Shown here: piece by piece, positions 1-64,000 of the stretch | Numbering within the stretch: the stretch's first letter is position 1 | Layout of the letters: every line of letters starts with the position of its first letter | From: Prevotella sp. | GTDB taxonomy: Bacteria > Bacteroidota > Bacteroidia > Bacteroidales > Bacteroidaceae | Length of the DNA: 64,000 nt | Direction of reading: 5' to 3' | NCBI GenBank assembly: GCA_017651265.1 | Contig: JAGCDO010000029.1 | Span: 62,001-126,000 of the forward strand | The notes under the pieces: model-generated | Told to the model about the DNA's origin: nothing | Databases searched by the model: none | Seen by the model: only the letters and a program-made list of their open reading frames with translations | Translations under genes and position numbers: made by a program

Positions 1-1
1 C

Positions 2-121
2 CAGAAGCGCACATGTGCTAAGGCACTTGTCATGACCCATGCCTATTCCAACGCCATTATCGACAAGGTGGGGGAGGCCTTGAAGAACGGCATCGTAGGC
101 AATGACGACGAAGACTGGTAA
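2..121 (+). CDS. 3' end of an unidentified protein (partial)
   Basis: An open frame enters from the left edge and stops with TAA at 119-121, giving 39 residues ending in an acidic tail (NDDEDW). The residues do not carry a motif that I recognise. The next gene has its own promoter, so this one probably belongs to a separate upstream transcription unit. The function cannot be assigned from this fragment. Confidence 0.6.
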   Translation, partial: QKRTCAKALVMTHAYSNAIIDKVGEALKNGIVGNDDEDW

Positions 122-146
122 GACAATGTAAAAATCTCTCGATTTA

Positions 147-178
147 TTTGGCTGTTCAGCAGATTTTCGTTACATTTG
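147..178 (+). promoter_or_regulatory. Bacteroidota-type promoter of the GT2/DUF4922/SpoIID gene
   Basis: A -33 TTTG (147-150) and a -7 TACATTTG (171-178) are separated by 20 bp, matching the Bacteroidota primary sigma consensus. The start codon lies 28 bp further on, which supports the ATG at 207. Confidence 0.7.
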
Positions 179-206
179 CGGGGAGAAAGTGAAATAGATT
201 ATCATC

Positions 207-3200
207 ATGAGAGAAAAGATAGATGCTTTCCTGTTCGGCGATGAGGCTCAGATGACCTCCACGTTGCAGCAACTCAAGGAAAGCCGTTTCATCCATAAGG
301 TGCATCTGTTGGACGGAGAGGTGACAGAACGACTCATGTCATCAGAGACGCTGGCCGAGATTGAAGAGAAGGCTACAGTCGACTATGTCCTCCTGTATCT
401 GAAAGCAACGCCCCTAACCTTTGGTTATGGGGCTTTGCGGCGTTTACTAAGGGTGGCCGTGGAGACAGAGGCCATGTGGGTGTATGCCGACCGCTATTCG
501 GTGGAGAATGGAACAACGGTGAAACATCCTGTGATTGATTATCAGCTGGGTAGTGTGCGCGACGATTTCGACTTCGGTAGTGTGCTGCTCATCCGTGCTG
601 ATGGTCTGCACGACTACATATCACAAGCTGCCCCAACGCTGAACTATCAATATGCTGCCCTATACGACCTCCGCTTGTTCCTCAGTAGGAAGGGCTCGCT
701 CTTTCACCTGAATGAGTATTTATATACCGAGGAGGAAAGCGATCTTCGTACCAGTGGAGAGAAGCAGTTCGACTATGTGAATCCTGCCAACCGTGAGGTG
801 CAGATAGAGATGGAAAAGGCCGTTACGGCTCATCTCAAGGAGATAGGAGCATTGGTGGGCCCTGCTGATTATGTTGCGCCCGACTTCAACGAACAGAAAT
901 TCGAGGTGGAGGCATCGGTTATTATCCCAGTCTTTAACCGTGAGAAGACGATTGCCGATGCAGTAAAGAGCGCTTTGGCGCAAAAAACTACCTTCCCCTT
1001 TAACGTTATTGTAGTAGATAACCACTCTACCGACAAAACGGGAGAGATCCTTCATAGCAGTCAACAGTCAACGGCCAATGGTCAACTTGTTGTGTTGAAA
1101 CCGACACGACACGACTTAGGTATAGGCGGCTGCTGGAATCTGGCCATCAACGATGAGCACTGCGGACGTTTTGCCGTGCAGCTGGACAGTGACGACTTGT
1201 ATTCATCTCCTGATACCTTACATCAGATTGTGCAGGCTTTCTATAAGCAGAAGGCCGCGATGATTGTGGGCAGCTACCGGATGTGCGACTTTGACCTCAA
1301 TACCTTGCCGCCCGGACTGATCAGTCATGCGGAGTGGACCGATGAGAACGGAATGAACAATGCCTTGCGCATCAATGGCTTAGGCGCGCCCCGTGCGTTC
1401 TTCACACCTCTGCTGCGCCATATACAGTTCCCAAACACCAGTTATGGAGAGGACTATGCTGCAGGACTGGCTTTCAGTAGGCGGTATCGTATCGGAAGAA
1501 TCTATCATGAGTTGTACCTCTGTCGTCGTTGGGGTGGAAACAGTGATGCTGCCCTGAGTGTAGAGAAGGTCAATGCCAACAACCTGTACAAAGACCGTTT
1601 GCGTACCATGGAAATCATGGCTCGTCAGCAGTTGAATGCCGGAAAGGGTATCACTTCTGAGGGGAGTGCCCTGACACGTTTCTTCAACCGACAGCTCGAG
1701 ACCTGGGAACTGGCGCGTCAGAACTATCATCTCCTGAAGAATGTCAAGTCACGCGACTTAGCCGTAGGCGACCAGAACATGCTGGTACAGTTCAATCCTG
1801 CAAGGATCGTGTCCACAGGAGCAAAGATCGATGCCAAGACCTTGGCGGAACGTCCTTGCTTCCTCTGCGACAAGAACCGTCCTGCCGAGCAGATGTCGAA
1901 GGATGTTGACGGTCGTTTCCATCTTCTCGTCAACCCCTATCCAATCCTTCCGGTTCATTTTACCATTCCGCAGAAGAAACACCAGCCGCAGCGCATCAAG
2001 GATTATTATGGCGAGATCCACCGTCTGCTGGATCAATATCCTGAACTGATGGTATTCTATAACGGTCCGAAGTGTGGAGCCAGTGCTCCCGACCACATGC
2101 ATTTCCAGGCAGGAACAAGTGGACTCTTGCCCCTGCAAGCCAGCTGGCAGCGGTATGCAAGGAACCTGACTACCGTCTATTCGCTCAGCGAGGATGAGCA
2201 GATAGCCTATATCAATGATTATCCTGCTCCTGCACTGGTCATTAAGAGTAAGACAGCCAAGAGCGACGAGCAGTTGTTCCGTATCATCTATGATTCCCTT
2301 CAAGCGGTCAACGCATCCCAGCCCTCAAGCAAGGAGGAACCCATGATGAATATCGTGGCTTGGCGACAGGGAGATGACTATCTGTCGGTAGTATTCCTGA
2401 GAAAGAAACACCGTCCTGAGTGTTACGCAGCAACGGGTGAAGCTCAGCTTCTGGTGAGTCCTGGGGCTTTGGATATGTCAGGAATGATCATCACGCCTCG
2501 CCCGGAAGATTTTGAGAAGATTACACCAGAGAAAGCGGTGGATATCCTGCGCGAGGTGAGTATGACTGAAGAAGAGGTGCAGCAAGTCTTGGAGCATATC
2601 CGATACAGTGAGCAACATCAGTCGGCTTTGTCCAAGACTTCATGGAAAGCAGAACCCACCGTACAGGTGGGTATTGTGAGTGCTGAGCGCATCCTGTTCT
2701 CGTTGAACAAGGCTTACACCGCCAAAGGCGCACTGATTGAAGGTGAGCAGGAGGTGGCATTCTCCGAGGGAGGAATCCTATGGAACGGTAACCAGTATCG
2801 TGAACTGACGTTCATTCCTCAGACCAAAGATGCCTCTTTCTCCATGAAGGATGTGACCATCGGTGTGAACTTCCACTGGGAGCGTAAGGAGACACAAACC
2901 TTCCTCGGCACCTTACGTCTGGTGGTGGAGGAGGGTAAGATATGCGCCATCAATGAACTGCCGGTGGAAAGCTATCTCACCAGTGTCATCTCCAGTGAGA
3001 TGAAAGCCACCTCATCGTTGGAATTCCTCAAGGCCCATGCCGTTATCTCCCGCAGTTGGCTGTTGGCCCAGATGGAGAAACGGCAGAGTCAGTCGTCTGG
3101 CGGTAACGGCTTCTTCTCGTTCGTGAAGAAAGATGATGAGCTGATACGCTGGTACGATCGTGACGACCATACCATCTTTGATGTATGCGCCGATGACCAT

Positions 3201-3902
3201 TGTCAGCGCTACCAAGGTATCACGAAAGCCGATAATATCCATGTGGTGGAAGCTGTCAAGGCCACCCGCGGACAGATTCTGATGTATGATGGCGAGATCT
3301 GTGACGCCCGCTTCAGTAAGTGCTGCGGTGGTGTCACCGAGGAGTTCCAATACTGCTGGGAAGATACGCCGAAGCCCTATCTCGTCTCTGTGCCCGATGC
3401 CGCCACGCCCGATGGTGATCCTTTCTGTCACACACACGACAAGCATATCCTGAGTCAGGTGCTGAACGACTACGATCAGGAGACATCCGATTTCTATCGT
3501 TGGCAGGTGGAATACACGCAAGAGCAGCTACGTGAGCTTATCGAGCGTAAGTTGAAGATGTCCTTCGGACAGATTCTTGCGCTGGAGCCCCTGGAGCGTG
3601 GTAAGAGCGGTAGGATATGGAAGCTCAGGATTGTGGGTAAGGAACGCCAGTTCACCATCGGAAAGGAATTGGAAATCCGTCGTACGCTGAGTGAGACACA
3701 TCTGTATAGCAGTGCCTTCGAGGTGGAGGCGTTGGATATCGTTCAAGGTGTCCCGCAGAAGTTCGTGCTGAAAGGTGCAGGCTGGGGCCATGGCGTTGGT
3801 CTGTGTCAGATAGGTGCTGCCGTGATGGGTGAGAAAGGGTATCGTTACGACGAGATCCTGTTGCACTACTATCAGGGCGCTGAGGTGAAGAGAATTTACT
3901 AA
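207..3902 (+). CDS. Three-domain fusion: glycosyltransferase 2, DUF4922 (HIT-like), SpoIID/LytB
   Basis: A 1231-residue protein with no signal peptide. Residues 236-460 form a GT-A glycosyltransferase (VIIPVFNREKTI; DSDD at 327-330 as metal-binding DxD). Residues 525-800 are DUF4922, related to Ap4A phosphorylase/GalT: FLCDKNRP resembles the zinc-binding segment and DHMH at 629-632 the histidine triad. Residues 900-1231 are a SpoIID/LytB domain: SSEM with E931 fits the catalytic glutamate of SpoIID lytic transglycosylases, and GWGHGVGLCQ at 1192-1201 is the C-terminal signature. Eleven bases downstream starts an AmpG-like permease, so a role in cell-wall glycan turnover is likely (inference). 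A 7-bp repeat tract lies inside the GT2 part (1059-1086). How a transglycosylase domain would reach the periplasm without a leader is unclear. Confidence 0.85.
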   Translation: MREKIDAFLFGDEAQMTSTLQQLKESRFIHKVHLLDGEVTERLMSSETLAEIEEKATVDYVLLYLKATPLTFGYGALRRLLRVAVETEAMWVYADRYSVENGTTVKHPVIDYQLGSVRDDFDFGSVLLIRADGLHDYISQAAPTLNYQYAALYDLRLFLSRKGSLFHLNEYLYTEEESDLRTSGEKQFDYVNPANREVQIEMEKAVTAHLKEIGALVGPADYVAPDFNEQKFEVEASVIIPVFNREKTIADAVKSALAQKTTFPFNVIVVDNHSTDKTGEILHSSQQSTANGQLVVLKPTRHDLGIGGCWNLAINDEHCGRFAVQLDSDDLYSSPDTLHQIVQAFYKQKAAMIVGSYRMCDFDLNTLPPGLISHAEWTDENGMNNALRINGLGAPRAFFTPLLRHIQFPNTSYGEDYAAGLAFSRRYRIGRIYHELYLCRRWGGNSDAALSVEKVNANNLYKDRLRTMEIMARQQLNAGKGITSEGSALTRFFNRQLETWELARQNYHLLKNVKSRDLAVGDQNMLVQFNPARIVSTGAKIDAKTLAERPCFLCDKNRPAEQMSKDVDGRFHLLVNPYPILPVHFTIPQKKHQPQRIKDYYGEIHRLLDQYPELMVFYNGPKCGASAPDHMHFQAGTSGLLPLQASWQRYARNLTTVYSLSEDEQIAYINDYPAPALVIKSKTAKSDEQLFRIIYDSLQAVNASQPSSKEEPMMNIVAWRQGDDYLSVVFLRKKHRPECYAATGEAQLLVSPGALDMSGMIITPRPEDFEKITPEKAVDILREVSMTEEEVQQVLEHIRYSEQHQSALSKTSWKAEPTVQVGIVSAERILFSLNKAYTAKGALIEGEQEVAFSEGGILWNGNQYRELTFIPQTKDASFSMKDVTIGVNFHWERKETQTFLGTLRLVVEEGKICAINELPVESYLTSVISSEMKATSSLEFLKAHAVISRSWLLAQMEKRQSQSSGGNGFFSFVKKDDELIRWYDRDDHTIFDVCADDHCQRYQGITKADNIHVVEAVKATRGQILMYDGEICDARFSKCCGGVTEEFQYCWEDTPKPYLVSVPDAATPDGDPFCHTHDKHILSQVLNDYDQETSDFYRWQVEYTQEQLRELIERKLKMSFGQILALEPLERGKSGRIWKLRIVGKERQFTIGKELEIRRTLSETHLYSSAFEVEALDIVQGVPQKFVLKGAGWGHGVGLCQIGAAVMGEKGYRYDEILLHYYQGAEVKRIY
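1059..1086 (+). repeat. Heptanucleotide tract inside the GT2 domain (4 units)
   Basis: Units AGTCAAC, AGTCAAC, GGCCAAT, GGTCAAC in tandem. The reverse complement is the same AGTTGAC-type unit found at 8132, 28988 and 30693. It encodes roughly QQSTANGQL within a loop after the first Rossmann-like strand and keeps the frame. Confidence 0.75.
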
Positions 3903-3912
3903 TAAACTAGAT

Positions 3913-5199
3913 ATGAAGAAAGAAGAACAGTTACAGGCGAAGAGTCCTTGGGCATGGATTCCCACGCTCTATTTCGCTGAAGGATTGCCTTATGTGGCCG
4001 TGATGACCATCGCGGTGATTATGTATAAGAAACTGGGTATCTCTAATACGGATATTGCCCTTTATACCGGATGGCTTTACCTGCCATGGGTCATCAAGCC
4101 GTTCTGGAGTCCGTTTGTGGATCTGGTCAAGACGAAGCGTTGGTGGACTGTTACCATGCAGCTCATCATTGCCGTTGGTTTTGCCTGTATCGCCTTTGCG
4201 GTGCCCACCTCACTTTTCTTCCGACTCACCTTAGCCGCCTTCTGGCTGGTGGCCTTTACCTCGGCTACCCATGACATTGCTGCCGATGGTTTCTATATGC
4301 ACGGACTGAGTGATCATGAGCAGTCGCTGTTCGTGGGCATCCGCAGTACCTTCTACCGAATAGCCACGGTGGCCGGACAAGGTCTGCTCGTCATCCTGGC
4401 CGGTCATCTGGAGGATTCAACGGGTGATATCCCGTTCTCTTGGGTGGTGGTGTTCGGTGTCCTCTCGGTATTCTTCCTGTTGGTAGGCATCTACCATGCA
4501 TGGGTGTTACCGAAACCCGCAAGCGACCATCCCGTGGAGAATGTAACGGCCAAGAATATTGTCAGTGAGTTCTTCATGACGTTCAAGACCTTCTTCCAGA
4601 AGAAGCATGCACTCACAGCCATTCTCTTCATGTTGCTCTACCGTTTGCCTGAGGCACAGCTGGTAAAGCTGATCAGTCCGTTCATGCTCGACCCTACTGA
4701 GAAAGGCGGTTTGGCATTGACAACTGAGCAAGTGGGTTGGGCCTATGGTACAGTGGGTATTATCGGACTCACCATTGGTGGTATCTTAGGTGGTATTGCT
4801 GCGTCTCGCGGCGGATTGAAGAAATGGCTTTGGCCTATGGTGTGTGCCATCACCTTACCCGATCTGGTATATGTCTATCTGAGCTACGTACAGCCAGCAA
4901 GTCTGTTGGCCGTGAACATCTGCGTGTTCATCGAACAGTTCGGCTACGGATTCGGCTTCACGGCCTACATGCTCTACTTGATTTATTTCTCGGAAGGAGA
5001 GCACAAGACATCCCATTACGCCATCTGTACGGGCTTCATGGCCTTGGGTATGATGTTACCGGGCATGGCTGCAGGTTGGCTGCAGGAGATGTTAGGCTAC
5101 CGTCATTTCTTTGTATGGACCATCATCTGCTGTCTGGCCACATTCCTTGTATGTATGTTCATCAAGATTGATCCGGAATTTGGAAAGAAGAAGGATTGA
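3913..5199 (+). CDS. MFS permease, AmpG-like (muropeptide type), copy 1
   Basis: A 428-residue membrane protein with about 12 hydrophobic segments. The N-terminal signature PTLYFAEGLPY and the following LYLPWVIKPFW are characteristic of the AmpG/PAT branch of the MFS, whose best-known member imports GlcNAc-anhydroMurNAc peptides into the cytoplasm. It starts 11 bp after the SpoIID fusion gene and is followed by a paralogue of almost equal length, so all three are probably one operon handling cell-wall fragments. The stop codon (5197-5199) lies inside an 8-bp tandem repeat. The substrate is inferred from family and context only. Confidence 0.8.
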   Translation: MKKEEQLQAKSPWAWIPTLYFAEGLPYVAVMTIAVIMYKKLGISNTDIALYTGWLYLPWVIKPFWSPFVDLVKTKRWWTVTMQLIIAVGFACIAFAVPTSLFFRLTLAAFWLVAFTSATHDIAADGFYMHGLSDHEQSLFVGIRSTFYRIATVAGQGLLVILAGHLEDSTGDIPFSWVVVFGVLSVFFLLVGIYHAWVLPKPASDHPVENVTAKNIVSEFFMTFKTFFQKKHALTAILFMLLYRLPEAQLVKLISPFMLDPTEKGGLALTTEQVGWAYGTVGIIGLTIGGILGGIAASRGGLKKWLWPMVCAITLPDLVYVYLSYVQPASLLAVNICVFIEQFGYGFGFTAYMLYLIYFSEGEHKTSHYAICTGFMALGMMLPGMAAGWLQEMLGYRHFFVWTIICCLATFLVCMFIKIDPEFGKKKD

Positions 5200-5272
5200 A
5201 GAATTGAAGGATTGAAGAATTGAAGAATTGAAGGATTGAAGAATTGAAGAATTGAAGGATTGAAGAATTGAC
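5193..5272 (+). repeat. Octanucleotide tandem repeat (10 units) joining two permease genes
   Basis: Ten consecutive 8-bp units, either GGATTGAA or GAATTGAA (order A B A B B A B B A B', the last ending in C). The tract contains the stop codon of the upstream gene, fills the whole 68-bp gap and supplies the TTG start codon of the downstream gene. Every unit carries a TTG, and since 8 is not a multiple of 3 the TTGs fall in all frames. Confidence 0.9.
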
Positions 5273-6539
5273 AAACAAACCGACCATAGAACGTAGTTTG
5301 CCTTGCTGGCTGCCTTCGCTGTATTTTGCGAAAGGGTTGGCGCAGGTTACCGTGATGTCGCTTGCCGTTATCCTATACAAGCAGTTAGGACTGAGCAATG
5401 CGGCCATCACGTTCTATGTGGCTTGGTTCTATCTGCCTTGGGTCATCAAACCCTTGTGGAAGTCGTTCGTCACCACTACCCATTCCCATCGTTGGTGGAT
5501 TTACCTGACGGAATTGCTGTTAGGTGCCGGTTTCGGCGGAGTGGCCTTCACCATTCAGGCACAGTTCTGGCTGCAGGGCACCTTGTTCCTGCTCTGGCTC
5601 ATTGCCTTTGCCTGTGCCACCCATAATGAGGCTGCCGATCATCTCTATAGGAAGCAGCGAATCGGTAAGACCGTTCATCGGGCTGAGTTGGTGCGCCAGC
5701 TGTCGCAAAAGGTAGCGATGGCTGTAGGACAAGGTGTGTTGGTGATGTTGGCCGGTAACATGCAGGTGTTCTATCGGAACAATATCCGCTATTCCTGGAG
5801 TTTGGTGTTCTACATCGTGGCCGGTCTTTTCCTCCTGCTGTTCTTATACCATCTCTACCAGCAGCCAGAAGAAACCCCCTCATCCCGTCAGATCATCCGC
5901 TTTCAGGATGTTTGGGAAGAGACGAAGAGTGGGTGGAAAACCTTCTTGCAGAAACCGCTCATTACCATGATTCTCCTCTTCCTGTTACTCTACCGTCTGC
6001 CAGAGGCCCTATTGGGGAAGATGACACTTTTGTTCCTGCTCGACCCCATGCAGAACGGAGGTCTGGGCTTAGCGCCCCAGGAGTATGGTCTGGTCATGGG
6101 AACAGTGGGTATCATCGGCTTGTCGTTAGGCGGTGTCCTTGGATCGAAGGCGATTCATCGTGACGGAGCCGACTATTGGAAATGGTGGATGGCCAGTGCT
6201 ATGACCATCCCCGATTTGTTGTATGTCTTTCTGAGCTATGCTTTGCCCGACAGTCTGACACTCATCAGCATCTGTGTGTTCGTCGAGCAGTTCGGCTATG
6301 GCTTCGGCATCATCTTCTACCTACATTGCCTGAACGTGTTCAGTAGTCGTTCGGCAGATAATATCCATCGCACCATCGCGAAGTCGTTCATGGCCTTGTC
6401 GATGATGCTGCCCACCATGATAGCGGGAACCCTGCAGATGTCATGGGGTTACCGTACCTTCTTCATTATCGTCATCGTGTCAAGTTCCGTTACCTTCTGG
6501 GTAACCTCCCTCACTTCGCGCGTTAATCCTCGTCAATAA
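5268..6539 (+). CDS. MFS permease, AmpG-like, copy 2
   Basis: A 423-residue paralogue of the preceding permease: PSLYFAKGLAQVTV replaces PTLYFAEGLPYVAV, and FYLPWVIKPLW, LLYRLPEALLGK and the EQFGYGFG motif are shared. About 12 membrane segments. No in-frame ATG exists before the first membrane helix, so the start is most likely the TTG at 5268 in the last octanucleotide unit; an in-frame stop at 5253-5255 excludes a longer form. The 3' end overlaps the convergent aguB by 17 nt. Having two adjacent AmpG-like proteins suggests different muropeptide or sugar substrates (inference). Confidence 0.8.
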   Translation: MTNKPTIERSLPCWLPSLYFAKGLAQVTVMSLAVILYKQLGLSNAAITFYVAWFYLPWVIKPLWKSFVTTTHSHRWWIYLTELLLGAGFGGVAFTIQAQFWLQGTLFLLWLIAFACATHNEAADHLYRKQRIGKTVHRAELVRQLSQKVAMAVGQGVLVMLAGNMQVFYRNNIRYSWSLVFYIVAGLFLLLFLYHLYQQPEETPSSRQIIRFQDVWEETKSGWKTFLQKPLITMILLFLLLYRLPEALLGKMTLLFLLDPMQNGGLGLAPQEYGLVMGTVGIIGLSLGGVLGSKAIHRDGADYWKWWMASAMTIPDLLYVFLSYALPDSLTLISICVFVEQFGYGFGIIFYLHCLNVFSSRSADNIHRTIAKSFMALSMMLPTMIAGTLQMSWGYRTFFIIVIVSSSVTFWVTSLTSRVNPRQ

Positions 6540-7413
6540 ACCGTTTCAGGATATCGTTGTAGGCATCGATACGACGGTCGCGCAAGAACGGCCACCATCT
6601 TCTCACCAGTTCATTGTGTTCCATATCAATCTCCACGATGATGCTCTCCTCCTCGTTGTCAGAAGCGCGGTAGATCAGTTCACCCTGCGGTCCTGCCACG
6701 AAGCTGCTGCCCCAGAACTGTATTCCATCAGTCTGCTGTGAAGGATCCTCCTCAAAGCCCACGCGGTTCACGGCAATCACAGGCAGTCCGTTGGCCACCG
6801 CATGACCGCGCATCACGGTTGTCCAGGCCTCCCTTTGTCGTTGCTGCTCCGCCTCATCATCGTTGGCAGCATAGCCAATGGCAGTGGGGTAGATCAGTAT
6901 CTCGGCTCCTTGCAGCGCCATCAAGCGAGCTGCCTCGGGATACCACTGATCCCAGCACACCAGCACGCCCAATCGTCCCACACTGGTATCTATGGGATGG
7001 AAACCCAGGTCGCCCGGAGCGAAATAGAACTTCTCGTAGTAAGCAGGATCATCAGGAATATGCATCTTACGGTATTTCCCGGCGATACTCCCGTCTTTCT
7101 CGATGACCACGGCAGTGTTATGATACAGTCCTGTGGTCCTTTTCTCGAACAGGGAAGTCACGATGACCACCCCCAGCTGTTTTGCCAGTTCACCGTAGAA
7201 CGCTGTTGACGGTCCCGGAATGGGTTCCGCCTGGTCGAAGTTCTCCACCTCTTCAGTCTGACAGAAGTAGAGTCCGTTGTGCAGTTCCTGCAGCACAATC
7301 AGTTCAGCACCCCGCTTGGCCAGATCGGTAATGCCTTCCGCCAGGCGTTTCATGTTGTCCATTCTGTCCGCAACATTATGCTGTTGCAGGAATCCAATTT
7401 TCAGTTCGCGCAT
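6523..7413 (-). CDS. aguB: N-carbamoylputrescine amidase
   Basis: A 296-residue nitrilase-superfamily enzyme hydrolysing N-carbamoylputrescine to putrescine, CO2 and ammonia. The catalytic triad is visible: E43 in LQELHNGLYF, K116 in KYRKMHIP and C153 in LVCWDQWYPEAAR. The length fits the family. The gene upstream on the same strand is aguA, which makes the substrate, so the pair forms the agmatine route to putrescine. The 3' end overlaps the convergent permease gene by 17 nt. Confidence 0.93.
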   Translation of the reverse strand: MRELKIGFLQQHNVADRMDNMKRLAEGITDLAKRGAELIVLQELHNGLYFCQTEEVENFDQAEPIPGPSTAFYGELAKQLGVVIVTSLFEKRTTGLYHNTAVVIEKDGSIAGKYRKMHIPDDPAYYEKFYFAPGDLGFHPIDTSVGRLGVLVCWDQWYPEAARLMALQGAEILIYPTAIGYAANDDEAEQQRQREAWTTVMRGHAVANGLPVIAVNRVGFEEDPSQQTDGIQFWGSSFVAGPQGELIYRASDNEEESIIVEIDMEHNELVRRWWPFLRDRRIDAYNDILKRFIDED

Positions 7414-7483
7414 ATGATCTTTTCTCTACGAATTATACGAATGGTTCGAATGATAAGAGAACTTTATCTTCATTCTTATCATA

Positions 7484-7518
7484 CTTGTTACTTATCTCTT
7501 GTTACTTGGCACTTTGGA
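7484..7518 (+). repeat. Heptanucleotide tract at the 3' end of aguA
   Basis: Units CTTGTTA, CTTATCT, CTTGTTA, CTTGGCA, CTTTGGA in tandem at the boundary of aguA and the aguA-aguB spacer. On the minus strand it encodes the last residues after the conserved MQFPK, so the C-terminal tail (CQVTRDK) appears to be repeat-derived. Confidence 0.65.
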
Positions 7519-7712
7519 AATTGCATCGTGCAGCAATGGATGGAGCCATGCTGCCGGATGATGGTCCTACTGTCGATGGGGATCATTTCACGATCGGGAA
7601 AAGCTTCCTGGATGATTCGGATGGCCTCCTTGTCATTCTCGGGCTGTTGATAGATGGGAACAAGCACGGCCCCGTTGATGACCAAGAAATTCGCATAAGT
7701 GGCCGGCAGACG

Positions 7713-7735
7713 CTCTCCTCTCTCCTCTCTCCTCC
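7713..7735 (-). repeat. Heptanucleotide (GGAGAGA) tract causing the aguA frameshift
   Basis: On the minus strand the 23 nt between the GAA of PIYE and the CGT of ERLPATY read as GGA, then GGAGAGA twice, then GGAGAG. Removing two 7-nt units leaves 9 nt and the in-frame sequence EGGERLPATY, which matches the family; adding one unit (21 nt of insertion in total) would also restore frame. Confidence 0.8.
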
Positions 7736-8131
7736 TTCATATATCGGGTTAGGCATGGGCAGCTTGAACAACCGATAGGACTTGTCCTCTTTGGTACGGA
7801 AGGTGGTGAGCTGTTGCTCCATTTTCTTCAAATCCTCATAGTGTGGATCCGTTTCATCGTCACAACCTATATATAATAAGGTATCGTCAGGTGCTATGCG
7901 TACCAGCGTATCGATATGACCATCGGTGTCGTCGCCTTCAAGATGTCCGTAATCAATCCAGAGAACGCGTTCTGCATGGAGCCTGCGTTTCAGTTCCTCT
8001 TCAATCTCCTGTTGTGTGAGCGGTTGGTTACGGTTAGGAGCCAGCAGACAATCGGTGGTGGTGAAAATGGTTCCCTTCCCATCACTCTCAATGCTACCAC
8101 CCTCGAGTACGAAGTCGAGATGATTTTCGTA

Positions 8132-8166
8132 AGTTGATAATTGATAGTTGACAGTTGACAGTTTGG
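8132..8166 (+). repeat. Heptanucleotide tract (AGTTGAT/AGTTGAC type) inside aguA
   Basis: Units AGTTGAT, AATTGAT, AGTTGAC, AGTTGAC, AGTTTGG. The first 27 nt are identical to the tract at 28988 between two PUL genes. In aguA (minus strand) it encodes LSTVNYQLST in frame, between SLYPK and YENHLDF. Confidence 0.8.
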
Positions 8167-8248
8167 GGTATAGGCTTTTGTTGATGGCATTGTCCTTTTC
8201 TGCCTCGAACTTCTTGCCCCAGCCGTTGAATTGGAAATCAAGTAACTT

Positions 8249-8297
8249 CATTCCACATTCCACATTCCTCATTCCACATTCCACATTCCTCATTCCA
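8249..8297 (+). repeat. Seven CATTCCA/CATTCCT heptamers inside aguA
   Basis: Seven perfect-length 7-bp units in the order CATTCCA, CATTCCA, CATTCCT, CATTCCA, CATTCCA, CATTCCT, CATTCCA. Read on the minus strand they give a repeated GMRNVEC peptide between DHGFISC and KLLDFQFNGW, that is, a loop replaced by repeat-encoded residues without losing the frame. Confidence 0.85.
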
Positions 8298-8625
8298 CAA
8301 GAAATAAACCCATGGTCGCGTGCCCAGGTATCATTGGTGGGACACTGGTGGAACACCACCTTTTGCAAATCTATCTTTGCATCAGCGAGTTGTTGGCGTA
8401 CTAATTCGACATCCGGAGCCACCAGCAGCAGCATCTCGTAGCGCGTAATGGCACGCGCCATCTCGATATAGGTGGCCGTAATCTCCTTCAGATACGGCTT
8501 CCAATCGGAGTCCTCATGCGGCCATGTCAGCTGAACACCCCATTGCGGTTCCCATTCGGCAGGGAGAACAAGGTTGTTTTCCGGATATCCTTCGTTCATG
8601 TCTTTTTGATCGTCGTTTTCGATGA

Positions 8626-8633
8626 CAAATGTA
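8626..8633 (-). promoter_or_regulatory. -7 element of aguA
   Basis: TACATTTG on the minus strand, about 27 bp before the ATG at 8599. No clear -33 TTG is seen at 20 bp. It rules out the longer start at 8680. Confidence 0.5.
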
Positions 8634-8706
8634 CGAAAAATATACGAAAACGCAGATAGTTTTGCGATTTTTTGTTTCAATAGGATAGAAGAATGTCAAA
8701 AAAATG

Positions 8707-8714
8707 TATCTTTG
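8707..8714 (+). promoter_or_regulatory. -7 element of the MG2-type protein gene
   Basis: TATCTTTG lies 20 bp before the ATG at 8735 and inside a longer reading frame starting at 8693, so 8735 is the likely start. The -33 element is weak. It is divergent from the aguA promoter about 75 bp away. Confidence 0.5.
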
Positions 8715-8734
8715 TAGCGCGAAAGCTGAAGAGA

Positions 8735-11512
8735 ATGAAGAAAGTCGTTACATTCCTGATGATTCTTGTCGGTATGACAGCCATGGCGCAGACAAGACTC
8801 GATAGTATTGCAGGTGTGCTGAAAGATGCACCTGTACAGGAAAAGGTATATCTTCATCTCGACAACACCTGCTATTATAAAGGCGACACCATCTGGTACA
8901 AGAGTTATGTGGTAAGAGCCGATAACCTCGACTACACCGACATGAGTCGTATTGTGTATGTGGAACTGGTCTCACCCGATGGCTTGGTTGTTGAACGACA
9001 GAGTCTGATCGTCTCTCCTGACGGTCATGGCGATGGGAACTTCGCCTTGCGCGACTCACTTTATTCCGGCTATTACGAACTGAGGGCCTATACCCGTTGG
9101 ATGCTGAATTTCTGTGTTACTGAGCACCCTTACGACCGTAAGGATCGTGAGCAGTTCTACAACCGTCAGATGGCCCACGATTTCTTCCGTCAGTACGGAA
9201 CCATCTATAGTAGGGTGGTCCCGGTATATGAACGTCCTGACTCTACTGGCGACTACCTTCAGAAATACATCGTGAGCCGACCGAAGACCCGCATGGAGAA
9301 AGAACTCAAGGAACGGCTTTCCGTGAACTTCTACCCCGAAGGCGGTCATCTCATTGCAGGAACACGCTGTAATGTGGCATTCGAGGCGCTGACCGAAGAA
9401 GGTGAATGTGTGGATATCCAAGGTACGCTGCAAGTGGGAAACAGGAAGACCCCCATCAGTACCTTGTATCAGGGGCGAGGCGTGTTCTCTTTGGATGTGC
9501 CCGACAATGATGATGTGAAGGTTCGTTTCAACTATCATGATAAAGACTACACCTTCAGTCTGCCCAAGACCGAGCAGGCAGGTTGTGCCCTTCATGTGGA
9601 TTCCCAGGGCGATGCCATCACAGCACAGGTGGCATTTAGAGGACTGTCAGGCAGCGCCTACGGAATGGCGGTGCTTTGTCGTGGGGTACTGAAGCATTTC
9701 CAGAAACTTTCAGGTGGTGGTACCTATCGTATCGACACCTCTAACATCCCCACAGGCGTTTGCGACCTGCTCATTGTGGATGAAAACGGTCAGCCCTTGG
9801 CCGACCGCCTGTTCTTTGTCAACCATCACGACTACAACCTGCAGCCCATTACGGTGAGTGGGGTGGAAGACAACTATCAGCCTTTTGCGCCCATCACCCT
9901 GCAATTCCAGGCTCCTGCCGAGGCGAAGCATATCTCCATCAGCGTGCGCGACGGCTCTACGGATGATCCTACATTCGATACGGGGAATATGATGACCGAC
10001 CTCCTGCTCAGTAGCGATCTGCAAGGCTTCATTGCCTATCCCGATTATTATTTCGAGGCCGATGATACAGAACATCGTCAGGCCCTCGATCTACTGATGC
10101 TGGTACAGGGTTGGCGGCGTTACGACTATAACGAGATCACAGCCGATGTTCCCCTGCGCTATCAGCCGGAGCAGACCATGAGTGTGGAAGGTGCTGTGTA
10201 TAAGACCATTGATTTTGATGATATCCGCGAATGCGAAGTGGGCTATTGGCTTACAGGTATCTTTGGCTATTGCGACTCGGATGAGGAGACGGCCGACTCA
10301 ATGGGACTGCGCAGTTTGATTGAGGAGGATATGGAGGCCGAGGCAGCCAGTACCAACGGCTCGGTAGAGATAGAAGAGGTGGGCGCTGTAGAGCAGACCG
10401 CCAATCCAAAAAGTGCCCATGATCCTTTCTTTGGCGATGATAACCGTCCTTTGCCCTACGAGGTGATACTGAATGGCGAACTCATATTGGGCGAAAATAT
10501 CGCGAACATCGATATGGAAACCACCAACGGCGGTCGTTTCTCCTTCAACGTACCACCTTTCTATGGCGATGGCATCCTGTTCCTGTCGGCGCATAAGATC
10601 GGCATCAACGAGGAGAGACACCGTGAATGGGAGCTGAAGGGAATGATCAACGAGGATGAATGGCCCGATTTCTATGTCAAGAGAGATCTGTTCTATCCCA
10701 TCTTTGCCCGTAAGTACAACTTCTACCAGTGTCATATCCCCGACGAGAAAGTTGATTTCTCAGGGGACGATTCCAAGCTGTTGACCGATACCACCCGTCT
10801 TTCCAAGTTCGATGCGCAGCTGCAGGAAGTGGAGGTGAAAGGGCATCGCCGACGTGGGCGCCATTCCATCGATTACACCAAGCCTGCCTATGTGTATGAT
10901 GCCTACGAGCTGTACAACCTGGCCACCGACTACGGATTGTCGTTCGGGAAGCTGAATTTCCGTCGGTTCCCCATTCAGGTAAGCATGCTCCTGGTGGGAA
11001 ACTTCAACAAATACCGCAGCTTCAATGTTGAGGCTCGTATGAGCGATAACCAGCAGGTTCCCTATACCTTCTACCGTACGTTCAAGCCTGACGAGACAGT
11101 AGAGACAACAGCTTTCCGTAGTGGCTTCAATGTGGCTAGTAACCTGCGTCTGAACCGTCAGAAAGAAATTCGTTTGTTTACCGATTTCGAGCTGCGCAAC
11201 GAAGAAAAGCAGCAGGAGCAATCGGTGTCGCTGGCTGATGTCACGCTCGACTTCGTCCTGATGCCTGATCATTCCAAACGCTACACCTATCGCGACCGCC
11301 GTATCGTGTTGCATGGAATGTATTTCCCGGATTCTTTCTACCATCCCGACTACAGCAAGGCACGTTTACCACAGTCTGACCGCCGTCGTACGCTTTATTG
11401 GAATCCCAATGCGACGCTCGATGCCGACGGTCGTTTTTCAGCCACCTTCTATAACAACGGTCATAACACCCGAATCCGCGTCAGCACAGCAGGTGTTTTC
11501 CCCCGTCATTGA
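8735..11512 (+). CDS. Large secreted protein with an MG2 (macroglobulin-like) domain
   Basis: A 925-residue protein with a signal peptide (MKKVVTFLMILVGMTAMAQ). The N-terminal segment QEKVYLHLDNTCYYKGDTIWYKSY, about residues 30-55, is the typical start of the MG2 fold of Bacteroidota secreted proteins, followed by YVELVSPDGLVV and an SGYYELRAYTRWM segment. Residues about 670-750 resemble a plug-like region (QEVEVKGHRRRG) seen in relatives that are often mislabelled TonB receptors, but no beta-barrel is evident. Probably a periplasmic or outer-membrane-associated structural protein; the role is unknown. It is a single gene with its own promoter. Confidence 0.7.
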   Translation: MKKVVTFLMILVGMTAMAQTRLDSIAGVLKDAPVQEKVYLHLDNTCYYKGDTIWYKSYVVRADNLDYTDMSRIVYVELVSPDGLVVERQSLIVSPDGHGDGNFALRDSLYSGYYELRAYTRWMLNFCVTEHPYDRKDREQFYNRQMAHDFFRQYGTIYSRVVPVYERPDSTGDYLQKYIVSRPKTRMEKELKERLSVNFYPEGGHLIAGTRCNVAFEALTEEGECVDIQGTLQVGNRKTPISTLYQGRGVFSLDVPDNDDVKVRFNYHDKDYTFSLPKTEQAGCALHVDSQGDAITAQVAFRGLSGSAYGMAVLCRGVLKHFQKLSGGGTYRIDTSNIPTGVCDLLIVDENGQPLADRLFFVNHHDYNLQPITVSGVEDNYQPFAPITLQFQAPAEAKHISISVRDGSTDDPTFDTGNMMTDLLLSSDLQGFIAYPDYYFEADDTEHRQALDLLMLVQGWRRYDYNEITADVPLRYQPEQTMSVEGAVYKTIDFDDIRECEVGYWLTGIFGYCDSDEETADSMGLRSLIEEDMEAEAASTNGSVEIEEVGAVEQTANPKSAHDPFFGDDNRPLPYEVILNGELILGENIANIDMETTNGGRFSFNVPPFYGDGILFLSAHKIGINEERHREWELKGMINEDEWPDFYVKRDLFYPIFARKYNFYQCHIPDEKVDFSGDDSKLLTDTTRLSKFDAQLQEVEVKGHRRRGRHSIDYTKPAYVYDAYELYNLATDYGLSFGKLNFRRFPIQVSMLLVGNFNKYRSFNVEARMSDNQQVPYTFYRTFKPDETVETTAFRSGFNVASNLRLNRQKEIRLFTDFELRNEEKQQEQSVSLADVTLDFVLMPDHSKRYTYRDRRIVLHGMYFPDSFYHPDYSKARLPQSDRRRTLYWNPNATLDADGRFSATFYNNGHNTRIRVSTAGVFPRH

Positions 11513-11576
11513 TTTGCGTCAAGTGCGTTGATGAAAGTCAAAAAAACAGCCGTTTCCAACCAGAAATGGCGCTAAT

Positions 11577-11609
11577 TGTTGTGGGGTATTGCAGATAGTC
11601 GTACCTTTG
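11577..11609 (+). promoter_or_regulatory. Promoter of a short transcript encoding a 32-residue ORF
   Basis: TTG within TTGTTGTGG (from 11577) and TACCTTTG at 11602-11609, about 20 bp apart. The downstream leader of about 115 nt begins with a hairpin closed by GAGA. Confidence 0.65.
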
Positions 11610-11729
11610 CACTCACAAACGGAGAGATCCGTTGCTATAGATAAAGGATAACAAATGCTACAATAGGTGTAGTAAGGTAAAAAGATTGTTGTTGATTATT
11701 TAGATGTTTAATGTAGGAAAGGAAAGAAA

Positions 11730-11828
11730 ATGAAAAAGACAATGCAGAAAATGGTGAAGGCTATCAAGAATAGCTGGAAAGAGGCCAACGAGCTGATGAG
11801 CAAGTCACAAGAATACATCTTGCCATAG
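11730..11828 (+). CDS. Small basic ORF of 32 residues
   Basis: ATG at 11730 preceded by a purine-rich AGGAAAGGAAAGAAA, the same ribosome-binding context as the secreted-protein gene at 55905. The product begins MKKTMQKMVKAIKNSW and is lysine-rich at the N-terminus and probably amphipathic helical; there is no signal peptide or membrane segment. It sits in its own promoter-terminator unit. No homologue is known to me. The transcript could alternatively act as an RNA. Confidence 0.5.
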   Translation: MKKTMQKMVKAIKNSWKEANELMSKSQEYILP

Positions 11829-11958
11829 TGTGATTATTGTAATTAACACGCTTCGCGTGGAAATTTATCAAATTTGGAACAAAATTAAACATCAGATTTG
11901 TAAAATTTTGTGTTAGATTTGTTCAATTTCTCGCCGTAGGCGATTCAAATATTATTAG

Positions 11959-11988
11959 ATCGGATGGATTTTTCCATCCGATTTTTTT
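11959..11988 (+). terminator. Intrinsic terminator of the short transcript
   Basis: A 10-bp perfect stem (ATCGGATGGA 11959-11968, TCCATCCGAT 11973-11982) with a TTTT loop followed by a T run. The T run also supplies the TTTG (11986-11989) that acts as -33 of the next promoter. Confidence 0.85.
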
Positions 11989-12016
11989 GTGCTTTCACGG
12001 GAAAGTCGTATATTCG
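11986..12016 (+). promoter_or_regulatory. Promoter of the nuclease lipoprotein gene
   Basis: TTTG 11986-11989 and a near-consensus TATATTCG at 12009-12016, 19 bp apart. The ATG at 12025 follows closely, so the longer frame from 11989 is not used. Confidence 0.5.
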
Positions 12017-12024
12017 CACTCGAT

Positions 12025-12855
12025 ATGAAAAAAAGCTATTGGATGATAGTATGCCTGAGCTTGTTGCTCGTGGCATGCAAGGGAAACGAGAACCCGAAGG
12101 GGCTCCCGGAGTCGTTCTATGCACAGACAACCGACACGAAGGACGGCAAGACTAAGAAGGTACAGAAAGCCAACAACAATCCGATGGAACAGCCTGCCAA
12201 GATGAATGGCGTTCCAGAGGTGATCCTGAAGCGCACGGGCTATATCGTGAGCTATAACACCAAGACGAATATTCCCAACTGGGTGGCGTGGCATCTCACC
12301 AAGGAACACACCAGCGGCTCAGTGGAACGCCATCATGAGGAGTTCCATGAGGATACTGATGCGCCTACTCCTCGTGTAACCGATGAAGATTATTTCAATT
12401 CGGGTTTCGACCGTGGACATATGTGTCCAGCGGGTGATAACAAATGGGATCGTAAGGCGATGAACGAAACGTTCCTTTTTACGAATATCTGTCCGCAGGT
12501 GCATGCCCTGAACGAAGGGGCTTGGAACGATCTTGAAATGGCCTGCAGGCGTTGGGCAAGGAAATACGGGGATGTGTATATTGTCTGCGGTCCGATTCTC
12601 GATGATTCGCAGCACCGCACCATCGGGCGACGGAAGGTAGTGGTTCCCAAACGTTTCTTTAAGGTGATACTCTGCTTGCAAGACGGTCCTAAGGCCATCG
12701 GCTTCATCTACGAGAACAGCAGTCACAACAGTCGCAGTCTGTTCAAAAACGCCACGAACGTAGATGAGATCGAGCAGCTTACAGGCATCGATTTCTTCCC
12801 CAAACTGCGCGATGACATCGAGACGAGGATCGAGGCCACCCGCGGGTATTTCTAA
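12025..12855 (+). CDS. DNA/RNA non-specific endonuclease, lipoprotein
   Basis: A 276-residue NUC1-family nuclease (PF01223, His-Me finger). The lipobox LLLVACKG near residues 13-20 predicts a surface or periplasmic lipoprotein. The catalytic motif is complete: FDRGHMCPAGDNKW with D129-R-G-H132, and the metal-binding Asn segment ETFLFTNICPQ (N154). CGPILD follows in the usual place. Likely scavenges extracellular nucleic acid. The repeat element described at 12859 begins directly after the TAA stop. Confidence 0.9.
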   Translation: MKKSYWMIVCLSLLLVACKGNENPKGLPESFYAQTTDTKDGKTKKVQKANNNPMEQPAKMNGVPEVILKRTGYIVSYNTKTNIPNWVAWHLTKEHTSGSVERHHEEFHEDTDAPTPRVTDEDYFNSGFDRGHMCPAGDNKWDRKAMNETFLFTNICPQVHALNEGAWNDLEMACRRWARKYGDVYIVCGPILDDSQHRTIGRRKVVVPKRFFKVILCLQDGPKAIGFIYENSSHNSRSLFKNATNVDEIEQLTGIDFFPKLRDDIETRIEATRGYF

Positions 12856-12858
12856 TCC

Positions 12859-13050
12859 ATAATTCTCCGCCATATCAATGTAATTGCATGATTACCTGAA
12901 GGTTCGTGGCGGAGAATTATAATGTACTTATGTATCAGAAAAGGATATGACCACCAATAGTTTGGGAGCATGATAACACACCTTATAATATAATTGCTCC
13001 GCCATCAACTTGTTGACCATAAGTTGATTAGGCATAATAGCGGAGCATTC
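12859..13050 (+). repeat. Structured dispersed element, copy 1
   Basis: About 190 bp, also present at 42428-42619 without length change. Outer hairpin: 14-bp perfect stem 12859-12872 with 12907-12920, enclosing a small GTAAT/ATTAC stem. Second hairpin: TGCTCCGC 12995-13002 with GCGGAGCA 13040-13047, enclosing ATCAACTT 13004-13011 with AAGTTGAT 13021-13028. Both hairpins start with CTCCGCCAT. A T-rich stretch follows. Covariation with copy 2 supports a folded RNA or single-stranded DNA. Confidence 0.8.
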
Positions 13051-13092
13051 TTTTATTTTCATCTGGCGATAACAAGGCTAATAACGCTCTTC

Positions 13093-13175
13093 AACTAGGC
13101 TAGTTACTCATAGAAACTAGGCTGATAACTCATAGAAACTAGGCTGGTTGGAGGCACTAACTAGGCTGGTTAGGG
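13093..13175 (+). repeat. 22-bp tandem repeats (AACTAGGCT core), copy 1
   Basis: Four units of 21-23 bp beginning AACTAGGCT, the middle ones reading AACTAGGCTGATAACTCATAG. The same block follows the structured element at 42.6 kb. There are no unique spacers, so it is not a CRISPR. Confidence 0.8.
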
Positions 13176-13188
13176 AGCGTTAGAAGAC

Positions 13189-13217
13189 TTGTTTTCGCAC
13201 GAAAACTACTATCTTTG
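13189..13217 (+). promoter_or_regulatory. Orphan promoter with a palindromic operator-like spacer
   Basis: TTG 13189-13191 and TATCTTTG 13210-13217, 18 bp apart. The spacer contains the perfect palindrome GTTTTCGCACGAAAAC (13191-13206). No gene follows for 1.4 kb. Confidence 0.55.
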
Positions 13218-13261
13218 TGGCGTCATTTAAAATAATAATGCTCATTGGTCGAAAATTGGTC

Positions 13262-13892
13262 AACATCTAACCCAAGATGCTTGAAATATCGATGCGCAAA
13301 GAAATTGAGGCGGGTTAGATGATGGCTGAACATCTAACCTACATCTAACCTACATATCCCGTTCATCTCCCGTCAGAGTCAGAATCGTCGTTATAACGTT
13401 ATTACGTAATTACGTAACTACGATGTTACGAGGAAGGGGAAATTTAGAAAACTATGGCAATTTGCGTTAGAAACTATGGCAGTTTCTGGTAAAAAGTGCC
13501 TCGAACGCCTATAGCCGGAACGTCAAACGCCTATAGCCGGAACGTCAAACGCTGATAGCGGGAACGTCAAACGCTGGGAGCGTTTACGGCGTTCAGTGTT
13601 TTTTAACAGGAAAGGGGTGGTTTGTTAACGGATTTTTGCACGCTACGAGGGGTTGATTTTTGGTCGCCTCAGATTTTTGTTGTAACTTTACAGGCGCAAA
13701 GCATGAAGGCGTAACCATGCGGGAAATGGGGTTTGAGCATGTATTACGCAAAAACATCTCATATTACAAAATTGCACACCAAAAGGTTGCATAAGGTATA
13801 TCTGGGTTAGATGTTGGTTAGATGTTTAGATATCATCTAACCCTCCTCAAACCCTTTACAGCAGGGGCTTTCAGGCATTTTGGGTTAGATGT
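13262..13892. repeat. CATCTAACC motif array in both orientations
   Basis: CATCTAACC or its complement GGTTAGATG occurs about eight times: near 13264, 13313, 13331, 13342, 13804, 13815, 13834 and 13881. The group at 13803-13843 forms an inverted repeat (GGGTTAGATG ... CATCTAACCC). Confidence 0.6.
13505..13585 (+). repeat. 22-bp tandem repeat (ACGCCTATAGCCGGAACGTC)
   Basis: Three full units of 22 bp at 13505, 13527 and 13549 and a partial fourth; the third unit varies (ACGCTGATAGCGGG). Each unit contains a small imperfect palindrome around TATAG. Confidence 0.8.
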
Positions 13893-14032
13893 TGGGGTAA
13901 AAATTCTATTTTCTTTCTCTACGAATTAGACGAATTCCTTACCCAGCAGTTATGAATTATAGAAAATTTATGCCAAGCAGCATCATGCAGATGTTGCCCT
14001 TCATTTTTTTAGAATTTTCGCTTTTTCCTCAA

Positions 14033-14330
14033 GACCTAACATTGGGAAAGGCTAATTGCTTTATTATAAATGACTTAGAAGCAAAATGGGTGCTAAAAGA
14101 CCTAACGTAAGAGGTAACAAACACCTAACATAACACCTAACATAAGACCTAACATTTTAGAGGCAAAAGTCAACGAAGTTAAGCAAGAGGCATGTGATTC
14201 GCCAGTGGTTAGGTTACATGTTAGGTCTTATGTTACCTCTTTGTTAGGTGTTATGGTAGGTCTTTAGGGTGTCAAAAACGCGTGAAACACCTATATACAG
14301 GTAATTCCTTCCGTGAAACTGTTAGGTCTT
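14033..14330. repeat. CCTAACAT inverted-repeat block
   Basis: About ten copies of CCTAACAT-like motifs, direct in the left half and complementary in the right half. The longest match is a perfect 16-bp inverted repeat, 14140-14155 with 14218-14233, flanked by AAAGACCTA (14097) and TAGGTCTTT (14257). The arms could form a long hairpin. Confidence 0.7.
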
Positions 14331-14417
14331 GGGCAAAACACAAAATTATTTCATTTATTCATTTGAATTGCAAATACGGATGAACACAAAACAGAGTTTC
14401 CTGCCGTATAACTAGTT

Positions 14418-14456
14418 GTTCCCAACGTGGGAACATTTTATTCCCAACGTGGGAAT
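14418..14456. promoter_or_regulatory. Two tandem palindromes, TTCCCAACGTGGGAA
   Basis: GTTCCCAACGTGGGAAC at 14418-14434 and ATTCCCAACGTGGGAAT at 14440-14456. The centres are 22 bp apart, about two helical turns. The outermost pair differs (G/C versus A/T) but stays complementary. They lie about 95 bp upstream of the Nif3-like gene's -7 box, so they may be operators. Confidence 0.55.
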
Positions 14457-14545
14457 AGAAAGCGCCAAAGAAAGAGAGAGAGAAAAGTTTCGTTAACAAA
14501 TATAAAAAAAAAGGAGCGAAGGAAGGAGAGTTCAGGAATTCTTCG

Positions 14546-14553
14546 TACTTTTG
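14546..14553 (+). promoter_or_regulatory. -7 element of the Nif3-like gene
   Basis: TACTTTTG, 52 bp before the TTG at 14605. The -33 is not obvious. A 6-codon ATG frame (14563-14583) lies in the leader. Confidence 0.45.
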
Positions 14554-14604
14554 CACAAGAAAATGAATCGAGGAAACAGTTGAGCGCAAGCGAGACTTGA
14601 AAAA

Positions 14605-15405
14605 TTGAAAAGCGTGAACATAAAGGAAGTGGTGAATGCCCTTGAACGTTTCGCGCCTCTGCCCTTGCAGGAAGGATTCGACAATGCCGGTCTGCAAGTT
14701 GGATTGACAGAGACGCAGGAGGTATCAGGGGCATTGTTGTGTCTAGACGTGACCGAAAAGGTGGTGGATGAGGCTGTGGCGTTAGGCTGCAACCTGATCG
14801 TGAGTCATCATCCCCTGCTGTTCCATGCCCTGAAGAAAATTACGGGCAAGGATGATGTGCAGCGGGCGGTGGTGAAGGCTATCAAGCACGATATCACGGT
14901 GGTGTCGATGCACACCAATTTAGACAATGCCTTAGGTGGCGTGAACTACAAGATTGCGGAGAAGATGGGTCTGCAGGAACCAAGGTTCTTCGGTCCTGAG
15001 AAGTCCGTGGGTGATGTGCAAGGTGCCAGTGGTGTGATAGGCGAGCTGAGAGAGCCGATGTCGGCCAGCGATTTCCTTGCCATGGTGAAGCAACGCTTCG
15101 GCGTGGATTGCATTCAGGCCAACCAGCTGTTGCAGCGCCCCATCAAAAAGGTGGCAATCTGCGGTGGGGCAGGAGCATTCCTGCTGGACGATGCTATTGC
15201 CGAGGGTGCAGATGCCTTTGTTACCGGCGAGATGCACTACCATGATTACTTCGGTCATGAGCAACAGATACAGATTGCCGTCATCGGTCACTACCAGAGC
15301 GAGCAGTACACCAGTGAGCTCTTCAAGGAGATCATCGAAAGGGAATGTCCAGGCGTTCCCTGCTTCCTCACGGAGGTGATGACGAATCCGATTGTTTACG
15401 TTTGA
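14605..15405 (+). CDS. Nif3-like dinuclear metal centre hexameric protein
   Basis: A 266-residue member of the Nif3/DUF34 family (called GTP cyclohydrolase I type 2 homologue in databases). ERFAPLPLQEGFDNAGLQVG, SHHPLLFH, MHTNLD and GHYQSEQYT are the family's metal-binding segments; the length is that of the short form lacking the central insert domain. There is no ATG: the start is TTG 14605 or, equally plausible, GTG 14614 (MNIKEVV). Function is uncertain in the family. The zinc-ribbon gene downstream is its usual neighbour in Bacteroidota. Confidence 0.88.
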   Translation: MKSVNIKEVVNALERFAPLPLQEGFDNAGLQVGLTETQEVSGALLCLDVTEKVVDEAVALGCNLIVSHHPLLFHALKKITGKDDVQRAVVKAIKHDITVVSMHTNLDNALGGVNYKIAEKMGLQEPRFFGPEKSVGDVQGASGVIGELREPMSASDFLAMVKQRFGVDCIQANQLLQRPIKKVAICGGAGAFLLDDAIAEGADAFVTGEMHYHDYFGHEQQIQIAVIGHYQSEQYTSELFKEIIERECPGVPCFLTEVMTNPIVYV

Positions 15406-15409
15406 CGAG

Positions 15410-15461
15410 GAAGGACGAAGGACGAAGGAGTCTTCTGGAGGAAGGACGAAGGACGAAGGAA
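15410..15461 (+). repeat. Heptanucleotide GAAGGAC tracts (2 x 3 units)
   Basis: Units GAAGGAC, GAAGGAC, GAAGGAG at 15410-15430 and GAAGGAC, GAAGGAC, GAAGGAA at 15441-15461, in the spacer between the Nif3-like and zinc-ribbon genes. A G/C-rich inverted stretch (CCTCCCCCTGTTGGGGGG, near 15515) follows. Confidence 0.75.
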
Positions 15462-15552
15462 GTTTTCGAGGAAAAAAAATAATAACAACAACGGCCCGTG
15501 CCCCTGTTTGCGGCCTCCCCCTGTTGGGGGGATAAGAGGGGGGCTCCGATTT

Positions 15553-16395
15553 ATGGCAAAGAAAGATCCAACAGACTTGTCAGTTGAAGAGAAACTGAAA
15601 ACACTTTACCAGTTGCAGACAACCTTGTCGGCAATTGACGAGAAGAAGGCCCTGAGAGGTGAGCTGCCTCTTGAAGTACAGGACCTGGAAGACGAAATCG
15701 CCGGTCTGAATACCCGTGTGGAGAAGATCAAGGGCGAGATAGAAGACTTCCAGCAGGCTATCATCCAGAAGAAGGGTGAGATTGAAGACGCCAAGGCAAG
15801 CGTGGAACGCTACAAGAGTCAGCTGAACGACGTGAAGAACAACCGTGAGTACGACACGCTGAGCAAGGAGATTGAGTTCCAGGAGCTGGAGATTGAGCTC
15901 TGTAACAAGAAGATCCGCGAGGCTGGCGTGAAAGTGGAAGATCGTAACAAGGACCTGGAGCAGGCTGAAGAGCTGATCAAGGACCGTCAGATTGCCCTCG
16001 AGGAGAAGAAGAGTGAGCTCGACGAGATCATGGGTGAGACCCGTGCAGAGGAGGAGAAGCTCAAGGAGAAGGCTAAGGAACTGGAGCTGAAGATCGAAGA
16101 GCGTCTGCTCACCAGCTACAAGCGTATCCGTAAGAATGCCCGTAACGGACTGGGTATCGTGTATGTGCAGCGTGATGCTTGCGGTGGCTGCTTCAACAAG
16201 ATTCCGCCACAGCGTCAGCTCGACATCAAGATGCACAAGAAGATTATCGTATGCGAGTACTGCGGACGAATCATGATCGATCCGGAGTTGGCTGGCGTGA
16301 AACTCGACAAGCCCGTTGACGATAAGCCCAAGCGCAAGCGCTCCATCCGCAAAAAGCAGACAGAGGATGTGCCTGAGGCATCAGCAGAAGATTAA
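15553..16395 (+). CDS. Coiled-coil protein with a C4 zinc ribbon
   Basis: A 280-residue protein of the zf-RING_7 family (PF02591). Residues about 10-190 are a long heptad-rich coiled coil; the C-terminal DACGGCFNKIPP and VCEYCGRIM supply four cysteines of a zinc ribbon; a basic, lysine-rich segment and an acidic end follow. The start is ATG 15553: the longer frame (15508) would translate a low-complexity G/C-rich spacer. Family members are proposed to act in gene regulation or RNA metabolism, but the role is not settled. Confidence 0.85.
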   Translation: MAKKDPTDLSVEEKLKTLYQLQTTLSAIDEKKALRGELPLEVQDLEDEIAGLNTRVEKIKGEIEDFQQAIIQKKGEIEDAKASVERYKSQLNDVKNNREYDTLSKEIEFQELEIELCNKKIREAGVKVEDRNKDLEQAEELIKDRQIALEEKKSELDEIMGETRAEEEKLKEKAKELELKIEERLLTSYKRIRKNARNGLGIVYVQRDACGGCFNKIPPQRQLDIKMHKKIIVCEYCGRIMIDPELAGVKLDKPVDDKPKRKRSIRKKQTEDVPEASAED

Positions 16396-16419
16396 TTATC
16401 AAACTAAAACAATACAACT

Positions 16420-17742
16420 ATGAGTCAAACTAACAAACAGAATGGAAGCATCATCGCCATCGTAACGATGTTCTTCCTGTATGCCATGATCTCGTTCGTA
16501 ACGAATCTGGGCGCTCCTATCGGTGTGATCTGGAAGAACCAGCCTGAAATCGGTGGTTCTAACGTGCTGGGTATCATGGGTAACTTCATGAACTTCTTTG
16601 CTTACCTGTTCATGGGAATCCCCGCAGGTAAGATGCTCACCAAGGTGGGTTACAAGAAAACTGCCCTCATCGGTATTGCCGTGGGCTTCTTCGGCGTACT
16701 GATTCAGTACCTCTCTGGTCATTCCAGCGGTATCCCCGGCTTCTGCATCTACCTGTTAGGTGCCTTTATCTCAGGATTCTCCGTATGTATCCTGAACACC
16801 GTGGTGAACCCGATGCTGAACCTCTTGGGCGGTGGTGGTAACCGTGGTAACCAGCTGAACATGATTGGTGGTACACTGAACTCATTGGCCGGTACGCTTA
16901 CCCCGATGTTGGTTGGTGCACTGATTGGTACTGTTACAGCCAGTACGAAGATGGCCGACGTGAACCTGGTGATGTATATTGCCATGACCGTCTTTGCTGC
17001 CGCCTTCGTGATCTTGCTGTTCATCCCCATCCAGGATCCTGAGATGGGTAAGGTAACGGCAGATACCGTGTTTGAACACTCACCCTGGTCGTTCCGTCAC
17101 TGCTTGTTAGGCGTGATTGCCATCTTCGTCTATGTAGGCGTAGAGGTGGGTATCCCTGGCGGTCTGAACTTCTACCTCTCTGACACCACTGCCAACGGTG
17201 CTTGGGTGAACCCCGAAGCTGTGCTGAATGCTGCTACCATTGGTGGTGCTGTGGCTGCTATGTACTGGCTGCTGATGTTGATCGGTCGTCTGTGCTCCAG
17301 CGTGATTGCCGGAAAGGTGTCGTCTCGTCAGCTGATGCTTACTACAACAACCATCGGTATGATCCTGATCATTGCCGCTATGCTCACCCCGAAATCAGTG
17401 ACTGTTTCCATGCCGTTGTTCTCTATCCTTGAGGGATCGTTCTCAACGGTGGTGGTACCGGTAAGCGCTCTGCTGCTCGTGCTCTGCGGACTCTGTACTT
17501 CTGTGATGTGGGCTTCCATCTTTAACCTGGCTACTGAAGGTCTTGGCAAATATACTGCCCAGGCTTCCGGTATCTTCATGATGATGGTGGTTGGCGGTGG
17601 TGTGCTGCCTGTTGTGCAGAACTTCTTCGCCGACATCATGGGTTACATGCCGAGCTACTTCATCTACCTGCTGGGTATGGCCTACATGTTCTACTACGCC
17701 CTCCTCGGCTGCAAGAACGTGAACAAGGACATTCCAGTTTAG
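16420..17742 (+). CDS. Sugar MFS transporter, FHS/FucP-like
   Basis: A 440-residue protein with about 12 membrane segments. The segment VVNPMLNLLGGGGNRGNQLN with the following IGGTLNSLAGTL resembles the NP...G...LN motif of the FucP/GluP (fucose:proton symporter) family in Bacteroidota. It lies 24 bp downstream of the zinc-ribbon gene with no promoter in between, so the two may be co-transcribed. The substrate cannot be told from sequence; a hexose or deoxyhexose is likely by family. Confidence 0.8.
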   Translation: MSQTNKQNGSIIAIVTMFFLYAMISFVTNLGAPIGVIWKNQPEIGGSNVLGIMGNFMNFFAYLFMGIPAGKMLTKVGYKKTALIGIAVGFFGVLIQYLSGHSSGIPGFCIYLLGAFISGFSVCILNTVVNPMLNLLGGGGNRGNQLNMIGGTLNSLAGTLTPMLVGALIGTVTASTKMADVNLVMYIAMTVFAAAFVILLFIPIQDPEMGKVTADTVFEHSPWSFRHCLLGVIAIFVYVGVEVGIPGGLNFYLSDTTANGAWVNPEAVLNAATIGGAVAAMYWLLMLIGRLCSSVIAGKVSSRQLMLTTTTIGMILIIAAMLTPKSVTVSMPLFSILEGSFSTVVVPVSALLLVLCGLCTSVMWASIFNLATEGLGKYTAQASGIFMMMVVGGGVLPVVQNFFADIMGYMPSYFIYLLGMAYMFYYALLGCKNVNKDIPV

Positions 17743-17768
17743 AAGCAAGAGGTAAGAAGCAAGAGGTG
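17741..17768 (+). repeat. 14-bp tandem duplication between two genes
   Basis: AGAAGCAAGAGGTA followed by AGAAGCAAGAGGTG. The 14-bp period is a multiple of seven, as in the other tracts of this window. Confidence 0.6.
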
Positions 17769-17778
17769 AGAATAGCCT

Positions 17779-18798
17779 ATGGTTTTTACTTATCTCGCAG
17801 ATCCCCTTATCGGCGGTGTCATTGGCTATATCACCAATGACATCGCCATACGTATGCTTTTCCGACCACATCAGGCTAAATACCTGTTTGGTCGGAAATT
17901 GCCTTTTACACCTGGTATCATCCCCAAGGAGAAGGGTAGGATAGCAGGGGCTGTTGGCGGGGCCATCAGCGAGAACCTGATGAATCAGGAGGTGATGGAA
18001 AGGAACTTACTCTCGGAGGAGATGATGGAGAAGCTCTCTGCTACCTTCGACCGTTTCTTCGATACGCAGAGGAAGAGTGACGAAACACTGAGATCGTTCC
18101 TGAAACGCTTCCTTTCCGACGAGGAGATAGAAAGTATCTCAACCGACATGCAAGGACAACTCACCACGCTGATCTCCAAGAAGATGGCTGATTCGGAGGT
18201 GGGTGGTAAGATTGCTCACTTGGCCGTTGACCATGTGATGCAGAAGATGCAGCACTTCGGCAGTCATATAGGCGATGCACTCAGCGAGAACGGTATCGGT
18301 AAGGGTGGGGGCTTCGGCGATATGATCAGTAGGGGCATCGGACGGATCTTCGGTAATTCTTCGAAGAAACATGCCTCCGACTTCATCAATTCCTTGGCGG
18401 CACCTGTGGAACAGGCATTGGCCAAGAACATCAACGAGATGCTGCGCGACAACTCTGCAGAGATGGTGGGAGGGATGATTCAGAAGGAACGCCAGCGACT
18501 CCTCGACTGTACGATGAGTGAGTTGCTGGAGGATAAGGAAGAGCAGATAGCCCAGCTGAAATCATCGATCATCTCTTTATACCAGCACGTCATCACCGAA
18601 CGTCTGCCCCGCATTCTCCATGCCATCAATATCAGTAAGATGATCGAGAACCGAATCAACGAAATGGAGATGGCCGAGGCGGAACATCTGATCCTGGAGG
18701 TGATGGACAAAGAACTCAAGGCCATTGTGTGGCTCGGTGCCCTTTTAGGCGCCATCATGGGAACCTTAAATCTGCTCACAAGCAACTTCCTGTATTAA
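17779..18798 (+). CDS. DUF445 family membrane protein
   Basis: A 339-residue protein with the DUF445 signature at the N-terminus (DPLIGGVIGYITNDIAIRMLFRPH, then FTPGIIPKEKGRIA) in and after the first membrane segment, a long helical middle part, and a C-terminal hydrophobic segment (VWLGALLGAIMGTLN) repeating the GxxxG-like pattern of the N-terminus. DUF445 proteins are inner-membrane proteins of unknown function. It follows the transporter by 36 bp. Confidence 0.85.
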   Translation: MVFTYLADPLIGGVIGYITNDIAIRMLFRPHQAKYLFGRKLPFTPGIIPKEKGRIAGAVGGAISENLMNQEVMERNLLSEEMMEKLSATFDRFFDTQRKSDETLRSFLKRFLSDEEIESISTDMQGQLTTLISKKMADSEVGGKIAHLAVDHVMQKMQHFGSHIGDALSENGIGKGGGFGDMISRGIGRIFGNSSKKHASDFINSLAAPVEQALAKNINEMLRDNSAEMVGGMIQKERQRLLDCTMSELLEDKEEQIAQLKSSIISLYQHVITERLPRILHAINISKMIENRINEMEMAEAEHLILEVMDKELKAIVWLGALLGAIMGTLNLLTSNFLY

Positions 18799-18802
18799 CA
18801 GG

Positions 18803-18834
18803 TTTGGTAGTTTCGTTTTTTTGTATTATCTTTG
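18803..18834 (+). promoter_or_regulatory. Promoter of the propeller/AraC regulator gene
   Basis: TTTG 18803-18806 and TATCTTTG 18827-18834, 20 bp apart: a full consensus. It lies inside the longest frame (TTG 18821), so translation must start later. Confidence 0.75.
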
Positions 18835-18853
18835 CAGCAAACTACTAAAGGAT

Positions 18854-21800
18854 TTGAACGGTATCTTACGACTGATTGGGTGTTTGCTCGCATTCTTTGT
18901 GAGTGGTTCGATGGCACAAAACGTGCTCACCGAACGGTATAACATGACCTGCCTGGATCTCTCAGCGGGTCTGCCCCATCTGCATGTAAACCAAATCTTT
19001 GCCGACAGTCAGGGCTTTATATGGATATCCACCTATGGAGGTGGAGCCGTTCGCTATGACGGTTATTCGTTCACCATGCCCGTACTGGATCGCCAGGCAG
19101 GTAGCTCAAGCAATTCCTGTCAGGGCTTTGCCGAAGATGGGCACCACCGGTTGTGGGTGGCCTTCGACGAGCAGACCACCGTGGTGGACATGCGAACCAT
19201 GGGTAGTACGATACCTAAATATGGAAAAGGTGATATCGGCGAACTGCTGAAACGTCCTTCGGTGAAGGTGTATTGTGATACGAAGGGAAGTTTATGGCAC
19301 CTTACACGCGACAGTATTTTCCGCTACACCTTCAAGGAGAACGGCAGCGTGGATCATATCAGTAAATGCCGTTACCGTGGTAATACCCCGGAAGTGAGTC
19401 TGGTTGATATCGACCATAACGGTACGGTATGGATCAATGTGGAGAACGGACTGTACCGTCTGATTGAAGAGAACGGTAAGCTGGTGCTCAGGGATATTGC
19501 TCCCGTGATGAAACGTCTGCAGGGCGCGTACGTCACCGATATGCTGAAACGTGGCAGTACCGTGTGGATATCCACCAATATAGGTTTGTTTGCCTATGAC
19601 ACGTATTCGGGTGCCATGACCGAATACCATCATACTGCCGATGCACATTCTTTGTCGCACGACTATGCTACTGCGCTGGCCACCACGCCCGAAGGTCGTT
19701 TGCTGGTGGGTACGCTTCGAGGAATGAATATCCTGGATGAGCAGAACGGCACCTTCAGTCATTGGAACACCGCCACCAATGGCATTCCTATGCCGAGTGA
19801 TTTTGTCCACTGTCTGATGATTCGTTACGGTCAGATATGGATCGGTACGGAAACAGCAGGTATCGTCAAGCTGTCTCCCCGTCCGCTCATGCTCCGTAAC
19901 TATATCCACGAGGATGGTCATCCTGGCTCTCTCTCGCACAATCCTGTCAATGCGATGTATGTAGAAGCCGACGGTACACTTTGGGCTGGTACGGTTGAAG
20001 GCGGCTTGAACCGCAAGGGAACAGGCGACACCTTCAGTCATTGGACCACCTCGAACTCACCCTTGTCGCATAACTCAGTGTCGGTACTGGAAGCGGATGG
20101 ACATGGACGATTATGGATTGGCACGTGGGGTGGAGGACTGAACTATATCTCCCTGGAAGAACATAGTCAGGTGCATCCCGTCAGTATGCCGCCTTCCATG
20201 ACTTCCCTTACCTCATATATCGGTTCCTTGGCTTACGATAAGTATAACGATGGACTATGGGTGGGCTCCAACGACGGTATTTTCTTCTACGACCTTCGTA
20301 AGGGAACGCTGGAAGATCCTTTCCCGGAGAACCGAAGTGTACGCGGCTGTATTGGAGCGCACGTGGATAAGGATGGTTTCCTGTGGATGGGCTGTATCTC
20401 GGGTGTATGTATCATCGACCTCCGTTCACCGCGCACCAAAGACGGCGCATTTAAGTCCAGGAAGCTGAGTAATAAGCTCGACCATCCGGAATCTCCCGTC
20501 ATTGATAAGATCAGCTGCTTCTGTGAAACCAAGGACGGTACGCTGTGGCTGGGTTCCAACGGCTACGGTCTGTACCGCAGGGTGGTTGACAAGAAGAGCG
20601 GAGAGGAGCATTTTGAGAATCTGACAGCCGATGACGGCTTGGCGAACAATGCCGTGAAAGGAATCGTGGAGGATATTCAGGGAAGATTGTGGATTACGAC
20701 AGATAACGGACTGTCGGTGTATAACCCTCGCACGCGTACCTTTATTAATTATGGGGAACGCGACGGATTACATTCTCAGCGGTTCTATTGGAATTCTGCC
20801 GTGAAGGGAACCGATGGCTATATCTACCTGGGCAGTGTTGACGGTCTGACGGAAATCAGGGGGGAGAACATGGATGATGATAGTCCCATACACCTCACCT
20901 TTACCCGTTTGATGGTGGATAACCAGGTGATCACAGCCGCCAGCAGTAAGATTATCGACGCGGATATCTCCTTAGCCAGCATCATCCGACTGCATGAGTC
21001 GAACAAGTCGTTCTCCATTGATTTCTCAGCGCTGACCTACGGCAGGGAGGTGCAAGGGCATTACAGCTACAGGATGAGAGGTTTCGAGGAGGAATGGAAC
21101 ACCTTGAAGCCCGGTGAGCACTCGGTACGCTATACGAGTCTGAAGCCCGGCAGCTATGTCTTTGAGGTGGCCTATACCGCAGAAGCTGATGAAGATGAGC
21201 GGCACGTGATCTCCATTCGTGTGGAGGTGGCGCCCTATTTCTGGAAGAGCTGGTGGTTCACCCTGCTGTTGATCCTGCTGGCCATTGGTGTGGGTATCCG
21301 ACTGTACCGCATGCGCTTGGAGGCATGGCGGAAGCAGGAGGCAGAGAAACTGTTGAAACCCATCCGTAAGGCGTTGGAGGAGACCGACGATTCCACACAC
21401 CTCCAGTTACGAATCCAGAATATCCTCGACAACCATGAACGGCTGGAAAAGAGTTTCCACCGAAGCGTGGAAGCCGACAAGCAGGAAGTGACGCAGAAGA
21501 ATGTTCCTTTCATGGAACGCGCCACCGAGATCATGGAACAGAACTACATGAACAGCGATTTCGACATCACCGCCTTTGCCGACGCCTTGGGCATGAGCAA
21601 GAGTCTGGTGTCTAAACGACTGAATGCCGAGACGGGAGTAAGTACGGGTCAGTTCATCCGTAACTACCGTCTGAGCATTGCCAGGAAACTGATCATGGAG
21701 AACTATGCCGACAGGAATATCACCGAGATAGCCTATGCGGTGGGATTCAACGATCCCAAATATTTCACCCGTTGCTTTACCCGTCATTATGGGAGCAGTC

Positions 21801-21874
21801 CAAGTACCTACATGCGTGAAGAGCATATGGAGAAGGGTGAAGAACACAAAATGAACAAAAAGAGTACAAACTGA
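18854..21874 (+). CDS. Membrane-spanning propeller sensor with AraC DNA-binding domain, no kinase
   Basis: About 1006 residues from TTG 18854. A signal sequence (LRLIGCLLAFFVSGSMAQ) leads to a periplasmic double beta-propeller of Reg_prop repeats (repeated G.IWI.T..GG and GLYR/GLF units, about residues 30-690), a Y_Y_Y domain, one membrane helix (WWFTLLLILLAIGVGIRL), a roughly 75-residue charged helical linker, and a C-terminal AraC/HTH_18 domain (ITEIAYAVGFNDPKYFTRCF). Hybrid two-component regulators of this group carry HisKA, HATPase and receiver domains at this point; here they are absent. It immediately precedes susC on the same strand and very likely controls that locus in response to an arabinan fragment (inference). 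Confidence 0.88.
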   Translation: MNGILRLIGCLLAFFVSGSMAQNVLTERYNMTCLDLSAGLPHLHVNQIFADSQGFIWISTYGGGAVRYDGYSFTMPVLDRQAGSSSNSCQGFAEDGHHRLWVAFDEQTTVVDMRTMGSTIPKYGKGDIGELLKRPSVKVYCDTKGSLWHLTRDSIFRYTFKENGSVDHISKCRYRGNTPEVSLVDIDHNGTVWINVENGLYRLIEENGKLVLRDIAPVMKRLQGAYVTDMLKRGSTVWISTNIGLFAYDTYSGAMTEYHHTADAHSLSHDYATALATTPEGRLLVGTLRGMNILDEQNGTFSHWNTATNGIPMPSDFVHCLMIRYGQIWIGTETAGIVKLSPRPLMLRNYIHEDGHPGSLSHNPVNAMYVEADGTLWAGTVEGGLNRKGTGDTFSHWTTSNSPLSHNSVSVLEADGHGRLWIGTWGGGLNYISLEEHSQVHPVSMPPSMTSLTSYIGSLAYDKYNDGLWVGSNDGIFFYDLRKGTLEDPFPENRSVRGCIGAHVDKDGFLWMGCISGVCIIDLRSPRTKDGAFKSRKLSNKLDHPESPVIDKISCFCETKDGTLWLGSNGYGLYRRVVDKKSGEEHFENLTADDGLANNAVKGIVEDIQGRLWITTDNGLSVYNPRTRTFINYGERDGLHSQRFYWNSAVKGTDGYIYLGSVDGLTEIRGENMDDDSPIHLTFTRLMVDNQVITAASSKIIDADISLASIIRLHESNKSFSIDFSALTYGREVQGHYSYRMRGFEEEWNTLKPGEHSVRYTSLKPGSYVFEVAYTAEADEDERHVISIRVEVAPYFWKSWWFTLLLILLAIGVGIRLYRMRLEAWRKQEAEKLLKPIRKALEETDDSTHLQLRIQNILDNHERLEKSFHRSVEADKQEVTQKNVPFMERATEIMEQNYMNSDFDITAFADALGMSKSLVSKRLNAETGVSTGQFIRNYRLSIARKLIMENYADRNITEIAYAVGFNDPKYFTRCFTRHYGSSPSTYMREEHMEKGEEHKMNKKSTN

Positions 21875-21917
21875 CAATAATTTATTTTTGTCCACCTTTA
21901 TTATCATTTTATCCACC

Positions 21918-21945
21918 TTGCGTGTTAGCAATTCCACTACTTTTG
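21918..21945 (+). promoter_or_regulatory. Promoter of the arabinan-type PUL
   Basis: TTG 21918-21920 and TACTTTTG 21938-21945, 17 bp apart, 54 bp before the susC start. The short repeat TCCACCTT (about 21889 and 21912) just upstream could be a regulator site. Confidence 0.5.
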
Positions 21946-21999
21946 CTGACAGATAATTGTATTACTAATCTAAAAACTCCTAAATTTAAAACAATTAAC

Positions 22000-24900
22000 A
22001 TGAGAAAACAACTATTATTTTCTGTGTTGCTGACCTTAGGTGTTATGGGAGGTATCACTTGCTGTCCCACCTCCGTCATGGCATCTGTCACGCAATCTCA
22101 GACAATCAAGGTCACTGGCCAGGTTGTAGACCAAGATGGCGAACCGCTCATTGGTGCTACTGTACAGTTGAAGGGGACTCAGTCGGGTGTTATCACCGAC
22201 ATTGATGGTAATTTTACTATCGATGCACCAGCCAATGGTACACTCGTGGTAAGCTACGTAGGTTTCAAGGATCGTGAGATCGCCATTAACGGGCGCGCGA
22301 TCATTGAACAGATTCAATTGGAGAGCGATGCTCAGGTGCTTGACCAGGTGGTAGTGGTAGGTTACGGTGTTCAGAAGAAGGCCGACCTTACCGGTTCAGT
22401 ATCCATCGTCAATGCTGATGAACTGAAGCGCGTATCTCACTCAAACATTTCTTCTATGCTCGAAGGTAAGGTGGCTGGTGTGCAGATTACCTCTGACGGT
22501 CAGCCCGGTGCCGACCCGGCAGTACGTATCCGTGGTATCGGCTCCTTCGGTAGCACAGCTCCATTGTACGTGATCGACGGTGTTCCCATGGGAACATCCA
22601 TCCGCGACTTCTCACCGAACGACATCGAGACCATTCAGGTGTTGAAGGATGCTTCTGCAGGTGCCATCTACGGTTCACGTGCAGCTAACGGTGTGGTTAT
22701 CATCACCACCAAGGGTGGAAAGAAAGACCAGCCGCTGAAGGTTGACTACAAGGGATACTTCGGTATGGACAAGATTCAGACAGGTGTTTACGACCTGATG
22801 AATGCTGAACAGTACAGCAGGTATCTCGGCATTGCAGCAACCAATGCAGGTATTCCCGCTCCCGGTGGATACACACTGGGTAGCGACGGTTACTATCACT
22901 TCCGCGACAATACCGATACCAACTGGCTCGATGAGGCCTTCAAGACAGGTATCCGTCAGAACCACAGTGTTAACCTGAGCGGTGGTGGTGTTAATAATAC
23001 CTATAATATAAGTCTCGACTACTTCAAGCAGAAGGGTACCTTGGAAGGTGCAGGTCCTAACTTCGAGCGTTACACTGCCCGTGTGAACAACACCATGGAC
23101 ATCAAGTTCGTGAAGTTCCGCACCAGTCTGGTATATTCTCACTCCAACCAGGACAACTTGGCTGTTTCCAACGCCAACGAGTATGTCCAGGGTCTGTATG
23201 GTAACTTGGGTAATGTGCTCAGCGGTGTGCTGAACATGCAGCCCACCATCAAGGCTTACGACCCCTCTACATGGGTTCTCGACGATATGGTTGGTTCTGC
23301 CAGTGCTTACAAGTACGACGCTTATGGCTACGGTGTGTACTATGATACCATTCATGGTGACATCTCTGCTATGAACCCGCTGCTCGTTAACAAGATGCTG
23401 ACCAGAAACACCATCGTTGACCGTTTCGTAGGTACAGCTTCAGCCGATGTTGATCTGTTCAACATGGTTGGCATCAAGAGCGATAATCATAAGCTCAACT
23501 ATAAGATCAACCTTTCTTATAGTACGACATCTTGCAATGACAAGACTTGGATTCCCGCATGGATTCAGAGTAACCGTGTATATCTTGCCAAGGAGAACGA
23601 GCGTCTTAGCAAGGGACACCGCAAGTACACGGATGCCTTGATTGAGAACACCCTGACTTACGACGGAACCCTTGGTTTGCACCATGCTAACCTCGTGGTA
23701 GGTCAGACCTTCGAGCAGGAGAACACCAATACCCTGTCGGCTACCGGCATCAACCTCTCTGAGCCTTACTTCCTGCAGCTGCAGAACGCCAGCGACTGGA
23801 TGGCCGACAGCTATGAATACAAGCATACCTTGGCTTCATATCTTGCACGTTTGAACTACGACTTCGACGGTAAGTACCTCGTTTCTGGTATCGTTCGTCG
23901 TGACGGTAGCTCCCGCTTGTCCAAGGATATCCGCTGGGACACCTTCACATCAGTTTCTCTCGGTTGGCGTTTCGATAAGGAAGCCTTCTTCCCCATCGAC
24001 CGCAACATCGTGAATCTGTTCAAGCTGCGTGCCAGCTATGGTGAGCTCGGTTACGAGGCAGCCGTAGGCGACTATGCCATCCAGGCTACCATGGCTCGTA
24101 ACAACATGACCTACAGCTTCGGTAATCAGGCTGTTACTGGTTCTGCCGTTTCCAACTTCGTGAACGAGAACCTCTCATGGGAAAAGAGAAAGACCATGAA
24201 CGTGGGTCTTGACCTGGCGTTCTTCAACAACCGCATTGAGTTTACGGCTGAGTGGTATAAGAACAAGTCGGAGGATCTGCTCTACGGCGTTCCTGTTCCT
24301 GCCAGCGCAGGTGTGGCCAACACATCAGTAACCATGAATGCTGCTTCTATGGAGAACAGCGGTCTGGAGTTCTCTCTTACCTATCGCAACCGCGACCATG
24401 CCCTGAAGCATGAGATCAGCGCCAACCTCAGTACACTGAAGAATAAGGTGACCTCTCTCGGCTTCGGTACAGATAAGTATATTAGTGGTGCTTACATCAC
24501 CGAGATCGGTAAGGAAGTGGGTAAGTTCTACGGTTGGGACTATCAGGGCATCATCCGCACGCAGGCACAGCTCGACGAGCTGAACGCTTTGGCACAGGCC
24601 CAGGGTCTCGACGAGTATCAGCCCGGCGCACAGGTAGGCGACTGCTACTATCGTGACGTCAACGGCGACGGTCAGATCAACGGTGACGACCAGACAGTTC
24701 TCGGCAGCGGTCTGCCTAAAGTGAACTTCGGTCTGAGTGCCCATCTGGAGTACAGCATCTTCGATCTGAGTATTTCTACATTCGGTGCACTGGGATTCCA
24801 TGTATCCGACTACCTCTATAACACGCTGAATTCAAGCTACGGATACGGCAACAAGGACGTGGCTGTGCTGGATGCTAATCAGTGGGATGGCGGCACATAC

Positions 24901-25218
24901 GTTTCCAATATCCCCCGCACCTATCTGTCAAACAGCGCTACACTGGCTTGGAACGATTTGTTCTGCGACCGTCAGATTCAGAATGCTGCCTATTGGAAGA
25001 TTGCCAACATCGAGCTGGGATGTAACCTTCCCAACAAGTGGTTCGGCAACTATGTATCAGGTGTACGTGTTTACGTATCTGCCCAGAACCTCTATACCTT
25101 CACCGGTTACAAGGGTTACAATGTTGACTATGCAGGCGGAACGTTCACTCCGGGTTATAACTTCTGTTCTTACCCAACCGCACGAAGCTTCATGGTGGGT
25201 CTGAACTTCACCTTCTAA
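22000..25218 (+). CDS. SusC-like TonB-dependent outer-membrane transporter (PUL 1)
   Basis: A 1072-residue TonB-linked receptor of the SusC/RagA family importing oligosaccharides. Signal peptide (about 1-30), carboxypeptidase-D-like N-terminal domain (TVQLKGTQSGVITDIDG), TonB-box-like VVVVGYGVQKK near 115-125, plug with PLYVIDGVPMG and IYGSRAANGVVIITTKGG, then a 22-strand-type barrel ending in an aromatic residue (LNFTF). The start at ATG 22000 is chosen because the longer frame would cover the promoter. It is followed by susD, a surface glycan-binding protein and two GH43 genes, so the substrate is probably arabino-oligosaccharide. Confidence 0.95.
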   Translation: MRKQLLFSVLLTLGVMGGITCCPTSVMASVTQSQTIKVTGQVVDQDGEPLIGATVQLKGTQSGVITDIDGNFTIDAPANGTLVVSYVGFKDREIAINGRAIIEQIQLESDAQVLDQVVVVGYGVQKKADLTGSVSIVNADELKRVSHSNISSMLEGKVAGVQITSDGQPGADPAVRIRGIGSFGSTAPLYVIDGVPMGTSIRDFSPNDIETIQVLKDASAGAIYGSRAANGVVIITTKGGKKDQPLKVDYKGYFGMDKIQTGVYDLMNAEQYSRYLGIAATNAGIPAPGGYTLGSDGYYHFRDNTDTNWLDEAFKTGIRQNHSVNLSGGGVNNTYNISLDYFKQKGTLEGAGPNFERYTARVNNTMDIKFVKFRTSLVYSHSNQDNLAVSNANEYVQGLYGNLGNVLSGVLNMQPTIKAYDPSTWVLDDMVGSASAYKYDAYGYGVYYDTIHGDISAMNPLLVNKMLTRNTIVDRFVGTASADVDLFNMVGIKSDNHKLNYKINLSYSTTSCNDKTWIPAWIQSNRVYLAKENERLSKGHRKYTDALIENTLTYDGTLGLHHANLVVGQTFEQENTNTLSATGINLSEPYFLQLQNASDWMADSYEYKHTLASYLARLNYDFDGKYLVSGIVRRDGSSRLSKDIRWDTFTSVSLGWRFDKEAFFPIDRNIVNLFKLRASYGELGYEAAVGDYAIQATMARNNMTYSFGNQAVTGSAVSNFVNENLSWEKRKTMNVGLDLAFFNNRIEFTAEWYKNKSEDLLYGVPVPASAGVANTSVTMNAASMENSGLEFSLTYRNRDHALKHEISANLSTLKNKVTSLGFGTDKYISGAYITEIGKEVGKFYGWDYQGIIRTQAQLDELNALAQAQGLDEYQPGAQVGDCYYRDVNGDGQINGDDQTVLGSGLPKVNFGLSAHLEYSIFDLSISTFGALGFHVSDYLYNTLNSSYGYGNKDVAVLDANQWDGGTYVSNIPRTYLSNSATLAWNDLFCDRQIQNAAYWKIANIELGCNLPNKWFGNYVSGVRVYVSAQNLYTFTGYKGYNVDYAGGTFTPGYNFCSYPTARSFMVGLNFTF

Positions 25219-25270
25219 TGCATCATTATAATATATAAGGTACATTGCATAAAAATATAAATTGACAATT

Positions 25271-27016
25271 ATGAAACTATATAAAATTTCCTTAGCTGTT
25301 CTGATGGGTGTCGCTACGCTTTCTTCTTGCGACAGTGAGCTGGATGTAACGAATCCTAACCAGCAGACAGCAGCTACCTTCGGCTTCTCAGCTGATGATC
25401 TTGAGGAGAACGTGATTGCAGCCTACAACCATATCCGTATGGAAGGTACTTATGCCCGTGTAGGCTATATGCTCGATGTTTGTCGTGGTGATGAGGTATG
25501 GAACTCCTCACAAGTTTGGTACATGCCTTTCGATGATCTGAATGTTGCTTTCACCGATGAGATCGGACAGTGGTCTTGGCGTGACTGGTACTATACCATC
25601 AACGTAACGAACTTCACCCTTTCCCGTTGTGGCGAAGACAATAGCGCACTCAACGAACAGATGAGGCGCATCAAGGGACAGATGCTGTTCCTGCGCGGTC
25701 TGGCTTACTATAACCTGGCTGGTTACTATCAGAATCCCATTCTGATTACCGATTATGCCACTTATTCTACCCTCGATGGTCTTTATGGCACCAACAGCAC
25801 CTACGATGAGGTTTGGGACCAGGTGGAGAAAGACTTTGCCGAGGCTATGACACTGCTGCCCAGTCGTGATGCTGGCGGTGAGTGGGCAAAGGGTCGTGCC
25901 ACCAGTGGTGCTGCAGCAGGTTTCTATGCTCGCGCCCTGATGATGCGCCACAAGTACAGCGATGCACTGGCCGTTCTGAGGAACATCATCAATGGTCAGT
26001 ATGGCAGCTATAAGCTGATGGCTAACTATGGCGATAACTTCCGTGAGGGAGCTGCCTACGAGAATAACGACGAGAGCTTGTTCGAGGTTCAGTATCTGGA
26101 CTTTGGTACACAGGGTACCGACGATGAGTGGACACCTGTGAACACCAGTCCGAATGCTACTCAGGGACATGCTATCGAGAGTAACTTCGGTCCTGGCGAC
26201 TTCGGTGGATGGGCTGACCTCTCTGCTTCTCCTTGGCTCTACAACCTGTTCAAGGCAGAAAAGACCACCAATGGAACACTTGACCCACGTCTCTACTGGA
26301 CCATCGGTACCTACGAGACCGACTGGGACGGATTTGAATATGGTAATGTGTGCTACGCTACTCCGATGACAGCCGATGCACCTGTTGTTACCAATAACAA
26401 CTACGGAGGACTGCCCGTGGCCAAGAACACCAATTTCCGCACAGGTATCTACGACAAGGTGGTGACGGGTCTGCATTGCGGTATCAACCTTCGTCTCATG
26501 CGCTACAGCGATGTACTGCTCCGTGCCGCCGAGTGTGAGAACGAGATCAACGGTCCTACCCAGCAGGCTATCGACTGGATCAACCAGGTGCGTAATCGTG
26601 CAGGCTTGGCTAGTCTGAAGCTCGCCGATTTCAATAGTAAGGATAAGCTGTTCGAGCAGATTGCCAACGTGGAGCGTCCGAAGGAATTCGGCTGTGAGTA
26701 CGGACGTGGCTTTGACCTCATCCGTTGGGGATTCTTCTACGACAACGGTCGTCTGCAGCAGCTCAAGGAGCACGGAACCTTCCGTCGCACCAACGACAGG
26801 TCAAGAGTGAAGGAGGCTGTAAGCTATAGTGGAATCGCTGCCGGCGATACCGAGCTGAAGAGCTCTTACGACACATGGATCCAGGGTCATGAGTTCTTCC
26901 CCATCTATCAGGGAACACTGAACGACAACCCCAACCTTGTGGGCAACTCGGCTAACAACAGTACCAGCAATGCCGACAAGCTTTACGGACCCGTACACCC
27001 CGTTGTGGGCCTCTAA
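25271..27016 (+). CDS. SusD/RagB-family glycan-binding lipoprotein (PUL 1)
   Basis: A 581-residue lipoprotein (lipobox TLSSC near residues 16-20) of the SusD family, forming the lid of the neighbouring SusC barrel. TPR-type helices (QMLFLRGLAYYNLAGYYQ, AAAGFYARALMMRHKY) and the C-terminal RYSDVLLRAAECENEI and WINQVRNRAGL segments are typical. It is 52 bp after susC, hence the same operon. The start at ATG 25271 is preferred over TTG 25262. Confidence 0.95.
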   Translation: MKLYKISLAVLMGVATLSSCDSELDVTNPNQQTAATFGFSADDLEENVIAAYNHIRMEGTYARVGYMLDVCRGDEVWNSSQVWYMPFDDLNVAFTDEIGQWSWRDWYYTINVTNFTLSRCGEDNSALNEQMRRIKGQMLFLRGLAYYNLAGYYQNPILITDYATYSTLDGLYGTNSTYDEVWDQVEKDFAEAMTLLPSRDAGGEWAKGRATSGAAAGFYARALMMRHKYSDALAVLRNIINGQYGSYKLMANYGDNFREGAAYENNDESLFEVQYLDFGTQGTDDEWTPVNTSPNATQGHAIESNFGPGDFGGWADLSASPWLYNLFKAEKTTNGTLDPRLYWTIGTYETDWDGFEYGNVCYATPMTADAPVVTNNNYGGLPVAKNTNFRTGIYDKVVTGLHCGINLRLMRYSDVLLRAAECENEINGPTQQAIDWINQVRNRAGLASLKLADFNSKDKLFEQIANVERPKEFGCEYGRGFDLIRWGFFYDNGRLQQLKEHGTFRRTNDRSRVKEAVSYSGIAAGDTELKSSYDTWIQGHEFFPIYQGTLNDNPNLVGNSANNSTSNADKLYGPVHPVVGL

Positions 27017-27063
27017 ACAAAGGTAAGTAAGTATAATAGTAACATAGTAAAAAAGATACAATT

Positions 27064-28989
27064 ATGAAATACAATAAATTAGCAACTGTCCTTTGTTCAG
27101 CCGCCTTAGGGCTAATGGCTCTGACGAGCTGTGAGGGCGGTGACCTGTTCGGCATTAACTCTCCCGACTGGCTGTCGTCAAAGGCTGACTCCATTGCTGC
27201 TGAGAAGGCAAAGAACCAGGGCGGCGATGAGATCATCGAAGGCATGCAAGAGGATGTCTATACCATCGGTGCTACCGACTTCAGTACGGGATGGTGGGCA
27301 CAGTTCTCTAAGTATTATCAGGTTCGCGAAGGCGAGAAGTGGATTGCACAGTTCAATCTGAACATCAATCCCAGTGCCACGAATACGTATAAGAACTTCG
27401 CCATGATTATCTGTAACGACGAAGATCGCGGCGCTGCTAACTATAAGGAGTATGGAGCTATCCGCTACGACTTTCAGCCCAGCGGAAACTCTGAGTGGGG
27501 TGATTATATCGACCGCAGTCTGGCTGCGAGCGATCTGGAATTCCAGACCGATACCGACACGGGTGTTGACAAGTTGGGCGGTAAGGTGACACTGACCGTT
27601 GACCGCACGGAAGGCGGACTGGTGGTTACCATGACCAACGGAACGATCACAAAGACCTATACACAGAAGTCGTCGCTGGTCAACCTCAATGCCGATGTTT
27701 CGAACACAACCATCCGCTGCTTCCTCGTTCCCGAGGGTTCTTACATCAACTTCCTGGGTTCTACTGTTGAACCCATCGGCGGATTCACTTCAAAAGAAGA
27801 CAAGCAGCCACTATCTATGACACTCAACGGCGTACCTAAGAAGGTGCTCCAGGGCACATCATTAGAGGATGCCTTTGCCAATGTAACCGCTACGATCCAG
27901 TTTGAGCAGGAGGTTTCAGCAGTTGTTAAGTATGCTGACCTTACCTTCCAGGCTGTTCCTAATATGAACTCACTGGGTAAGAAGACCCTCATTGCTGCCT
28001 ATGCCAAGACCTTCAAGGGCGAGGCTGCCGCTGCACCGGTCATCGGAACAGCAGAGTTCGAGGTGGTTGACAAGCTTTACACTTCAATTGGTGCTACCGA
28101 TAACTCTACCGGTTGGTGGGGCGCTCACTCTGAGAACATCAAGGTTGGACCAAACGAGACCTTTGTTTCTACCTTCACCAACTACACCTCTGGTGCTAAC
28201 AACTGGAACAACTTCGTGATTGTTCTCTGCAAGGCCGATAACTCGGAGTATGCAGTGGTACGTGCTGACAACTATGGTTGGGGTGCAGGTTATGACGGAA
28301 ATGCCAATCTGGAGCTCAGCGGTGGCCAGTCTGACTGGGGCGCATGGCTCGCTGCCATGGATGGTGCCAAGGTAACCACTTATATAACGAACAATGGCGA
28401 TGGCACTGCCGATGTCAAGGCGGTGATGGTTGGCAACGACGGTAATACCTATCTGCAGGAGTACAAAGGCATCAACACTGTTGATCCTAACGACTTCTAC
28501 TTCCGCTATACCGTTGACGGCTGTCATCTTGAGTTCGACGAGGTGCTGGGCGAAGAGGACAACTCTACAGGCTGGTGGGCCGCTCACTCTCAGGACATCA
28601 AGGTTCCTGCAGGTAAGACCTACACCACTCGCTTCAAGAACTTCACCAACGGCGCTAACAACTGGAATAACTTCCTCGTTGTTCTTACCCGTGAGGACAA
28701 TAGTGAGTATGCTGTTCTCCGTGCCGATAACTACGGCTGGGGCGATAGCTACGATGCTTGTACGCCAAGTGGCGGACAGAGCGACTGGGGCGCATGGCTC
28801 TCTGCTATGGACGATGCAGTTGTTACCGTATCGGTAACCAACAACGGATCATCTGCCGACGTCAAGTGCGTTATGGTAGGCAACGACGGTATAACCTATT
28901 ATCAGGATTACATCGGTCTGAGTCCTATCGACGGCAGTAACTTCCGTTTCCGCTTCACTACTGAGGGTGGACACCTAGTATTTGAATAG
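27064..28989 (+). CDS. Surface glycan-binding lipoprotein with repeated modules (SusE/F position)
   Basis: A 641-residue lipoprotein (lipobox ALTSC) in the SGBP position of the PUL. It contains a diverged module at about 75-235 (IGATDFSTGWWAQFSKYYQV), a linker domain (about 240-335), and two closely similar modules at about 340-495 and 497-641, each with STGWW.AHS, TNGANNWNNF, DNSEYAVLRADNYGWG, GGQSDWGAWL and VMVGNDG. The conserved tryptophans and aspartates suggest carbohydrate-binding faces. I do not recognise a named CBM family. Probably captures arabinan at the cell surface for the GH43 enzymes encoded next. Confidence 0.8.
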   Translation: MKYNKLATVLCSAALGLMALTSCEGGDLFGINSPDWLSSKADSIAAEKAKNQGGDEIIEGMQEDVYTIGATDFSTGWWAQFSKYYQVREGEKWIAQFNLNINPSATNTYKNFAMIICNDEDRGAANYKEYGAIRYDFQPSGNSEWGDYIDRSLAASDLEFQTDTDTGVDKLGGKVTLTVDRTEGGLVVTMTNGTITKTYTQKSSLVNLNADVSNTTIRCFLVPEGSYINFLGSTVEPIGGFTSKEDKQPLSMTLNGVPKKVLQGTSLEDAFANVTATIQFEQEVSAVVKYADLTFQAVPNMNSLGKKTLIAAYAKTFKGEAAAAPVIGTAEFEVVDKLYTSIGATDNSTGWWGAHSENIKVGPNETFVSTFTNYTSGANNWNNFVIVLCKADNSEYAVVRADNYGWGAGYDGNANLELSGGQSDWGAWLAAMDGAKVTTYITNNGDGTADVKAVMVGNDGNTYLQEYKGINTVDPNDFYFRYTVDGCHLEFDEVLGEEDNSTGWWAAHSQDIKVPAGKTYTTRFKNFTNGANNWNNFLVVLTREDNSEYAVLRADNYGWGDSYDACTPSGGQSDWGAWLSAMDDAVVTVSVTNNGSSADVKCVMVGNDGITYYQDYIGLSPIDGSNFRFRFTTEGGHLVFE

Positions 28990-29022
28990 TTGATAATTGA
29001 TAGTTGACAGTTGAAAGTTGAC
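28988..29022 (+). repeat. Heptanucleotide tract filling an intergenic gap of the PUL
   Basis: Units AGTTGAT, AATTGAT, AGTTGAC, AGTTGAA, AGTTGAC. It begins in the stop codon of the glycan-binding gene and ends one base before the GH43 start codon, so it replaces the whole ribosome-binding region. The first 27 nt equal the tract within aguA at 8132. Confidence 0.85.
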
Positions 29023-29023
29023 A

Positions 29024-30808
29024 ATGAAAAGGTATCTGAATATACTACTGTCTGCACTGGTTCCTATGAGTGCAATGGCCTACATGCTGAATCGCGTCAG
29101 CGTACACGACCCGAGCATTGTGTGGGAACCAGTGTCCCAGACGTACTACATCTTCGGTTCCCATCGGGCTGCTGCCAAGACAGCCGACTTGATGAGCTGG
29201 TCGGCTTTTCAGGCTCCCTGGGCTACATCTTCCAGTAACAATGCAGCTAACAGCGCCGCCTTCACCACACCGCAGGTGACAAAGATCAAGAAGGGTGGAG
29301 TAGAGTACGACTTCAACTTCAATGCGTTTAATTGGTCGAAGCGTGGCAATACGGGCTACAGTGTTGATGGAAACATGTGGGCGCCCGATGTGATATGGAA
29401 CAAGGTTCTGAACAAGTGGTGCATGTACCTGAGCGTCAATGGCGACAACTGGTATTCGAGCATCATTCTGCTCACGGCCGACAACATCGAAGGACCTTAT
29501 CTGTACCAGGCCCCGGTGGTGATGAGCGGTTTTCATACCGGTAGTGCCTATAAGGATTCCGACCTGGAGCTGGTCATCGGCACACAGTCGTCTCTGCCCG
29601 AGCGCTATGCGGTGGGTAGCAGATGGGGCACTCGCTATCCGAACTGTATCGACCCCTGTGTGTTCTACGACGAGCAGGGCAAGCTGTGGATGTCGTACGG
29701 CTCATGGAGCGGTGGTATCTGGATGCTGGAACTGGATGAGAATACGGGGTTGCGCGACTATGACGTGGAATATACGCTGACGGGTTCGGGCGACGGTATT
29801 ACCATCGATCCTTACTTCGGTAAGAAGATCGCAGGTGGATACTATGTATCGGGCGAGGCCAGCTATATTGAGTATATTGGTGGTTATTACTACCTGTTTG
29901 TTACCTATGGCGGACTGGCTGCCGGTGGTGTGGCCAACGACTATAACAACGGTGGTTACCAGATGCGTGTGTTCCGCTCGGAGAATCCCGACGGACCCTA
30001 TACCGACTCGCGTAACAACAGTGCTGTATTCACATCGTATCTGGTGAACTTCGGTGCGAAGGAGAACGATAACAACCGCGGTGTCAACATCTTCGGTGCC
30101 TATACGTCGTGGGGAAACACGGCTAGGGGCAACAATGGCGAGCGCTCGCAAGGGCATAACTCCATTATCGCCGCCGAAGACGGTCGTACCTATCTGGTTT
30201 ATCACACCCGTTTCCAGAACTGGGGTGAGGCTCATCAGGTGCGTGTCCATCAGGTGTTCCAGAGCAAGAACGGATGGCTGGTGGCTGCTCCCTTTGAATA
30301 TACTGGCGAGCAGGTGACGAATGCCGATATTGCTACTAGCCAGCAGATTGCTACCGACCATATTGCGGGTAAGTACAAGTTGCTGATTCATCGCTACAAG
30401 TTGGATCATACCAAGAAAGAGACAGCAGAGCCTGTTGACATCGAACTCAAGACAGATGGCACCATAGCTGGAGCTACAACAGGTACGTGGAAGGTAGAGG
30501 AGGGCACATCCTACGTCACCTTGAAGATAGGTAATACCTATTATCATGGTGTGATGGTGGAGCAGACCTTGGAATCTACCGACACGAAGGTGGCTGCGTT
30601 CACTGCTGTGGCGGCCAATACTGGCGAGACCGCCTGGGGCTACCAAACCGAAACGGCCACAGGCATCGTTGGAGTGACTGTTGATGATAACTATCAACTG
30701 TCAACTGTCAACTCTCAACTCCCAACCTACGATCTCCAAGGTCGTCGCGTAAACAACAATTCTAAAGGATTTATCATCCGAAACGGTAAGAAATACATAG
30801 CTAAATAG
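29024..30808 (+). CDS. GH43 endo-alpha-1,5-L-arabinanase, AbnB-like
   Basis: A 594-residue secreted enzyme (signal peptide MKRYLNILLSALVPMSAMA). The GH43 five-bladed propeller is clear: VHDPSIV with the base Asp near residue 29, NCIDPCVFYDEQG with the second Asp, and SGEASYIEYIGGYYYLF with the acid Glu. FGSHRAAAKTADLMSW, NGGYQMRVFRSENPDGPY, SQGHNS and HQVRVHQVF match the Bacillus AbnB type (GH43_4), including the C-terminal beta domain (about 440-545). The end (YDLQGRRV ... GKKYIAK) resembles a short secretion-system tail common in Prevotella. A heptamer tract is translated in frame just before that tail. Confidence 0.88.
   Translation: MKRYLNILLSALVPMSAMAYMLNRVSVHDPSIVWEPVSQTYYIFGSHRAAAKTADLMSWSAFQAPWATSSSNNAANSAAFTTPQVTKIKKGGVEYDFNFNAFNWSKRGNTGYSVDGNMWAPDVIWNKVLNKWCMYLSVNGDNWYSSIILLTADNIEGPYLYQAPVVMSGFHTGSAYKDSDLELVIGTQSSLPERYAVGSRWGTRYPNCIDPCVFYDEQGKLWMSYGSWSGGIWMLELDENTGLRDYDVEYTLTGSGDGITIDPYFGKKIAGGYYVSGEASYIEYIGGYYYLFVTYGGLAAGGVANDYNNGGYQMRVFRSENPDGPYTDSRNNSAVFTSYLVNFGAKENDNNRGVNIFGAYTSWGNTARGNNGERSQGHNSIIAAEDGRTYLVYHTRFQNWGEAHQVRVHQVFQSKNGWLVAAPFEYTGEQVTNADIATSQQIATDHIAGKYKLLIHRYKLDHTKKETAEPVDIELKTDGTIAGATTGTWKVEEGTSYVTLKIGNTYYHGVMVEQTLESTDTKVAAFTAVAANTGETAWGYQTETATGIVGVTVDDNYQLSTVNSQLPTYDLQGRRVNNNSKGFIIRNGKKYIAK
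30693..30727 (+). repeat. Heptanucleotide tract near the 3' end of the GH43 gene
   Basis: Units ATCAACT, GTCAACT, GTCAACT, CTCAACT, CCCAACC, the complement of the AGTTGAC-type tract. It encodes YQLSTVNSQLPTY in frame between the C-terminal domain and the DLQGRRV tail. Confidence 0.8.
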
Positions 30809-30812
30809 TCAT

Positions 30813-31862
30813 ATGAGGACATCAGTTATAACGCTGATGCTGTTCGTCTTGGGTACCACGGTTACGGTGCAGGGGCAACAGCATCCCAGGAGGAGTTTGT
30901 CCTTTACCACGGACACGCCAATGGTTCATGACCCCGTCATGGCCTACGAAGATAGTACTTATTATTTATTTGCTACAGGAATGGGCATTCAGCAGATGAC
31001 ATCGAAGGATCGTCAATCGTGGACCGTCTTGAGGGAGCCGGTAATGACGGTTATCCCTCAGTGGGCGCACGACTCAGTACCGGGCTTCACACAACATGTT
31101 TGGGCTCCCGATATCATCCGCTGGCGTGGTCGTTGGTGGATGGCCTATAGCTGCTCCACCTTCGGCAGGAACGGTTCGGCCATCGGTCTGCTGTCTGCCC
31201 GTTCACTATCTTATCCCATCTGGAACGATGAGGGCTGTATTGTTACTTCCCGCGAGAATCGTGACAACTGGAACGCCATCGATCCTAACTTCGTCATCGA
31301 TGATCAGGATCAGCCGTGGATTGTCTGGGGCTCGTTCTGGGATGGTATTCAACTGGCACGCCTGGATACAACCATGCATATCGCCAAGGGGGAGAAGCCA
31401 CGCACCATTGCCCGTAGGTATAATCTGAATAGTAAGGATGCCAAGGCTGCTCTGCCCATCAATCCTAATCCTCCCAAGAATCCCACATCCGATTACGCAG
31501 GACCTAACGCCATCGAGGCCCCGTTTATCTTCAAGCACGATGGTTGGTATTATCTGTTTGTGTCGTGGGATTACTGTTGTCAGGGTTCCAAGAGCAACTA
31601 CCGGGTGGCAGTGGGCCGCAGCAGATCTGTAGAGGGTCCATACCTCGACCGCAAGGGTATCGACATGCGCTATGGCGGAGGTAATCTTTTCCTCGAAGGC
31701 GACAAGACAAACTATGAGGCAGCCGGTCATTGTGCCGTGTATCACCTCGACAACCAAGACATCTTTATCTGTCATGGCTACAGCGTTGCCCAACAGGGCG
31801 CATCGGTCTTGATTCAACGTCCCATCCGCTGGACGAATGATAACTGGCCCGAATTGCAATAA
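30813..31862 (+). CDS. GH43 arabinanase, compact single-domain type
   Basis: A 349-residue secreted GH43 enzyme (signal peptide ending VTVQGQ). Catalytic segments are MVHDPVMAYEDSTYYLF (Asp base), WNAIDPNFVIDDQ (Asp) and NAIEAPFIFKHDGWYYLF (Glu acid). HVWAPDIIRW, DNWNAIDPNF and the absence of a C-terminal domain fit endo-acting arabinanases of GH43_5. It starts 4 bp after the previous gene, is the last gene of the PUL and is followed by a strong terminator. The pair would cut linear arabinan, but no alpha-L-arabinofuranosidase for side chains is seen here. Confidence 0.88.
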   Translation: MRTSVITLMLFVLGTTVTVQGQQHPRRSLSFTTDTPMVHDPVMAYEDSTYYLFATGMGIQQMTSKDRQSWTVLREPVMTVIPQWAHDSVPGFTQHVWAPDIIRWRGRWWMAYSCSTFGRNGSAIGLLSARSLSYPIWNDEGCIVTSRENRDNWNAIDPNFVIDDQDQPWIVWGSFWDGIQLARLDTTMHIAKGEKPRTIARRYNLNSKDAKAALPINPNPPKNPTSDYAGPNAIEAPFIFKHDGWYYLFVSWDYCCQGSKSNYRVAVGRSRSVEGPYLDRKGIDMRYGGGNLFLEGDKTNYEAAGHCAVYHLDNQDIFICHGYSVAQQGASVLIQRPIRWTNDNWPELQ

Positions 31863-31888
31863 AACTCAAGTTAATGAATAATGTCTCC

Positions 31889-31917
31889 AGCCCCCTCTCT
31901 CATGAGGGGGCTTTTTT
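31889..31917 (+). terminator. Intrinsic terminator of the arabinan-type PUL
   Basis: AGCCCCCTC (31889-31897) pairs with GAGGGGGCT (31904-31912), loop TCTCAT, followed by a T run to 31917. Confidence 0.9.
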
Positions 31918-31989
31918 GTGGTTTTCGTTTCCTGTCACAGAAGTAGCATGTAACAAACGTTTGGTATATGAAATGCCGTAATGTCGGGA

Positions 31990-32020
31990 TTGCTGGTGTC
32001 TCAAAACCTCCGTACCTTTG
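31990..32020 (+). promoter_or_regulatory. Promoter of the peptidase/SusCD operon
   Basis: TTG 31990-31992 and TACCTTTG 32013-32020, spacing 20 bp, 51 bp before the first gene. No other clear promoter is seen until 42.9 kb, so 32072-42275 may be one transcript. Confidence 0.7.
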
Positions 32021-32071
32021 CACCGTCGAAAACGACATAGATATAAGTTAAACAAATAAACGTGTGAAATT

Positions 32072-32971
32072 ATGAGAAAGAAAGTCATTCTGAATGTAAA
32101 GGAGGCAAAGAGTAAGGTAACCGCAGTATTGTTAACATGCTTGATGTGGCTCCCTATGATGTCTCTGGCGCAAAACCTGCAGATTAATGTTAGCGATGCT
32201 CAGTTCACTCGTCAGATGATGGAACGACTCATTAAAGAATATAATAAGGTAAATCCAGAGTTTACCGCAACTGTTGTGGACACTCGTGAAAAGGCAGATG
32301 CCTCGGTGAGTCTCTCTGGACAGGACGAGGTGAATAGTATCGGACGCTTCGCTATCCTACCCATTGCTAACTCTGAGAACGAACTGCTACACAATAAAAA
32401 GGTGGTTAAGGGTTTGAGTAATAAACTGATGCATCAAATCTTCGTAGAGCGTGATCTCCTGGAAGAACTTGATGATGAGGAGGATGGTGAGAAACAGTTG
32501 CCGGGCACCGTCTATTCGCTGACGGGTAGTCACGCCATCACGACAACTTTGGTGGCTCGGGATTTGAGTATCACCCCCAACCGTGTGAAGGGTAAGAAGA
32601 TCCTGGGCAGTGAAGAGAATCTGATCAGTGCCGTGAAGAGTCATCAGGATGCTATTGCCTTCAATGTGGCCAGTCTTGCATATGACAGCAACACCCATCA
32701 GCCTATCGAGGGACTGACCGTATTGGCTACCGATCTGGACGGCAACGGGCGCATCAGCGACGAGGAGCGACAGGTGATCGGTAATCTCGACCAGTTGACA
32801 GACTATCTTGATAAGCTGCCGCACACGGGTCTGCCCACAGGCAGTATCAGCATCAAGACCGAAAATCAGGAGCTGCTCAGATTCGTTGATTGGGCCTCGA
32901 CAGAGGGACAGGGCTATCTGTCTCCTTACGGATTCCTGAAAGCCAATAAAGCACTGACGGCTCTTAAGTAA
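32072..32971 (+). CDS. PstS-like periplasmic substrate-binding protein with an EF-hand loop
   Basis: A 299-residue secreted protein (signal peptide ending MMSLAQ after a long charged N-region). The overall pattern (FAILPIANSENEL, TGSHAITTTLVARDL, KILGSEENLISAVKSHQDAIAFNVASLAYD) resembles phosphate-type binding proteins of the PBP_like family. About residues 223-234 read DLDGNGRISDEE, a complete 12-residue EF-hand calcium loop. It is the first gene of the operon encoding a carboxypeptidase, SusCD and an S9 peptidase. There is no ABC transporter nearby, so it may bind something else or act as an accessory. Confidence 0.6.
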   Translation: MRKKVILNVKEAKSKVTAVLLTCLMWLPMMSLAQNLQINVSDAQFTRQMMERLIKEYNKVNPEFTATVVDTREKADASVSLSGQDEVNSIGRFAILPIANSENELLHNKKVVKGLSNKLMHQIFVERDLLEELDDEEDGEKQLPGTVYSLTGSHAITTTLVARDLSITPNRVKGKKILGSEENLISAVKSHQDAIAFNVASLAYDSNTHQPIEGLTVLATDLDGNGRISDEERQVIGNLDQLTDYLDKLPHTGLPTGSISIKTENQELLRFVDWASTEGQGYLSPYGFLKANKALTALK

Positions 32972-33004
32972 AGCATTAAATCTTCATTCTTAAAGATCAA
33001 TGAA

Positions 33005-35614
33005 ATGAGTAAGAAAATTTATTCATTAGCGATAGCTGTGCTCATCAGTCTGGTGGCACAGGCACAGTCAAGCTACTATTTTGGTAGCGACGAAAAGTTC
33101 GACGAGTCAATCCCTACCCCAGAGGAGTTCTTCGGATTTCCTATTGGTTCGGCTCTTGTAAGATACGATCGTGTGGTTGAGTATTTCCGTTTGTTGGATA
33201 AACTCTCTGACCGCGCACAGTTCAAGGTGATCGGCCATACTCACGAGAATCGCGAATATGTGATCCTGCACATCTCTACTCCCGACAACATCAGGAACCT
33301 GGAACAGATACGCCAGCAGCATGTGAAGCTGACCGACCCGAGTCAGCCCCTTGCTTCGAATTACGACGATCAGAAGGTGATTATCCAGCTGGGCTACAAC
33401 GTGCATGGCGGTGAGCTGGCTGGTACGGATGCCTCCGTGCTGGCAGCCTATTATTTCACAGCCTCCAAGAATGCCGATATCGTGAAGCGTCTGGACGATG
33501 CCGTGATACTGATAGAACCAGCACTGAACCCCGACGGTCGCGAGCGCGCTGCTCAGTATTTCAACTCGTTCCACAGCATCCCGCCGGTGAGCGATGCTCT
33601 CGACATCGAGCACACGCAGAGCTTCACCCCATTGCGTGGTAATCATTTCTATGCCGACCTGAACCGCGACTGGTTTGCGCTGGTTCACCCGGAGAGCCGT
33701 GCCCGTGCCGCTTACTATCACCAGTGGTATCCTAATATATACATCGACTACCACGAGATGGGTTCCAACAGCAGCTACTATTTCGAACCCTCGCCAGAGC
33801 GCAGCACATGGAACTATACCGTTCCCGAAAGCACCTATGCTGAGTTGAACGTCATCCTGGCCAAGTATTTCGGCTCAGAGCTCGACAAGATCGGTTCGCT
33901 CTACTTTACGAAGGAGAACTATGATAACATCTCACCGATCTATGGTTCTACCTATCCCGACTTTGAAGGTGGCGTGGGTACTACCATCGAGGTGGGCAGC
34001 TCACAGGGCGTACAGGTGGAGTCGAGTTTAGGCATTCACAAATTTGCCAAGAACCTGCGTGACCATACCCGTAGTGCCATTGGTGCGCTGAAGGCCGGTA
34101 CCGATCAGAAGACCGTGTTCCTGCGTCATCAGCAGGAGTTCTTCAAGAGCGCCATCACCAAGGGCGGCAAGGGCTACATCGTGTTTGGCAATGCCGAGGA
34201 TAAGGGCATCACCCATCTCTTCCTCGACAATCTGCTGCGCCATAAGATTGAGGTACACAAACTGTCGAAGGACTTCAGTCAGGGCGGTAAGCAGTTCAAG
34301 GCCGACGGTGCCTATGTGATTCCTCTGGGACAGGCACAGTGGCGACTGGTAAATGCTGCCTTCGATGAGCATACAGAGTTTGTTGACAGCATCTTTATGG
34401 ACATTACTGCCTGGAGCACGGCTCATGGATATGGTCTGCCCTTCGTACGTACGGCAGCTGCTGGCGTTGGCGAGCTGGTGACCGAGGTGCCCGCCGTTCA
34501 GAAACCTACCTTCAACAAGTCGGAATATGCATATCTGATCGACTTTTCGGATTTCCGTGCCACGAAGGTGCTCTATGAACTGCTCGATAAGGGTATCTAC
34601 GTGAAAGCAGCCTATAAGCCTTTTGCTACTGAGACTGTGGAAGCCGGAATCCAGCAAGCTGCTATAGGTAGTCTGCTCGTTCCGCTGGTATATCAGACGG
34701 TATCGGTAGATAGTGTTTACAATACCATCCGTCAGGCCGTTGAGGGTACCAACGTACAGGTTTACAGTCTGAAGACCGGTCTGAGTCAGGCAGGTATCGA
34801 TCTGGGAAGCGACAACTTGATTGAGGTTAAGAAACCCGTTGTGGCTACCTTCGTCAGCACAAGCGGTAACGGTGGCATCAACTGGACGGCCATCGGCGAG
34901 ACATGGAATCTGCTGAGTAGCCACCATCACATCCCCTTGACAAAGATCTTCAGCGACTATGCCGATCGTACCCCTCTTAATCGCTACACAGCCATCATCT
35001 TGGTCGACGGCACCTATCAGAACTTCTCCAAGCAGTTCGTTGAGCGTTTGCGCAGATGGGTCAGCGAAGGCGGTGTGCTGATCACCTCACAGAGAGCCAC
35101 CCAATGGGCCATCGCCAATGATTTGGCACCACACTTTGAAAAGGCCGAGAAGAAAGAAGAGGCTGCCGATAAGAAGGATACTAAGGCAAATGCCGACCAA
35201 TACCAGCGTCTGGACTATGCGAAGCAGCGCGAGGTGAACGGACCGAGCCGCATTGGAGGCGTACTCTACGCTGCCGACCTTGACATCACCAACCCGCTGG
35301 CCTATGGCATACACAGTCGCGAGATCTACACCATGAAGACGGGCAACTATGTGCTTCCCCGACCCACCAGCAGTTTTGCCTCACTGGTTCAGCTGAAAGG
35401 CGACAAGCAGTTGGGTGGTTATCTTACCAAGGAGAATCAGAAACGGTTGAAGGATGCCACAGTCATAGCCTACGATAACTTGGGGCAGGGCACGGTAGTA
35501 CTCTTCAGTGAGTCGCCCACCTATCGCGGCTATTGGTTCAGCACCAGCCGTATCTTGACCAATGCCCTTTTCTTCGGAAAGAATGTATCAGGTAGCAACC
35601 GCTACCGTCCGTAG
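33005..35614 (+). CDS. M14 family zinc carboxypeptidase
   Basis: An 869-residue secreted metallopeptidase (signal peptide ending LVAQAQ). Zinc ligands: H134 and E137 in YNVHGGELAG and H250 in YIDYHEMGS; NPDGRE and DLNRDWF are the substrate-binding segments; IEVGSSQG near 330 carries the catalytic Glu. A roughly 480-residue C-terminal extension includes a DJ-1/GATase-like region and a lysine/glutamate-rich low-complexity stretch (about 715-735). It removes C-terminal residues from peptides, probably in the periplasm, in concert with the RagAB-like pair downstream. Confidence 0.88.
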   Translation: MSKKIYSLAIAVLISLVAQAQSSYYFGSDEKFDESIPTPEEFFGFPIGSALVRYDRVVEYFRLLDKLSDRAQFKVIGHTHENREYVILHISTPDNIRNLEQIRQQHVKLTDPSQPLASNYDDQKVIIQLGYNVHGGELAGTDASVLAAYYFTASKNADIVKRLDDAVILIEPALNPDGRERAAQYFNSFHSIPPVSDALDIEHTQSFTPLRGNHFYADLNRDWFALVHPESRARAAYYHQWYPNIYIDYHEMGSNSSYYFEPSPERSTWNYTVPESTYAELNVILAKYFGSELDKIGSLYFTKENYDNISPIYGSTYPDFEGGVGTTIEVGSSQGVQVESSLGIHKFAKNLRDHTRSAIGALKAGTDQKTVFLRHQQEFFKSAITKGGKGYIVFGNAEDKGITHLFLDNLLRHKIEVHKLSKDFSQGGKQFKADGAYVIPLGQAQWRLVNAAFDEHTEFVDSIFMDITAWSTAHGYGLPFVRTAAAGVGELVTEVPAVQKPTFNKSEYAYLIDFSDFRATKVLYELLDKGIYVKAAYKPFATETVEAGIQQAAIGSLLVPLVYQTVSVDSVYNTIRQAVEGTNVQVYSLKTGLSQAGIDLGSDNLIEVKKPVVATFVSTSGNGGINWTAIGETWNLLSSHHHIPLTKIFSDYADRTPLNRYTAIILVDGTYQNFSKQFVERLRRWVSEGGVLITSQRATQWAIANDLAPHFEKAEKKEEAADKKDTKANADQYQRLDYAKQREVNGPSRIGGVLYAADLDITNPLAYGIHSREIYTMKTGNYVLPRPTSSFASLVQLKGDKQLGGYLTKENQKRLKDATVIAYDNLGQGTVVLFSESPTYRGYWFSTSRILTNALFFGKNVSGSNRYRP

Positions 35615-35661
35615 TGGAATGCTCAAGAATAAAAAAGTAAATTTAATAGGATAACGACTAT

Positions 35662-38600
35662 ATGAAAAAACTTGTATTATTAATTTTTTGCTTAATCACC
35701 ACCCTCAGCGCGTCTGCCCAAGACGTGCTGAAGGGTCGGGTACTTGATGAGCGTACCGACGAGCCTATCATCGGTGCCGCCATCCAGGTTAAAGGTTCGC
35801 GCAATGCTGCCGTAACCGATATCGATGGACAGTTCTCTATCACATTGGAAGGAAAGTCACCCTACACCTTGGTAGTGACCTATACAGGATACAACCAGCA
35901 GGATCTGGAGGTTTACGATGCCAGTTCCACCGTGGATATCTATATCCGTGAGAACAGTCGTCTTCTCAATGAGGTGGTGGTCGTAGGATATGGTACAGCC
36001 AAGTCGCGCGATGTCATCTCGTCGATCTCTTCCATCAACAAGGAGAAGCTCGAAGGCGTGACGGGTCATAGCATCGACAACCTCCTGGAGGGTCATGCCG
36101 CAGGTGTGATGGTATCCACAGCAGGCTCACAGGTTGGTTCTGCACCAGTCATCAATATCCGTGGTGTGGCTTCTATCACCTCGAGTGTCACCCCTCTCTA
36201 TGTGGTTGACGGTGTGCCCATCAACACCAGTGATATCGCATCCAACACCGACTACAACCCTGTAGCCGATATCAACCCCGCCGACATCAAGTCGATTGAT
36301 ATCCTGAAAGATGCCGCTGCCAGTGCCATGTATGGTTCGAGAGCAGCAGCGGGTGTTGTGCTCATCACCACCAATTCGGGCTATGCCGGTAAGACAAAAC
36401 TCACCTACGACTATAACGTCGGTTTCAACTCAGCAACCAAACTGCTCGACCCGCTGACAGCACAGGAGTTCACCGACATCAAGAATCGTGGATGGCTGAA
36501 CAATGGCGGCGACCCCAACAAGCTGCCTTACGCCACCATGACCGACAGTCAGGGCCGTATCGTAAGCACCAACTGGGTGGATCTGATTTTCCACACAGGT
36601 ATTTCCCAGAACCACAACCTCAACGTGCAGGGCGGTAACGACAAGGGTACCTACTATCTGTCAAGTAGCTATACCACTCAGGAAGGTATCACCGTCGATG
36701 CCAAATACAACCGTTTCTCTTTCAAGGGCAATGGCACCTACAAGCTGAATAAGTATGTGAAGGTGGGCTTCAACACTGGTTACACCTATAGTAAGATTCA
36801 TACTGCCGACGATTCGCGAAGCGGCTCGCTCAGCGCTATGGGTGGACTTACCCGTCTGGCCTATGTCGACCTGCCCAACGTGCCAGCATATAACGAAGAC
36901 GGCACACCCTATGCTTCGGCACTGGCACCACAGAACCTGGGTAAGGGTAACAATGCCATCGAGGTGTTCTACTACAATGCTATGGGCCTGATTGACGGCG
37001 GACAGTATGGTGAGTCGAAGACACACCGTATTCTGGCCAACGGTTACGTGGACATCACCCCACTGAAAGGCCTCACCCTGAAATCACTCTACGGCATCGA
37101 CTGGACGCTGGTTCAGAACGAATCGTTCAGCACCCCGCTGCATGGCGGTGGTTATCCCGACGGTAGAAGCAGTGCAGGTACATCGAGTCTGAGAAGTTGG
37201 ACATGGACCAACACTGCCGATTACAACCTCAACCTCAAGAAGCATCGCTTCGACATCCTCGTTGGTGTGGAGGCTTCCGAGAACAATCGCCACACCATCA
37301 CACGCTCCGGCACCACACTAAGTAACCCCGACCAGATGTATGTCGAGGCACCCTATATCACCTATAGCGGTTCTGGTAACATTCTGGAGAGCAGCATGTT
37401 TAGCTACATCAGCCGACTCACCTACGACTGGAACAGCCGTTACTACCTGACAGCCAACTGGCGTCGCGATGGTTTGTCTAAGTTGGGACGCAAGTGGGGT
37501 AACTTCTTCGGTATCAGCGGTGCATGGCGCATCTCCGACGAGCGGTTCTTCCGTAGTCTGCGCGAGGATGGCATCATCGACGACCTCAAGTTGAAAGCCA
37601 GCTACGGTATCGTGGGTAATGCCAATGTAGACTGGTATGCCTCAAAGAGCGTTTATTCAGCCTCAACCTACAATGGTGTTGTATCATACGTTTCTTCGGG
37701 TATCAACGATCCTAATCTGGGTTGGGAGCAGACAGCAACAACCGACTTCGGTTTTAATGCCTCCCTGTTCAGGGGTCGCCTCACGGTTGATGTAGACTAT
37801 TTCTATTCCAGGTCGAAAGACCTGATTCTCAACGCCTCTCAGGCTTACTCTACAGGTATCGTCGGCGCCTCTATCAGCACCAACCTTGGTAAGACCCGCA
37901 ATACCGGTATCGAACTCAGCGTGAGCGGCGACATCATCCGCAAAAAGAAGTTCTCATGGAACTCAACATTCAACATCTCTTTTGTCAAGAACAAGGTGCT
38001 TGAACTGGCCGATGATATCATCAGTGGTTCCAACATCACTACCGAAGGCTATTCTCTGGCACAGCTCTACACATACCCCACAGATGGTGTTGACCCACAG
38101 ACAGGTCGTCGCGTGGTACTCATCAAGCGCGAAGATGGTGGTTACGATCGTCAGCTGCTCATCTACAAGTATGGTCAGGGCGGCGCCCAGATTTACGAAT
38201 TGGATGGCGAAACCAAGTCGAAGTACACCCTGAGTGACTGGAAGCCCGAGATTGCGGGCAACACCAAGCCCACCTGGTACGGCGGTTGGAGCAATTCTAT
38301 CCGCTATAAGAACTGGGATGCCAACGTTAACTTCCACTTCTCTGGTGGTAACAAGATCCTGAATCTGATGCGTGCCACACTCTCCGACGGTCGTATGTGG
38401 AGTGGCTGTAAGGAGTGGTACGACCATATCTGGCAGCAGTCTGGCGACCATGCCAAATATGCGAAGGCCTCTTATAACGACAACTACTCTAACGGTACAG
38501 CCAACCCCATCAGCGATTTGATTGAGAAGGGCGACTTCATCCGTCTGCAGAGCCTTTCTATCGGCTACAGTTTCAAGACCAAGCGCTGGCCGAAGGAGTT

Positions 38601-38781
38601 GGGCATCAGTTCAGTGCGTCTCTATGCCCAGGCACAGAACTTGTTCTGTATCACAGGTTATTCTGGCTTCGACCCCGAGATCAACTCGTATTATAACGAT
38701 GCCAACCTGCGTTCGGGTATCGATTCCAACACCACTCCTCTTACACGCACCATCACATTCGGAGCAAACATTTCATTTTAA
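35662..38781 (+). CDS. SusC/RagA-like TonB-dependent transporter (peptide locus)
   Basis: A 1039-residue outer-membrane receptor: signal peptide (ending LSASAQ), carboxypeptidase-D-like domain (AIQVKGSRNAAVTDIDG), TonB box region (NEVVVVGYGTAKSRDV), plug (PLYVVDGVPINTSDI; MYGSRAAAGVVLITT) and a barrel ending GANISF. It lacks an STN domain, so no anti-sigma signalling is expected. The neighbours are peptidases and not glycoside hydrolases, so the cargo is likely oligopeptides, as shown for RagAB of Porphyromonas (established for that system, inferred here). Confidence 0.93.
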   Translation: MKKLVLLIFCLITTLSASAQDVLKGRVLDERTDEPIIGAAIQVKGSRNAAVTDIDGQFSITLEGKSPYTLVVTYTGYNQQDLEVYDASSTVDIYIRENSRLLNEVVVVGYGTAKSRDVISSISSINKEKLEGVTGHSIDNLLEGHAAGVMVSTAGSQVGSAPVINIRGVASITSSVTPLYVVDGVPINTSDIASNTDYNPVADINPADIKSIDILKDAAASAMYGSRAAAGVVLITTNSGYAGKTKLTYDYNVGFNSATKLLDPLTAQEFTDIKNRGWLNNGGDPNKLPYATMTDSQGRIVSTNWVDLIFHTGISQNHNLNVQGGNDKGTYYLSSSYTTQEGITVDAKYNRFSFKGNGTYKLNKYVKVGFNTGYTYSKIHTADDSRSGSLSAMGGLTRLAYVDLPNVPAYNEDGTPYASALAPQNLGKGNNAIEVFYYNAMGLIDGGQYGESKTHRILANGYVDITPLKGLTLKSLYGIDWTLVQNESFSTPLHGGGYPDGRSSAGTSSLRSWTWTNTADYNLNLKKHRFDILVGVEASENNRHTITRSGTTLSNPDQMYVEAPYITYSGSGNILESSMFSYISRLTYDWNSRYYLTANWRRDGLSKLGRKWGNFFGISGAWRISDERFFRSLREDGIIDDLKLKASYGIVGNANVDWYASKSVYSASTYNGVVSYVSSGINDPNLGWEQTATTDFGFNASLFRGRLTVDVDYFYSRSKDLILNASQAYSTGIVGASISTNLGKTRNTGIELSVSGDIIRKKKFSWNSTFNISFVKNKVLELADDIISGSNITTEGYSLAQLYTYPTDGVDPQTGRRVVLIKREDGGYDRQLLIYKYGQGGAQIYELDGETKSKYTLSDWKPEIAGNTKPTWYGGWSNSIRYKNWDANVNFHFSGGNKILNLMRATLSDGRMWSGCKEWYDHIWQQSGDHAKYAKASYNDNYSNGTANPISDLIEKGDFIRLQSLSIGYSFKTKRWPKELGISSVRLYAQAQNLFCITGYSGFDPEINSYYNDANLRSGIDSNTTPLTRTITFGANISF

Positions 38782-38805
38782 AAGCAATTTGAACATTCGA
38801 GCGTT

Positions 38806-40257
38806 ATGATTATCAATACAAACAAATATATCGTATCAGGCCTGTTAGGCATTGCGCTTTCAGCCTCATTGACATCGTGCGGAGACGATTTTCTCGACAA
38901 GAATCCCAAGCTCTCTGTCACAGAACACGACATCTACGCATCAGAACAGTTGATCGACGCCACCATGACCGGTGTTTTCACACGCTTCAAAAACAGCAGT
39001 TTCGCTGGTGGTAACATCTCTGTCATCTTTGATAACCGAAGCGATGACTTAGTCAACACCGGCAACAACACGCTAGCCCACTCAGACACCTACAACTTCA
39101 CCGTTGCTCAGAACAGTGCGATGAATCCCAGTTTCTTCCAGGCAGGCTATCAGGCCATCAATGCAGCCAACACCTTGAAAGAGGCACTGGAGCAGCGCGA
39201 CAACCTGCCCATATCTGAGGCTAAGCGTCAGCAGTATATTGCCAACAGTCTCTTTATCCGTGATATCAGTTGGTACTACCTGGCTCAGGTCTATTCGCAG
39301 CCCTATGCCTACGATCCCAATTCAAAGGCTATCCCTGTACACACCGAAGCCGTTACGGGTCCAGGCTATAACGATGCGCCACTTTGGACGATAGGTCAGA
39401 TCTACGATCAGATCATCACCGACCTGAGCAGCAGTGTCATTGCAGCCCTGCCCGACAACACGGGCGCCTCGTTCGATCCCACCATCCCCTCACAGGCAGC
39501 CGCCCACATGCTGTTGCAGCGCATCTATATGGCGAAGGGCCAGTGGCAGGAAGCCATCAGCGAGGGTGAGCAGGTGACGGGATTCTCGCTGAGCAGCAGT
39601 GTCCGCGAGATGTTCGATGCCCCCTACCACACGGCAGAAAACATTTATTCGATGCCCTTCACCAACACCGAGCGAGGAGGGGGACAGCGCCATCCGGCCA
39701 GCTATATCGCCAGCGAAGTGGGCTATATCGACACCCTCAACACCCGTACGGGTATCATCACCATTCCAGAATATCACCTGGCCACCGACAGTCGTACCCA
39801 GTTCATCAAGGTCGACCCAGCCACGGGCCGCGAAACCTGGTATGAGAAATACGATGAGTACACCGTGATGGTAGAGTGGGTACACATCTTCCGCTATGCC
39901 GAGACACTGCTGAACCTCTCTGAGAGCTACTACAACATCGGCAACTATCAGAAAGCCGCCGAGTTGCTGGATCAGGTGCGCCGTCGTTCTATTCCTGTAG
40001 GCGATATCATCGATGTCAAATCGCTTACTGGCGAAGCCTTGAAGACAGCCATCTATAATGAGCGCCGTGCCGAGTTTCTTGGCGAAGGCCTCCGTGGCCT
40101 CGACATCAGTCGTCGCGCAGAAGACTTTATCCATCCCGCTGCCACAACTACCAATGGCAAGTGGAACACTGTGGTCGTAGCCACCCCCGCCGACCGTACC
40201 GCCTACTGCTGGGCACTCCCCTCCTATGAAATCCTCGTTAATCCCAGTGCACATTAA
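38806..40257 (+). CDS. SusD/RagB-family lipoprotein (peptide locus)
   Basis: A 483-residue lipoprotein (lipobox SLTSC, residues about 20-24) of the SusD family, partner of the preceding SusC. Typical segments are FLDKNPKLSVTEHDIY, QAINAANTLKEAL, AAAHMLLQRIYMAKGQWQEA, RYAETLLNLSESYYN and IYNERRAEFLGEGLRGLDISR. Starts 24 bp after susC. Its stop TAA shares one base with the start codon of the S9 peptidase gene (TAATG), implying translational coupling. Confidence 0.93.
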   Translation: MIINTNKYIVSGLLGIALSASLTSCGDDFLDKNPKLSVTEHDIYASEQLIDATMTGVFTRFKNSSFAGGNISVIFDNRSDDLVNTGNNTLAHSDTYNFTVAQNSAMNPSFFQAGYQAINAANTLKEALEQRDNLPISEAKRQQYIANSLFIRDISWYYLAQVYSQPYAYDPNSKAIPVHTEAVTGPGYNDAPLWTIGQIYDQIITDLSSSVIAALPDNTGASFDPTIPSQAAAHMLLQRIYMAKGQWQEAISEGEQVTGFSLSSSVREMFDAPYHTAENIYSMPFTNTERGGGQRHPASYIASEVGYIDTLNTRTGIITIPEYHLATDSRTQFIKVDPATGRETWYEKYDEYTVMVEWVHIFRYAETLLNLSESYYNIGNYQKAAELLDQVRRRSIPVGDIIDVKSLTGEALKTAIYNERRAEFLGEGLRGLDISRRAEDFIHPAATTTNGKWNTVVVATPADRTAYCWALPSYEILVNPSAH

Positions 40258-42275
40258 TGAATAAGAAACATACATTTAGCATATTCGCATGGGCACTCTT
40301 GCCACTGCTATCTACGGCACAGGAAGTGGCGTCTGACAAACAACTTGTCGGTCTCGATTTCTTTGCCAAGATCAAGGCAGTCTCGCAAGTCAAGACCATT
40401 GGTGATGACATCTTCTTCGTCCTCCGCCAGGCCAATGTGAAAACCGACAGCTATAGTTCCGACCTCTATCAGCTGGTCGATGGAAAAGCTGTCAGACTGA
40501 CCGATACCGGGCACTTCGGCAACTATGAGATTATCGACGATGCCATTGTCACCCAAAAGGTAGAGGGAAAGAAGACCGTTTTATACAAGCAGACCAAGAG
40601 TTATGGCGGGCCACGAGAGTGGCTCACCATACCCTATCAAGCGGGTCAGATTAAGTTTATCGACAATACACACTTCTTCTTCACATCCTCGAAAAAGGTG
40701 GAGAAAGAGCCCTTTCAGCTGCCTGATTCCCTGAAGGCACAGGATGCCGATAAGCGCTATCGTGTCTTTGAAGATCTGCCGTTCTGGTCAAATGGGCGTG
40801 GAGACATCCAACGCCACCACACGGTACTCTATTATTCAGACAACGGCAAGGTGACCGCCCTCACCGACAGTCTGGCAGGTGTCGGAAGTCTGGCGCTGAG
40901 TAAAGATGCGCGCTATCTGGTCTATACCGATACCCGTGAACAAGGTCCTAAGACGTTTGGCAACAAGCTGTATGCCATAGACACCAAGACCCTTCAGGCC
41001 CGTGAACTCGTCGTTGGGGATAGTGTTCGTTATGGTTCCCCTACGTTTATCGATGGCGAAAACATCTTCATCTCCGTCGGCAAGCGCAATAAAGCGAACC
41101 CCCAGGCCAACTCACCTTATTACCGAATCAATGTCAAGACAGGCGAAAGCCAGTATATCTACGACAATGACTTCTACGCCATTGGCGATGGTACGTCATC
41201 CGATGTGAAGTCGGGCAATCGTTCGGATATCCTGTTCGAGAAGCAGGGCATTGTGTTCAAGACCGCCAAGGCCGACTATTCCGTGCTGGTCCGCCTGCCT
41301 TACCAAGGTGGAAATGTGAAGTTGCTTACCCCCGGCGATTTCAATGTCGACGAGTACCTGCCCTACAAGAAAGGTTACCTGCTGGTGGGCGCCTATGGAC
41401 AAGACGGTCAGGAACTCTTCTACTTCGATGGTAAGAACGCGCCTCAGCGTATCAGCGATATCAACACATCGCTTTTCGCGTCACATCATATTGCCCATCC
41501 TCAGGAGATCAAATATGTCAACAGCGACGGACTGGAGCTGCGTGGTTTTGCCTTGCCTCCCATCGGCTACGTGCCAGGCAAAAAGTATCCAACGATTCTT
41601 GATATCCATGGTGGCCCCAAATCAGCCTATGGTTTCGGCTTTTTCCATGAGATGCAGTATTGGGCTGCCCAGGGCTACGCAGTCATCTTTGCCAATCCCC
41701 ACGGCAGCAGTTCCAATGGCAATGCGTTTGCCAACTTGAAAGGCCGATTCGGAGGTCCAGACTACGACGACCTCATGGCGTTCGTGGATGCGGCCATCGA
41801 GCAGGCGGATTTCATCAACCCGGAGCGTCTTGGCGTAACAGGTGGCTCCTATGGTGGTGTGATGACCAACTGGATTATCGGGCATACCAATCGTTTCCGT
41901 GCGGCAGCCTCCCAGCGAAGCATCTCCAACTGGATCTCGCTCAGTGCCCTCAGCGACATCGGTTATAGCTTTGTCGACGGCTATTCCGGCACCGATATCT
42001 GGCATGATTCCGAACTGCTTTGGAAACAGTCGCCTCTGGCCTATGCCGACAAGGTGCGCACCCCTACGCTCTTTATCCATAGCGACGAAGACTACCGCAC
42101 GCCATTGCCCGAGGGCCTCCAGATGTACAGTGCCCTGAGATATCATGACATCCCCGCCCGTATCGTCATCTTCAAGGGTGAAAACCACGAGCTCTCCCGC
42201 AGCGGCCGTCCCCAGAACCGTATCCGCCGCCTACAAGAGATCACCCATTGGTTTGATAAATATCTCGCCCAATAA
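40257..42275 (+). CDS. S9 family prolyl-oligopeptidase-type serine peptidase
   Basis: A 672-residue secreted peptidase (signal peptide ending LLSTAQ). The N-terminal part (about 30-400) is the seven-bladed propeller; the C-terminal alpha/beta hydrolase has the nucleophile GGSYGG, the acid in FIHSDEDYRTPL and the His in KGENHELSRSG. It resembles DPP/acylaminoacyl-type S9C enzymes. Its start overlaps the SusD stop by one base. It probably degrades imported oligopeptides in the periplasm. Confidence 0.9.
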   Translation: MNKKHTFSIFAWALLPLLSTAQEVASDKQLVGLDFFAKIKAVSQVKTIGDDIFFVLRQANVKTDSYSSDLYQLVDGKAVRLTDTGHFGNYEIIDDAIVTQKVEGKKTVLYKQTKSYGGPREWLTIPYQAGQIKFIDNTHFFFTSSKKVEKEPFQLPDSLKAQDADKRYRVFEDLPFWSNGRGDIQRHHTVLYYSDNGKVTALTDSLAGVGSLALSKDARYLVYTDTREQGPKTFGNKLYAIDTKTLQARELVVGDSVRYGSPTFIDGENIFISVGKRNKANPQANSPYYRINVKTGESQYIYDNDFYAIGDGTSSDVKSGNRSDILFEKQGIVFKTAKADYSVLVRLPYQGGNVKLLTPGDFNVDEYLPYKKGYLLVGAYGQDGQELFYFDGKNAPQRISDINTSLFASHHIAHPQEIKYVNSDGLELRGFALPPIGYVPGKKYPTILDIHGGPKSAYGFGFFHEMQYWAAQGYAVIFANPHGSSSNGNAFANLKGRFGGPDYDDLMAFVDAAIEQADFINPERLGVTGGSYGGVMTNWIIGHTNRFRAAASQRSISNWISLSALSDIGYSFVDGYSGTDIWHDSELLWKQSPLAYADKVRTPTLFIHSDEDYRTPLPEGLQMYSALRYHDIPARIVIFKGENHELSRSGRPQNRIRRLQEITHWFDKYLAQ

Positions 42276-42313
42276 TAATCTCTGCAGTCCAAGTTTTATT
42301 CAAAACTCCCAAC

Positions 42314-42340
42314 CGGTCACGAAAAGTGACCGATTTCTGT
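42314..42340 (+). terminator. Terminator of the peptidase/SusCD operon
   Basis: CGGTCAC (42314-42320) pairs with GTGACCG (42326-42332) across a GAAAA loop, followed by a T-rich stretch ATTTCTGTTTCT. Confidence 0.6.
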
Positions 42341-42427
42341 TTCTCTTCATCATTCAACTGTAACATGAAGTCTTCTGTATAAAACTGGCAATGGGTATGG
42401 TCTTCATCATGAATACGATAGTAATCC

Positions 42428-42619
42428 ATAATCCTCCGCCATATCGATGTAATTACATGATTACCAGAAGATTCGTGGCGGAGGATTTTATTGGGCTTAT
42501 GTATCAGAAAAGGGTGTGACCACCAATAGATTGAGAGCCTGATGGCACACCTTATAATATAATTGCTCCGCCATCAACTTGCTGACAATAAGTTGATTAG
42601 GCATAATAGCGGAGCATTC
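42428..42619 (+). repeat. Structured dispersed element, copy 2
   Basis: Same length as copy 1 (12859-13050). Outer stem AATCCTCCGCCA 42430-42441 with TGGCGGAGGATT 42476-42487; second hairpin TGCTCCGC 42564-42571 with GCGGAGCA 42609-42616 with the inner ATCAACTT/AAGTTGAT pair kept. Compared with copy 1 the fourth stem pair changed from T-A (12864/12915) to C-G (42433/42484), a compensatory double change. Confidence 0.8.
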
Positions 42620-42658
42620 TTTTATTTTCATCTTGTGATAACAAGTGATTACTCATAG

Positions 42659-42741
42659 AAACTAGGCTGATTTCTCATAGAAACTAGGCTGATAACTCAT
42701 AGAAACCAGGCTGATTGGAGGCAGTAACTAGGCTGGTTGGG
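42659..42741 (+). repeat. 22-bp tandem repeats (AACTAGGCT core), copy 2
   Basis: Units at 42659, 42681, 42703 and 42726, beginning AAACTAGGCTGAT and ending CTCATAG; the fourth is shorter. Matches the block at 13093-13175 in unit, order and position relative to the structured element. Confidence 0.8.
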
Positions 42742-42928
42742 AGCATCAACTAAGCTTGTGAAGAATTGAATAAAGAAGCAATGTGTTCCATTTTGGAACT
42801 AGTTCGAAAGGAAAGAACTCGCTAGGTTGATTTCTTTGTCCGTTCGTCCTTACCTCCCGTTGAAGGCATCTTGTACGATGGACGGGTAGCTTTCGTATAG
42901 TTGTGTTTAGCTTTTAACATACTTTATG

Positions 42929-42959
42929 TTGGCTGTTCCAAATATTCTTCCTATTTTTG
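42929..42959 (+). promoter_or_regulatory. Promoter of the DUF4011-type helicase gene
   Basis: TTG 42929-42931 and TATTTTTG 42952-42959, 20 bp apart, 33 bp before the start codon. Confidence 0.65.
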
Positions 42960-42992
42960 TAACTGTTTTAGTAATCAACAGCTGAAAGACAT

Positions 42993-45900
42993 ATGAAAGG
43001 CGAGATATTGAGGAACGGAAAACGCTGCGGCAAGTTGTTGTTCGACTATTTGCCGTGTGTGAACTATGCTATGTTGCGTAATGGCGTAGCGACCTGCATC
43101 CAGTGCGTGGTGGAGAATGAAGACACCACCGACTGGCGGCAGGTAAAGGTAAGCGTGAGGGGAGAGCAGATAAAACCGCACGAGGTGGTGCTCGACTTTA
43201 TCCCACAGGGACAGCGCATACAGCTGAACAATCTCAAAATTGAGCCTGAACTGAATGCCTTGGTGAATAGTACCGAGAGCATACAAACGAAGTTCACCGT
43301 GAGTGTGAGCGTGGCTGATGAAGAGGTGTTACAGGAAGAATACGACATCAGTCTGCTGCCTTTCGACCAATGGCCGGGAAACAATGTGATGCCTCAGCTG
43401 CTCGCCTCGTTCGTTACACCCAACCATCCGCTGTTGTCGCGTGTAGGTAGCAAAGCCTCGCAGTTCATGGAGAAGTGGACGGGCAGCTCCTCGCTGGATG
43501 CTTATCAGACACAAGATAGAAACCGCGTGCGCTTGCAGGTGGCCGCTATCTATGAAGCCTTGCGCTCAGAATCCATCAGCTACTGTGAACCCCCGGCAAG
43601 CTTCGAGACGAGCGGTCAGCGGGTTCGTCTGGCCGACAAGGTGCTGACAGAGAAGTTAGGCACCTGTCTGGATACCTCCCTGCTCTTCGCCTCCTGTCTG
43701 GAATCCATCGGCGTGTTTCCCATCATCGTCATGATGCGCGGTCATGCCTTTATAGGAGCCTGGCTTGATGAGACCTTCTATCATCAGGAGGTATGCGACG
43801 ACAGCTCGTATCTGCTGAAACAGATGGCCGACGGAATCAATAATGTGGTGTTGGTGGAAACCACCTGCATGACCATGTCGGGGGCTGTTACCTTTGACGA
43901 TGCGGTTGGACAGGCTTCTCAGAAGATACATGACGAGCGTTCGTTTGTGTATTTCGTGGATGTTCATCGCTGTCGGTTGGGAGGAATCCGTCCGTTGCCC
44001 CAGCGAATCCAGAACGGGAACGAGTGGGTGCTGCCGAACGACGGGGTGGAGCATGAGAATGCTACTACGACCATTCGTATGCCCGATCACTATGCGCTCC
44101 ATTTGGATACACCTGAGACCGAGATTACCAAGCAGACCATCTGGGAACGGAAACTGTTGGATTTCTCCCTGCGTAATAACCTCATTAACTGTAAGGTGGG
44201 GCGCAGGGTGATTCCCTTTGTATCGTTCGACATCGACCTACTGGAAGACCATCTGCAGGCAGGAGAGGACTATACCGTGCTGCCTTATCCCAAGAAACAG
44301 ATAGATCCTGTGGAGGGGAGCATCTACGACTCGCATCTGCAGGCTTCCGACCTGAAGGAAATGGTGAGCGAGGAGGTGAAGGGGAATCATCGACTGGTGT
44401 CGTATCTCAGTGAGACGGAGTTGGCTACAGCCATGAAATTCGTTTACCGTGCCTCCAGGAACTCGTTGGAAGAAAATGGTGCGAACACACTGTTCCTCGC
44501 CATCGGTATGCTGAAATGGTACGAGAACGACAAGAGTATCATGGCCCGCTATGCCCCTGTACTGCTGATGCCGGTGGATATCCTGAGGAAGTCGGGCACA
44601 AACTATGTCATCCGAACCCGTGACGAAGAAACCATCATCAATACTACCTTGATAGAGCTGCTGAAACAGCAGTTCAAGATCAATCTGGGTGTGCTGGATC
44701 CCCTTCCCACAGACGACCATGGCGTGGATGTGAAACGTATTCTTGCCACCGTTCGTGAAGGGGTGAAGAACATGCACCGCTGGAACGTGATGGAGGAGTC
44801 GTTGTTAGGACTTTTCTCGTTCAACAAGTTCGTGATGTGGAACGACATACACAACAATGCAAAGAAGCTGAAGGAGAACGACGTGGTGAAGAGTCTGATG
44901 GAAGGGCGAGTAACCTTGAAAGACCTTGACCAGGTGGCGGATGCGAGAGAGGCAGACAAGAAGAGTCAGCCGTCGGATTATTGCATTCCCATCGACGTGG
45001 ATTCCTCGCAGCTGGAGGCGGTCATCGAGAGCGGGCGTGGCAAGAGCTTCATCCTATACGGTCCTCCGGGCACAGGAAAGAGTCAGACCATTACGAACAT
45101 GATTGCCAATGCGCTCTACCAGAACAAACGGGTGCTTTTCGTAGCCGAGAAGATGGCGGCGTTGGAGGTGGTGCAGAAACGTCTCACGAAGATCGGACTG
45201 GATCCGTTCTGCTTGGAGCTCCATTCTAATAAGGTGACCAAGACGCACTTCCTGACGCAGATGCAGAAAGCGCTCGACGTGGTGCATATCAAGGAACCAG
45301 AGGAATATAAGGCGACGTCGGAAAAGCTGTATGCTCATAGGCAGCAGCTGATTACCTATATAGAGAACTTGCACAGGAAGCAGTCATCGGGATTCTCACT
45401 CTACGACTGTATTTCGCGCCATCTGGTCATCAGCGAGGAGGAGATGAAAGGGGTGCTGCCGCCCGTCAGCGAGATCAACAAAGAGAAACTCAGCGAGTGG
45501 GTGGAAGAGATAGAAAGTCTGGCCACCGTGTTCAAGATTACAGGGCATCCCGCCGAGAATGCGTTGAACGGCTTGGAACCCAAGACGTTCCGTGAGGAGG
45601 ATGTGGCACGACTGCGCTCGCTGCTGATAGACTATAAGAACGATTACGACCAGCTGACGGCTATACTGCCGCGCTTGCCCATTGCTGTGGGGACAAACGA
45701 CCGGGATATCCTGATGGCTGATGCCATGGGGAAGATGATGGAGCAGACTCCGGTGATGACGGCCGACATGCTGAACATAGCGGCCAACCGACAGCGATAT
45801 GAGGCGTTGATTAAGGCCTTGGAAATGGGTAAGGAACGCGACAGTGTGAAAGACAATCTGCTATCCTCTTGTCAGGAGGATGCCCTTACCGCTGATACAA

Positions 45901-48494
45901 AGACATTATCTGCTAGGCATACAGAAATCTTGGGAAAGTGGTTCTTGCCGAAGTTCTTTGCCAAGCGGAGCTTTATGAAGCAGATACGACAGTTCTGTGC
46001 AGGGGCAAAGTTCGACGAGGTGCCCGAATTGCTTAAGACCATTGCCCATTATCAGGAGCTGCGCAATGGCGTGAAGGAGGAATCGGACCAGCTGTCGGCG
46101 CTGTTTGGGGCTGATGGTAAGGGCGATGCAGAGAAATGGCAGATCATTGAGCCTTCGCTGAAAGGAGCCTCACAACTGCTGCAGATGCTGATGGACTATG
46201 CCCAGCGGCATGATAGGAACGTGATGGAGGTGCGCAATGAGCTGCTGGAGCGAATGGGCGGTAGCTGGGATCTGTTCAGACAAAGCTACAATCAGTCGTT
46301 CAACACCGTTTCCACCCAACTGCAACAACTCCTGGCACTGGAGGAGGAGATGGTTCCACTGACGGATTTCGATTTGCCTATACAGAACTACCATTCTGAG
46401 ATAGCCAGTCATATAGACACCTGGATGACGCATCTGGGAGAGATCAAGGACTGGTGCTTGTGGATTGAGCGCAAACAGGCTTTGGAGGACAAGGGATTGA
46501 AGTGTGTACCCGATCATATCCTGCAGCAGCATGCGGATGCACAGCAAACGTCGCAGGCGTTCCAGAAGACTGTCTATCACTTGCTTACGATGGATATTGT
46601 GGATAAGGATCCGTCGTTGGCGAAGTTCAACGGACTGATTTTCGAGGAGCTGGTGGATAAGTACAAACAACTTACTTACTCGTTCCAGGATCTCAGTAAG
46701 AAGGAACTGTATTGCCGATTGGCAGCACGGATTCCCTCGCAGACGCTGGCTGCCGTATCGAATTCTGAGATGGGTGTTCTGAAACGGAACATCAATAATG
46801 GCGGTAGGGGCGTTAGTATCCGTAAGATTATCGACCAGATTCCTACCTTGCTGCCCAAGCTTTGTCCGTGCATGCTGATGAGTCCGATCAGTGTGGCGCA
46901 GTATATCGACATGGGAGGGGAGAAGTTCGACCTGGTGATCTTCGATGAGGCGTCGCAGATGCCAACAAGTGAGGCCATCGGTGCTATTGCCCGCGGTAAG
47001 GCGCTGATATGTGTAGGCGACCCGAAGCAGATGCCGCCTACAAGCTTCTTCACAGCGCAGTCGGTGGACGAGGATGAGGTGGAGATCGACGATATGGATA
47101 GTATCCTCGACGATTGTATCACGCTTTCCATGCCCGGTCATTACCTGTCTTGGCACTACCGCTCGAAGCATGAGTCGTTGATAGCCTTCTCGAATTTGCA
47201 GTATTATGACAGTAAGCTGCGCACCTTCCCCAGCGTGGATGACCAGCAGTCGAAGGTGCGTCTGGTGCAGATAGAGGGTGAGTATGACAAGGGTCATACA
47301 CGCTCGAATCCCGCTGAGGCTCATGCCATTGTGGATGAGGTGGTGAGACGACTGAAGGATCCTGAACTCTCAAAGCGAAGCATCGGTATTGTGAGCTTCA
47401 GTAAGGTGCAGCAGAACCTCATCGAGGATATCTTGATCGACGAGCTGACCAAGCATCCGGAGCTGGAGCAGAAGGCTTATCAGTGCGAGGAACCGATCTT
47501 CATCAAGAACCTGGAGAACGTGCAGGGTGATGAGCGCGACGTGATCTTATTCAGTGTGGGATACGGTCCTGACAAGCATGGAAAGGTGTCGATGAACTTC
47601 GGACCGCTGAACAACGAAGGCGGTGAGCGCCGACTGAACGTGGCTGTGAGTCGTGCTCGCTATGAGATGATTGTCTTTGCCACGCTGCGGGCTGAGCAGA
47701 TCGACCTGAAACGCTCTAGCGCAAAGGGTGTGGAAGGACTGAAGAGCTTCATTGAGTACGCAGGGAAGGGTACACTGAACCTGACACAGAGTATGGTGGC
47801 AGCCAATAACCTGCAGGATGCAGCCGAGAACGACTTGGTGCGTATCATTGCAGAGGAACTGCGCAGTCATGGCTACGAGGTGATGACACATGTAGGCCGG
47901 AGTCAGTTTAAGATCGACTTGGCGGTGCTGAACCCCGAGAATAAGGATGAGTATATGATGGGTATCCTGTGCGACGGACGAAACTACTATGATACCAAGA
48001 CCACTCGCGACCGTGAGATTGTGCAGCCTGGGGTGCTGACAGGATTAGGTTGGAATGTGATGCGGGTGTGGGCGGTTGACTGGTATGGAAACCACCAGCA
48101 GGTCATCGACCGTCTGCTGAAACGACTGGATGACATCAAGAACAATATCAAGCAGGAGGCGGCTGCATCTGAAGAGGCGAAGAAAATCGCCTCGCAGGCG
48201 TTTACGCTGAAAGGAATGGTCATGGAGAAGAAGGAGGAATACAGACTGCCGTGGCGCTATGAGCATAAGGATATCGATGAGATTCCATCGGAAGAGGTGC
48301 AGAAGGCAGTACTCTACAACGTGAAAGGAGCTGTTTCCATTCCGATGGATGATCTGAAACGACTGACGGTCAAACTGCTGGGATTCGCTCGTCGTACAAA
48401 ACGCATCGATCGCGCCGTGGAGCTGGCAGTAGCAAAATTGCAGCAAAAAGATAAGGTGACGGTTATCGACAACGTGGTGACCATCAAGGAATAA
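42993..48494 (+). CDS. DUF4011-type superfamily 1 helicase with C-terminal nuclease-like domain
   Basis: An 1833-residue protein. Residues about 215-275 look like a transglutaminase-type cysteine protease (LGTCLDTSLLFASCLE, RGHAFIGAW, VLVETT). About 375-470 is DUF4011 (TIWERKLLDFSLRNNLINCK). The helicase has Walker A YGPPGTGKSQTITN (about 690), Walker B VIFDEASQMP (about 1317), GDPKQMPP, WHYRSKHESLI, VQGDERDVILFS and LNVAVSRARYEM. About 1630-1690 is a Vsr/MTES_1575-like nuclease fold (FKIDLAVLNP; ILCDG; GLGWNVMRVWAVDW), followed by a C-terminal DUF3320-like segment. The usual IECDG reads ILCDG here. Related proteins are suspected anti-phage factors; no partner gene is adjacent. Single gene with its own promoter and terminator. 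Confidence 0.85.
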   Translation: MKGEILRNGKRCGKLLFDYLPCVNYAMLRNGVATCIQCVVENEDTTDWRQVKVSVRGEQIKPHEVVLDFIPQGQRIQLNNLKIEPELNALVNSTESIQTKFTVSVSVADEEVLQEEYDISLLPFDQWPGNNVMPQLLASFVTPNHPLLSRVGSKASQFMEKWTGSSSLDAYQTQDRNRVRLQVAAIYEALRSESISYCEPPASFETSGQRVRLADKVLTEKLGTCLDTSLLFASCLESIGVFPIIVMMRGHAFIGAWLDETFYHQEVCDDSSYLLKQMADGINNVVLVETTCMTMSGAVTFDDAVGQASQKIHDERSFVYFVDVHRCRLGGIRPLPQRIQNGNEWVLPNDGVEHENATTTIRMPDHYALHLDTPETEITKQTIWERKLLDFSLRNNLINCKVGRRVIPFVSFDIDLLEDHLQAGEDYTVLPYPKKQIDPVEGSIYDSHLQASDLKEMVSEEVKGNHRLVSYLSETELATAMKFVYRASRNSLEENGANTLFLAIGMLKWYENDKSIMARYAPVLLMPVDILRKSGTNYVIRTRDEETIINTTLIELLKQQFKINLGVLDPLPTDDHGVDVKRILATVREGVKNMHRWNVMEESLLGLFSFNKFVMWNDIHNNAKKLKENDVVKSLMEGRVTLKDLDQVADAREADKKSQPSDYCIPIDVDSSQLEAVIESGRGKSFILYGPPGTGKSQTITNMIANALYQNKRVLFVAEKMAALEVVQKRLTKIGLDPFCLELHSNKVTKTHFLTQMQKALDVVHIKEPEEYKATSEKLYAHRQQLITYIENLHRKQSSGFSLYDCISRHLVISEEEMKGVLPPVSEINKEKLSEWVEEIESLATVFKITGHPAENALNGLEPKTFREEDVARLRSLLIDYKNDYDQLTAILPRLPIAVGTNDRDILMADAMGKMMEQTPVMTADMLNIAANRQRYEALIKALEMGKERDSVKDNLLSSCQEDALTADTKTLSARHTEILGKWFLPKFFAKRSFMKQIRQFCAGAKFDEVPELLKTIAHYQELRNGVKEESDQLSALFGADGKGDAEKWQIIEPSLKGASQLLQMLMDYAQRHDRNVMEVRNELLERMGGSWDLFRQSYNQSFNTVSTQLQQLLALEEEMVPLTDFDLPIQNYHSEIASHIDTWMTHLGEIKDWCLWIERKQALEDKGLKCVPDHILQQHADAQQTSQAFQKTVYHLLTMDIVDKDPSLAKFNGLIFEELVDKYKQLTYSFQDLSKKELYCRLAARIPSQTLAAVSNSEMGVLKRNINNGGRGVSIRKIIDQIPTLLPKLCPCMLMSPISVAQYIDMGGEKFDLVIFDEASQMPTSEAIGAIARGKALICVGDPKQMPPTSFFTAQSVDEDEVEIDDMDSILDDCITLSMPGHYLSWHYRSKHESLIAFSNLQYYDSKLRTFPSVDDQQSKVRLVQIEGEYDKGHTRSNPAEAHAIVDEVVRRLKDPELSKRSIGIVSFSKVQQNLIEDILIDELTKHPELEQKAYQCEEPIFIKNLENVQGDERDVILFSVGYGPDKHGKVSMNFGPLNNEGGERRLNVAVSRARYEMIVFATLRAEQIDLKRSSAKGVEGLKSFIEYAGKGTLNLTQSMVAANNLQDAAENDLVRIIAEELRSHGYEVMTHVGRSQFKIDLAVLNPENKDEYMMGILCDGRNYYDTKTTRDREIVQPGVLTGLGWNVMRVWAVDWYGNHQQVIDRLLKRLDDIKNNIKQEAAASEEAKKIASQAFTLKGMVMEKKEEYRLPWRYEHKDIDEIPSEEVQKAVLYNVKGAVSIPMDDLKRLTVKLLGFARRTKRIDRAVELAVAKLQQKDKVTVIDNVVTIKE

Positions 48495-48530
48495 TCCATC
48501 ACCATCGTTTTGAAAGGGTATATAACGAGA

Positions 48531-48568
48531 GAGAGGATGTGCTTGTGGCGCATCCTCTCACTTCTTTG
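48531..48568 (+). terminator. Terminator-like hairpin after the helicase gene
   Basis: GAGAGGATGTGC (48531-48542) pairs with GCGCATCCTCTC (48548-48559), loop TTGTG, one G-U pair. The following stretch (ACTTCTTTG) is only moderately T-rich. Confidence 0.6.
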
Positions 48569-48896
48569 TTAGTAATCTTAAACAACTACGGTCCATCTCG
48601 AACCCCTTTGAATAAAACATCTAACTTCAACTAATCTATGTACTTGTTCTATCTAAACTATTGTAGTTACGTAATTGGTTCATATAAATAGAAGCATTAC
48701 TAAACAAAAACCTAACAAAACTGACAAAACTCTCGTTATCATTTTTTCCATTGCAAAGATATGGATAATAAATGGAATATATGTCCTGGGTATGTATTAT
48801 ATTCCTCCAGTTTTGTATCATGGATACATTTGAGATACTATTTGATATATCATGGATAGTGAGGGATACATCAAAGAGGGCATAAAGGGAGAAAAC
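48569..48896. other. AT-rich spacer without a recognisable gene
   Basis: About 330 bp between the helicase terminator and the 3' end of the HsdR_N gene. The only structure noticed is a repeated TATCATGGATA (near 48817 and 48847). I see no gene in it. Confidence 0.6.
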
Positions 48897-49346
48897 CTAT
48901 AGGTCTTGATACTTGGGAATATCTTCCAGATAGGTGTATTGTTGGTGTTCGTGATCCAGGCGACAGCAGATGTGTTGCATACCGTTGGAGACAATCAGGT
49001 AGTCAACATGTAACAGGTAGTTGTATACGGTAATCTGGTCGAACACCTTCTGACTGAGGGCAACGGTGGGGGCTTTGTATTCGATGATCATCCTGGGCTT
49101 CGTCTCCTTATTATATAATAAGGTGTCGCAGCGTAACGACTTGTCACCTACCTGCAGCTGCACCTCATTGGCCAGCAGTCCTTGAGGATACTGCTTGTGC
49201 TCGATGAGGTAGTGCACGAAATGCTGGCGTACCCACTCCTCAGGCGTCAGGGCAACGTATTTCCGGCGTAAGACGTCGAAAATCATGCGCTTTCCTTGCC
49301 TTTCTGCAATTTTTATTTCGTAGGATGGTAGGTTTAATCGATACAT
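48897..49346 (-). CDS. Stand-alone HsdR N-terminal (PD-(D/E)XK-like) domain protein
   Basis: A 149-residue protein of the HSDR_N_2 type (PF13588): YVALTPEEWVRQHFVHYL, LRCDTLLYNKETKPRMIIEYKAP, and DQITVYNYLLHVDYLIVSNG. D...D-T and E-Y-K in these segments correspond to the nuclease core. The start is ATG 49346 because the TATCTTTG box at 49376-49383 lies within the longer frame (49406). It is not a restriction enzyme: there is no helicase, methylase or specificity subunit nearby. The pairing with holA is common in Bacteroidota, which hints at a housekeeping DNA role (inference). Confidence 0.8.
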   Translation of the reverse strand: MYRLNLPSYEIKIAERQGKRMIFDVLRRKYVALTPEEWVRQHFVHYLIEHKQYPQGLLANEVQLQVGDKSLRCDTLLYNKETKPRMIIEYKAPTVALSQKVFDQITVYNYLLHVDYLIVSNGMQHICCRLDHEHQQYTYLEDIPKYQDL

Positions 49347-49375
49347 TTTTGTAATTTTGCAGTCGTAACCGTCTG

Positions 49376-49406
49376 CAAAGATACGATTAAGCGAGCACAA
49401 AGCCAA
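49376..49406 (-). promoter_or_regulatory. Promoter of the HsdR_N gene
   Basis: On the minus strand TTG (49404-49406) and TATCTTTG (49376-49383), 20 bp apart. It is contained in the first unit of a 77-bp-period duplication. Confidence 0.7.
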
Positions 49407-49524
49407 ATAAAACTGCGTTTTATTATGGTTTGTCGAGCGGAAGTATCTTATGTAAAGATGTGATTAAGCGAGCACAAAGCCAAATAAAACTGTGTTTTAT
49501 TATGGTTTGTCGAGCGAAAGTATC
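49377..49524 (+). repeat. Tandem duplication of a 71-bp promoter-containing segment
   Basis: Units 49377-49447 and 49454-49524 differ at four positions out of 71. Each contains AATAAAAC TG(C/T) GTTTTATT, a hairpin, and the motif GATTAAGCGAGC whose complement recurs at 51.9 kb. The second unit's -7 box is degenerate (CATCTTTA). It lies between the divergent HsdR_N and holA genes. Confidence 0.85.
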
Positions 49525-49563
49525 AGTTGTAAAGATGGTATTTATTCTGTAAACGAGTAAAGA

Positions 49564-50595
49564 ATGGCTGAAAAGAAGTCTGGTGGAACCGCTTTCGAGA
49601 CAATCATGCACGACCTGAAGGCCGGGCAGTATGCTCCTGTCTATGTATTGATGGGTGAGGAGTCGTACTATATCGACCGGATAACCGACTATATCGCAGA
49701 GCATGTGCTGCGTGAGGAGGAGCGCGACTTCAATCAGACCGTGGTGTTTGGGGCTGATGTTACTGCTGGACAGGTGGCTGATATGGCTCGCCGCTTCCCG
49801 ATGATGGCCGAACGACAGGTGGTGATCGTGAAAGAGGCGCAGAATATCAAGAACTGGGAGCGCCTGGAGGCGTATTTCGAGAAGCCACAGCCTACCACCG
49901 TATTGGTTTTGGCCTATAAAAACGGTACGATTGACGGTAGAAAGAAGGTTGTGACTAAAGCTCAGAAGTGCGGAGTGGTGTTCGAGAGCAAGAAAAAGCG
50001 CGATTATGAACTGCCGGGCTTCATCGAGGGCTATCTGAAAACGAAACAGTGCACGATAGACAATAAGGCTACCCTGATGATAGCAGATCATATCGGTGCC
50101 GACCTGAGTCGTCTTACTTCTGAACTCGACAAGGTGGTGATGGCACTGCCGGAGAATGATCGGCGAATCACACCTGAGGTGGTGGAACAGCAGATAGGGG
50201 TGAGCAAGGACTTCAACGGCTATGAGTTGCGAAGTGCCATTGCGAACCGTGATATAGTGAAGGCAAATAGGATTGTGAAATATTTTGACAGCAATCCAAA
50301 GTCGGGTAGTGCGTTCATGTTAATCCCGTTGCTCTTTTCTTTTTTCCAGAATTTGATGATCGCGTATTATACACCTGGTGGGAGAGGAGAAAACGAGGTT
50401 GCCAGGTGGTTGGATCTGAGAAATGGATGGGCTGCCAAGGAGTATGTTTTGGGCATGAGAAATTACTCGGCGATGAAAGTGATGCAGATAATCTATAAAA
50501 TTAGAGAGATTGATGCCAAAAGTAAGGGACTTGATAACCCCAATACTGGTGTGGGAGAACTACTGAAAGAGCTCGTCGCCTTCATTTTTTACTAA
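49564..50595 (+). CDS. holA: DNA polymerase III subunit delta
   Basis: A 343-residue clamp-loader subunit that opens the beta sliding clamp. PVYVLMGEESYYIDRITDYI near residue 25 is the typical start; QNIKNWERLEAYFEKPQPTTVLVL, IADHIGADLSRLTSELDKVV and the C-terminal KGLDNPNTGVGELLKELVAFIF match the family. Length is normal. It is divergent from the HsdR_N gene and followed by a terminator. A clear promoter was not seen; it may lie in the 71-bp duplication. Confidence 0.92.
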   Translation: MAEKKSGGTAFETIMHDLKAGQYAPVYVLMGEESYYIDRITDYIAEHVLREEERDFNQTVVFGADVTAGQVADMARRFPMMAERQVVIVKEAQNIKNWERLEAYFEKPQPTTVLVLAYKNGTIDGRKKVVTKAQKCGVVFESKKKRDYELPGFIEGYLKTKQCTIDNKATLMIADHIGADLSRLTSELDKVVMALPENDRRITPEVVEQQIGVSKDFNGYELRSAIANRDIVKANRIVKYFDSNPKSGSAFMLIPLLFSFFQNLMIAYYTPGGRGENEVARWLDLRNGWAAKEYVLGMRNYSAMKVMQIIYKIREIDAKSKGLDNPNTGVGELLKELVAFIFY

Positions 50596-51289
50596 AATAG
50601 ACCCGTTTTTTTCGCTGGTTTTTCCTGTTTTCCTCCCTTTCGCGGAGGATTTTTTGTGCCGAAAAGTCGATAAATACAAAGGTTTCCGCGTGTTTGAACC
50701 CCTCTCAGTTTTGCGTATTTTGAATTGTTCTTGCCGTGGTGCGGAAAAGCTTCTGGATTTTGATTTTTGAGGAAAAACGAAGGGGAGAGATTTGGTGTTA
50801 GTGATTATTAACATTCGGTTTCCCGATATTTGGATTTACAAACACAACATTTTGATTCAATATTTAAATTTGCAAAGTTGAATAATTTGCTTTTGTGTGA
50901 TATTTACAATTGTAATACATTACATTTAGATAACTAAAAGCATGGGTTTGGATTTGTGAAAACATTATTATTCACACCACCTGCGGGGCATATAACCACT
51001 TGCTAATCAGTTGTTTTTGTGAAAAACCAAGGAATTTGGAAGTATGATAACATTTCTCTATAAGTAAAAAACTGCATAAACGCCGTTAAAGTACTATAGA
51101 GAGCATAGGATAAGCAAATTAAGGCCAGATAGTTGTAAACAAGCACTTTACAAAGTCTTTGTCGTGTTTTAATACCTAAAATTTACGTTTGTTGATAACA
51201 TTTATGTTTCCATCTATCAATGTTTAGACACCTAAATTATTTATAAATCAAAAAACAAAGTTGTTTTTCTAAATTTCTTTTCATAAATG
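50596..51289. other. AT-rich intergenic region
   Basis: About 690 bp between holA and the promoter of the XRE gene, very AT-rich from 50780 on. It contains the holA terminator at its start. No ORF with coding character, no tRNA and no clear promoter-terminator pair is seen. Confidence 0.6.
50631..50655 (+). terminator. Intrinsic terminator of holA
   Basis: TCCTCC (50631-50636) pairs with GGAGGA (50644-50649), loop CTTTCGC, followed by six T. Confidence 0.75.
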
Positions 51290-51320
51290 TTGTACGGGTC
51301 AAAATTTTGTTTTACCTTTG
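51290..51320 (+). promoter_or_regulatory. Promoter of the XRE-type regulator gene
   Basis: TTG 51290-51292 and TACCTTTG 51313-51320, 20 bp apart. The box falls in the longer frame from 51287, supporting the ATG at 51374. Confidence 0.7.
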
Positions 51321-51373
51321 TAAAGTCAATCGATTTTGGCAAAAATGACCGTTTTTTTAACCCTTACCAGACA

Positions 51374-51838
51374 ATGAAGGATAGAATCAGACAGATTATG
51401 GAGAGTCAGCACATGACTCAGACAACGTTCGCAAGTTTTATTGGGATGGCACCGGCGTCTCTTAGTAGCATCTTTAATGAACGCACCCGCCCCACCTTGA
51501 ATATGGTTGAAGCCATCAAGAGTAAAATTCCTGCCATCAGTCTCGACTGGCTGATGTTTGGTAAGGGACCGATGTATGAGGATCAAAAAGATGGTGCCAA
51601 TGAGTCAACTCCAGCTGCCGACACGAACAGTCGTGAACAGGAACTCGACTTCACTACTCCTCCAACTGTGGCCTCTGGAGGCTATCAGGATGGTAGAAAC
51701 ATGCAGGGTGTATATCGTACACCTAATAATCCTGTGAGAAACGAAGTGAAATATATTGACAAACCTAAACGCGAGATTGTTGAAATCCGGGTGTTCTTTG
51801 ATGATGGCACTTGGGAATCGCTCGTACCTAAAAAATAA
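51374..51838 (+). CDS. XRE-family helix-turn-helix protein
   Basis: A 154-residue protein. Residues about 1-65 form a HTH_3-like DNA-binding domain (MKDRIRQIMESQHMTQTTFA, FIGMAPASLSSIFNERTRPTL, then LDWLMFGKGPMY). The middle is a low-complexity acidic/polar linker; the C-terminal 25 residues (KREIVEIRVFFDDGTWESLVP) form a short beta-rich tail conserved in Bacteroidales relatives. It is a single gene with its own promoter. The target genes are unknown. Confidence 0.8.
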   Translation: MKDRIRQIMESQHMTQTTFASFIGMAPASLSSIFNERTRPTLNMVEAIKSKIPAISLDWLMFGKGPMYEDQKDGANESTPAADTNSREQELDFTTPPTVASGGYQDGRNMQGVYRTPNNPVRNEVKYIDKPKREIVEIRVFFDDGTWESLVPKK

Positions 51839-51883
51839 TAAGGTATAGTTTTTTTGCACGCTACATCGCTTGTTATTTGCTCG

Positions 51884-51990
51884 TTCTCTCGCTTAATCGT
51901 ACCTTTGGCTTCGCCGAAGGTACTTTCGCTCGGAAATCCAAAGAAAAACAAGCTTTTCTTTGGTATTTCTCTCGCTTAATCGTACCTTTG
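51884..51990 (+). promoter_or_regulatory. Duplicated promoter segment upstream of pyrK
   Basis: A 24-nt stretch ending in TCGTACCTTTG occurs at 51884-51907 and, identically, at 51967-51990. The downstream copy has a TTTG at 51959-51962, 20 bp from its TACCTTTG (51983-51990), and is the likely pyrK promoter. The upstream copy is followed by ACCTTTGGC TTC GCCGAAGGT, a hairpin. Between them is another inverted repeat (CCAAAGAAAA 51938-51947 with TTTTCTTTGG 51954-51963). Confidence 0.65.
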
Positions 51991-51998
51991 CACTTGAT

Positions 51999-52793
51999 AT
52001 GGAGAAATATATTCTTGACCTACAAGTTGTGGCCGTAGAGCATATACATGACAAGTATGTATTGCTGAAGCTCACCCAAGAGGCTCCCCTGCCCAAGATG
52101 TTCCCTGGACAGTTTGTTGAGGTACGCGTGGATGGGTCGCCCTCTACTTTCCTGCGCCGACCGATTTCCATCAATTTCGTGGATGAAACCCACAATCAGT
52201 TGTGGCTTTTGGTTGCTGTTGTTGGCGACGGCACCCGTCAGCTGTCACATTTGAAGGTAGGCAGTACACTGAACTGCGTACTCCCCTTGGGCAATACCTT
52301 CACCCTTCCTGACAATACCAAGGATGCTGGAACTGCCAACCCGCAGCGCGTACTGTTGGTAGGCGGCGGCGTGGGTGTGGCTCCCCTGTTGTACTACGGG
52401 AAATGGCTCAAGGAGCACGGTATGGAGCCTGCATTCCTATTAGGTGCCCGAACAGGTGGTGATCTGTTGCTGTTGGATGCTTTCAAACAGTATGGAAGCG
52501 TATATACAACAACCGAGGACGGCTCGGCTGGCGAGCGTGGCTTCGTTACGAACCACTCTATCCTCACGAAAGAACGCTTTGCGTGGATCAGTGCCTGTGG
52601 TCCTAAGCCGATGATGCAGGCAGTGGCACGTTATGCGAAACAGACTGAGACCAACTGTGAGGTGTCTCTGGAGAACCTGATGGCTTGTGGCTTAGGCGCC
52701 TGTTTGTGCTGTGTGGAAAAGACCGTTAGGGGAAATCTGTGTGTATGCAAGGATGGTCCTGTGTACAATATACAGGAGTTGCTTTGGTATTAG
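51999..52793 (+). CDS. pyrK: Dihydroorotate dehydrogenase B, electron-transfer subunit
   Basis: A 264-residue FAD and 2Fe-2S protein passing electrons from dihydroorotate to NAD. FLRRPISI is the FAD-binding segment, VLLVGGGVGVAPLLYYGKWL the nucleotide-binding loop, and ACGLGACLCCVEKTVRGNLC the cysteine cluster for the iron-sulphur centre. The start is ATG 51999, 8 bp after the -7 box. It is followed 26 bp later by pyrD; the two form the class 1B enzyme of pyrimidine synthesis. Confidence 0.93.
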   Translation: MEKYILDLQVVAVEHIHDKYVLLKLTQEAPLPKMFPGQFVEVRVDGSPSTFLRRPISINFVDETHNQLWLLVAVVGDGTRQLSHLKVGSTLNCVLPLGNTFTLPDNTKDAGTANPQRVLLVGGGVGVAPLLYYGKWLKEHGMEPAFLLGARTGGDLLLLDAFKQYGSVYTTTEDGSAGERGFVTNHSILTKERFAWISACGPKPMMQAVARYAKQTETNCEVSLENLMACGLGACLCCVEKTVRGNLCVCKDGPVYNIQELLWY

Positions 52794-52819
52794 TTATCAC
52801 GTAATAACGTCAATTAAAT

Positions 52820-53731
52820 ATGTCTGATTTAAGCGTAAAAATCCATTCCCTGCAGTTGAAGAACCCTGTGATGACTGCATCAGGAACCTTTGGCTACGGA
52901 CCCGAGTTTGCCGACTTCATTCCTTTGGACGGATTGGGTGGCATCATTGTGAAGGGTACTACCCTGCATCCACGTGAGGGTAATGACTACCCGCGTATGG
53001 TGGAGACAGCCTCTGGTATGCTGAACTGTGTAGGACTGCAGAATAAGGGTGTGGATTATTTCTGTGAGCATATCTATCCGGAGATTAAGGATGTCGACAC
53101 GAATATCATTGTAAACGTGAGTGGCTCGTCTCCTGATGACTATGCTGAATGTGCCGCTCGTGTAGATGCTCTGGAGAAGGTTCCCGCCATCGAACTGAAT
53201 ATCTCCTGTCCGAACGTGAAACAGGGCGGTATGGCCTTCGGTGTTACCTGCGAGGGGGCTGCCAGTGTGGTGAAAGCCGTCAGGAAGCGTTATCACAAGA
53301 CGCTCATCGTGAAACTGTCGCCTAATGTGACGAATATTGCTGAGATTGCTCAGGCGGTTGAGGCAGAGGGAGCAGATAGTGTATCTTTGATCAATACGCT
53401 GATGGGAATGGCCATCGATATCGAGAAACGCAAACCGAAACTGAGTATAGGTACCGGCGGATTGAGCGGTCCTGCTGTCAAGCCCGTGGCTTTGCGCATG
53501 GTGTGGCAGGTGGCCAAGGCCGTGAAGATACCTGTGATTGGTCTTGGTGGTATTATGACGGCTACTGATGCCATTGAGTTCTTGATGGCTGGTGCTACGG
53601 CGATAGAAATCGGTACTGCGAACTTCATCGATCCGGCTGTTACCATCAAGGTACGCGACGGGATAGATGACTGGCTCGACAGGCATGGATGTAAGAGTGT
53701 CCAGGAAATTATCGGGGTGTTAGATTACTAA
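52820..53731 (+). CDS. pyrD: Dihydroorotate dehydrogenase B, catalytic subunit
   Basis: A 303-residue FMN enzyme of the class 1B family. [16 protein letters not shown] at the N-terminus, [11 protein letters not shown] with the catalytic Cys typical of class 1, KLSPNVTNI, and [20 protein letters not shown] for phosphate binding of FMN. It works with PyrK. The stop codon lies inside the terminator stem. Confidence 0.95.
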
Positions 53732-53742
53732 CACCTCTTTTT
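53717..53742 (+). terminator. Terminator of pyrK-pyrD overlapping the stop codon
   Basis: GTGTTAG (53717-53723) pairs with CTAACAC (53728-53734), loop ATTA, followed by CTC and seven T. The TAA stop (53729-53731) is part of the stem. Confidence 0.8.
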
Positions 53743-53769
53743 TTGTAGTTATGGTATGTTGGTAACGAC

Positions 53770-53799
53770 AAAAAAATCCCCCGGCCAAACAGCCGGGGG
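53770..53799 (-). terminator. Strong terminator on the minus strand
   Basis: On the minus strand CCCCCGGC pairs with GCCGGGGG (53778-53785 and 53792-53799 on the plus strand) around a six-base loop, followed by seven T. It ends the candidate small RNA and could also terminate aroC read-through. Confidence 0.85.
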
Positions 53800-53870
53800 T
53801 AACCAACACAAAAACTAAACTAGACTTAACTTGACAATAACGGGATTTTCACAAACCCTCAACGCTTTGT
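53770..53870 (-). ncRNA. Candidate small RNA of about 100 nt between aroC and pyrD
   Basis: A full promoter (53877-53907, minus strand) and a strong intrinsic terminator (53770-53799) enclose about 100 nt with no ORF, immediately downstream of aroC. The predicted 5' end is about 7 nt after the TATATTTG box. The sequence does not look like SRP RNA or tRNA. Seen: promoter and terminator; inferred: the RNA. Confidence 0.55.
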
Positions 53871-53876
53871 CGAGTG

Positions 53877-53907
53877 CAAATATACGAACTCTTTCTGAAA
53901 GTAGCAA
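53877..53907 (-). promoter_or_regulatory. Promoter of the candidate small RNA
   Basis: On the minus strand TTG (53905-53907) and TATATTTG (53877-53884), 20 bp apart. It starts 38 bp downstream of the aroC stop codon and has no gene in front of it. Confidence 0.65.
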
Positions 53908-53944
53908 GTATTTAATACATTTTTAACCAAAAACCCGTAAAAAT

Positions 53945-55015
53945 TTACACTTTTGTGGTCTTTTGGAACAAAAAACTATCAAGAATCACCATTGCTGCCA
54001 TCGATTCAACGATGGGAACGGCTCTTGGAAGGACACAAGGATCATGCCGTCCACGGGCCTTCAACGTTGTGGAGTTTCCATCAAGATCGACCGTTTGCTG
54101 TTCTTTCAGAATCGTTGCTACTGGTTTGAATGCTACTCGGAAATAGATATCCTGTCCGTTGCTGATACCTCCCTGAATGCCTCCGCTATGGTTGGTGGCG
54201 GTAGAGATGCTCTCACCAGGTACGAATAGATCGTTCTGCTGGCTTCCTCTGGTAAGTACGCAATCGAATCCTTCTCCATATTCGAATCCTTTTACTGCAT
54301 TGATGCTGAGCATGGCCATGCCCAACTGCGCGTGCAGCTTACCGAACTCAGGATCGCCCAGACCGGCAGGACAGTTTTTGATCACGCAGGTGATGGTTCC
54401 GCCAACGGTGTCGCCTTCTGCCTTCACCTCACTGATCAGTGCTTCCATTTGTTGGGCTTTCTCCTGGTCGGGACATCTCACGATATTCGACTCCGTCAGG
54501 GAGAGGTCGTATTTCCGATAATCCTTGTCGAGGGCGATGCTGCCTACCTGTGATGTATAGGCCTGTATGCTGACACCAAGTTGTTTGAGGGCCAGCTTGG
54601 CCAGCGCGCCAGCCACGCATCGGCTGATGGTGATACGCGCTGATGAACGACCGCCTCCACGATGGTCGCGAATACCATATTTATTATAATAGGTGTAATC
54701 AGCATGCGAAGGTCTGAACAGGCAACGCATGTTCTCATAGTCCTGCGAATGCTGGTTCTCGTTAAACACCACAAAACCAATGGGACAGCCCGTTGACTTC
54801 CCCTCGAAGACACCGCTCAGCAGTTCTACACGGTCGGCCTCATGACGGTCGGTGGTGATATGACTCTGTCCGGGGCGTCTCCTGTTCAGCTCCTGCTGGA
54901 TAAAGTCCATGTCGATATCTATACCGGCAGGAAAGCCGTCGATGACACCACCGATAGCCGGTCCATGACTCTCTCCAAACGTTGTCAGTCTAAAAATCCT
55001 TCCAAATGTATTCAC
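53945..55015 (-). CDS. aroC: Chorismate synthase
   Basis: A 356-residue enzyme making chorismate from 5-enolpyruvylshikimate 3-phosphate with reduced FMN. Signatures: [21 protein letters not shown] at the N-terminus, [20 protein letters not shown] in the middle (first 20 residues: [16 protein letters not shown]), and [17 protein letters not shown] near the end. Length is normal for the family. slyD lies upstream on the same strand, separated by a 76-bp spacer that contains heptamer units. Confidence 0.95.
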
Positions 55016-55069
55016 CTTCCAGTCTTAGTTATAACTTCGTTGAGTCTAGATTATTCTCTAGACTTATTA

Positions 55070-55090
55070 CTTATCACTTGTCACTTGTCG
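55070..55090 (+). repeat. Heptanucleotide tract between slyD and aroC
   Basis: Units CTTATCA, CTTGTCA, CTTGTCG, directly at the slyD stop. The same CTTRTYA type as the tract at 7484. Confidence 0.6.
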
Positions 55091-55091
55091 C

Positions 55092-55685
55092 TTAATGACA
55101 ATGTCCGCAGCCGCAGTCATCTCCATGATGATGGTGGTCGTGACCGCAATCACTTCCGCACTCATCACATCCGCATCCGCAACCCTCACCGCTCAAGCTG
55201 TTGATCAATGCCTGAATCTCTTCCTTGGTTGCCTCGCGGTTTTCCACGATATGTCCTTTGAAATGCAGTTCCTTACCTGCTAACGGATGGTTCAGGTCGA
55301 TCTTCACAAAGCTGTCTGTAATCTGCAGCACTTTGCCGAAGAGGCGCTGACCGTCTTCGTTCTGAAGGGGAAGGATAGCATCGACGAACACGTTATCGTG
55401 ATCGAAATGACCATTGATGGTGAAGATCTCTCTTTCCAGGTCCACTACGCGCTCGTCCTCGTAGTCGCCATAAGCCTGATCCTTTGAGAGCTTGAAATCA
55501 AACTCCCCGCCCTTTTCGATACCTATCACTTGTTTCTCAAAGTCATCAAGGGTGATTCCAAGACCGCTGATAAACTGGAATGGTCTGTCGTTGGTGGCCT
55601 CTTCTACGAACTCATTTTCGTCTCCGTTGGCAGCATACAGCGTGTATGCCACTTCCATGTACTTGTTCCTGTTTCTTTCTTCCAT
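55092..55685 (-). CDS. slyD: FKBP-type peptidyl-prolyl isomerase, SlyD-like
   Basis: A 197-residue cytoplasmic prolyl isomerase and chaperone. FISGLGITLDDFEKQVIGIEKG is the FKBP active-site region, split around the insert-in-flap domain (about 70-125, HFDHDNVFVDAILP), and DLNHPLAGKELHFKG closes the FKBP fold. The last about 30 residues are a Cys/His-rich metal-binding tail (GCGCGCDECGSDCGHDHHHH type), as in nickel-binding SlyD. The start is ATG 55685, behind a TAATTTTG box (55710-55717); ATG 55658 is also possible. Confidence 0.9.
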   Translation of the reverse strand: MEERNRNKYMEVAYTLYAANGDENEFVEEATNDRPFQFISGLGITLDDFEKQVIGIEKGGEFDFKLSKDQAYGDYEDERVVDLEREIFTINGHFDHDNVFVDAILPLQNEDGQRLFGKVLQITDSFVKIDLNHPLAGKELHFKGHIVENREATKEEIQALINSLSGEGCGCGCDECGSDCGHDHHHHGDDCGCGHCH

Positions 55686-55709
55686 AATCTTATTATTGAT
55701 TTTCTCCTG

Positions 55710-55717
55710 CAAAATTA
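55710..55717 (-). promoter_or_regulatory. -7 element of slyD
   Basis: TAATTTTG on the minus strand, 24 bp before the ATG at 55685. The candidate -33 TTG is 24 bp away, slightly long. Confidence 0.45.
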
Positions 55718-55797
55718 CTAAAAAGTTTTCTTAATCTATATCAAAACCGTTGATTTACGTCAAAAAAGTGGACTGTTTGCGCAAACAGCTGGTATTT

Positions 55798-55832
55798 TTT
55801 GATGAACGGATGAAAAAAACGCTATACCTTTG
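55798..55832 (+). promoter_or_regulatory. Promoter of the small secreted protein gene
   Basis: TTTG 55798-55801 and TACCTTTG 55825-55832, 23 bp apart. The leader starts with an AGCACC/GGTGCT hairpin with a GAGAT loop, similar in design to the leader of the 32-codon ORF at 11730. Confidence 0.6.
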
Positions 55833-55904
55833 CACCCGACAAAAGCACCGAGATGGTGCTACAGGATAACATTATTAAGGATAACAAAAAAGAAAGGAAA
55901 GAAA

Positions 55905-56267
55905 ATGAAAAGATTGTTTTTAACCGTTGTAGCTGTGCTGAGCATGACTATGACATTCGCAGAGGATGAGAATCTGAACAAGGTAGAGAACGTAGACGCT
56001 TACAGAATGGAAGTGAACTACCACCGACTGGGTGAGGCCCTCAACCTGTCAAGCGACCAGATGGAGGCTGTACAGAGCATTCACGATGCTTTCTGTGTAG
56101 ATATGATGAGTATCGCAGCTGCCAACCAGTCTTCTCGCAAGGCTATGCTGAAGAACGCCATCGACAAGGAACTGCGCTTCATGCGAATCGTTCTTGATGA
56201 CAAGCAGTACAAGAAGTTCCTTCTGTTACTGAACGTCACGCTGAACAACCGTGGTTTGAATGCATAA
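55905..56267 (+). CDS. Small secreted helical protein
   Basis: A 120-residue protein with a signal peptide (MKRLFLTVVAVLSMTMTFAE). The mature part is predominantly helical (ALNLSSDQMEAVQSIHDAFC, AAANQSSRKAMLKNAIDKEL, LDDKQYKKFLLLLNVTLNNR). The layout recalls Spy/CpxP-type periplasmic proteins, where an LSxxQ-like motif recurs, but I cannot claim homology. Start ATG 55905 has the purine-rich AGAAAGGAAAGAAA box. Own promoter; function unknown. Confidence 0.7.
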   Translation: MKRLFLTVVAVLSMTMTFAEDENLNKVENVDAYRMEVNYHRLGEALNLSSDQMEAVQSIHDAFCVDMMSIAAANQSSRKAMLKNAIDKELRFMRIVLDDKQYKKFLLLLNVTLNNRGLNA

Positions 56268-56269
56268 AA

Positions 56270-56290
56270 GGTAATAAGTAATAAGTTGAG
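56270..56290 (+). repeat. Short heptanucleotide tract after the small secreted protein gene
   Basis: Units GGTAATA, AGTAATA, AGTTGAG directly after the stop codon. The last unit belongs to the AGTTGAN group seen elsewhere. Confidence 0.5.
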
Positions 56291-56437
56291 AATTTGCTGC
56301 CGCACAGGTAATTGGTGAAACGTTACATGAACCAATGCCATAGCGGTAGCAAATTTTTTTGTTTTTCCCTTTCCTCTTTCACTTTTCCCCTTAATTGCTT
56401 TGCCGTTTCGATTTTTTTCATTTATTTTGCACGTAGA

Positions 56438-58639
56438 ATGAAAAGAATCTGTTTCATTATCATACTCAGCTGTTTGAGTGTCATGACGGTCATGGCACAA
56501 AGAGCAGATTACAGTAAGATGTCGTCGATGGTGCGCCGAGCTGCCATGGAGCATAAGGACACGCGCCGTCTGGCTCCATCGCGCAATCACCGTTCTTCAT
56601 CCATTTGTGCTTTTGTGAGAATCAACGAGGATGCCGATCAGGTGCTACAAGAGAATCATTGTCTGAAGTTAGCACAGTTCGGTAATATCTATATTGCCAG
56701 TATTCCGCTGAGTCGCTTGGCCAGTCTGTCGATGAACAAGCATGTGACTCGTATAGAGGCCGGGCAGCGTGGAACGGCTCTGATGGACACCACGCACATT
56801 ATCCAGCGTATCGATCCTTTGTACGAGGGAACGAACCTTCCGCAGGCCTATACAGGAAAAGGTGTCATCATGGGTGTGCAGGATATTGGTTTCGATTTGA
56901 CGCATCCGAACTTCTACGATACGAAGATGGAGAACTACCGTATCAAGCGTTTCTGGGATCAACTCTCAGTGGATACAGCCTACAGCGACTTGTATGTTGG
57001 AGCCGACTACACCACTCAGGAGGAGATTCTTGCCTATGCCCATTCCCGTGATGGCTTGAAGCAAGGTCATGGAACCCATACGTTAGGCATTGCCGCTGGT
57101 TCTGGTTACGACACCCCTTTCCGTGGCGTGGCTTTCGAGAGCGATATCTGTTTGGTGAGCAATACCGTGGAGTCTGACAAGGAGTTTATCGATTCCGTGG
57201 ACTATTACAAATACACTTCTGCTACCGATGCCTTGGGCTTTAAGTATATTCTCGACTATGCCGAGAGAGAAGGGAAACCTTGTGTCGTGTCCTACAGCGA
57301 AGGGGCGCATCAGGATTTCTATGGCGACGACCAACTGATGTACGAAGTGTTGGACAGTCTTTCGGGACCTGGTCGTATCATCGTTGCTTCGGCAGGAAAT
57401 GAAGGACATTTCAATTCGTATTTCCATAAATCTGCTGACGAGGAGTCGCAGGGTACCTTCCTGAACCGCTACGAAAAGACCTTCTATTTCATGGTCGTAG
57501 CTGACGGTCCTATGGACTTGCGTTTCATTTCGTATGCCAGCAAGACCAGGGGTGACACGCTCGTTGTTCCTTCACAGCGTATTCTTGAAGCACCCGACTC
57601 GGTGCTTCGCGATACCGTGGATCTGCTGAGCCAGAAGCACTATTTCGCCTTTGGCGCCTATCCTTCCAGCTTTGATGAATCCCACATGGTATATGAGGTG
57701 GCCATCAAGACCACGAAACGGTTTGGCTACTCAGGTTATTTCCTGTCGGCTGAGATTGTGGGCGAAGGGGTGGAAGCAGATTTCTATACTGTCGCCGGAT
57801 CCATTCAGTCGAAACCGTCGTATAACCCCAACCTGACAAGTGGTGACAATTCGCACTGTATCTATTCACCAGGCAGTGCGCCCGCTGTGATCTGTGTGGG
57901 AGCCACTGCCTATCGCACAGGCCTGTACAACCATGAGGGAAAACATGTGGTAAGCAACTGGGGAGAGAACGGCGAGGTAGCCGGCTATTCCAGCGTCGGA
58001 CCTACGGCTGATGGTCGTATCAAGCCTGATGTGTTGGCCAACGGCACGAATGTGGTTTCGTCGTACAGTAGTTTCTACCGTGAGGAGCATCCTACGGAAA
58101 CTACTTGGGACATTGCCTATAGTGATTTCAACGATCGCCGTTATCCTTGGCACGCCGATCTTGGTACGTCGATGTCCACACCCATTGTCAGTGGTATCAT
58201 AGCCCTGTGGCTGGAGGCTTGTCCGAACCTTACTGCTGATGATGTCAAAGATGTGTTTGCCAAGACCTGCATCCGTCACGACCCTTCGTTGGAGTATCCT
58301 AACAACAGTTATGGCTGGGGAGAGATAGATGCCTATAGAGGACTGCTGTACTTACTGGGATTGGATGGCATCGAGGAGATTACACAGGAACAGCCGCAAC
58401 GTGTCGGCATTGCCATGAAGGATCAGCAGATTGACTTTACCTTTGCCGAGCCCCTGCAGGAATCGGTTACCGTATCTATTTTCACCACCGCAGGAATCAA
58501 GGTGCAGAATCTCTCACTTCCTCAGGGTGTCACACAGTCATCCGTCAATATCAGTTCACATCCCACAGGTGTCTATGCCGTTCAACTGCATAGTCGGCAG
58601 CCGGGAATCACAGGCTCTGTATTGATCAGGAAACAATAG
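56438..58639 (+). CDS. Secreted S8 subtilisin-like serine protease with a T9SS-type tail
   Basis: A 733-residue protease (signal peptide ending SVMTVMAQ). Catalytic triad: D149 in GVQDIGFDLTHP, H211 in GHGTHTLGIAAG, S578 in LGTSMSTPIVSG; N321 in ASAGNEGH is the oxyanion residue. A roughly 170-residue insertion lies between Asn and Ser (jelly-roll-like). The C-terminus (VTVSIFTTAGIKVQNLSL, THPTGVYAVQL-like, LIRKQ) resembles the Por secretion-system sorting domain, so it is probably exported through the type IX system. Start ATG 56438 follows a TATTTTG box; the longer frame from 56312 lacks a signal peptide at its N-terminus. Confidence 0.9.
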   Translation: MKRICFIIILSCLSVMTVMAQRADYSKMSSMVRRAAMEHKDTRRLAPSRNHRSSSICAFVRINEDADQVLQENHCLKLAQFGNIYIASIPLSRLASLSMNKHVTRIEAGQRGTALMDTTHIIQRIDPLYEGTNLPQAYTGKGVIMGVQDIGFDLTHPNFYDTKMENYRIKRFWDQLSVDTAYSDLYVGADYTTQEEILAYAHSRDGLKQGHGTHTLGIAAGSGYDTPFRGVAFESDICLVSNTVESDKEFIDSVDYYKYTSATDALGFKYILDYAEREGKPCVVSYSEGAHQDFYGDDQLMYEVLDSLSGPGRIIVASAGNEGHFNSYFHKSADEESQGTFLNRYEKTFYFMVVADGPMDLRFISYASKTRGDTLVVPSQRILEAPDSVLRDTVDLLSQKHYFAFGAYPSSFDESHMVYEVAIKTTKRFGYSGYFLSAEIVGEGVEADFYTVAGSIQSKPSYNPNLTSGDNSHCIYSPGSAPAVICVGATAYRTGLYNHEGKHVVSNWGENGEVAGYSSVGPTADGRIKPDVLANGTNVVSSYSSFYREEHPTETTWDIAYSDFNDRRYPWHADLGTSMSTPIVSGIIALWLEACPNLTADDVKDVFAKTCIRHDPSLEYPNNSYGWGEIDAYRGLLYLLGLDGIEEITQEQPQRVGIAMKDQQIDFTFAEPLQESVTVSIFTTAGIKVQNLSLPQGVTQSSVNISSHPTGVYAVQLHSRQPGITGSVLIRKQ

Positions 58640-58663
58640 CAATTATTTAACCATTCAAACTAT

Positions 58664-59551
58664 ATGATCATGAATAAAGTAAAGTTTATTTTGATGGCCA
58701 TCGTAGCTTCGGTATTGGTATCTTGCGGTACCACCAGTACGGTGCCTGTCACAGGAAGAAAACACAAGTTGAGCGTGACAGATGAGTATATGCTCAGTCT
58801 TAGTTCACAGCAGTATGCACAGTATATGAAGCAGGCCAAGCCTTCCACCAACGCCACGAACACAGCTCTGGTGAAAAAGGTTGGTCAGCGTTTGGCAACA
58901 GCCGTAGAGAACTACTTGAGAACCAATGGCTTTGCTCATGAGGTGAATAACTTCGCTTGGGAGTTCAACCTCGTAGCCGACAATCAGGTGAACGCATTCT
59001 GTATGCCTGGTGGAAAGATCGTGGTGTATGAGGGTTTGCTTCCCGTGACGCAGAACGAAGCCTCATTGGCCATCGTGCTCGGTCATGAGATTGCTCACGC
59101 TGTGGCTAAGCACTCTGCTGAGCAGATGACAAAGTCGAGCAACTCCAGTACGCTGATACAGCTGGGTGGTGCCATTGCATCAGCCATGGGTGTAGGAGAG
59201 ACGGCAACACAATTAGGTACCGCCGTGGCTACCCAAGGACTGTCACTGCTGAGTCTGAAATACTCGCGTGATAACGAGAGTGAGGCCGATTACATGGGAC
59301 TCGTCTTTGCCGCTTTGGCAGGTTATGACCCACAGGTGGCCATCTCGTTCTGGCAGCGTATGGCTGCAGGCAACTCCAGTCAGACCGCCACATGGATGAG
59401 CAGTCACCCGTCTGACGAGAAGCGTATTGCCGATATCCAGAAGCACATGCCTGAGGCACTGGCTTATTACAAAGCTGCTGGTGGAACGCCAACATCAACC
59501 ACCACCACCAAGACCATCAAGGCCTCGTCGCTGACGAAGAAAAAGAAGTAA
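58664..59551 (+). CDS. M48-family metalloprotease lipoprotein
   Basis: A 295-residue lipoprotein (lipobox VLVSC near residue 21) of the M48/BepA-LoiP group. VLGHEIAHAVAKH provides the zinc-binding HEXXH and ESEADYMGL the third ligand; VNAFCMPGGKIVVYEGLL precedes them as in the family. A Thr-rich, lysine-ending tail follows (STTTTKTI ... KKKK). Probably degrades misassembled outer-membrane proteins in the periplasm. It lies 24 bp after the subtilase gene, possibly the same operon. ATG 58670 is an equally likely start. Confidence 0.9.
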   Translation: MIMNKVKFILMAIVASVLVSCGTTSTVPVTGRKHKLSVTDEYMLSLSSQQYAQYMKQAKPSTNATNTALVKKVGQRLATAVENYLRTNGFAHEVNNFAWEFNLVADNQVNAFCMPGGKIVVYEGLLPVTQNEASLAIVLGHEIAHAVAKHSAEQMTKSSNSSTLIQLGGAIASAMGVGETATQLGTAVATQGLSLLSLKYSRDNESEADYMGLVFAALAGYDPQVAISFWQRMAAGNSSQTATWMSSHPSDEKRIADIQKHMPEALAYYKAAGGTPTSTTTTKTIKASSLTKKKK

Positions 59552-59577
59552 TGAAGAGAATAAGGTAGGGGAGCGCT

Positions 59578-60039
59578 ATGGGTTTCATCCGTCTCCTGAT
59601 TTCACCGCCCCGTCCCTCAGTACTGACGGACATGCCGGCCTCGGTGAACCGTTTTCTGTGCAGGAAGGGCTATACGGCCATTACGCTGTTCGGTCGACTC
59701 TTCACACGGGAGGAGGCTTCGGCTGCTCATCTGAACAAGAAATACGACGCGCTGAAGAACCATGAGATGATTCATCTTCGACAGGCACAGGACACGGGAA
59801 ACTCTTGGTATCGTTTCTACTGGCTGTATATATGGTACTCGTTCAAGGCCTTGCGCTATTGGCGAAAGCAACGCCAGGCAGCCTATTACCTGAATCCCTT
59901 CGAGATGGAGGCGTATTTTCATATGTATGACCTCCATTATCTGGAATCTACAGAAGGAAAAGCTACTGAATGGCGGAAGTTTGCCAAGATGTCGTTAGCG
60001 GCACGATTGCGTTATATCCGGAAGAATAACATCGTATAA
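59578..60039 (+). CDS. Small protein with an HEMIH zincin-like motif
   Basis: A 153-residue protein, not recognised as a named family. NHEMIHLRQ (about 61-69) is an HEXXH motif, and LNPFEMEAY about 40 residues later offers a Glu as third ligand; a hydrophobic aromatic segment (SWYRFYWLYIWYSF) lies between. This is the layout of minimal gluzincins. There is no signal peptide. It follows the M48 gene by 26 bp and may be co-transcribed. Confidence 0.65.
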   Translation: MGFIRLLISPPRPSVLTDMPASVNRFLCRKGYTAITLFGRLFTREEASAAHLNKKYDALKNHEMIHLRQAQDTGNSWYRFYWLYIWYSFKALRYWRKQRQAAYYLNPFEMEAYFHMYDLHYLESTEGKATEWRKFAKMSLAARLRYIRKNNIV

Positions 60040-60123
60040 ACAGGCGTTTTTCCTGAAGAAATAGCCAGTTTGCGAACTTTTGCAAACCGTTCAGACGTTT
60101 GAGAATTATTGCGAACCCGTTTC

Positions 60124-60155
60124 TTTGGCGGGTTCGTTTTTTTGTTTTATATTTG
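60124..60155 (+). promoter_or_regulatory. Promoter of the membrane-tethered HTH gene
   Basis: TTTG 60124-60127 and TATATTTG 60148-60155, 20 bp apart. The ATG at 60160 would be almost leaderless, so 60172 or 60175 is preferred. Confidence 0.7.
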
Positions 60156-60171
60156 CACTATGATTCAGAAC

Positions 60172-60843
60172 ATGATGACCATATTGACCCAACGAGAGCT
60201 GTTTCTGATCGTGCTGTGTACCGTAACCTACGTAGCATTGTTCGTGGTAGCCGTGCAGAACAGTCGAAGGAAAATCCTTCTTCTGGAGGAACGATTAAAT
60301 AAGGTACGCGCGATTCAGGAAGACCTCCAGGCACAGAGCAGACAGAGTATCGAGCTTAACAAGAACAAGATTGCCGATCTGGAACGGATGCTGGAGAAGC
60401 TCGATGATGAGAACTCCGTGCTGCGCCTTGAACTGGAAGAGAAGAAAGCACGCCTTGATTATAATAATAAGGTGGCGATCATTGAACAGGAGAAACGACA
60501 GCAGGCCGAGACCTTGATCTTCAGTTCGGATATCTACCAGCAGATACAGGTCAATTTGGACAAAGGAAGGATGATGACCCAGAACGACTGGACAGAGCTG
60601 ACCCGACTGATCGACGGTATCTACACAGGGTTCACAGAAAAGCTGTACAGCTTGTGCAAGCTCTCCTCGCAAGACTACTACGTGAGTCTGCTCATCAAAG
60701 CACGCATCCAACCCAAGGATATTGCCACACTCACGGCACATTCCAAGGAAAGCGTAGCCTCCACCCGCAGTCGTCTATACCAGAAGGTGTTCGGCAGGAA
60801 GGGTTCTTCCAAGGATTGGGACGATTTTATTTTATCGATATAA
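60172..60843 (+). CDS. Membrane-tethered protein with coiled coil and C-terminal HTH
   Basis: A 223-residue protein: one N-terminal membrane helix (LFLIVLCTVTYVALFVVAV), a coiled coil (about 30-115, rich in E, K, L, Q), and a C-terminal segment (YVSLLIKARIQPKDIATLTA, then HSKESVASTRSRLYQKVFG) like the LuxR-type HTH ending many Bacteroidota TPR regulators (KDWDDFILSI as the usual end). The TPR sensor part is absent. It precedes nfeD by 19 bp. Confidence 0.75.
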   Translation: MMTILTQRELFLIVLCTVTYVALFVVAVQNSRRKILLLEERLNKVRAIQEDLQAQSRQSIELNKNKIADLERMLEKLDDENSVLRLELEEKKARLDYNNKVAIIEQEKRQQAETLIFSSDIYQQIQVNLDKGRMMTQNDWTELTRLIDGIYTGFTEKLYSLCKLSSQDYYVSLLIKARIQPKDIATLTAHSKESVASTRSRLYQKVFGRKGSSKDWDDFILSI

Positions 60844-60862
60844 CCATTAAAACAAATAGGAT

Positions 60863-61315
60863 ATGATTGAGTATTTTTCACAACACTTATGGCAGATATG
60901 GGCTGTAATCGCCGTGGTCTGCCTCATCCTGGAGCTGACAGCAGGCGATTTCTTCATCATCTGCTTCTCCATCGGAGCCGTCTTTGCAGGTATCTGCGAT
61001 CCGCTCGGACTGGGTTTCTATGGACAGATCGTGGTATTTGCCATCTTCACGCTCCTGAGCTTGTATTTCGTACGTCCCTTTGCCTTACGCTATCTGCATA
61101 AGAACGAAGATAACCGTGTGAGCAACGCCGATGCACTGATCGGACGTAGGGGCAGGGTAGTGGAAACCATTGAGGCAGGAGGCTTCGGTCGTGTAGCCAT
61201 CGATGGTGATGTATGGAAGGCTATCTCCCATGCTACCACCGATATCCCGGTAGGCACATTCGTACGTGTCGTCGACCGTGAAAGTATCATCATCACCGTC
61301 GAGGTGGATGAATAA
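60863..61315 (+). CDS. NfeD-family membrane protein
   Basis: A 150-residue protein with membrane segments in the first 75 residues (LWQIWAVIAVVCLILELTAG, FFIICFSIGAVFAGI, IVVFAIFTLLSLYF) and a C-terminal OB-fold domain (ALIGRRGRVVETIEAGGFGR, VRVVDRESIIITVE). NfeD proteins work with SPFH proteins; the SPFH gene follows at 61355. Confidence 0.88.
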   Translation: MIEYFSQHLWQIWAVIAVVCLILELTAGDFFIICFSIGAVFAGICDPLGLGFYGQIVVFAIFTLLSLYFVRPFALRYLHKNEDNRVSNADALIGRRGRVVETIEAGGFGRVAIDGDVWKAISHATTDIPVGTFVRVVDRESIIITVEVDE

Positions 61316-61354
61316 TCAACAAAGGAATCATTAACTTTTAAATACTTTACAATT

Positions 61355-62314
61355 ATGTTAGGAGACATTATGACTTATGTATTGATAGCCATCGTCATCT
61401 TGGTGGTTATCATCGCGAAGAAAGCACTGGTGATTATCCCGCAGTCGGAAACAAAGATTATCGAGCGTCTGGGTAAGTACTACGCTACACTGAACCCGGG
61501 TATTAACATCATCATCCCGTTCATCGACCGTGCCAAGGAGATCGTGGTGCTGAACCGTGGCCGCTATTCTTACTCTAACAGTATTGATCTGCGTGAGCAG
61601 GTGTACGACTTCCCCTCGCAGAACGTGATTACAAAGGATAATATCCAGATGGAGATCAACGCCCTGCTGTATTTCCAGATTGTGGATCCTTTCAAGGCTG
61701 TGTATGAGATTTCGAATCTGCCGAACGCTATCGAGAAGCTTACACAGACCACCTTGCGTAACATCATTGGTGAGATGGAGCTGGATGAGACACTGACTTC
61801 TCGTGATACCATCAACACGAAGCTGCGTGCCGTTCTCGACGACGCTACAGATAAGTGGGGTGTGAAGGTGAACCGCGTAGAGTTGCAGGATATCATTCCG
61901 CCAAGCACCGTTCTCAATGCCATGGAGAAGCAGATGCAGGCAGAGCGTAACAAGCGTGCACAGATCCTTACCTCAGAAGGTGAGAAGGCTGCAGAGATCC
62001 TTGCATCAGAAGGTGAGAAGACCGCTATGATCAACCGTGCTGAGGCTTCTAAGCAGCAGGCCATCCTTCATGCTGAAGGTGAGGCTCAGGCTCGCATCCG
62101 CAAGGCTGAGGCTGAGGCCATCGCTATCGAGAAGATTACAGAGGCAGTGGGCAAGAGTACGAATCCTGCCAACTACCTGCTCGCACAGAAGTATATCCAG
62201 ATGATGGAAGAGCTGGCTAAGGGCGACAAGACCAAGACGGTTTATCTGCCTTACGAGGCTACTAACGTGATGGGATCCATCGGTGGTATCAAAGAGCTCT
62301 TCAAGGGAGAATAA
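61355..62314 (+). CDS. SPFH/Band 7 protein, QmcA-like
   Basis: A 319-residue membrane-anchored stomatin-family protein. N-terminal helix (YVLIAIVILVVIIAKKALVI), then the Band 7 core (IIPQSETKIIERLGKYYATL, NVITKDNIQMEINALLYFQI, NIIGEMELDETLTSRDTINT), and a long alanine/glutamate-rich helical stretch (SEGEKAAEILASEGEKTAMI) typical of QmcA/stomatin. It forms the classical pair with the preceding NfeD and is probably involved in membrane quality control. Confidence 0.92.
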   Translation: MLGDIMTYVLIAIVILVVIIAKKALVIIPQSETKIIERLGKYYATLNPGINIIIPFIDRAKEIVVLNRGRYSYSNSIDLREQVYDFPSQNVITKDNIQMEINALLYFQIVDPFKAVYEISNLPNAIEKLTQTTLRNIIGEMELDETLTSRDTINTKLRAVLDDATDKWGVKVNRVELQDIIPPSTVLNAMEKQMQAERNKRAQILTSEGEKAAEILASEGEKTAMINRAEASKQQAILHAEGEAQARIRKAEAEAIAIEKITEAVGKSTNPANYLLAQKYIQMMEELAKGDKTKTVYLPYEATNVMGSIGGIKELFKGE

Positions 62315-62321
62315 CCCAAGG

Positions 62322-63401
62322 CTATTTCATTTCCTGGAAAGCTGACTTGATGTCGGCGGCGGTGAGTTCAACCAATTCATCGTCGCCGACATTCTTTGTC
62401 TTCGACAGTCGGTTGGCCTGACACTGAATGGCTTTCTCGAAGAGGTTACGCACATAACGGGCATTACCGAAGTTGCGGTCTTTATGCTGAACAGCCTGTT
62501 CCAAGCCTTGATGGAGTAAGTCGGCACCTTCCTTGGTAATGGTATATTCGTTCTTCTTCAGGTAAAGACGGAAGATGTCATACAGCTCGCCAGAGGAGTA
62601 GTCGGGGAAGTTGATATAACGGTTGAAACGCGACTGCAGTCCGGGGTTCGTATCAATGAACTTCTTCATCTCGTTGGTGTAGCCAGCCACAATCACCACC
62701 AACTTGTCACGGTCGTCTTCCATACGTTTCAGCAACGTAGCCACAGCCTCTGCTCCATAATCCTGTGAACTCTCACTCTGAGTCAGCGCATACGCCTCGT
62801 CGATGAACAGCACACCGTTCAGGGCAGAGTCGCAGGCCGCATTCACCCGAGGGGCAGTCTGACCTACGTATTTCCCAATCAATCCGGAGCGGTCGGTCTC
62901 TACCAGATGACCTTTCTTCAAGATTCCTAAGTCCTTATAGATTCGTGCCACGATGCGTGCCACTGTGGTCTTACCTGTACCAGGACTACCGGTGAACACC
63001 AGGTGGTAGCTCAGTTTCGGACTCTTCAATCCTTTCTCCTCACGCATCTTCTGTACCTTGACGAAGTTTGCCAGGGAGCGCACCTCCTCTTTCACCGATT
63101 CCAGTCCGATCAGCTCATCCAACTCCTGATAGGGGTCACCCTCCATGGGCTTGTTCACCGTCATACTGTCTTCTTGTGCTCCTCCTTCAGAACGGTCCTC
63201 ACGGTCGCTGAACTTGTACTTCCTACCGCCGACATCGCTGCCGCTGTCGTCACTACTGTCAACAGTGACATATTTCTCACTACTGCTTTCAGCTTCGTTT
63301 CCGATAACCATCGTGAAGATACCTAAGAAGATGAATACCGCACAGATGGCGATGATGATGATGGTGAGTTGCTTACTCGTGAATTTCTCTTGAAGACTCA
63401 T
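62322..63401 (-). CDS. Membrane-anchored AAA+ ATPase, CbbX/SpoVK type
   Basis: A 359-residue protein. An N-terminal membrane helix (LTIIIIAICAVFIFLGIFTM), an acidic/serine-rich linker (about 40-85), then an AAA+ module: LIGLESVKEEV, Walker A FTGSPGTGKTTVAR, Walker B GVLFIDEAYAL, sensor VVIVAGY and NPGLQSRFNRYINF with arginine fingers. CbbX/SpoVK-type ATPases remodel protein complexes; the target here is unknown. Its start overlaps the upstream gene by four bases (ATGA). Confidence 0.85.
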   Translation of the reverse strand: MSLQEKFTSKQLTIIIIAICAVFIFLGIFTMVIGNEAESSSEKYVTVDSSDDSGSDVGGRKYKFSDREDRSEGGAQEDSMTVNKPMEGDPYQELDELIGLESVKEEVRSLANFVKVQKMREEKGLKSPKLSYHLVFTGSPGTGKTTVARIVARIYKDLGILKKGHLVETDRSGLIGKYVGQTAPRVNAACDSALNGVLFIDEAYALTQSESSQDYGAEAVATLLKRMEDDRDKLVVIVAGYTNEMKKFIDTNPGLQSRFNRYINFPDYSSGELYDIFRLYLKKNEYTITKEGADLLHQGLEQAVQHKDRNFGNARYVRNLFEKAIQCQANRLSKTKNVGDDELVELTAADIKSAFQEMK

Positions 63402-63820
63402 ATTCGTTTGATTTTTAGTATTATAGACATGTAAAGAAGATAAGGGACGAGGTAGCAGAGCAAGTCGGCTACATCAAACGTTCCAGGTAGCAGTCCTGTT
63501 AACTGCAGCAGTTCAGATACAGCACCGATGATAGGGATGATACCTGCAACAAAGATGCGGGTCTTAACTGACTGTCGGTACAGGAAATATTCGGTTGTCA
63601 GGATATAGGCAGCAGCCCACAGGGCACCGGGCAGACTGTAAATGATGAATTCCGGTAGCTGTGAACTGATACCCTCGCGCATGCTGTTGATGACTGTTGA
63701 CAGTCCGATAGCATCAGTCACATGGAACATCAGCAGGGTTTGCGGACGATACAGCAGATAGGTCATTCCACCTATCAGCAACATCATCATCCCCAGGGGC
63801 AGCTTCAGTCTTTGCGTCAT
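63398..63820 (-). CDS. Small integral membrane protein, possibly VanZ-like
   Basis: A 140-residue protein with four to five hydrophobic segments (LGMMMLLIGGMTYLLY; GALWAAAYILTTEYFLY; RIFVAGIIPIIGAVSELLQL; YLVPYLLYMSIIL). SELLQLTGLLPGTFDVADLL resembles the E-x-x-Q ... FDxxD pattern of VanZ-like proteins. Start ATG 63820, behind a TATCTTTG box (63847-63854); the longer frame from 63871 covers that promoter. It is translationally coupled to the AAA+ gene. Confidence 0.65.
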   Translation of the reverse strand: MTQRLKLPLGMMMLLIGGMTYLLYRPQTLLMFHVTDAIGLSTVINSMREGISSQLPEFIIYSLPGALWAAAYILTTEYFLYRQSVKTRIFVAGIIPIIGAVSELLQLTGLLPGTFDVADLLCYLVPYLLYMSIILKIKRI

Positions 63821-63846
63821 ATTCCTTGTTTTGCGCGATTTGCCGA

Positions 63847-63876
63847 CAAAGATACGAAAAGTCGGGAGCAAAACAA
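63847..63876 (-). promoter_or_regulatory. Promoter of the VanZ-like/AAA+ pair
   Basis: On the minus strand TTG (63874-63876) and TATCTTTG (63847-63854), 19 bp apart. Confidence 0.65.
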
Positions 63877-63905
63877 AGAAGATCTTTGTTTTTTTGTCCT
63901 TTTCT

Positions 63906-63936
63906 TTTGTATTATCTCCAATTTGTATTATCTTTG
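63906..63936 (+). promoter_or_regulatory. Promoter of wecB
   Basis: TTTG 63906-63909 and TATCTTTG 63929-63936, 19 bp apart, 22 bp before the first ATG. Divergent from the VanZ-like gene's promoter. Confidence 0.7.
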
Positions 63937-63958
63937 TGGCAATAAGTATAGAAACGAG

Positions 63959-64000
63959 ATGATGAACGTATGTATTGTGGCCGGTGCCCGCCCGAACTTC
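63959..64000 (+). CDS. wecB: UDP-N-acetylglucosamine 2-epimerase, N-terminal fragment (partial)
   Basis: The reading frame runs off the right edge after 14 residues, MMNVCIVAGARPNF, which matches the conserved start of non-hydrolysing UDP-GlcNAc 2-epimerases (V.G.RPNF.K). The enzyme makes UDP-ManNAc for surface polysaccharides. ATG 63962 is an alternative start. Identification rests on a short motif only. Confidence 0.7.
   Translation, partial: MMNVCIVAGARPNF

Follow-up and report, generated by a model that had tools for sequence, protein, structure and literature searches.

The window, by which we mean the whole 64,000-nt stretch of Prevotella sp. DNA analysed here, holds two copies of a 192-bp hairpin element that are probably non-autonomous, internally deleted derivatives of a larger unit, composed of a first hairpin (A), palindromic repeats, a VapE-like/DUF3874 helicase gene and a second hairpin (B), with the helicase acting on the ends. 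Copy 1 lies at 12859-13050 and copy 2 at 42428-42619. A DNA search of their own genome aligned them over 192/192 bases with 90% identity (E 1.6e-70), in keeping with the first-pass annotation, which had described an equal-length element of about 190 nt. It had also described two nested hairpins that both open with CTCCGCCAT; each copy does have two hairpins with this opening, but they are arranged side by side. The parts of the two copies are as follows.

12860-12919, + strand: hairpin A of copy 1 (sequence reading, folding, family alignment)
12921-12990, + strand: spacer of copy 1, part of which (12948-12979) aligns to the 3' coding end of the VapE/DUF3874 gene on contig C5 (L036:6205-6237)
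12994-13048, + strand: hairpin B of copy 1 (sequence reading)
13094-13190, + strand: array of ~22-bp units (AACTAGGCTG...) adjoining copy 1 (sequence reading)
42429-42488, + strand: hairpin A of copy 2 (sequence reading, folding, family alignment)
42490-42559, + strand: spacer of copy 2, part of which (42511-42548) aligns to the 3' coding end of the same C5 gene
42563-42617, + strand: hairpin B of copy 2 (sequence reading)
42650-42745, + strand: array of ~22-bp units adjoining copy 2 (sequence reading)

The ~22-bp arrays also adjoin another family (L113) and are not assignable to one helicase gene.

The hairpin pair is dispersed. The search of its own genome gave 26 matches at E <0.001, both window copies included, and these, together with one extra locus on C5 (L063), amount to ~17 loci; the stretches examined contain 16 A hairpins and 15 B hairpins. 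A 3.5-kb query around copy 2 found 27 and 28 matches in two close relatives, G094 and G179, of which ~22 and ~24, respectively, overlap the hairpin part by our reading of the match listing; 0/59 other sampled genomes of the genus matched in a DNA search at E 0.001. The loci in this genome and the many matches in the two relatives provide further copies and support the earlier suggestion of a REP-like element, in the sense of a dispersed hairpin element. A and B behave as separable modules: their CTCCGC arms lie ~16 nt to ~1.65 kb apart, and lone A and lone B copies both occur in the genome. Copies 1 and 2 and the copy on C45 are alike along their whole length, and so they spread in an already deleted form. 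From this distribution, in genomes that are mostly drafts and in which some contigs end at these repeats, we infer that the hairpin elements are mobile.

No base-exact empty site emerged when the window was compared with colinear G094 and G179, the loci L044, L041, L045 and L038 with relatives, or L112, described below, with G153 and G151, and this weighs against our preferred explanation. The nearest to one is at L044, where G094 and G179 are without ~300 bp bearing the hairpins and the left flank is also rearranged. Past the same stop codon these two genomes lack copy 1 and have different DNA in its place, and a pattern search of colinear stretches of 80, 60 and 19 kb returned no such hairpin. 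An 11-kb segment of the window (31921-42906, which takes in the genes at 32072-42275 and, close to its right edge, copy 2) is missing from colinear DNA of G094 and G179. Several similar 693-aa copies in G024 were considered as a case of recent transposition, which we rejected because they sit in several-kb duplicated segments. In one of four similar G024 segments, two genes are separated by an additional 685 bp of GCAGATAACGCAGA-type repeats (L097:3072-3756). At window position 15404-15466 and at L041:2700-2845, L209:1350-1465 and L211:2175-2225, the small hairpin family that occupies a given intergenic spot (GAGGAAGGA, GTGGAATG) changes among close relatives, and in one case has shrunk to a single unit.

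The first-pass annotation had argued for a selected structure from a coordinated T-A to C-G stem change set among freely varying loops. The swap itself is there, T12864-A12915 in the first stem of copy 1 being C42433-G42484 in copy 2. Across 27 distinct copies, however, the pair is C-G in 19, T-G in 5, T-A in 1 and unpaired in 2; changes on both sides affect 2/18 pairs of hairpin A, a count equalled by 185/500 shuffles, and the covariation score of this hairpin is equalled by 12/500. The hairpin A family shows modest covariation, and variation in its loops is restricted, with a mean column identity of 90% over hairpin A in these 27 copies and an inner GTAAT/ATTAC arm that is nearly fixed. Given this modest covariation and the conservation of the loops, the argument for a selected structure leans less on the T-A/C-G pair than on dispersal, the parent gene and its flanks. 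A structured non-coding RNA family, also raised at first, would fit the stable folds predicted for both copies (more stable than 200 shuffles, z -3.7 and -4.6), but we find it scarcely credible: Rfam gave 0 matches for the whole window at gathering threshold and for 12800-13250 at E up to 1, the hairpins are modular, found apart or alone and with very different spacers, and the spacers come from a coding gene.

That gene has its complete counterpart on contig C5, where a 420-aa gene sits between hairpins A and B. Its product has a VapE-like domain (PF05272, 5.6e-33) and DUF3874 (PF12990, 7.5e-13) by Pfam; the complete version of the window family is a single gene for a VapE-like AAA+ helicase with a DUF3874 C-terminus, flanked by A and B. 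In the structure model that replaced a first one (7 sequences, pLDDT 44), the helicase is predicted to fold like PriRep1 (7pds), and VapE-like domain and modelled fold are both present. The window spacers align to the 3' coding end of the C5 gene, clearly for copy 1 (score 44 vs at most 26 in 500 shuffles) and narrowly for copy 2 (36 vs at most 32 in 500 shuffles); hence we regard the window copies as internally deleted, MITE-like derivatives. Seven named relatives of the C5 gene, 98 to 29% identical, come from metagenome-assembled genomes whose titles read Prevotella, Prevotellaceae or Bacteroidaceae, with ruminants named in several. In the five relatives with at least 70% identity, an A-like hairpin lies a few hundred nt before the gene and a B-like one past the stop, and the two at ~30% (L072, L073) have no such pair, which counts against our preferred explanation. 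As part of the unit, an HU-HIG tail is clear in the L044 copy (0/500 shuffles), weak in copy 1 (6/500) and unsupported in copy 2 (37/500).

Several observations accompany these genes. A defence reading was tried for protein P0002, which has no PADLOC model and no NCBIfam model; its PHROGs matches are phage helicases and primases. A convergent gene (L036:6376-7035, HU-HIG by Pfam in L036) follows the helicase in seven distinct clade members by start sequence. After ~11 helicases of the other clade we saw, by eye, a small Cys-rich ORF on the same strand, and one fragment tested matches DUF6078. Partial VapE matches at contig ends of this genome (G000 contigs C24:10-633, C47:7-627 and C57:13-579) are as expected for repeated genes in a draft assembly.

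The gap that holds copy 1, from an endonuclease gene to the next gene, measures ~1.75 kb, vs ~95-330 bp in six relatives with both genes on the compared stretch. Two further relics lie in it.

13261-13936, + strand: second-family relic of this gap, with a left hairpin (13261-13355) and a right part (13715-13936)
14007-14460, no strand assigned: third-family relic, with matches to both flanks, upstream and downstream, of the C26:44130 VapE gene (L061)

Over 239 bp, the right part of the former shares 87% identity with the C68 VapE gene (L062), matching its 3' end and downstream flank. Copy 1 and the two relics thus match three VapE genes, giving three relic families in one gap and three resident helicase genes.

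A second family, represented in two other genomes by L111 (G020) and L112 (G088), has discrete inverted-repeat ends, which its complete copies of ~1,726 bp have in common with its deleted copies of 223-429 bp. L112 opens with CCTCCCCTCCTCCC and closes with its inverse. L111 is nearly identical, its inverted ends being less clear; the two are 90% identical over 1,738 bp, with no match beyond in the stretches compared. The short copies L162-L165 (G088) and L166 (G020) keep both ends within their 223-429 bp, and in L111/L112 and L162-L166 homology stops at the inverted ends. From one end to the other, L112 contains a single ATG-started ORF of at least 100 aa, the helicase, and no integrase or packaging genes of SaPI type. 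Inspection by eye of the ends of seven copies of this family revealed no consistent target duplication.

The architecture of a helicase gene flanked by hairpins or repeats is general. DUF3874 occurs in 70/150 genomes of the genus with completeness of 80% or more, and for 52 of 59 genes of 350-500 aa we counted the 9-mers shared between 500 nt upstream and 200 nt downstream (four genes were left out by name, as duplicate or short-flanked, and three had too little flank; some of the 52 are mutually orthologous). The repeats are element-specific: the mean was 13.8 shared 9-mers within an element vs 1.5 between elements, and the observed sum was reached by 0/10,000 permutations. Three or more 9-mers were shared in 36/52 elements vs 549/2,652 mismatched pairs; among 29 other ORFs from the same stretches, serving as control, the mean was 2.4, and 7/29 shared three or more. 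The flanks of 16/52 elements have fewer than three in common, which, like the sharing seen in mismatched pairs and control ORFs, counts against our preferred explanation. Hairpin arms and short palindromic repeats account for many of the shared words, CTCCGCC here and CGGGAGG, ACCTACC, CACTCTACATTC and others elsewhere. Motif sharing tracks the C-terminus of the helicase (residual correlation 0.256, 0/5,000 permutations), but the N-terminal control tracks it nearly as well (0.208, also 0/5,000), so that DUF3874 is not singled out and we do not claim C-terminal specificity; this too counts against our preferred explanation.

These flanks bear on the strongest rival, in which the hairpins are transcription terminators or insulators that travel with the helicase gene, are spread by recombination or aboard a mobile carrier that escaped notice, and are not a substrate of the helicase. 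Such a role would suit the position of both window copies 3' of a gene, correctly recorded in the first-pass annotation (copy 1 is 3-4 nt past the stop codon at 12855, copy 2 ~150 nt past that at 42275), as well as the C5 B hairpin (6318-6370), which lies between the convergent stop codons of the helicase (6299) and HU-HIG (6376) genes, and the A-rich 5' and T-rich 3' flanks of several B hairpins (L071, L083, L085). Termination, however, needs no match between arms that are alike within an element and differ between elements. The inverted ends of the L111/L112 family coincide with homology limits, and a terminator scan, restricted to short loops, listed neither A nor B. We judge the terminator explanation unlikely.

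The short copies are MITE-like. They keep both ends of a larger gene-bearing parent without its gene, and terminal inverted repeats are present in L112 and L162-L166, with A and B of the window family being hairpins that share an arm motif; the gene between the hairpins is VapE/DUF3874 and not a transposase. This anatomy, together with the likeness of the ends of BrickBuilt elements in P. gingivalis to IS5-family elements (PMC4596501), would agree with movement by a conventional transposase that recognises the ends, the helicase gene being a passenger. With PF01797 as the transposase family searched in this genome, we think this improbable, since the ends change from helicase gene to helicase gene and a separate transposase would be needed for each; the sole large ORF of L112 and the lack, by eye, of a consistent target duplication in its family also speak against it. 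REP elements with RAYT transposases and IS200/IS605 elements have hairpin ends and spread between genes. The hairpin pairs here do likewise, and a single-strand (Y1) transposase of this type had been proposed for them, but that proposal now appears very improbable. Our transposase search of this genome covered the PF01797 family and found 0 matches over cut-off (profile search, draft genome 93.9% complete, best E 0.15), the same search passes the cut-off in 6/14 control genomes, and the parent gene encodes a helicase.

Among described elements, BrickBuilt of Porphyromonas gingivalis looks closest, being dispersed and intergenic, with inverted-repeat ends, 22-23 nt tandem units inside or beside it and ~19 copies (PMC4596501). 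The BrickBuilt ends given there are of IS5 type (GAGACC...; Table 2), and the ends here, CTCCGCC or CCTCCCC, do not match them. A further difference is that a VapE/DUF3874 helicase gene sits inside the complete version here, with remnants of that gene surviving in the short copies. The VapE plus DUF3874 C-terminal half also occurs in BT4734-type primase-helicases of Bacteroidota (PF08800), one of whose genes is in this genome (L060), but the element proteins scanned (~400 aa) have no PF08800 match. SaPI and SCC elements are richer in genes and encode integrases or recombinases, unlike L112, with its one ORF of 100 aa or more between the ends. SaPI Rep acts on repeats beside its origin; repeats are present on both flanks of the helicase genes here, and binding by the helicase is a prediction. 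The VapE-like AAA+ domain and predicted fold are those of PriRep/SaPI VapE-type replication helicases (PDB 7pds, 7om0), and the SaPI helicases called Rep belong to replicating islands (PMC10061031). Our literature search, whose scope took in a minority of subscription papers at most, found no description of VapE/DUF3874 genes with hairpin ends, and as far as these searches go the parent element is not of a described type.

Returning to our preferred reading, the helicase, as a relative of PriRep/SaPI replication helicases, would recognise its own terminal hairpins and repeats, melt the DNA at the ends and drive local replication or single-strand exposure. Host functions might then return copies to the chromosome at other intergenic positions, and those short copies in which both ends survive would have moved in trans. 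That the complete element of this Prevotella-type gut bacterium has a helicase gene but lacks a recognisable transposase is a hint that DNA may spread in a way not described before. Against this stands that, to our knowledge, no helicase integrates DNA by itself. More tentatively, and with more doubt than confidence, we propose a mobile superfamily of Prevotella-type bacteria whose sole protein is a replication helicase, working without transposase, integrase or nicking enzyme, which reads element-specific hairpins and palindromes while host replication and repair copy and join the DNA.

Our findings account for the origin of a class of intergenic hairpins and repeat arrays, linking it to DUF3874, a common family of genes without an assigned role. 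If the helicase-only superfamily is real, many palindromic and tandem intergenic repeats in these genomes would be parasitic short copies. Should the helicase alone move the element, this would be transposition without a transposase; should it only replicate the element in place, the unit would be a minimal helicase-origin cassette, directly testable as such.
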